A stretch of 21,487 nt of DNA. Origin: a virus. The notes under the pieces are model-generated. The model worked only from the letters and a program-made list of their open reading frames with translations. It searched no databases and was not told where the DNA came from. The position numbers and the translations under genes are program-made. Positions 1-21,487 of the stretch are shown here, one piece after another. Where the stretch lies: positions 1-21,487 of IMG/VR virus record IMGVR_UViG_3300042922_000326. One strand, written 5' to 3'. Position 1 is the first letter of the stretch, and each line of letters opens with the position of its first letter.

Positions 1-107
1 TTTTCGTCTATCTCGACATAGTCAATAGCTTTAACCGGAACGCCAATGTTTCTTAATGCCACACGGGGGCTTCCTATGCCTCCGAATAATTCAAGGCTCT
101 GTAACAT
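1..107 (-). CDS. DNA (cytosine-5) methyltransferase, N-terminal fragment
   Basis: Partial gene cut by the window edge; only the first 35 residues are visible. They begin [20 protein letters not shown] and continue to a VEIDE stretch. The F-G-G-I-G block is motif I (the SAM-binding FxGxG loop) of C5-cytosine methyltransferases, and the acidic VEID segment matches motif II. The family transfers a methyl group from SAM to cytosine in a specific DNA site. The ATG overlaps the stop of the upstream 91-residue gene (TAATG), so it is the last gene seen in the long minus-strand operon. Phage-borne orphan methyltransferases usually protect the genome from host restriction. Neither the catalytic PCQ motif nor the target-recognition domain is in view, so its site cannot be guessed. 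Confidence 0.85.
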
Positions 108-382
108 TACACCGCCTGCCTTTCTCTTATTCTTGCTTTCCGTTCACGGTCTTTCCTTCGTATTTCCTCTATATTTGCAGCTCGATAATTCCTTTGATAA
201 TCTTTCTCTTCCTTATTGTGATTGAGATAATACCGTCTGCGAATAGCTTTTCGTCTCTCTGGATTTTTTCGTATCCATTCTGCTTTTCGCTCGTTATTAT
301 CTGCCGTCAAGGAACGTACGCACTCATCAAGTGGACATTTTAGGCATTGCTTGGTGGTTGGGTTTGTATATGGACATTTCAT
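107..382 (-). CDS. Small Cys-rich, highly basic hypothetical protein
   Basis: A 91-residue protein. Its N-terminus has four cysteines (C3, C13, C16, C21) that could bind one zinc ion. The remainder is a strongly basic, Arg/Lys/Glu-rich helix, which suggests nucleic-acid binding. The start overlaps the preceding stop (ATGA) and its own stop overlaps the methyltransferase start, so translation is probably coupled. It contains one copy of the dispersed octamer (303-310), read here as Leu-Thr-Ala. I do not recognise a named family; it may be a small phage HNH-like or zinc-finger accessory protein, but no catalytic residues are evident. Confidence 0.75.
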
Positions 383-675
383 TTAGTAACCCTCGCTTTC
401 GGATTAAGGATAAATCTCACCCGATCCCATTCCTTTTGTAAGTATTCCGGTACAACGATTGTTGCCTCTGCATCTTCAAGGTTCTTTGTGCCGTCAAGGT
501 AAGTGCGTGTTATAATGTATCTCTTCTCGATTTTTTGACCGTATTTAACAGCATTTATCACTCTTGTGCTGTCGGTTTTGAGTGTTTCGGTTACCCTTCC
601 CATAGGTGCGTTTTCCAGTATGTAACTATCCGTATCCACATCAAAAACATCATAAACATATAAATCCTTAGCCAT
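379..675 (-). CDS. Hypothetical phage protein, possible small DNA-binding fold
   Basis: A 98-residue protein with an N-terminal YVYDVFDVDT beta-hairpin-like stretch. The following segment (GRVTETLKTDSTRVINAVKYGQ) resembles the helix-turn-helix part of small phage proteins that carry NUMOD1-like modules, and a KRYIITRTYL strand comes next. The resemblance is general, so DNA binding is inference. It sits in the operon with the stop of the upstream interrupted gene overlapping its ATG (TAAATG) and an AGGAGGAT ribosome binding site. It carries one octamer copy (490-497), read as Leu-Asp-Gly. Confidence 0.7.
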   Translation of the reverse strand: MAKDLYVYDVFDVDTDSYILENAPMGRVTETLKTDSTRVINAVKYGQKIEKRYIITRTYLDGTKNLEDAEATIVVPEYLQKEWDRVRFILNPKARVTK

Positions 676-909
676 TTAACCATCCTCCTTCATCATAAAA
701 TTTGCTTCTAATATTGCTACGATTTCGACCAATATTTTCCGACATAACTCAAACGGATATTTCTTCTCAACCTCATGGGATTCCGATATCACCAAATCCC
801 AATCAGGCTCTTTGACGGCAATTCATTTGAGGTAGAAGTTATACGTATCCTTAAATATCAACCGAACTTGCTCATTGTTCGGGAATAACTCCTCATTCTT
901 ATCATCCAT
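676..909 (-). pseudogene. 77-codon phage gene interrupted by an in-frame TGA
   Basis: From ATG at 909, preceded by GGAGGG at good spacing, the frame reads MDDKNEELFPNNEQVRLIFK and continues to Lys28, then TGA (825-823). It then stays open for 48 more codons, through KYPFELCRKILVEIVAILE, to a TAA (678-676) that overlaps the next gene's ATG in the usual operon style. Codon use and protein character do not change across the TGA, which suggests a TGG-to-TGA nonsense change in one ancestral gene of about 77 residues. No in-frame ATG or ribosome binding site follows the stop closely, so a second separate gene is unlikely. TGA is the normal stop of several other genes here, so recoding is not supported. 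One octamer copy (812-819) lies just past the TGA. Confidence 0.65.
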
Positions 910-924
910 AATTACCCTCCACTT

Positions 925-2877
925 TTAATTGAATGGCATTTCACTCTGGTCGTATTGCTCCAAATCAACAAATCCATCAGCATTTGTTGGTAAATCGTGG
1001 ACATTCTCATCGCCCTCAATATCATCCGACATCTTCAGAAAAATACACCACTTAGGAGAATCCCCGTTAATCCGCTTTTGTTTCTGATTGCCTCGTTGCT
1101 TTTGGAGTAGTTCGTTTTTGTCTGCCCAGCTTAAGAAGGTTTTCGAGGAACATCCAGTTTTCTTAATTATGTTGTCGAAAATGTTTTTGTATATAATCAC
1201 ATACCCATTTTCAATCAGCCCCCAAATATCTCCACGATACTGCCCTCTTTCATCTGGAACGAATTTTGAACGGTTTATCATAACCTCATTGAGGATAAAG
1301 TTATAACCTCTCTCATTCTCATTAACATCACCTTTGTTCTTCAACAGGTCAACGCAAAATTCAAAATCCAAATATTGCTTATCTTCAAAAATGTAATCTG
1401 TTGCAAGATAATCTGCCGTCAAAAGGATGCTCATTGGGAGAATTTGTTTTTCCTCTTTTTCGCAACCTTTTTCTTTGGCTTTTTTAACAATGGCTGCATA
1501 GGCTTTTTTCTGGATTTCTTTAATTTTATCTATTCCCACCTGTTCGATAACATCGATGAACTTTCGCCCTGCAAATCCATAATTATGAGAAATGGTTTCT
1601 ACTACTGCATTTCCATTTTCAAATATGTATCCGTCAGCACAAGGCACATCAATTATTCTATTGACGGCACCGCCCTGCATGGTTTCGGTGACTAGCGAGT
1701 GTTCGTAATTGGTAATAATGATATTTTTCCAATTGGTGGACTTGTTCAGTCCAAGCGTAGTATTAGCTCTATCCTTACCTTTACCAGAACACAACATATA
1801 AACCAAATCTGTAAAATCCCCATCATATTTCTTCTTAACTTGCGACATGTCATCGATAAACATCGGGAGGCTGTTCAAAACATCAAGTCTTAATTCCAAT
1901 GCGGTAGCTGTTGATTTTGCATCGGTCATGTAGACATTCTCAGCTGGGTTAGCCCATATACTGGTTGCAAGCATACATGATACCGTTTTTCCTTTTCCCG
2001 TAGTCTCATATAGGTTCATGATAAATGGTAAAGCATTCAGCGGTTCAATTAACACACTTGCAAGGCTCGCAATCATAGTAATCTTTGGTTCAAACCTATC
2101 GGATTCCCTGACTGATTTTACAAGCTCCATCCATTTTGTTTCACTGCCAACCTCATTAATACTTTCATAGACATCTTTAAACTTCTGTTCACCGTCAAAG
2201 ACAAGAGTTTTGCAATATGGGATAAATCCATCATCAACCCATCCGAGTTTGCCGGTAGAGGTCTGTGTATCAATGGTATCTATGTTGTAGTTAAGAATAT
2301 CCGTGAGATATTTCATAAGTGCTTTGGCATTGTTACTGTTTACATCAACGCTAAAATCTACAAGGGAAATGATTTTGTTGACATCTGCGATTGTTCGCTT
2401 ATCAATAATGATTTCTTTCCAGCGGTTTAAATCCTTATAAGCAAGCTTTACTTTCTCTTTGCCTGTTTCGATGCTGATTAGCCGTTGAACCGGAAAAATA
2501 GGATGATGGCATATCGTCAACTCAACTCCGTTATTATCGATTATTCTCACACCGTCTGAGTCGCATATCCATCCACCGCAATACATCTCGTCATACTTGG
2601 AAGAGTTAAACTCAGTCATGCGATTAAAAGACGGATATTCCGGTAGCTGTTTCGATTCCTTTTGCTTTTTCTCAGTGGATTTTTTAAAGGCCTTTAGCAA
2701 TGTATCAAACTTCTTTTTCACCCTTAATTCATCCGCTTTTTCCGTCAAGGCAATTACAAGCTTAGCTTTTTCAAATTCATCTTCTTGGTCAAAGATTTCC
2801 TGAAAGATTTCATCATGAAGAATAGTTTTTTCTGTCAATTTATCTATCTCAATCAAATGTTTTTCACCTCGTTTCAT
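925..2877 (-). CDS. DUF927/Cch-like replicative helicase-type ATPase
   Basis: A 650-residue protein with a P-loop ATPase domain. Walker A is ETTGKGKTV (about 291-299), Walker B is SLPMFIDDM (about 337-344), and a sensor-like IIITNYE lies near 386-392. The N-terminal 80 residues are charged and helical. The middle (about 90-260) resembles the domain preceding the ATPase in DUF927 proteins, which include Cch helicases of SCCmec elements and phage helicases that work with a primase. The gene directly downstream of a CHC2 primase fragment fits a helicase-primase role at an origin. The last residues are acidic and end EMPFN, closely like the DELPFN tail of the SSB in this operon. Octamer copies lie at 1415 and 1661. 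Start chosen at the ATG with GAGGG upstream. Confidence 0.8.
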   Translation of the reverse strand: MKRGEKHLIEIDKLTEKTILHDEIFQEIFDQEDEFEKAKLVIALTEKADELRVKKKFDTLLKAFKKSTEKKQKESKQLPEYPSFNRMTEFNSSKYDEMYCGGWICDSDGVRIIDNNGVELTICHHPIFPVQRLISIETGKEKVKLAYKDLNRWKEIIIDKRTIADVNKIISLVDFSVDVNSNNAKALMKYLTDILNYNIDTIDTQTSTGKLGWVDDGFIPYCKTLVFDGEQKFKDVYESINEVGSETKWMELVKSVRESDRFEPKITMIASLASVLIEPLNALPFIMNLYETTGKGKTVSCMLATSIWANPAENVYMTDAKSTATALELRLDVLNSLPMFIDDMSQVKKKYDGDFTDLVYMLCSGKGKDRANTTLGLNKSTNWKNIIITNYEHSLVTETMQGGAVNRIIDVPCADGYIFENGNAVVETISHNYGFAGRKFIDVIEQVGIDKIKEIQKKAYAAIVKKAKEKGCEKEEKQILPMSILLTADYLATDYIFEDKQYLDFEFCVDLLKNKGDVNENERGYNFILNEVMINRSKFVPDERGQYRGDIWGLIENGYVIIYKNIFDNIIKKTGCSSKTFLSWADKNELLQKQRGNQKQKRINGDSPKWCIFLKMSDDIEGDENVHDLPTNADGFVDLEQYDQSEMPFN

Positions 2878-2887
2878 GTAAATTCCC

Positions 2888-3433
2888 TCAGTCTAATCTT
2901 TTCAACATCCCAAACAGGGATTCCCATCTGCCTATTAATTTTGGTAGTTCGTTTTGTACATATATCCATACTTCTCCGAATGGTTCTGCCGTCAAAGTGA
3001 TTGCTTTGTATGCTCGTATCATGCCGCCTAGTTTGGCTAATTCCGCTCTAATTTGTAACTGTTGAGTTTGTTCACGTTGCTGGTCAAAAACGGCTTTGCG
3101 GGCTCTCTGAGCGGCTTCTTCGGATACCTCTTCATTGTCTGAAATCGGAACACCGAACCTCTTTGACAGCATCAATGCAGCTTCTTTTTGAGTAACACCC
3201 TCGTATAACTCAACAAACTTTGTAACATCTCCACCGGTTCCGCAAGCCTTACAATGAAATCCTCGATACTCTGGAAACACCTTAAGGCTTGGTGTCCGTT
3301 CTGAACCTCCGCCATGAAACGGACACCTTATAAAATCGCTACCGCCTTTTCTTACGATCCGAAAACTGTAATACTCGGCTACCTGACGCATTGTTATTGA
3401 GTTGCGGAGGATGTAGAAATCATCTTTGGTCAT
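2888..3433 (-). CDS. CHC2 zinc-finger primase N-terminal domain protein
   Basis: A 181-residue protein whose first 100 residues match the zinc-binding domain of DnaG-type primases. CPFH supplies C37 and H40, and FHCKAC supplies C61 and C64, forming a CHC2 finger that recognises single-stranded template for primer synthesis. The RTPSLKVF strand between the pairs is typical. The protein ends after a helical tail with no TOPRIM catalytic core, so it cannot make primers alone. It lies immediately upstream of the DUF927-like ATPase, suggesting the two act together or recruit a host primase. The start overlaps the preceding gene's stop (ATGA). One octamer copy lies at 2988-2995. Confidence 0.85.
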   Translation of the reverse strand: MTKDDFYILRNSITMRQVAEYYSFRIVRKGGSDFIRCPFHGGGSERTPSLKVFPEYRGFHCKACGTGGDVTKFVELYEGVTQKEAALMLSKRFGVPISDNEEVSEEAAQRARKAVFDQQREQTQQLQIRAELAKLGGMIRAYKAITLTAEPFGEVWIYVQNELPKLIGRWESLFGMLKRLD

Positions 3434-3675
3434 GGTGTATCAGTCCAATCAATAGCCTGACCGCATTTCGGACAATAATAAAATCTGTCAGAAAAATATG
3501 TATGGACATATTCGCAACCATTCGGGCAATGAAAGAAGTTTTTACCTATATGCTTAGGTTTTTTCGGTATCTGTTTTCCCAATGCCTTGTAAATTTTACA
3601 CTCTGCACAACATGAAGCAGTACATTGATCTTCTTCTGTAAATCTGTATTGCATAAATTGACATATATCACTCAT
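3430..3675 (-). CDS. Small Cys-rich zinc-ribbon protein
   Basis: An 81-residue protein with nine cysteines. The first group is C5 and the CTASCCAEC cluster; the second is HCPNGCEY and YYCPKCGQ, which together make a likely zinc ribbon. Such small ribbons are common in Firmicute phage early operons and usually have no assigned role. The ATG lies inside the end of the upstream 57-residue gene (8-base overlap), and its own stop overlaps the primase start. No catalytic residues are visible; function unknown. Confidence 0.75.
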   Translation of the reverse strand: MSDICQFMQYRFTEEDQCTASCCAECKIYKALGKQIPKKPKHIGKNFFHCPNGCEYVHTYFSDRFYYCPKCGQAIDWTDTP

Positions 3676-3841
3676 CCTTTACCTCCCACTTAATCGACCC
3701 CACCACATACTCCCCACAAGTCAAATCCTCGGGCTTATCATCTGGAATGCGAATAGTAACCAACATCTTCTCATCAAGCGATTTCAAATTACGCTTAAAT
3801 GCAATTTGTTCATCGAGAGTGCATTCAATAGTGACTTGCAT
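3668..3841 (-). CDS. 57-residue hypothetical protein
   Basis: A short gene beginning MQVTIECTLDEQIAFKRNLK and ending in the stretch YVVGSIKWEVKDE. It is supported by a GGAGGCGG ribosome binding site directly upstream, a start immediately after the stop of the gene before it (TAG then ATG), and a stop that overlaps the next gene's start. The sequence alternates hydrophobic and charged residues like a small beta-rich protein. No family is recognised. Confidence 0.7.
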   Translation of the reverse strand: MQVTIECTLDEQIAFKRNLKSLDEKMLVTIRIPDDKPEDLTCGEYVVGSIKWEVKDE

Positions 3842-4090
3842 CTAACCGCCTCCGTTCAATTTGTCTTGGAGATAATCTCGAAACTTAATCAGAAAATCTC
3901 TATCTGATAACCTCAAATCCTTGATTGAATTAAACTTATAAGCTAAGTCTCTAATAGCTTGCCGATAACCACTGTCGTAGTCGGTTGGCTTCAGCTTCAA
4001 TTTGTAATTTCCATACATCTCTCGAACCATCGATATAATTATGTAAATAATGAAGAATGTCACCGCATAATCCAATCTGATATAGGTCAT
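3842..4090 (-). CDS. Small membrane-anchored hypothetical protein
   Basis: An 82-residue protein with one predicted transmembrane helix near the N-terminus (YAVTFFIIYIIISMV, about 8-22) followed by a charged, helical tail. The start overlaps the end of the ERCC4 nuclease gene (ATGA-type junction), so it belongs to the same operon. No family is recognised and it lacks the dispersed octamer. Confidence 0.65.
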   Translation of the reverse strand: MTYIRLDYAVTFFIIYIIISMVREMYGNYKLKLKPTDYDSGYRQAIRDLAYKFNSIKDLRLSDRDFLIKFRDYLQDKLNGGG

Positions 4091-4767
4091 TGCGCATCAC
4101 CACCTAGCAGCTCGATAATTTTCATCCCTGCGGATTTTTTATCTGTGAATACCCACTCGACTCCGTACTTCTCACTCATTGTTACCATAGCCTTATATAA
4201 CTCTTCTCCGGTTGTAGGACCGCGGACAATTTTTGCACCATGCTTCTTAAGTTCAGCAACCTCAGTCTGAAAATCTGCATCCTTTGGAATATTCCATTCC
4301 TTCCGGATTTTCTTTTCATAGAGGAACTGGCGAGGATTAATCCATTCCTTGACGGCATCAAGCGAATTGATTTTTCCACCGTTTTCAACTAGGATGAATA
4401 ACTTGATTCCATTATTGTGAGCCAATATAACTTCATCCCTGAACCTTCCATGAGTTCGGCTACATACATTGCTTATAACCTCTTGTAAATCCTTCTTTGA
4501 ATCAACCGTTACCTTGTATGTACCAAGAAAATCAAGCTTTTTCGGCTCCGTTCCGATTTTTTTTATATACTCTTCGGTTTCCTTATCCTTATTAATCATG
4601 ACCCTGGAAGATTTGCGGTCAAGAACATCAAGTATCTTCTCGTTAATTACGACATAATCACCGACCGGAAGAGGAAGTTCAACCAATTCATGGCCCTTTT
4701 GCCTTAACCAATTATGTTTGGTTTCGTGTTTACCGGCTTGTTGCCCTTTGTCAACGGCGATACGCAT
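4087..4767 (-). CDS. ERCC4-domain nuclease
   Basis: A 226-residue protein starting MRIAVDKGQQ. It has the ERCC4/XPF-type nuclease layout: an N-terminal strand with an acidic residue (AVD), a LPLPVGDYVV strand, a VTVDSKKDLQE motif that resembles the VDxKxxLxE active-site segment of phage ERCC4 proteins, and RFRDEVILAHNNGIKLFILVE as the following helix and strand. Between VGDY and VDSK lies an unusually long insert of about 40 residues that itself contains a DRKS motif. The family cuts branched or flapped DNA. The start at 4767 overlaps the upstream stop (TAATG) and is preceded by AAGGAGG; a longer reading frame upstream is less likely. One octamer copy lies at 4349. Confidence 0.82.
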   Translation of the reverse strand: MRIAVDKGQQAGKHETKHNWLRQKGHELVELPLPVGDYVVINEKILDVLDRKSSRVMINKDKETEEYIKKIGTEPKKLDFLGTYKVTVDSKKDLQEVISNVCSRTHGRFRDEVILAHNNGIKLFILVENGGKINSLDAVKEWINPRQFLYEKKIRKEWNIPKDADFQTEVAELKKHGAKIVRGPTTGEELYKAMVTMSEKYGVEWVFTDKKSAGMKIIELLGGDAQ

Positions 4768-5033
4768 TAGGCATCCTCCTTGTCCGCTTTCTCGCCACAA
4801 AACGGGCAATACTTAGCAATCATCTTGACGGCGGTTGTTTTCTTCCTTCCGATTGGCTCATGGGTTATCGTGAATGGGATAAACAATGTAGGGTTCACTG
4901 ATTTTTTCCCAAATATCCATCCGGATAAATCACAACCGGCATCTATAATATTGAGCTTTGCATATTCGGGATTTTTCTTTGAAAATTCACCTTCCCGAAT
5001 ATCATTACAAATTCTTTTTACACAGTCACACAT
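4767..5033 (-). CDS. Zinc-ribbon hypothetical protein
   Basis: An 88-residue protein taken from ATG 5033, preceded by GGAGGAAAAACCAA. It begins MCDCVKRICNDIREGEFSKK and ends with a YCPFCGEKA knuckle. Cysteines at both ends (C2, C4, C9 and the CPFC pair) could form a zinc site. The start lies inside the last codons of the upstream gene and the stop overlaps the ERCC4 start. Function unknown. It contains one octamer copy (4825), read as Ala-Val-Lys. Confidence 0.72.
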   Translation of the reverse strand: MCDCVKRICNDIREGEFSKKNPEYAKLNIIDAGCDLSGWIFGKKSVNPTLFIPFTITHEPIGRKKTTAVKMIAKYCPFCGEKADKEDA

Positions 5034-5421
5034 TTGGTTTTTCCTCCTTCTTCCTCGGCTTATACACCCTCTCACTCGCTAAATATTCCTCGGTTTTTCT
5101 CTGCTTACCTAATAGCTGCCGTAGCTTATTGAGGGTGGATTTATGATTTAATTCCTCAAAAAACTTAACGATTTCCTCTAGCTCGTCCACGGTATCTTTA
5201 TTACGTCTACGTTCAATCCGGCTGTTATGTAACTTGGTGGCGATACGGCTACGCTCCTTTTTATCCTTGGCAAATTCCATATCGTGAACCAGGTCAAGCA
5301 GCTCCTTCTTATCAGCTTCGTTGACGGCTTGGAGAGCGTTTTGGTAATTGGATTTACACTCATCTATGTAGTTAAGGAAAGATGAGATTATCTCGGATGG
5401 GTGTTGTTTGGGTTGTTTCAT
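5026..5421 (-). CDS. Basic helical hypothetical protein
   Basis: A 131-residue protein taken from ATG 5421 because AAGGTGG lies upstream at workable spacing, inside the end of the HNH-like gene. Longer in-frame starts lie within that gene. The sequence is almost wholly helical and highly charged, with heptad-like stretches (DELEEIVKFFEELNHK) and a very basic C-terminus (YKPRKKEEKP). A DNA- or protein-binding accessory role in the replication operon is plausible but unproven. One octamer copy at 5321, read as Ala-Val-Asn. Confidence 0.7.
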   Translation of the reverse strand: MKQPKQHPSEIISSFLNYIDECKSNYQNALQAVNEADKKELLDLVHDMEFAKDKKERSRIATKLHNSRIERRRNKDTVDELEEIVKFFEELNHKSTLNKLRQLLGKQRKTEEYLASERVYKPRKKEEKPNV

Positions 5422-5425
5422 ATTG

Positions 5426-5884
5426 CTATACCACCTTCCCATATTGGTTTGCTCCGACATATGGCTCTGTAGTGAGGGTTTTTTCAGTGCTCCATCCATT
5501 ATTCAACCTCGCCCAAATAGTCGCCAACTTTATTCCGGTAATCTCCGACCATTCACCCAAAGTATGACTGACTCCATCGAACTCCACATATCTGTTATTG
5601 GAACGATTGTTTTGTTGAACCTTTTCAGTAACCCATCTGCAATTATCTGGTTCATAGTTTCCATTGGTATCTTTGCGGTCAATAGTTAGGTTATCAACAT
5701 AACCATTCAGCACTGACCATAAATAGAAGCTTTCAAACTTATTCCATTCATCACAGACTGAAATTCCTCTACCGCCATAATTAGCAAATCTGTTATTGTT
5801 GGGATTACTACACCTTGACTTCATTGACCGCCATATATCGTATAATCTTGTATGTCTTTGACCATGTTTATAATTTCCTGACAA
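5426..5884 (-). CDS. HNH-type homing-like endonuclease
   Basis: A 152-residue protein from a TTG start at 5884 with AGGGGTGA upstream. It contains the signature of a widespread phage endonuclease-like family: RLYDIWRSMKSRCSNP, then YGGRGISVCDEW, then LTIDRKDTNGNYEPDNCRW. The conserved His/Asp/Asn residues around DNLTIDR and NGNYEPDNCRW are HNH-like. The C-terminal third (VEFDGVSHTLGEWSEITGI) resembles a NUMOD1-like DNA-binding helix-turn-helix. Such genes spread by cutting related genomes that lack them. It sits between SSB and a basic protein, and unlike most neighbours of its size it has no exact octamer, consistent with later arrival. Confidence 0.78.
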   Translation of the reverse strand: MSGNYKHGQRHTRLYDIWRSMKSRCSNPNNNRFANYGGRGISVCDEWNKFESFYLWSVLNGYVDNLTIDRKDTNGNYEPDNCRWVTEKVQQNNRSNNRYVEFDGVSHTLGEWSEITGIKLATIWARLNNGWSTEKTLTTEPYVGANQYGKVV

Positions 5885-5897
5885 TAAAATCACCCCT

Positions 5898-6329
5898 TTA
5901 ATTAAATGGAAGTTCATCACAGGCACCTGAAGGTATGTTCATAAATCCGTCACCCACCGCACTACTCGGCTCCGGTCTACTTGAACCACCCTCAACGCTA
6001 CCTTCACGCTTGCTCTCTGCAAATTCAACTTGCTCCACTGCGATATCAGTCGTGTAAACCTTAACCCCGTCCTTATTCGTATATGAGCCTGTTTGGATGT
6101 GACCTTCGACAACCATTTTCATACCCTTAGTGAAATATTTCTCAACGAACTCGGCTGTCTTTGAAAATGCTATACAGCTGATAAAATCTGCTTCTTGTGT
6201 GTCACCGGCTCTTTTAAATTTGCGATCTACTGCAAGGGTGAATCTCGCTACTGCTGTTGAGTTTTCTGACTGACTATATTTAACTTCCGGATCTCTTGTG
6301 AGTCTCCCGATTAAAATAGCTTTATTCAT
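5898..6329 (-). CDS. ssb: Single-stranded DNA-binding protein
   Basis: A 143-residue protein starting MNKAILIGRLTRDPEVKY, the standard opening of bacterial and phage SSB. The OB fold spans about 1-105, with FTLAVDR, FISCIAFSKTAEFVEKY and the VVEGHIQTGSY strand. A Ser/Gly/Glu-rich linker follows, and the tail ends CDELPFN, a version of the acidic DDDIPF tip that recruits replication and repair proteins, with one extra Asn at the end. ATG 6329 is chosen because GGAGGACAA lies upstream; it overlaps the end of the upstream gene by 8 bases. It coats single strands during phage replication and RecT-mediated annealing. Confidence 0.95.
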   Translation of the reverse strand: MNKAILIGRLTRDPEVKYSQSENSTAVARFTLAVDRKFKRAGDTQEADFISCIAFSKTAEFVEKYFTKGMKMVVEGHIQTGSYTNKDGVKVYTTDIAVEQVEFAESKREGSVEGGSSRPEPSSAVGDGFMNIPSGACDELPFN

Positions 6330-6549
6330 TGATTTGTCCTCCATTTTTCTTTAAATTCTCTTTGATTAGTTCCCTTGAAATTTCATTACTTTCTTTTAAT
6401 ACCGCCCATAGTAATTCATTCTGCTGTTTTATAAGTTCGTTTTGCTTCTCAGTTATCTTGGTAAGTTGTTTCTTAAAACAACTGTCAACGATGTCAGCTA
6501 TAATACCGAGAACAAATAAAACACTTGTGATAATTAATAAAATTTCCAT
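6322..6549 (-). CDS. Small membrane protein with coiled coil
   Basis: A 75-residue protein with one N-terminal transmembrane helix (LLIITSVLFVLGIIADIV, about 4-21) and a polar, Gln/Glu/Lys-rich helix likely to form a coiled coil (KQNELIKQQNELL). The upstream sequence GAGAGAGGAAAAGTT gives a ribosome binding site. No family is recognised; the topology resembles small phage membrane anchors of unknown role. Confidence 0.65.
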   Translation of the reverse strand: MEILLIITSVLFVLGIIADIVDSCFKKQLTKITEKQNELIKQQNELLWAVLKESNEISRELIKENLKKNGGQINE

Positions 6550-6565
6550 AACTTTTCCTCTCTCC

Positions 6566-7312
6566 CTACCATGGGAATAGATCTAATTTAATAGTTATAC
6601 CTTTATCAGCCACAACCACTTTGACGGCATCCCCAACAATCTCTTGGATTGTCTGTTGAAATTCCATTGAATTTGAATTGCCATCCGACAAATGGAGAAG
6701 CACAATACTGTCAAGGGAAGCAGTCTTGTTGGCTCTCACGAACTCCCTACAAGTCTCAATGCTCATGTGAGTCTTGAATGTACGATTTACTCTCGCCTGG
6801 TCTATCAACCCCTTTGACAGCAGTTCTTCTACGATTGCTTCGGAGTAGTTGGCTTCGATGGCTATATGATTGAGTTTTAATTTGTTGAAGTTAGATTTAA
6901 CAAATGCGGAGTCCGTGCAGAATAGCAGCTTACCCATATCAGGATGAACAATCACATATCCGAAGCACTCGACATCGTGTTCTGCGTGGAAGGGATAAAT
7001 TTTGAATTGTCCGATACAGTATTCATATCCACATCTAACAACCTTCTGTGCATCGTACTCCTTTGACAGCGATTTATGGGTTTCCTCGGATGCATAAACA
7101 GGGATACCGGATTTCAGATATTCCATGGCATATCCAAAGTGATCTGAATGCATATGGGTCGCAACTACTCCGATTATCTTACCCACATTGAAATCCAGTG
7201 CTTTTTTAACTTCCGCAAATTTGATTCCGCATTCTAAGACTAAGCACTCCGTATCGCTTTCCAGAAGGTAGCAGTTTCCAGAGCTACTACTACCTAGACA
7301 TTGCATTTTCAC
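6566..7312 (-). CDS. Metallo-beta-lactamase-fold hydrolase
   Basis: A 248-residue protein with the MBL metal-binding motif THMHSDH (about 52-58, HxHxDH), a second His pair in FHAEHD (about 109-113), an Asp in the FCTDSA strand (about 134) and LLHLSD (about 205-210). The opening CLGSSSSGNCYLLES is characteristic of the YycJ/WalJ-like branch common in Firmicute phages, where it is presumed to be a nuclease or phosphodiesterase. The frame starts with GTG 7312 overlapping the upstream stop (TAGTG); ATG 7306 is an alternative. It lies between RecT and SSB, so a DNA-processing role is likely. One octamer (6621) and two TTGACAGC variants (6814, 7063). Confidence 0.88.
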   Translation of the reverse strand: MKMQCLGSSSSGNCYLLESDTECLVLECGIKFAEVKKALDFNVGKIIGVVATHMHSDHFGYAMEYLKSGIPVYASEETHKSLSKEYDAQKVVRCGYEYCIGQFKIYPFHAEHDVECFGYVIVHPDMGKLLFCTDSAFVKSNFNKLKLNHIAIEANYSEAIVEELLSKGLIDQARVNRTFKTHMSIETCREFVRANKTASLDSIVLLHLSDGNSNSMEFQQTIQEIVGDAVKVVVADKGITIKLDLFPW

Positions 7313-7548
7313 TATGCATCACCCAATTTCTTAATCTCGTTAAACTGCTCCGTATTCGCCAAGAGCAAACCACCCGTGTAATAATTGCCGTCAATGAGAA
7401 GCTTCGTAATGACCTCATTTGGAACTGCGATTGTAACTCTGCCAAATCCATCTTTGCCGGATTGAGCTGCTGTGATATTGGATAATGGAGCAAGTAGGAT
7501 TTCTTTATTATCAGCCGACATTTTCGCCAATACTTCAAAATTGCCCAT
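7312..7548 (-). CDS. 78-residue hypothetical protein
   Basis: A small protein beginning MGNFEVLAKMSADNKEILLA, with beta-rich stretches (GFGRVTIAVP, GNYYTGGLLLA). A TAGGGGGTAG ribosome binding site lies just after the RecT stop, and its own stop overlaps the MBL start. Conserved position between RecT and the MBL hydrolase suggests a recombination accessory, but no family is recognised. One octamer copy (7387), read as Ile-Asp-Gly. Confidence 0.68.
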   Translation of the reverse strand: MGNFEVLAKMSADNKEILLAPLSNITAAQSGKDGFGRVTIAVPNEVITKLLIDGNYYTGGLLLANTEQFNEIKKLGDA

Positions 7549-7559
7549 CGTACTACCCC

Positions 7560-8582
7560 CTACTCAAATACCGACTGATTAATTTCATCGATAATAGTTG
7601 TTTTCTTGGATTTAGGTTGTTCCTTGGGTGTCTCAGGTTCCGGATCCGGCATTACAAATTCCTCTGTGTTAGCCTGTTCCTCAATCATTGCCTGCGTTTC
7701 CATCTGAACATATCTTGTCTCAGCTTCTCGCATGTACTGATAGCTCTCATCAATCTTCATTGGGTCTATCTCAATATGCTTCGGACTGTACACATACCGG
7801 ATCAGAGTTTTCATGCACATTTCTTCGTACCAACCTTCGGTTTCAACGTCCTGTTTCTTTCCATTTACATATTCGGACTTTGTTCCTCCCCAGAAATCGG
7901 CTGCTGCGTACTTGGGTTTTCTCTTCTCGATATCCTTTAAAGTCATGATAATAAGGCGGTTTTTCTTTGAGTCGTCATATTGAAGGTATCCAAATCCTCC
8001 GATTACCGTTCCGCGATTAAAAGGATTGGTAATCTCAAACTCATAACTCTCAACCTCATTGACGGCACTCTTTTTGACAGGCTTAAATATATCCGTGGAA
8101 TAAACCAGTTCAGTAATAACATTCTTGGGTTTATTCAATGCATACTTCTCAGCTATGTACTGGATGCCTGAATACCCCTTGATGAACGTTACATCATACT
8201 GATTGGTTTTCTTATTCTTAAAGGGCATTGCTGTCAAGTGGTTCGGCTGCATCATATCCAATCCCATTTTTGCGTAGTGTACCGCATCGAGGATACATTC
8301 TTTGAGGTTAACAGTGTTCCAGTTAATAGCTAAATCATTGTTGTATTGCTTATTGGTGTTTGCCTCGTTCTTACGAATACGGTTTTCCTCTGCAATCTTT
8401 AAGGCCCTATCTATCCCGATAAAATAACCCTGCATGAGTTGAGTCTGATAAGTAGATAAGTGAGATTCTCCACCAACCTGTGAAGCAAATTCCTTTATTG
8501 CATATGTAGAAAACTGCGCCCCAGGTGTTAGCTCGGTCTGCTGTGGCTGTTGTGTTGCTACAGCGTTTTTTTCTACTGACAT
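7560..8582 (-). CDS. recT: RecT-family single-strand annealing protein
   Basis: A 340-residue protein with RecT family landmarks: ILDAVHYAKMGLDM, then FIKGYSGIQYIAEKYAL, then GGFGYLQYDD leading into LIIMTLKDIEKRKP, and EEMCMKTLIRYVYSP near the end of the core. The family binds single-stranded DNA and anneals complementary strands. Residues after about 285 are a variable acidic and proline-rich tail (MPDPEPETPKEQPKSKK) that likely contacts partners such as SSB. No canonical RecE exonuclease is present; the SbcC-like ATPase, ERCC4 or MBL proteins could supply processing activity, which is inference. Octamer at 8059, variant at 8230. Confidence 0.93.
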   Translation of the reverse strand: MSVEKNAVATQQPQQTELTPGAQFSTYAIKEFASQVGGESHLSTYQTQLMQGYFIGIDRALKIAEENRIRKNEANTNKQYNNDLAINWNTVNLKECILDAVHYAKMGLDMMQPNHLTAMPFKNKKTNQYDVTFIKGYSGIQYIAEKYALNKPKNVITELVYSTDIFKPVKKSAVNEVESYEFEITNPFNRGTVIGGFGYLQYDDSKKNRLIIMTLKDIEKRKPKYAAADFWGGTKSEYVNGKKQDVETEGWYEEMCMKTLIRYVYSPKHIEIDPMKIDESYQYMREAETRYVQMETQAMIEEQANTEEFVMPDPEPETPKEQPKSKKTTIIDEINQSVFE

Positions 8583-8583
8583 A

Positions 8584-8793
8584 TTACTTTCCTCCTAATT
8601 TTCTGATAATCACATCGAGTTCCAATTCCAAATCCTTGGTGAATGTGTTGTGAATATCCCTATAACCATACTCACCAGCACTCCACCAACAATGTACGTA
8701 CCATGTTCCTTTTGCTTCATCGTTGCGGACAAGAATAATTCCCTTGCCGTCAAGCAGATCAGCGATTGTGTTGAGTTTATTTAATCCTTCCAT
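8584..8793 (-). CDS. 69-residue hypothetical protein
   Basis: A small acidic protein beginning MEGLNKLNTIADLLDGKGII and containing a WYVHCWWSAGEYGYRDIH aromatic stretch. A TAGGAGGGATTTAG ribosome binding site precedes the ATG and the stop lies one base before the RecT start. No family recognised. One octamer copy (8746), read as Leu-Asp-Gly. Confidence 0.68.
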   Translation of the reverse strand: MEGLNKLNTIADLLDGKGIILVRNDEAKGTWYVHCWWSAGEYGYRDIHNTFTKDLELELDVIIRKLGGK

Positions 8794-8804
8794 CTAAATC
8801 CCTC

Positions 8805-8993
8805 CTAATATAACTTTTCTGCTAACTCCTTCAAGTCAGCGATAATTGTATCGATATCCTCTTTTAAGTCCTCAGTATTTTCAACATCGATACCCTCTAC
8901 AAATTCCAGAAGATTATTCACGTCTGTTTCAATATCATTGATAATGCCATCCGCTGAACTGTTAATTGCATTTCTGTATTCACTTCTTGCCAT
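8805..8993 (-). CDS. Small acidic helical protein, paralogue of the next gene upstream
   Basis: A 62-residue, strongly acidic, helical protein. It aligns along its length with the 68-residue protein at 9008-9214: both have a YR start region, a D-I-x-x-D-[VI]-N-x-LLE core, an ID segment, and end with I-x-x-LKE-[LM]-A-x-K-x-Y. This marks a tandem duplication. A TAGGAGGATAAGAG ribosome binding site precedes it. The charge suggests a DNA mimic or a partner of a basic protein, but this is only speculation. Confidence 0.68.
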   Translation of the reverse strand: MARSEYRNAINSSADGIINDIETDVNNLLEFVEGIDVENTEDLKEDIDTIIADLKELAEKLY

Positions 8994-9007
8994 AATCTCT
9001 TATCCTC

Positions 9008-9214
9008 CTAATAAGCTTTCCGCGCCATTTCCTTCAGCGCACAAACAATAGTTTCAATTCCGACAACCGTTCCGGCTACATCGGTAGTATCAATACTTTG
9101 CGAATATTCCAACAACCTATTGATATCTCCTTGGATTTCATCCATGACTACCTCTCTGGCGGTTTTATGTAGGCTGTCAAGCATGGAGCGGTATTTTCCG
9201 GTTGTGTCACTCAT
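9008..9214 (-). CDS. Small helical protein, paralogue of the gene at 8805-8993
   Basis: A 68-residue protein beginning MSDTTGKYRSMLDSLHKTAR. It shares the D-I-N-x-LLE core and the IETI-x-x-LKEMARKAY C-terminus with its neighbour downstream. The ATG overlaps the stop of the preceding gene (ATGA). It contains a TTGACAGC variant of the dispersed octamer (9173-9180) but no exact copy. Confidence 0.68.
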   Translation of the reverse strand: MSDTTGKYRSMLDSLHKTAREVVMDEIQGDINRLLEYSQSIDTTDVAGTVVGIETIVCALKEMARKAY

Positions 9215-9429
9215 TCCTCAACCCTCCCATGGATGAATTTCACCAAATGCTTGATATCCGCAATCTCTTCCTCAGGAACATCAATATCCACGACTAATCC
9301 CTTGGCATGTTCATTAACTTGAACAACATCACCGATTGTTACGGGATCCTCTGAAAAATAAGTGTATGGGCGTCCGCCTGGTTGTCCGTCTTTTAGGTAA
9401 CGGACTTTGATAATATTTGTACTATTCAT
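9211..9429 (-). CDS. 72-residue hypothetical phage protein
   Basis: A small protein beginning MNSTNIIKVRYLKDGQPGGR with a PYTYFSEDPVTIGDVVQV segment and an acidic VPEEEI stretch near the C-terminus. The pattern (VRYL, GGRPYTYFS, GDVV) is that of a small conserved hypothetical protein found beside recombination genes in Firmicute phages. The start overlaps the end of the SbcC-like gene, with GAGGGTAGAAC as ribosome binding site. Function unknown. Confidence 0.72.
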   Translation of the reverse strand: MNSTNIIKVRYLKDGQPGGRPYTYFSEDPVTIGDVVQVNEHAKGLVVDIDVPEEEIADIKHLVKFIHGRVEE

Positions 9430-11389
9430 GTTCTACCCTCATTTCTGTATCTTCCGATACAAACAACATAACCATTTGAGTGTTAAGCTTCGGTTGATTT
9501 TCTACCGTGTACGCTTCGGCATTGTCAAAGAAAACCGGAGCCTTAACATTGTAGATATCCATGAGTGTTTGTAAGATATCGCATCCGGCAAGCATTCTTT
9601 CGGTGGTTGATGTGGTATTCTCGCCATAATCCGTACCATGTATCTGGCATACGCAATATGGTTCCATACCGCCGTTTTTGAGTTCTCTCCAAAGCTTCCA
9701 CTTAACAACCTTGAACTTTGAATTAACTCTATCGGATAATAGGTTCATCTTGGCTTTTTCAAACTTCTCAATCTCAAAATCCAACCTCTCACACTCTGCA
9801 GCCTTAGCGGTAGCAGTCTTTAATTCAGCTCTCAACTCTTCCACCCTATCCCTCGCATCATCAATGTGTTTCTTGGAACCGATCACACCTTGTAAAACTT
9901 CGATTTGGCTTTGAATTTCGGCTTTTCTGGCGGTTAAATCGGCTTTGATGATATCAGTGTCAGCTAGAGATTTTTGAGTCTCTGCAAGGGCATTTTCGAG
10001 GGCGGTGATAGTGGCTATGTAACCTTGGTAGATGGTATTTTCCGATAGGTCAATTTCGGTTGGTAGCTTGCCAAGTTCTTCTTTGACGGCAAGCTCTTCG
10101 GCTGTTAACTTTTCAACCTCTGCAGTCAATGTAGTTAGCTGTCGTTCAAGATTGGTCAATGTCTCTTGCTTCTCTCTCATGTCATTTCTGATTTGACTTC
10201 CGTCAAGATTAATCTGATTGAGTTTAGCTTTTTTATCCTCTTCAAACCTCGTTAATAACTCAGCTTTCTTTTCCTCATTAAACTCATTTCCGCATACCGG
10301 ACAGAGATTTTGAGCTTCGTCAAATTCCTTGGCTTTTTCTTCGGAATATCTTTTTTTCATAGTTTCGAAAGAAACTTGCCATGCAGAGATTTTCTGGGTG
10401 AGTAATTCAATCTCGTTTGCAGTGTTCAATTTCGATTGTGACACCTTAACCAATGCATAGGACGCATTGTCCAACTTGGACTGAATATCTCTTTTCTTGA
10501 CGGCAAGAGCGTTTCTTTCGGCTGCTTCAATCTCGGTTAATTTGGAGCGATACTCCGCAATCTCTGTCTTGATCTTCGCAACCTCTCCGTATGCTTCGGA
10601 GGTGTCGGATATCTTGCGTTCCATTTCGGATAATTGGACTTTCAAAGCCGATAATGCCAACTCCTGTTCCGCAAAATCAATATCAATTATTTCTTTGGAC
10701 TTTTCGTCAATTCGGATTGGAATAGACTCTTGCTGTTGCTTATAACCCTGCAATCCCTTCTTATTAATAGCCTTGATCTCTTCAAGGGTCTTACCTTCAT
10801 CCATCTTTGACCGTAATGTAGGAAAACCGCCGTCAATGGAGAAAACATCTGAGTCTGTGATTTGTGCTACTTTTTCCACCAGGAATTTACGCTGTTCATC
10901 TTGCTTCTTACCGACAAATGCATGGGGGTTAGTTATCAGCCGGAATACTTCCTCGTCGACCAATTCCGCAACTCTTCTCTTGTGTTCAGTCTCTGATACC
11001 TCAACTTCGTTCCAGTGGTATATGTTTTTATCACCCTCATAGGTCTGGATTTCATCACCACGTTTACGAACCCATTTCTGCTGTTGGGTTTTCTTAATGG
11101 TGATTTCCCTGCCGTCAACATCGATAGTTAACTCCACCACTACATCTACATGGTCAATGGGGATTTGATTTCCGTCTCCATCAACCTCATAACGGCGAGG
11201 AGTGAATTGCTTACCCTCGGAATTGCCGGTTGCGGATTTTCCGAATAGTACCCAAAAGAACGAATCTGCTATGCTTGATTTACCCTTGTAATTCTGAGCG
11301 AAAATCCTTGTAATCCTCCCGAAGTTTATAGTTTTATCTTTGAAAACCTTAAAATTCTCCATATGTATTCGTTTTAATATAATGTTCAT
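9422..11389 (-). CDS. SbcC/Rad50-like AAA ATPase with zinc hook
   Basis: A 655-residue SMC-like ATPase. The N-terminal lobe has LKRIHMENFKVFKD and a P-loop AQNYKGKSS (about 31-39), in which Ala replaces the usual first Gly. Two coiled-coil arms flank a CPVC zinc-hook motif (C363, C366). The C-terminal lobe has a signature-like TSTTERMLAG (about 593-602) and Walker B in APVFFDNAEAY (about 617-627), where Asn follows the Asp in place of the usual Glu. It is half the size of cellular SbcC, as is normal for phage versions. Such proteins work with nucleases in end processing; no SbcD is in view. The start overlaps the preceding stop. Octamers at 10083, 10497, 10829, 11111. Confidence 0.88.
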   Translation of the reverse strand: MNIILKRIHMENFKVFKDKTINFGRITRIFAQNYKGKSSIADSFFWVLFGKSATGNSEGKQFTPRRYEVDGDGNQIPIDHVDVVVELTIDVDGREITIKKTQQQKWVRKRGDEIQTYEGDKNIYHWNEVEVSETEHKRRVAELVDEEVFRLITNPHAFVGKKQDEQRKFLVEKVAQITDSDVFSIDGGFPTLRSKMDEGKTLEEIKAINKKGLQGYKQQQESIPIRIDEKSKEIIDIDFAEQELALSALKVQLSEMERKISDTSEAYGEVAKIKTEIAEYRSKLTEIEAAERNALAVKKRDIQSKLDNASYALVKVSQSKLNTANEIELLTQKISAWQVSFETMKKRYSEEKAKEFDEAQNLCPVCGNEFNEEKKAELLTRFEEDKKAKLNQINLDGSQIRNDMREKQETLTNLERQLTTLTAEVEKLTAEELAVKEELGKLPTEIDLSENTIYQGYIATITALENALAETQKSLADTDIIKADLTARKAEIQSQIEVLQGVIGSKKHIDDARDRVEELRAELKTATAKAAECERLDFEIEKFEKAKMNLLSDRVNSKFKVVKWKLWRELKNGGMEPYCVCQIHGTDYGENTTSTTERMLAGCDILQTLMDIYNVKAPVFFDNAEAYTVENQPKLNTQMVMLFVSEDTEMRVEHE

Positions 11390-11652
11390 TCTGTCTTGCC
11401 CCTCTCTTTCATCAATTTCTCAATTGCCTGTTTCGCTTCTGCCAGCCGTTCCTCTGCATCTTCCCAATCAAGATAGATGGTGAAGGAAAATTCCATATCC
11501 GGCTTTTCATCGGGTGGGAGAATATCCCACCCATCCTTATATGCATGTACCATTACACTGTCGCAATGTGGCGCATAATCAAACCAGATACATATCCCTC
11601 GTTCCTTTGCCGTCAAGCAGAGACTTAGCAAATTAACAACCCTCTCATTCAT
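11386..11652 (-). CDS. 88-residue hypothetical protein
   Basis: A small protein beginning MNERVVNLLSLCLTAKERGI, with a DYAPHCDSVMVHAYKDGWD segment, an FTIYLDWEDAEE strand-helix and a charged helical C-terminus. The stop overlaps the SbcC-like start. It resembles hypothetical proteins of phage early operons but I cannot name a family. One octamer (11609), read as Leu-Thr-Ala. Confidence 0.7.
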   Translation of the reverse strand: MNERVVNLLSLCLTAKERGICIWFDYAPHCDSVMVHAYKDGWDILPPDEKPDMEFSFTIYLDWEDAEERLAEAKQAIEKLMKERGKTE

Positions 11653-11656
11653 CTGG

Positions 11657-13768
11657 TTAGTTCCTCACTTTCTCGATGCCTGTATCACCCATAACAAACA
11701 CATTTTGACCAATAAGCACTACGTATTTCTTTTCAGCCATTGCAATTATTACCCCTATATCGCCATTGTTGGGTTGAAAGAAGTATTCATTGTTGTAAAG
11801 CTTTGTAAAGTCTTTGGCGTGCTTTTCAACAAACGCAATACTTCCGCTGTAGTTATTACCTTTATCAACCACCTTGACGGTATCACCGATATTGATTGTG
11901 GTATCTTTTCCAAACGGAACATTTTGCCATCTGCGAACCTCTTCGATTACCGATTGAGGAATTGGTTGGAACTTTTTAACCTCCGGCGCTTCTTCGATGA
12001 TGATGTATTCTTGGTACTTATCTTCGAACCAATTACGTCCTGTACTTCTCGGATTGTTTGCGCCAACAGAAAATCTATTGACTTCATCAACAACCATTAC
12101 ATCATCTTTCTTAACCTCCGGACCGTGTCCTATACCACCTTTAACCACCTTAATCTTATCCCCAACCTTCGCCTTAACGAACGGCGCGTTCTTGGGGAAT
12201 ACAGAGTAGTCGAAGTTTTCTAGGACAACGTATTCACGGGCAATGATATGATAAGGTTTCATTACTACTCCATTTTTGAAGTATTCATCATGCAATTTCT
12301 CAACCTTGATAATGTCCCCGTTATCATATCCGTAATGATAGGTTGAATCTGCATTGACAACCTTGATAATTTCTCCTACCCTTGCTTCTCTCTTAACCTC
12401 TCTCATGGAAGTGGAGGAAACTGGCTGTTCCGGTTCTGGCTTGCTGTCAATGGGTGGCTGATAGTTTTCGAGGACTACATACTCTTTGGGCAATAAAAAC
12501 TTGCCGCATTTATTCTCGTAATAAGCCCAATGCTCATTAAAACAGTTATGGTTATCAACCTTGACAATCCTTGCTATATCTCCGTTTTTTAGATATCTTT
12601 TCGTGCTTATAGATGCATCCACAATCTTAATCCATTCCCCGACTTCTGCCTTGCGAGACACTTCTTTGACAGTGGGTTTTGATGGGGTGTAGTCGATGAT
12701 AGGTACATCGTTTATATTTCCGCCGTAAGTCAATCCATGAAATTCTGGACGATGTATGTAGCATGTTGCTCCGTGATTACTTTCAGATGCCCTATCACCA
12801 GTACACCACTTAATCCCTTGCTCATCACATTCCTTCAAAAACTCCCTAGCCTTTTCCTCGGTATCGCAATGTACCGCGAATTTTCCTGATTTGAAGGATT
12901 CCCAATCGAAGGAGGGTGTTTCGGTTTCCTTATATGGCTCGATTTCATCCTCATCCACGAACCAATGAATGCTGCAACCGTATTTTTTGCCATTAACAGC
13001 AACCGCTTTCCACTTTGGATAATGACCGTCTTCGATAAGTTCAAGGATCTCTCCTATCGGGAAACAATGACCGTGTTTCTTTGCAATAACCTTAACCTTG
13101 TCCCTAGCCTTGAAACCCTCTGCCGTCAAAGGAGTATTCTCTTCGGTATTCTTGACTTCTTCCCAATCCGTTCCGAACCCTTCGCCAAACCACTTAGCCA
13201 AATCAGCGAAACAGTCAAAGCGATCAATACCATTGTCTTTGAATTGTGGCATTTTCTCGCCATTATCCCATTTGCCGAAGCCATTCACGAATTCATATAC
13301 CTTGCCCTCAGTAAGTCCTCCGTCGTCAGTCTTGATACACTTAGCTTTAAAACCATTAGGCTTGTCCACTGCTTCAATTTCCTTAACATTGAATGTATCC
13401 AATAGCTTTTCCACCGCTGCTTTAGCTGCCTTACCGAAATCACCACCAAAGTCATTCAGTTTTACATTAGTTGACTTCTGATACTCTCCATCCACCGACA
13501 TAACCGCAACGACACGCTTGTCTTTCTTGCAACGCTTGATTGATATGTATTCACCGAAGTATTGCTTTTCGGTAACGAGTTCCCATTTGGCAGAGCTCCA
13601 ATTGTTCCAATCCTCAAATGTATTAATTGTTGTACGAGAGTCCGGCATTTTAGAACCATCATCACAAACCATAAATCCATTCACAAAGTCATATACCTTG
13701 CCATTTGTGTACACGTCTGAGTTGTCACAATCATCTAAACATTTAACCTTAAAATTACCCTTACTCAT
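11657..13768 (-). CDS. 703-residue protein of repeated SH3/KOW-like modules
   Basis: The largest protein here, taken from ATG 13768 (AAGAGGATT upstream; longer frames run into the preceding gene). Two N-terminal modules resemble each other: FKVKCLDD then GKVYDFVNGF, and FKAKCIKTDDGG then GKVYEFVNGFG. At least five later modules share the pattern [AV]xxGDx[IV]KVV, a [ND]GD[IV] or [KN]DD turn, and a YVVLEN-type strand, typical of SH3-like or KOW beta-barrels. A segment near the first module (VVAVMSVDGEYQKSTNV) is a different fold. No catalytic motif, signal peptide or membrane segment is visible. It may be a scaffold that binds protein or nucleic acid. Octamer at 13122; variants at 11874 and 12443. 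Confidence 0.75.
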   Translation of the reverse strand: MSKGNFKVKCLDDCDNSDVYTNGKVYDFVNGFMVCDDGSKMPDSRTTINTFEDWNNWSSAKWELVTEKQYFGEYISIKRCKKDKRVVAVMSVDGEYQKSTNVKLNDFGGDFGKAAKAAVEKLLDTFNVKEIEAVDKPNGFKAKCIKTDDGGLTEGKVYEFVNGFGKWDNGEKMPQFKDNGIDRFDCFADLAKWFGEGFGTDWEEVKNTEENTPLTAEGFKARDKVKVIAKKHGHCFPIGEILELIEDGHYPKWKAVAVNGKKYGCSIHWFVDEDEIEPYKETETPSFDWESFKSGKFAVHCDTEEKAREFLKECDEQGIKWCTGDRASESNHGATCYIHRPEFHGLTYGGNINDVPIIDYTPSKPTVKEVSRKAEVGEWIKIVDASISTKRYLKNGDIARIVKVDNHNCFNEHWAYYENKCGKFLLPKEYVVLENYQPPIDSKPEPEQPVSSTSMREVKREARVGEIIKVVNADSTYHYGYDNGDIIKVEKLHDEYFKNGVVMKPYHIIAREYVVLENFDYSVFPKNAPFVKAKVGDKIKVVKGGIGHGPEVKKDDVMVVDEVNRFSVGANNPRSTGRNWFEDKYQEYIIIEEAPEVKKFQPIPQSVIEEVRRWQNVPFGKDTTINIGDTVKVVDKGNNYSGSIAFVEKHAKDFTKLYNNEYFFQPNNGDIGVIIAMAEKKYVVLIGQNVFVMGDTGIEKVRN

Positions 13769-13775
13769 AATCCTC

Positions 13776-13967
13776 TTATCCTCTCTTTCCTCCAAAAATA
13801 TTATGAATTGCTCTACTCCAAGCACTCTTTTTCTTAACTGGCTCACCCTCAACTACTGCATGTCCAGTCTTAATCCGATACTGCTTCCACAGATACTTAA
13901 ACCCCTTATGCCCTGTATGTGATGCGTAAGCCTGATGTCTGATAACTGATCTGATTAACTTCCTCAT
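13776..13967 (-). CDS. Small basic hypothetical protein
   Basis: A 63-residue, very basic protein (MRKLIRSVIRHQAYASHTGH, ending IFGGKRG). AAAGGAGGATTTAGTCA precedes the ATG. The ribosome binding site lies within a possible hairpin on the minus strand (CTAATCC with GGATTTAG, 13972-13993), which might damp translation. Charge suggests nucleic-acid binding. No family recognised. Confidence 0.65.
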   Translation of the reverse strand: MRKLIRSVIRHQAYASHTGHKGFKYLWKQYRIKTGHAVVEGEPVKKKSAWSRAIHNIFGGKRG

Positions 13968-14040
13968 TGACTAAATCCTCCTTTTGGATTAGAATAAATA
14001 TTAGATATTTTCCAAACTGCTCACTTTGACTTTGCCGAGT

Positions 14041-14262
14041 CTAGTGAGTTTTTTTCTTTGGTCCATCAACCAAAGCGACTGATAGCTGAAACAGCAAATA
14101 TGTAAGCAATCCAAGCAACAACACAATGATTACTGACCATCCAAGCGTTATTGCTTCAACCTCGCGTATCATTGGTATTAAGAAAATACCGAGAAATGTG
14201 ATACACGATAGAATGAATGCTGTCATACTCATTGCGGTTCTGAGTGATGTTTTTTCTTTCAT
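14041..14262 (-). CDS. Small protein with two transmembrane helices
   Basis: A 73-residue protein with two hydrophobic helices (about 11-31 and 41-65), short charged ends and a lysine-rich C-terminus (DGPKKKTH). AAGGAGGGGAGG provides a strong ribosome binding site. Size, topology and the nearby lytic transglycosylase would fit a holin-like protein, but it lies in an early-type operon next to the repressor, so a membrane or superinfection role is equally possible. Confidence 0.7.
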   Translation of the reverse strand: MKEKTSLRTAMSMTAFILSCITFLGIFLIPMIREVEAITLGWSVIIVLLLGLLTYLLFQLSVALVDGPKKKTH

Positions 14263-14280
14263 TTTTATTTCCTCCCCTCC

Positions 14281-14391
14281 TTAATATCTTGGACAGCATG
14301 TCGTTCCTCTTAATCTACAGCTAGAACATTTACACATCGCTCTTGACTTTGACGGCATGTAATTTCCAGCACTAAACCATCTTTTTTTCAT
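14281..14391 (-). CDS. 36-residue Cys-rich peptide
   Basis: A short gene starting MKKRWFSAGNYMPSKSRAMC and ending CCPRY, with five cysteines (20, 22, 25, 32, 33) in its basic C-terminal half; four could bind a zinc ion. An AAGGAGGGAGATTAACCAG ribosome binding site precedes the ATG, and the stop lies next to the ribosome binding site of the following gene. It contains one octamer (14349), read in the rare frame that gives Pro-Ser-Lys. Confidence 0.62.
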   Translation of the reverse strand: MKKRWFSAGNYMPSKSRAMCKCSSCRLRGTTCCPRY

Positions 14392-14395
14392 CTGG

Positions 14396-14914
14396 TTAAT
14401 CTCCCTCCTTAATTTTGTGAAGCTTGTCCATAATTCTTCTGCTATATCTACTTGAATAAATTCCCTGTTGCCATAACTCCCTTGTCCGAAATTCTCCCAT
14501 GTTGTAACTCATTAAAACTCGATGCAGGCTATCATACTTAGCCGTCAATAAAGATAAGATATAGACACCAGCCTTGATGTTCTGGCTTGGCTCATAGAAA
14601 TCCGTAATGCCGAGTTCTTCACTCAACCATTCGTGATTACAAGAATTGATCTGCATTAATCCGTGATCGGTTGTACCGTTTCGGTTAATGTTAAATGCTT
14701 TAATTTCACCCTCTGACTCTCCATCGATAACAGCCCAAACCAAATCGCCGTCAATGTGATAAATTGCTGAGTAGTAGGCTACGGCTTTCACAATGGGCTT
14801 GTCCTTGACGGCATCAAGCGTGACTGCCATACCAGCAACCGGTTCTTCGAATGCGAATACTTTCTTTGACGGCAATAGAAGCAAAATCACCGCCACAAAT
14901 AATATTTTCTTCAT
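14396..14914 (-). CDS. Secreted lytic transglycosylase (SLT domain)
   Basis: A 172-residue protein with a signal peptide (MKKILFVAVILLLLPSKKVF, likely cleaved after VFA near 21). The mature part has the Slt fold: VWAVIDGESEGEIKAFN with catalytic Glu66, then GTTDHGLMQIN (about 80-90), NIKAGVYILSLL and the late MSYNMG motif. Enzymes of this family cut the glycan strand of peptidoglycan, forming anhydro-muramic acid. In mobile elements they act as VirB1-like enzymes that open the wall for DNA passage, or aid phage entry or lysis. Unusually it is the first gene after the XRE regulator. It holds four octamers in about 330 bases (14541, 14747, 14805, 14866), the densest cluster in the window. Confidence 0.9.
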   Translation of the reverse strand: MKKILFVAVILLLLPSKKVFAFEEPVAGMAVTLDAVKDKPIVKAVAYYSAIYHIDGDLVWAVIDGESEGEIKAFNINRNGTTDHGLMQINSCNHEWLSEELGITDFYEPSQNIKAGVYILSLLTAKYDSLHRVLMSYNMGEFRTRELWQQGIYSSRYSRRIMDKLHKIKEGD

Positions 14915-14932
14915 TAGTAAGCTCCCAAAATC

Positions 14933-15142
14933 TTAATATGTAGGTTCTTGACTTTCTTCTTTCAACAACTCATCTAGTGTTACTCCAAGGTAATTCGCAA
15001 TCTTAATCAGCTTGTCCAACTTTGGCTTACTCTTACTGTTTTTCCAATCACTCAATGTTGCATATGGAATTCCCGTGTCTTTCGACACCCTATATGGTGA
15101 AATTCCCTTTTTCTTGATTAATTTTTCAAAATTATAGTACAA
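14933..15142 (-). CDS. XRE-family regulator, first gene of the left operon
   Basis: A 69-residue helix-turn-helix protein starting at TTG 15142 (YYNFEKLIKKKGISPYRVSK). The HTH covers nearly the whole protein: SPYRVSKDTGIPYATLSDWK is the recognition region and YLGVTLDELL closes the fold. It is a clear paralogue of the divergently transcribed regulator at 15381, so the pair resembles phage cI/cro. Because it leads the long minus-strand operon it is the better Cro candidate. AAGGAGATAGG lies upstream with rather long spacing to the TTG. Confidence 0.85.
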   Translation of the reverse strand: MYYNFEKLIKKKGISPYRVSKDTGIPYATLSDWKNSKSKPKLDKLIKIANYLGVTLDELLKEESQEPTY

Positions 15143-15187
15143 ATTTCCTATCTCCTTTCCATTAAATTACATAAATTGACTATTGCA

Positions 15188-15216
15188 TCTATAACGGAAT
15201 TCTGATATAATTTCAA
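15188..15216 (-). promoter_or_regulatory. Probable promoter of the leftward operon
   Basis: On the minus strand a -35 TTGAAA (15216-15211) and a -10 TATAGA (15193-15188) are separated by 17 bases. It lies about 45 bases ahead of the XRE start and its -35 is inside an inverted repeat, as expected for a repressible early promoter. Confidence 0.55.
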
Positions 15217-15233
15217 ATGTCGAGTTTGAAATT
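15209..15233. promoter_or_regulatory. Inverted-repeat operator candidate
   Basis: Perfect 9-bp arms AATTTCAAA (15209-15217) and TTTGAAATT (15225-15233) separated by 7 bases. It overlaps the -35 of the leftward promoter. Size and symmetry fit a dimeric XRE repressor site. Confidence 0.55.
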
Positions 15234-15246
15234 TATTTATAACTTC

Positions 15247-15300
15247 ATACCGTGATAGTGCTTAATGAATATAACAACTTTCCGATACGTTGATAGTATC
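15247..15300. promoter_or_regulatory. Paired ATACnnTGATAGT operator-like repeats
   Basis: Two copies of ATACnnTGATAGT (15247-15259 and 15285-15297) lie 38 bases apart between the divergent regulators. The second is also an inverted repeat (GATAC, 7 bases, GTATC, 15284-15300). These are likely binding sites for one of the two paralogous regulators. Confidence 0.45.
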
Positions 15301-15305
15301 ACAGG

Positions 15306-15350
15306 TTTCTGTTATAGTCAATAGGCTTGTTAACCATTTTCTGTTATAAT
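15306..15350 (+). promoter_or_regulatory. Promoter of the rightward XRE gene with 11-bp direct repeats
   Basis: An extended -10 (TGTTATAAT, 15342-15350) precedes the gene at 15381; no good -35 is seen. The 11-bp sequence TTTCTGTTATA occurs twice (15306-15316 and 15338-15348), the second covering the -10. This suggests regulator binding that would block RNA polymerase. Confidence 0.5.
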
Positions 15351-15380
15351 GAAATATTTGTGAAAGGTAAACAAGAAACC

Positions 15381-15734
15381 ATGTACGAGATATTCGAAAA
15401 ATTATTAAAAGTAAACAAAGTATCGGTCTATAAGGTTGCCAAGGAAGCCGGAATACCTTACAGCTCGTTATCAGAATGGAAAGCAGGGAGAAGCACTCCC
15501 AACCCGGACAAACTATTAAAATTAGCGGAATATTTTGGAGTTACAGTTGATTATTTGCTTGGCAGAGATGCCAACATGGAAATCGGATTGAAATTTTCAT
15601 CCGACGAAGAAGCCGAAATTTACCTGGATATAATGTCAAGCTTAGAAAAGATGAATATGAACGGAATGGAACAAGCCAAGAAATACTTGAAATTTTTATC
15701 AGAACTACCAGAAAACATAAAAAATAATCAATAA
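15381..15734 (+). CDS. XRE-family regulator, cI-like candidate
   Basis: A 117-residue protein starting MYEIFEKLLKVNKVSVYKVA at ATG 15381. The HTH domain (about 1-63) includes AGIPYSSLSEWKAGRSTPN and EYFGVTVDYLLGRD. Residues after 65 form a short helical C-terminal extension (SLEKMNMNGMEQAKKYLKFL) with no LexA-type protease motif, so it is not a RecA-cleaved repressor. It is transcribed away from its paralogue at 14933-15142 and its extra domain fits the maintenance repressor of the pair. A GAAAGG motif lies 13 bases upstream. A longer in-frame start at 15327 lacks a ribosome binding site and overlaps the promoter. Confidence 0.85.
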   Translation: MYEIFEKLLKVNKVSVYKVAKEAGIPYSSLSEWKAGRSTPNPDKLLKLAEYFGVTVDYLLGRDANMEIGLKFSSDEEAEIYLDIMSSLEKMNMNGMEQAKKYLKFLSELPENIKNNQ

Positions 15735-15754
15735 TTCATATAATAATCAATAAA

Positions 15755-15807
15755 AAACAAGCCAACGATAATCTGCTATGATTACAAAGGCTTGTTTATT
15801 TTTTTGG
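15755..15807. terminator. Bidirectional terminator
   Basis: Arms AAACAAGCC (15755-15763) and GGCTTGTTT (15789-15797) pair perfectly, with a smaller inner stem TAATC/GATTA (15769-15773, 15780-15784). A T-run follows on the plus strand and an A-run precedes it, giving a T-run on the minus strand. It separates the convergent genes ending at 15734 and 15823. Confidence 0.75.
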
Positions 15808-15822
15808 GTATCTATTGAAATT

Positions 15823-16074
15823 TTAAATTGTCATCTTGCAACACATATCTTTTACCACGGATCGCATCAGCTCGATTATGTACCTACATGACTCAGTATC
15901 ACCGCTTTCACATGCCGTCAACAGGTCTGCTTCATATTTTTGATACTCACATAATCCATCTTCTACGCTCCCATTAATGAAATCCTCAGTTTCATCTTCT
16001 GAAGTCTTATCTGGCAATGGATTAGCGTTCGTGATCGCATCATCACGTATACGTTTTATATATATAGTCTTCAT
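15823..16074 (-). CDS. 83-residue acidic hypothetical protein
   Basis: A lone minus-strand gene between two plus-strand regulators. It starts MKTIYIKRIRDDAITNANPL at ATG 16074, chosen because GAAGGGGG lies just upstream (an in-frame TTG at 16095 is possible). The middle is acidic (SEDETEDFINGSVEDG) and the C-terminal half has four cysteines. Its isolation beside the repressor genes suggests a lysogenic or accessory gene with its own promoter. No family recognised. One octamer (15914), read as Leu-Thr-Ala. Confidence 0.6.
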   Translation of the reverse strand: MKTIYIKRIRDDAITNANPLPDKTSEDETEDFINGSVEDGLCEYQKYEADLLTACESGDTESCRYIIELMRSVVKDMCCKMTI

Positions 16075-16128
16075 GTAAACCCCCTTCGGTTGCAACTATA
16101 CATTAGTTCTCAGCAGTCATTTTATCTT

Positions 16129-16157
16129 TTGTATTTTATATTAAGTCACGATATAAT
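16129..16157 (+). promoter_or_regulatory. Candidate promoter for the leader of the third regulator
   Basis: A -35 TTGTAT (16129-16134) and a consensus -10 TATAAT (16152-16157) are 17 bases apart. Transcription would begin near 16164, giving a leader of about 280 bases before the ATG at 16445. Confidence 0.45.
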
Positions 16158-16402
16158 CATGACCTACGCAGGTAATAAATTTATGTCAATCTTCACGGTT
16201 AAGATGAAGAAGATACTGGCATACGGGGAAATACTGCCAGTTTGTCGCATATAGTAATATTTAGTCTAAATTATGTCAATATTTTGTCAGAATGTTTAAT
16301 ATTTTAAGAATTTTTTAAAATTCTATCGAATATTGTCAAATATTATATCGGTATGGTAATAATAATATTGCTATTGTAGATAAATGTCAACATTGTATTG
16401 TT
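16158..16402. promoter_or_regulatory. AT-rich, palindrome-dense control region
   Basis: This gene-free stretch contains several symmetric elements: TCTTCA/TGAAGA (16190-16210), ACTGGCA/TGCCAGT (16215-16241), ATTTAG-T-CTAAAT (16259-16271) and an 18-bp palindrome AGAATTTT-TT-AAAATTCT (16307-16324). A short element [AT]TGTCA recurs five times in the same direction, at 16183, 16273, 16284, 16332 and 16384. The region could be a multi-site operator, an origin with repeats in AT-rich DNA, or the template of a structured RNA. The sequence alone does not decide. Confidence 0.5.
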
Positions 16403-16444
16403 TTGCAAATTTTGGTATGTTATTGTATCTCGTGGGGTGATGAC

Positions 16445-16738
16445 ATGGGTTATGACAGCATAAAAATCGGTCAGAGAGTATATTTTGCAAGACAAAACAA
16501 CGGATTAAAACAATTGGCATTGTGTGATAAAGCTGGTATAAGCCAGTCTACTCTTTCCGAGATAGAAAACGGAAAGGCAAAAATCTCAGTAGAAATACTT
16601 TATAAAATAGCCGAAGCTCTCAATGTATCGGTTACTTTTTTGTTGGGTGAAGATAGTATATCATACCTTACGGACAGTGAACGTCTTGAGGTAGAGAAAT
16701 TTATAAAATATATTAAGGGTATTCGGAATAACCAATAG
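16445..16738 (+). CDS. XRE-family regulator of the maintenance module
   Basis: A 97-residue protein starting MGYDSIKIGQRVYFARQNNG at ATG 16445, with GGGGTGA upstream. The HTH spans about 6-69: KQLALCDKAGISQSTLSEIENGKA is the classical XRE helix-turn-helix and LNVSVTFLLGED ends the domain. A short helix follows (SERLEVEKFIKYIKGI). It belongs to a different subgroup from the divergent pair. It precedes the actin and transfer genes and may control them, or bind the repeats in its own leader. Confidence 0.87.
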   Translation: MGYDSIKIGQRVYFARQNNGLKQLALCDKAGISQSTLSEIENGKAKISVEILYKIAEALNVSVTFLLGEDSISYLTDSERLEVEKFIKYIKGIRNNQ

Positions 16739-16993
16739 AATTTATGGTGTATTGTGATATATGATAGAAATATCGAAAATTTTCGTTAATGTACCAACTA
16801 TACATATATGGAACAAGGTGTTATCATAAAGTCATCCCAAAATAAGAATTGTCTACAGAGAGGACTCCACAGAAATGTGGGGTTTTCTTTTTTTTGCATT
16901 AAAATCTATTAGAAATTATTAAAAACTATGCAACATTTGGTATCCTCTCTCATATAGTGTATTAGAAACTAACAAAAACTAATAGGAGGCAAT
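16739..16993. promoter_or_regulatory. Candidate parC-like centromere/operator region
   Basis: The gap before the actin gene holds a 12-bp palindrome CGAAAATTTTCG (16774-16785) and two 22-bp direct repeats with 19 matches (16907-16928 and 16960-16981), each beginning TATTAGAAA and ending AAAAACTA. In ParMRC-type systems the RHH partner binds direct repeats upstream of parM, so these are centromere candidates. A -10-like TATAGT lies at 16953-16958. Only two repeats are seen, fewer than in well-studied parC sites. Confidence 0.4.
16864..16895 (+). terminator. Rho-independent terminator
   Basis: An 8-bp stem ACTCCACA/TGTGGGGT (one G-T pair) with a GAAA loop is followed by a run of T broken by one C. 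It would end transcripts of the XRE gene at 16445-16738 and insulate the actin gene. Confidence 0.75.
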
Positions 16994-17887
16994 ATGATAA
17001 AGGGGTTGGATAACGGTTATCTCTACACCAAAGATAATGAAAAGCGGATTTTTAAATCAGCCTACCGCCGGGTCGATAACACGCTATCAGACATCACTAT
17101 TGACGGCATAGATTTTGGGGTTGGTTCTGGGAATCCGACAATTGAAGTAGATAAAACAGATCAGGAGATCAACAAGGTATGTACGTTATATAATTTGAAA
17201 TTGACTGGCCCTGGAGAATATTATCTAGTTGCTGGGTTGCCAATCGGTCAGTATAAGTTACAACGAGAAAAATTTACTAAAATGATCATGGGATACAATG
17301 ATTGCAAGGTATCAGTACATGAACAAGATTTCAAATTTCACATTAATGATGTGTTAATCTTCCCACAAGGAGCCGGAGCATTAATGTCCATCGGTCAGCT
17401 AAATGGGGACTATATTGTGTTTGATATTGGTGGGTTAACAATCGACATCGGGTTAATTGAAATGATAAATGGATCCCCGGTGATGCAGAAATACGACACT
17501 TGGTATAAAGGGATCCAAAAACTTTACAGCCAAATCATTCATGCAACCAATAACCGATATAACATGACTCTTGAACCAAGATACGCCGAGAAAATATTTG
17601 TCAATGGATTGACGATTGAGGGCGAAAGGCAAGATTTAGCGTTCCTTCAACCAGTACTGCAAGCATACCTCGAACCTATACTCACCGAATTTCAATTAAA
17701 CTACCCATCCAAAACCACCCAGATTGTATTATGTGGTGGTGGTGCATCAGTATTATATGGTGTTTTTAAATTCCGTTTCAAATCGGTCATTCTTTTGCCG
17801 GACAGTCAATTTGCTAATGCAATGGGTTATTACAAAATAGGCTGTCGCAAGTTTGATAAATACATAAGCAAGGGGGTGAGATTATAG
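16994..17887 (+). CDS. ParM/Alp-like actin-family partition ATPase
   Basis: A 297-residue protein with the actin-family nucleotide motifs. Phosphate-1 is GLDNGYLYTK (about 4-13), phosphate-2 is FDIGGLTIDIG (about 143-153), and the adenosine motif is VLCGGGASVLYG (about 245-256), followed by the connect-like ANAMGYYKIG. Length and motifs match plasmid-segregation actins of the ParM/StbA group, which polymerise to push plasmid copies apart. AGGAGG lies four bases before the ATG. The gene is followed directly by an RHH protein, as in parM-parR operons, which supports an extrachromosomal lifestyle. One octamer (17100), read as Ile-Asp-Gly. Confidence 0.85.
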   Translation: MIKGLDNGYLYTKDNEKRIFKSAYRRVDNTLSDITIDGIDFGVGSGNPTIEVDKTDQEINKVCTLYNLKLTGPGEYYLVAGLPIGQYKLQREKFTKMIMGYNDCKVSVHEQDFKFHINDVLIFPQGAGALMSIGQLNGDYIVFDIGGLTIDIGLIEMINGSPVMQKYDTWYKGIQKLYSQIIHATNNRYNMTLEPRYAEKIFVNGLTIEGERQDLAFLQPVLQAYLEPILTEFQLNYPSKTTQIVLCGGGASVLYGVFKFRFKSVILLPDSQFANAMGYYKIGCRKFDKYISKGVRL

Positions 17888-18096
17888 GCCAGACAATTCC
17901 GGTATACTTCGGTGATGATGAATTGGAATTACTACATAGGATAGACAGTAACAAAGGACACATGTCACGGAGTGCGTGGTTTAAAGAAGCCGCCGAAGCA
18001 TATCTAGGAAACGAAAGAAAAACCGCCGTCAAGGTTGAGTGTGATTACGGACTAAGTTCAACCGGCATCGATAATTTTCTTGACAGCATGAATTAA
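17884..18096 (+). CDS. Ribbon-helix-helix protein, ParR-like, with non-canonical start
   Basis: A 70-residue CopG/Arc-type protein. The strand TIPVYFGDDE, helix LELLHRIDSNKG and second helix SRSAWFKEAAEAYLG form the RHH dimer fold. The reading frame is closed by a stop at 17857 and has no ATG, GTG or TTG before the strand. The best start is ATA 17884, seven bases after a near-perfect AGGGGGTGA ribosome binding site; ATT 17881 is an alternative. The gene overlaps the actin stop. As partner of a ParM-like protein it would bind the centromere and link it to filaments. Octamer at 18025, variant TTGACAGC at 18080. Confidence 0.72.
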   Translation: MGQTIPVYFGDDELELLHRIDSNKGHMSRSAWFKEAAEAYLGNERKTAVKVECDYGLSSTGIDNFLDSMN

Positions 18097-18148
18097 AATA
18101 ACCCCGGCGCTACTTTGGACGGTGAACGCACAGGGTTAAATATAAGGG

Positions 18149-18163
18149 GCCTAAATAATAGGC
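18149..18163. promoter_or_regulatory. Small inverted repeat before the translocase gene
   Basis: GCCTA (18149-18153) and TAGGC (18159-18163) flank AATAA in the 96-bp gap between the RHH and FtsK-like genes. A weak promoter may precede it (TTGGAC 18115-18120, TAAATA 18137-18142). It could be an operator or a leader hairpin ahead of the AGGAGG. Confidence 0.3.
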
Positions 18164-18192
18164 TACCTCTATTATATCATAGGAGGTTAATA

Positions 18193-19455
18193 ATGAAAGA
18201 AAAACTTGATTATAAAAATATGCAACTTTATACGTGTGCCTTGTCGGTTATTCTCGGAATAGGATTGAAGGCATTTGATAGATTTTTACCAGGTTCATTC
18301 GATGGATACGCTGCTATCTTCAGCACTGTTGGAATAAGTGGAATTACTTATCATTATTGCACCAAGAGTAAATATGACCGGATATTTCGCAATCTAAAGT
18401 TAGGAATTAATGAATGCTACTATCCTATCATGCGAACAAAGGAGAAAAGCGAATATTCTACTACCTATAAATTTACTCTTCCAGCTGGAATCTCCGTGGA
18501 TGATATTATAAAGAAGCAATCAGCCATCGAACAACATATTGGGAAACCAGTTCATATCGAGTATATCAACAAAGGACAGTTCATCATCGAAGAATATCAC
18601 AAAACCACCATTGATAAATTCAACTATGAGCCAATCCAACTTGACGGCAATGTGTCTATATTGATTGGCAAAGATCGCAAAGGTAGAATGATTAATTTTG
18701 ATCTTGCCGAAGGAACTGAACCACATTTACTTGTAGCCGGGTCCACCGGATGTGGCAAGTCAAACACACTGTTCGTTATTATCACCAATCTCATTCTCCA
18801 CTCAAATGTACTACTGCACCTCATTGATTTAAAACACGGAGCCTCATTCTCAGTGTTCAAGAAGTCTTCCCATGTAAAATCATTCGCTGACACCACAGAA
18901 ACCGCCGAGAAGGTCTTAAAATCAATTAATGATGATATAGAGGCTCGTTATCAGAAAATGGCTAGAAATGGCTTTGGCGATATTCAAAGCTATAATAAAC
19001 GGCATAAGAAAAACCCATTGACTTATGAGTTATTGGTCATAGATGAAATGGTAGATTTCGCATCCAGGAAAGATTTGCTCGAAGAGTTATCCGTTATATC
19101 CGCCAAGGCCAGAGCTTGCGGAATACATATGATTACCTCAACGCAGAGACCTGATAAAGATATTCTGAATGGTAAAATAAAATGCAATATCACCAATGTC
19201 TTAGGCATGAAAACAATAGATGCAACCAACTCCAGAATAATAATTGATACTGAAGGCCTCGAAAAACTCAACGGAAAAGGCCATGGATTGCTGTCAAGGC
19301 TAGGTGATATGACCGAGGTTCAGACACCGTATTTAAACACAGAAAAGGTCAGAGAATTAATCAAACATACCTACGTTTCTAAATCCGAACCGAAACTAAT
19401 CCCATCAGAAAAAATCGATGTAGATATCACTGATTTGGAGGTGTTCCATTCATGA
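18193..19455 (+). CDS. FtsK/TcpA-like membrane DNA translocase
   Basis: A 420-residue protein from ATG 18193 with AGGAGG at ideal spacing; an earlier in-frame start has no ribosome binding site. Two hydrophobic segments (about 12-28 and 40-56) anchor it in the membrane. The motor has Walker A GSTGCGKS (about 183-190), an LIDLKHGASF strand, Walker B LLVIDEMVDF (about 280-289) and STQRP (about 316-320), all typical of FtsK/SpoIIIE and of Firmicute conjugative coupling proteins. No C-terminal gamma winged helix for sequence recognition is visible. Its likely role is pumping the element's DNA during transfer or segregation. Octamer at 18641, variant at 19290. Confidence 0.88.
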   Translation: MKEKLDYKNMQLYTCALSVILGIGLKAFDRFLPGSFDGYAAIFSTVGISGITYHYCTKSKYDRIFRNLKLGINECYYPIMRTKEKSEYSTTYKFTLPAGISVDDIIKKQSAIEQHIGKPVHIEYINKGQFIIEEYHKTTIDKFNYEPIQLDGNVSILIGKDRKGRMINFDLAEGTEPHLLVAGSTGCGKSNTLFVIITNLILHSNVLLHLIDLKHGASFSVFKKSSHVKSFADTTETAEKVLKSINDDIEARYQKMARNGFGDIQSYNKRHKKNPLTYELLVIDEMVDFASRKDLLEELSVISAKARACGIHMITSTQRPDKDILNGKIKCNITNVLGMKTIDATNSRIIIDTEGLEKLNGKGHGLLSRLGDMTEVQTPYLNTEKVRELIKHTYVSKSEPKLIPSEKIDVDITDLEVFHS

Positions 19456-20000
19456 TGTTGACCAGACGAGATTTAGATATCCTCAACTTTATTGAAGAAT
19501 ACCGTATCGCCAGTACAACCACATTGACAGCATTGTTTTTTCCAAGTCTTCGAAGCTGCCAACTAAGGCTTAGAACCCTTGCCGTCAATGGAAAGGTCAA
19601 AAGGGCTCGGCTAACCATGAACCATGACTATATTTACTATGTGAAAAAACCCGGTAATTTCATGCATGATTTGCTAGTGACAGAATTCTACCGTGAATTA
19701 TCTCAACGCTCTAAAATCCTCAATTTCGTGTCTGAAAAAGGTTTAGGTAAAATACGTCCAGATGCAATATTTGGCTTCGAATTTGAAGGAAAACAGAGGC
19801 TTGGATTGCTTGAAGTTGAGATATCGCACAAGGGATTTGATTTTGAAAAGTACGAGGAATTTTATAGGACCGTAGCCTACAAGGAATGGTTCCCGATAAT
19901 GCCTACCGTCTATATCGTTGGTAGAAATATCAAGCCACCAAAGACCACTCAAATTAAATATGTAACTATCATAACGGATATGTCAGATTTTAGATTATAG
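19452..20000 (+). CDS. Replication-relaxation-like winged-helix protein
   Basis: A 182-residue protein beginning MMLTRRDLDILNFIEEYRIA. The first 70 residues form a winged helix (TTTLTALFFPSLRSCQLRLR then a wing ending YIYYVKK). The second half has HDLLVTEFYRELSQ, IRPDAIFGFEFEGK and LLEVEISHKGFDFEKY, the arrangement of the replication-relaxation family, whose PDA...E.E core resembles a restriction-type nuclease fold. Members accompany FtsK-like genes on Firmicute plasmids and conjugative elements. The ATG overlaps the translocase stop (ATGA), so the two are translationally coupled and probably work together. Octamer at 19581, variant at 19524. Confidence 0.78.
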   Translation: MMLTRRDLDILNFIEEYRIASTTTLTALFFPSLRSCQLRLRTLAVNGKVKRARLTMNHDYIYYVKKPGNFMHDLLVTEFYRELSQRSKILNFVSEKGLGKIRPDAIFGFEFEGKQRLGLLEVEISHKGFDFEKYEEFYRTVAYKEWFPIMPTVYIVGRNIKPPKTTQIKYVTIITDMSDFRL

Positions 20001-20010
20001 GAGGGTCATC

Positions 20011-20499
20011 ATGGAAATTCTTATCATATTACTCGCGATTGCATTGGGATACTCAGGAGCTATGGAACTAAAATCAGAAGCACCAAAAGAAATTGAAGCA
20101 GAACAAACCCGAACCGTTGAAACATCCGCAAGAATTAAGATGTTGGATAGTTACAGCATAATGACCGTGGATGCCGAGGATTGGTTGTGCCACTACGCCG
20201 ACAATGCAATGAACCAAAAAGAACAATTTAAAATTAAGGAAAATTGGAAAGATAAAATAATCAAGTTAAAAGGTGAGATATACAAGGTTCACATCGACAA
20301 AATGGATGGATGTAGAATCACGATTCGTCAGCAACGTTCAAAAAGCCCAGCCGATGGATGGTGCATCATTAGTTGTTACTTTTATGATGATGCGGAGATA
20401 GAGAAATTAAAGGATTTAAAGAAAGGTGATAGAGTATCAATCATTGGATATTCAAGATGGGATTTGGGGCCAATACTAATCAATTCAAGCATTCATTAA
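20011..20499 (+). CDS. Membrane-anchored OB-fold protein (tRNA_anti-like)
   Basis: A 162-residue protein with a short hydrophobic N-terminus (MEILIILLAIALGYSGAMEL), either a signal anchor or a signal peptide. After a Glu-rich linker, the C-terminal half (about 80-160) reads as an OB-like barrel: IIKLKGEIYKVHID, CRITIRQQ, WCIISCYFYDD, LKKGDRVSIIGYSRW. This layout resembles the tRNA_anti-like OB family often found in membrane proteins of Firmicute elements. GGAGGG precedes the ATG, 10 bases after the previous stop. It may bind single-stranded DNA or peptides at the membrane near the translocase; this is inference. No octamer. Confidence 0.65.
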   Translation: MEILIILLAIALGYSGAMELKSEAPKEIEAEQTRTVETSARIKMLDSYSIMTVDAEDWLCHYADNAMNQKEQFKIKENWKDKIIKLKGEIYKVHIDKMDGCRITIRQQRSKSPADGWCIISCYFYDDAEIEKLKDLKKGDRVSIIGYSRWDLGPILINSSIH

Positions 20500-20534
20500 T
20501 TTCGTTTGATATTTCGTTTAATATTTCGTTATTA
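20499..20534 (+). repeat. Three tandem 12-bp repeats (iteron-like)
   Basis: ATTTCGTTTGAT, ATTTCGTTTAAT and ATTTCGTTATTA follow each other with no gap, starting at the last base of the OB-protein stop codon. Period and placement before an AT-rich gap resemble iterons of plasmid origins or operators. Confidence 0.6.
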
Positions 20535-20777
20535 TTACATACCGATAGATTGTATAAGAGGCTTAAACTATATAAAAAACTTGATAAAATGATTTACTAG
20601 GAGTGAAACGAACGAATGAAATGAGTGAGCGGAGGGACGGGGTACGGGGGAAAACGCGCGTGTGTATTCTTATTATTACTTATGTATTTGTTTATATATA
20701 ATTATTATTAACATACAACACATAAAATATACACTAATTAACCATGCAATATTTACCAGTTTAATTCTCAATACTTT
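20535..20777. other. Gene-free region, origin or transfer-site candidate
   Basis: No credible gene is present. A purine-rich, GC-rich block (about 20597-20662) contains GAAACGAACGAATGAAATGA-like quasi-repeats followed by GGGACGGGGTACGGGGG and ACGCGCG. It passes sharply into very AT-rich DNA (about 20663-20777). Together with the 12-bp repeats this abrupt composition change is what one might see at a replication or transfer origin, but no known nick site or initiator gene is recognised. Confidence 0.35.
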
Positions 20778-20806
20778 TTGACAAAATTTATCATCAGTAA
20801 TATAAT
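20778..20806 (+). promoter_or_regulatory. Perfect consensus vegetative promoter
   Basis: TTGACA (20778-20783), 17 bases, TATAAT (20801-20806): an exact match to the sigma-A consensus, about 30 bases before the ATG at 20837. Strong expression of the small membrane protein is expected. Confidence 0.85.
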
Positions 20807-20836
20807 TAGGTATAATTTACATTGGAGGTGTAAGAA

Positions 20837-21259
20837 ATGGATGAATCCGAAAGCATTCTAAAACAGAATAATATCAAAAACAGAAATGTAGCTTATGTAA
20901 CACTAAGCATAACCACTGGATTAATATTGGTTGCGATTGTCATTTTTTCGTTAACAATGAAATCGAATAGAAATGTTCCAAGCAAACTAAGTCACGAAGT
21001 TTACAATCTCGGAGTTGAAGCCTTGAATATCACCGACCAATATCTTGACCGAGAAATCGATACTGACGAAGCAAGGGATGAACTAAGTGATATAAGAGAT
21101 AGAATAGACTTGGTAAAGAACTTAAATAATGATGAGAATGTATTATATATAGACTCCAATATTCTAATGATAAGTAGCTCAATTTTGAATGACAATCAAG
21201 CCGAAATATTAGATTTTAGAAATGATTTGGCGTATGAATTGAAAATTAAGAAACGTTAA
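20837..21259 (+). CDS. Small single-pass membrane protein
   Basis: A 140-residue protein starting MDESESILKQNNIKNRNVAY. One transmembrane helix (about 19-40, VTLSITTGLILVAIVIFSLT) separates a short cytoplasmic N-terminus from an outward acidic, helical domain rich in Asp/Glu (TDEARDELSDIRDRIDLV). GGAGGTG lies before the ATG, it has a perfect consensus promoter, and its own terminator follows, so it is a strongly expressed single-gene unit. Such genes on mobile elements often alter the host surface or exclude related elements, but no family is recognised. Confidence 0.75.
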   Translation: MDESESILKQNNIKNRNVAYVTLSITTGLILVAIVIFSLTMKSNRNVPSKLSHEVYNLGVEALNITDQYLDREIDTDEARDELSDIRDRIDLVKNLNNDENVLYIDSNILMISSSILNDNQAEILDFRNDLAYELKIKKR

Positions 21260-21261
21260 TA

Positions 21262-21302
21262 AAATACCCCCCTCTTTGCATTTTGCATTGAGGGGATTTT
21301 TA
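21262..21302 (+). terminator. Rho-independent terminator of the membrane-protein gene
   Basis: CCCCTC (21269-21274) pairs with GAGGGG (21290-21295), flanked by an A-rich left side and an ATTTTT right side. It lies directly after the stop at 21259. Confidence 0.75.
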
Positions 21303-21304
21303 CT

Positions 21305-21340
21305 GTCAAAAAGGAGCCTTAACCGCAGTCTTGGCTCCTT
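21305..21340 (-). terminator. Terminator of the SGNH hydrolase gene
   Basis: Perfect 8-bp arms AAGGAGCC (21311-21318) and GGCTCCTT (21333-21340). On the minus strand the stem is followed by TTTTT, placing it about 35 bases after the hydrolase stop. Confidence 0.7.
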
Positions 21341-21373
21341 GTGGGGTGTGACGCTTTATTAACCAATTGCGAA

Positions 21374-21487
21374 TCATTCATTGATATATGCTTGTATTGT
21401 TTCTTTCCACAATTGATATCCTGCATATGTAAGATGCACTCCATCAGTAGTATATTTAGGTGCCATCCATTTGCCGTTATAAAAATA
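21374..21487 (-). CDS. SGNH/GDSL-family hydrolase, C-terminal fragment
   Basis: The last 37 residues of a gene that continues beyond the window, ending in TGA at 21376-21374. They include KYTTDGVHLTYAGYQLWKE, in which D and H of DGVHLT form the block V catalytic Asp-His pair of SGNH esterases and lipases. The family removes acyl groups from lipids, polysaccharides or peptidoglycan. It is convergent with the preceding gene and may be outside the replication and transfer module. The catalytic Ser, Gly and Asn blocks lie off the window. Confidence 0.8.
   Translation of the reverse strand, partial: YFYNGKWMAPKYTTDGVHLTYAGYQLWKETIQAYINE

Follow-up and report, generated by a model that had tools for sequence, protein, structure and literature searches.

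The window analysed here, 21,487 nucleotides long, is the entire record of a metagenomic virus contig. Phage early genes, a ParM-like actin, an FtsK-type translocase and a Replic_Relax protein lie together on this one contig (Table 1), and the gene set resembles that of a 35-kb Paraclostridium record. The Replic_Relax gene adjoins the FtsK gene, as in Paraclostridium and Thermoanaerobacterium records. The element also encodes its own RecT, SbcC-like genes and two XRE regulators, and the closest relatives of the DUF927/Cch helicase grouped the early genes with Lachnospiraceae phages. Judged from its genes, the window is probably part, about half, of a putative temperate phage-plasmid of a clostridial host. 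No end repeat was found in the window, and the structural genes and circular ends lie outside it. A megablast of the window against phages and plasmids gave no match, and a search of Lachnospiraceae for relatives of the FtsK protein at E <= 1e-40 also gave none, an uninformative result because the set had no positive control genome.

The octamer TTGACGGC is dispersed through this element in 29 exact copies (14 plus, 15 minus) spanning positions 303-19588. Dinucleotide shuffles gave an expectation of 0.35 copies and a maximum of 2 in 100 shuffles, an enrichment over chance of about 80-fold; the recount agreed with the sequence-only reading, which had reported 29 copies against about 0.4 expected. 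The density was one copy per 741 bp, or one per 512 bp when variant cores were included. The peptides encoded at the 29 sites were LTA (7), [LIV]DG (8), AV[KN] (11, plus one in the interrupted gene at site 812) and PSK (2), reproducing the earlier breakdown. A count against codon controls had also been proposed, and we performed it within the window by synonymous reshuffling, which leaves every protein unchanged. The results showed 28 copies in intact genes compared with 1.35 +/- 1.1 expected (maximum 6 in 500 reshufflings). Codon reshuffling and the four different reading contexts rule out a protein motif or codon usage as the cause, upholding the view that the signal is at the DNA level.

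Table 1. Genes named in the text, exact copies of the octamer and copies of its variant cores
Feature	Position	Strand	Peptide	Gene or remark
DUF927/Cch-type replication helicase	925..2877	-		
ParM-like plasmid segregation actin	16994..17887	+		
FtsK/SpoIIIE-type translocase	18115..19455	+		sequence kin: FtsK, DNA translocase coupling protein
Replic_Relax protein	19452..20000	+		PF13814, just under cut-off
TTGACGGC	303..310	-	LTA	ORF 107-382
TTGACGGC	490..497	-	LDG	ORF 379-675
TTGACGGC	812..819	+	AVK	interrupted gene, in-frame stop just upstream
TTGACGGC	1415..1422	-	LTA	DUF927/Cch helicase
TTGACGGC	1661..1668	+	AVN	DUF927/Cch helicase; homologues AIN in 97/129
TTGACGGC	2988..2995	-	LTA	DnaG-type zinc-finger gene
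TTGACGGC	4349..4356	+	AVK	ERCC4 nuclease; homologues mostly DV.
TTGACGGC	4825..4832	+	AVK	ORF 4767-5075
TTGACGGC	5321..5328	+	AVN	ORF 5026-5499
TTGACGGC	6621..6628	+	AVK	metallo-beta-lactamase-fold hydrolase
TTGACGGC	7387..7394	-	IDG	ORF 7312-7548
TTGACGGC	8059..8066	+	AVN	RecT
TTGACGGC	8746..8753	-	LDG	ORF 8584-8793
TTGACGGC	10083..10090	+	AVK	SbcC/Rad50-like gene
TTGACGGC	10497..10504	+	AVK	SbcC/Rad50-like gene
TTGACGGC	10829..10836	-	IDG	SbcC/Rad50-like gene
TTGACGGC	11111..11118	-	VDG	SbcC/Rad50-like gene
TTGACGGC	11609..11616	-	LTA	ORF 11386-11652
TTGACGGC	13122..13129	-	LTA	large ORF 11657-13852
TTGACGGC	14349..14356	+	PSK	ORF 14281-14391
TTGACGGC	14541..14548	-	LTA	SLT transglycosylase
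TTGACGGC	14747..14754	-	IDG	SLT transglycosylase
TTGACGGC	14805..14812	+	AVK	SLT transglycosylase
TTGACGGC	14866..14873	+	PSK	SLT transglycosylase
TTGACGGC	15914..15921	-	LTA	ORF 15823-16095
TTGACGGC	17100..17107	+	IDG	ParM-like actin
TTGACGGC	18025..18032	-	AVK	ORF 17923-18096
TTGACGGC	18641..18648	+	LDG	FtsK/SpoIIIE-like gene
TTGACGGC	19581..19588	-	AVN	Replic_Relax gene
Variant TTGACAGC	3163..3170	+		
Variant TTGACAGC	6814	+		
Variant TTGACAGC	7063	+		
Variant TTGACAGC	8230	-		
Variant TTGACAGC	9173	-		
Variant TTGACAGC	12443	-		
Variant TTGACAGC	18080	+		
Variant TTGACAGC	19290	-		
Variant TTGACAGC	19524	+		
Variant TTGACCGC	4615..4622	-		
Variant TTGACCGC	5675	-		
Variant TTGACCGC	5824	+		
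Variant TTGACTGC	10122	-		

The motif is longer than the octamer and reads CnTTGAC(G>A>C>T)GCA over 42 cores. Position 6 of the core is degenerate (TTGACNGC, n = 42; G 29, A 9, C 3, T 1), and the main variant, TTGACAGC, was seen 9 times with 0.54 expected. Both flanks are selected, with C at -2 in 18/29 copies (p = 6e-7) and A at +8 in 23/29 (p = 8.5e-8), suggesting a footprint of about 11 bp. The consensus is nearly perfect: 29 copies match exactly, while 21 carry one mismatch and chance alone would supply 10 of these. An AT-rich flank of the Haemophilus type, suspected at columns +14 to +16, was unsupported when tested.

We then analysed the arrangement of the copies. The 29 sites were spaced more evenly than random (CV 0.64 vs 0.95, p = 0.009), as were all 42 cores (p = 0.05). 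The one-switch polarity test reached at best 7 of 29 (p = 0.82), revealing no strand or segmental polarity and agreeing with the earlier argument against a KOPS-like signal. In intact genes 15 copies were sense and 13 antisense to transcription, and the leftward-transcribed left arm held 12 plus and 12 minus copies. All 29 lay in genes, one of these being the interrupted gene; the 0-1 non-coding copies did not differ significantly from the 3.4 expected under even placement (11.7% non-coding, p = 0.25). These results bear directly on stoperator-type sites, through which a phage repressor would silence transcription along the prophage. Tens of dispersed asymmetric sites in a temperate element that encodes two XRE regulators would suit such a repressor. 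However, stoperators occupy promoters and short intergenic gaps, are aligned with transcription and are inactive when reversed (PMC9283540, PMC6550527), whereas the copies here are intragenic and almost equally sense and antisense, and no copy falls in the intergenic control regions that flank the XRE genes. The repressor site that the sequence-only reading had listed is thus already contradicted by placement and orientation, and we consider it hardly credible.

The origin of the sites was assessed by comparison of homologous genes, as had been suggested. The homologues lacked the motif, and alignments across the sites were mostly gapless. The encoded residues often differed from those of the homologues, with AVN in place of AIN (DUF927) and AVK in place of DV. 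(ERCC4). Because the homologues lack the sites and the residues often differ, we conclude that substitutions created the motif, in some cases at a cost to the proteins. Relative to shuffled proteins, LTA occurred 12 times vs 1.5 expected and AV[KN] 13 times vs 3.2 expected; the motif spells 7 of the 12 LTA and 11 of the 13 AV[KN]. Whatever the reading, a force strong enough to change conserved residues in several genes calls for an explanation. Biased mutation or repair could write the motif without any binding function, as proposed for HIP1-like iterated words, and the main near-miss (9 copies of TTGACAGC) is indeed one transition away, at a CpG. However, most near-misses retain C at -2 and A at +8, the flanking bases found to be selected, and therefore look like functional variants, and one-step repair cannot account for the multi-residue differences at the sites, making this origin highly improbable.

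Other carriers of the motif were sought in several collections. The 130 loci with a related helicase gene showed no enrichment (50 copies vs 38 expected), and none of the complete phage-plasmids and phages checked was enriched. Three phage-plasmids that encode ParM and/or FtsK with Replic_Relax had no comparable dispersed octamer. In a sample of 1,143 Bacillota_A genomes none came near the density of the window, the densest having about one copy per 5.5 kb, which weakens for the sampled Lachnospirales/Bacillota_A the earlier suggestion of a host-wide sequence. Four pair scans, covering 2.9 million viral contigs, revealed no other contig with dispersed copies. Further candidate carriers were rejected: in L013, L378, L451, L478, L376 and L409 the copies were on the same strand and mostly clustered, apparently in repetitive coding sequence; L216 had 8 copies in 25.7 kb, but the octamer was outside its top words; and L305 was a Neisseria-type prophage whose leading words were DUS dialects, TTGACGGC being secondary. 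In the literature the octamer was unmatched as a whole word; its reverse complement occurred inside words, and the matches listed were unrelated to uptake.

A Chi-like or other recombination and repair signal, read by a host AddAB-type enzyme and accumulated because it would protect linear forms of the element, would also be a short asymmetric word on both strands with one position tolerating variation. Chi in phages is not known to come anywhere near an enrichment of about 80-fold and a density of one per 741 bp, however, none of the sampled Bacillota_A genomes had a large excess, and the element itself carries genes for RecT and SbcC-like proteins. We regard such a signal as improbable.

The motif looks element-specific because the related loci, the phage-plasmids and phages and the sampled genomes were all unenriched. 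This favours the motif as the recognition site of a DNA-binding protein of the element's own, which would coat, organise, move or mark the replicon as a whole and would need sites everywhere, whatever their orientation. Candidate readers include the FtsK-like translocase together with the Replic_Relax protein, and proteins encoded in the unseen half. The encoded FtsK/SpoIIIE-type protein belongs to a family some of whose members read 8-bp words, TraB of Streptomyces plasmids being one (PMC5365140, PMC4170104), and the suggested footprint of about 11 bp would fit such binding. On the other hand, the three phage-plasmids with similar genes lacked a comparable word, no KOPS- or SRS-like polarity was seen, and the structure prediction for the Replic_Relax protein, the one protein attempted, gave a pLDDT of 30 and lends no support. 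Moreover, an intracellular site accruing by point mutation should show more near-misses than perfect copies, and the reverse was seen. We consider this alternative rather unlikely. If the word did belong to the element alone, it would point to a hitherto unknown means by which a phage-plasmid reads its DNA throughout.

Uptake sequences, described in two Gram-negative families only, are the textbook example of a DNA word spread through genomes by biased transformation. The best explanation, to which we assign a probability of about 0.4, is an uptake-sequence-type motif of a host outside the sampled genomes. CnTTGACnGCA would serve as a short asymmetric signal that a highly specific DNA-binding part of the host uptake machinery recognises. 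Point substitution would write copies in wherever genes tolerate change, and the sites would accumulate in the resident element because fragments carrying one are preferentially taken up and recombined. We infer that an uptake receptor is the reader, that the host genome carries the motif too, and that the host is clostridial. USS and DUS occur about once per kb, without orientation bias and with spacing regular beyond random; perfect copies outnumber singly mismatched ones, many lie in coding sequence, and they arise by substitution, not insertion (Redfield et al.; PMC1626085). The motif shares the density, the absence of orientation bias, the regular spacing, the excess of perfect over mismatched copies and the substitution origin, and lacks the excess in non-coding DNA. 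Neisseria DUS occur once per 400-1100 bp (PMC7371117), a range that includes the density of the window with or without variants. The uptake sequence of a host also accumulates in its prophages (PMC6776037). L305, met unsought, served as a positive control for this: it carries the uptake sequence of its host likewise but more weakly, the DUS octamer reaching z 17.5 vs 40 for TTGACGGC in the window.

The earlier uptake-type suggestion therefore survives on the anatomy of the sites, whereas no host appeared among the 1,143 Bacillota_A genomes sampled. A host of this kind should also have left the motif in several of its phages or prophages, yet the viral pair scans found no further contig with dispersed copies. 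A Clostridia (Bacillota) lineage may possess sequence-specific uptake with CnTTGACnGCA as its signal, and this phage-plasmid may be saturated by it, a proposal that we hold tentatively. We know of no uptake sequence described in Bacillota. Documented uptake sequences come from Gram-negative families only (PMC1626085). If correct, this would to our knowledge be the first uptake sequence outside Neisseriaceae and Pasteurellaceae, and the question of origin (uptake drive vs selection for function) would become testable in a second envelope type.

Among known systems, HIP1 (GCGATCGC) of cyanobacteria is an extremely iterated octamer of unclear function. The motif resembles it in this iteration, whereas HIP1 is a palindrome that occurs host-wide in cyanobacteria and the motif is asymmetric and so far from one element. 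KOPS (FtsK), SRS (SpoIIIE) and TRS (TraB) are likewise asymmetric 8-bp words, and the element encodes an FtsK-family protein; however, KOPS and SRS have a polar distribution. TRS form repeats at the clt locus (PMC4170104), whereas the motif is dispersed and non-polar. Cluster A mycobacteriophage stoperators also comprise 20-30 asymmetric binding sites scattered across a temperate phage, but they lie between genes or at promoters and follow the direction of transcription, in contrast to intragenic copies in both orientations. The Neisseriaceae DUS (GCCGTCTGAA) and Pasteurellaceae USS (AAGTGCGGT) belong to Gram-negative families, whereas the element is assigned to Bacillota, and they are over-represented in non-coding DNA, a preference the motif does not show. 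The Haemophilus USS has an AT-rich flank that the motif lacks. TGCCGTC is common to DUS and the motif, probably by coincidence; the core CTG of DUS is missing from the motif, and the window contains no GCCGTCTGAA. DUS and USS nevertheless resemble the motif in a density near one per kb, unbiased orientation, regular spacing, a very strong consensus, many coding copies, a substitution origin and presence in resident prophages.

We recounted the dispersed octamer TTGACGGC in the window, which spans the full 21,487 bases of a linear virus record in IMG/VR. The results showed 29 exact copies (14 plus, 15 minus) where 0.35 were expected, in agreement with the sequence-only reading, which had also held that no protein motif could explain them. 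When synonymous codons were reshuffled with all proteins held fixed, 1.35 ± 1.1 copies arose (maximum 6 in 500 trials), compared with 28 in the real intact genes, where the motif occupies four peptide contexts, 15 in sense and 13 in antisense orientation, indicating that the claim was correct. The twenty-ninth copy, at position 812, encodes AVK inside a gene with an in-frame stop, so every copy is genic. This short gene (...FYLK*IAVKEPDW...) is broken just before the motif copy and represents either a decayed gene or a sequencing error.

The motif extends beyond the octamer, with C at flank position -2 in 18 of 29 copies (p = 6e-7) and A at +8 in 23 of 29 (p = 8.5e-8); no AT-rich flank was found around it. 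Copies with one mismatch were near chance level, with core position 6 as the exception: there A occurred in 9 copies (0.54 expected), C in 3 (0.38 expected) and T in 1, and most of these variants shared the flanks of the exact copies. The working consensus, CnTTGAC(G>A>C>T)GCA, covers 42 cores and carries about 18 bits over 15 modelled positions, a value inflated by the cores having been picked by pattern. The 29 copies were spaced more evenly than random (CV 0.64 vs 0.95, p = 0.009), and evenness was borderline for all 42 cores (p = 0.05). No polarity switch was detected along the window (p = 0.82), which bears out the earlier argument against KOPS-like polarity and led us to reject a KOPS- or SRS-like signal. 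Nor was a link to transcription found, the leftward-transcribed arm having 12 plus and 12 minus copies.

Wherever the protein sequence permits, the DNA tends to use the motif, which spells 11 of the 13 AV[KN], 7 of the 12 LTA and 8 of the 13 [LIV]DG tripeptides, even though ACG, for instance, makes up 13% of Thr codons and GTC 17% of Val codons. The tripeptides themselves exceeded shuffled proteins (LTA 12 vs 1.5; AV[KN] 13 vs 3.2). In aligned homologues, a comparison already proposed from the sequence, sites were almost never at the same places: the two DUF927 sites were found in 2/129 and 0/129, and others in 0/95, 0/80, 0/7 and 0/6. Residues at the sites often differed from those of relatives (ERCC4 nuclease, AVK vs DV.; DUF927, AVN vs AIN); replacement is firmest for these two proteins, because similarity is weak and alignments less certain in the DnaG-type, MBL and SbcC-like regions. 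Since homologues lack the sites and residues often differ, the sites were made by substitution, in part at the expense of amino-acid changes.

Genes of a phage early module make up the left arm (DUF927/Cch helicase, DnaG-type zinc finger, ERCC4 nuclease, SSB, RecT, SbcC-like); they are nearest to those of Lachnospiraceae phages and prophages, with helicase identity up to 59% over the length of the protein. The right arm encodes a ParM-like actin together with two further proteins, one of the FtsK/SpoIIIE type and the other a Replic_Relax protein. The latter pair recurs in Paraclostridium (35-kb), Bacillus carboniphilus and Thermoanaerobacterium plasmid records, the first two with phage structural genes. 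On these grounds the window, one contig of about half an element, is probably part of a phage-plasmid whose structural genes would lie beyond the contig. No tRNA or Rfam match was found in the window. The putative endonuclease ORF carries zero exact motif copies and is 50-52% identical to ORFs of three prophage loci (L152, L151, L160).

Coordinates of individual features in the window
Feature	Position	Strand	Remarks
Short gene broken by in-frame stop	676-909	-	
Putative HNH/homing-type endonuclease (free-standing) ORF, 166 aa	5426-5926	-	reading of protein sequence; no Pfam match
731-aa protein, apparently repeated modules	11657-13852	-	matches several PHROGs of unknown function; in phage early operon
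Strong hairpin resembling a terminator, with 15 pairs and a T tail	16857-16890	+	between second XRE gene and parM
FtsK/SpoIIIE-type gene, then Replic_Relax gene	18115-20000		

Judged from its pattern only, the motif may be the uptake-type signal of an unsampled clostridial host (probability roughly 0.4). The count in related elements suggested by the sequence-only reading gave no comparable enrichment, with 50 copies vs 38 expected at 130 loci around related helicase genes. In complete phage-plasmids and phages whose genes resemble those of the window, no dispersed octamer, whatever its sequence, was comparable (best enrichment z scores 4-10; window, 40). Among 1,143 distinct sampled genomes, drawn evenly from larger groups rather than exhaustively and assigned to Lachnospirales/Bacillota_A from the organisms used as centres, none approached one copy per 741 bp, the densest having about one per 5.5 kb. 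In about 317 of them, searched by a pattern of paired copies only, each genome gave at most one match, where about 20 were estimated for an enriched genome. Four close-pair scans of viral contigs, two of them complete, yielded no second carrier among the matches listed; each was estimated to have at best a 20-50% chance of catching an enriched contig of 20-40 kb, which leaves room for a few missed carriers, and close relatives of the window may not have been among the searchable records. The lack of a host among the sampled genomes and of another carrier counts against an uptake role, as does the fact that, to our knowledge, no uptake sequence has been described in Bacillota. Such apparent confinement to one element fits the chief alternative, in which the motif is bound by a protein that the element itself encodes; we consider this less likely, and it is at odds with the strong consensus.

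For the uptake-type reading, L305, a prophage locus met in the viral contig scans (record G800, 43,327 bases), served as a positive control. It carries the Neisseria DNA uptake sequence (DUS) words GTCGTCTGAA (11), GCCGTCTGAA (8) and CGTCTGAA (23), from which we infer a Neisseria-type host. L305 shows that a prophage can carry its host's uptake sequence dispersed as in the window, which is the more strongly enriched of the two (z 40 vs 17.5). Uptake sequences also build up in Pasteurellaceae prophages over time (PMC6776037). Two DUS dialects, GTCGTCTGAA and GCCGTCTGAA, stand side by side in L305, which suggests contact with hosts of both.

Stoperators occupy promoters or intergenic stretches and point with transcription (PMC9283540, PMC6550527), whereas the window motif is genic and in both orientations; placement and orientation thus both contradict the stoperator-like role considered earlier, and we rejected it. 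Redfield et al. set the strong consensus of uptake sequences against the looser one of ordinary regulatory binding sites, and listed as uptake-sequence traits a density near one copy per kb, absence of orientation, regularly spaced sites, perfect copies outnumbering one-mismatch copies, and origin by substitution (PMC1626085). The window motif shows no preference for non-coding DNA, unlike known uptake sequences, which counts against an uptake role. It resembles them in all five listed traits, and on this anatomy an uptake-type motif is the best explanation.
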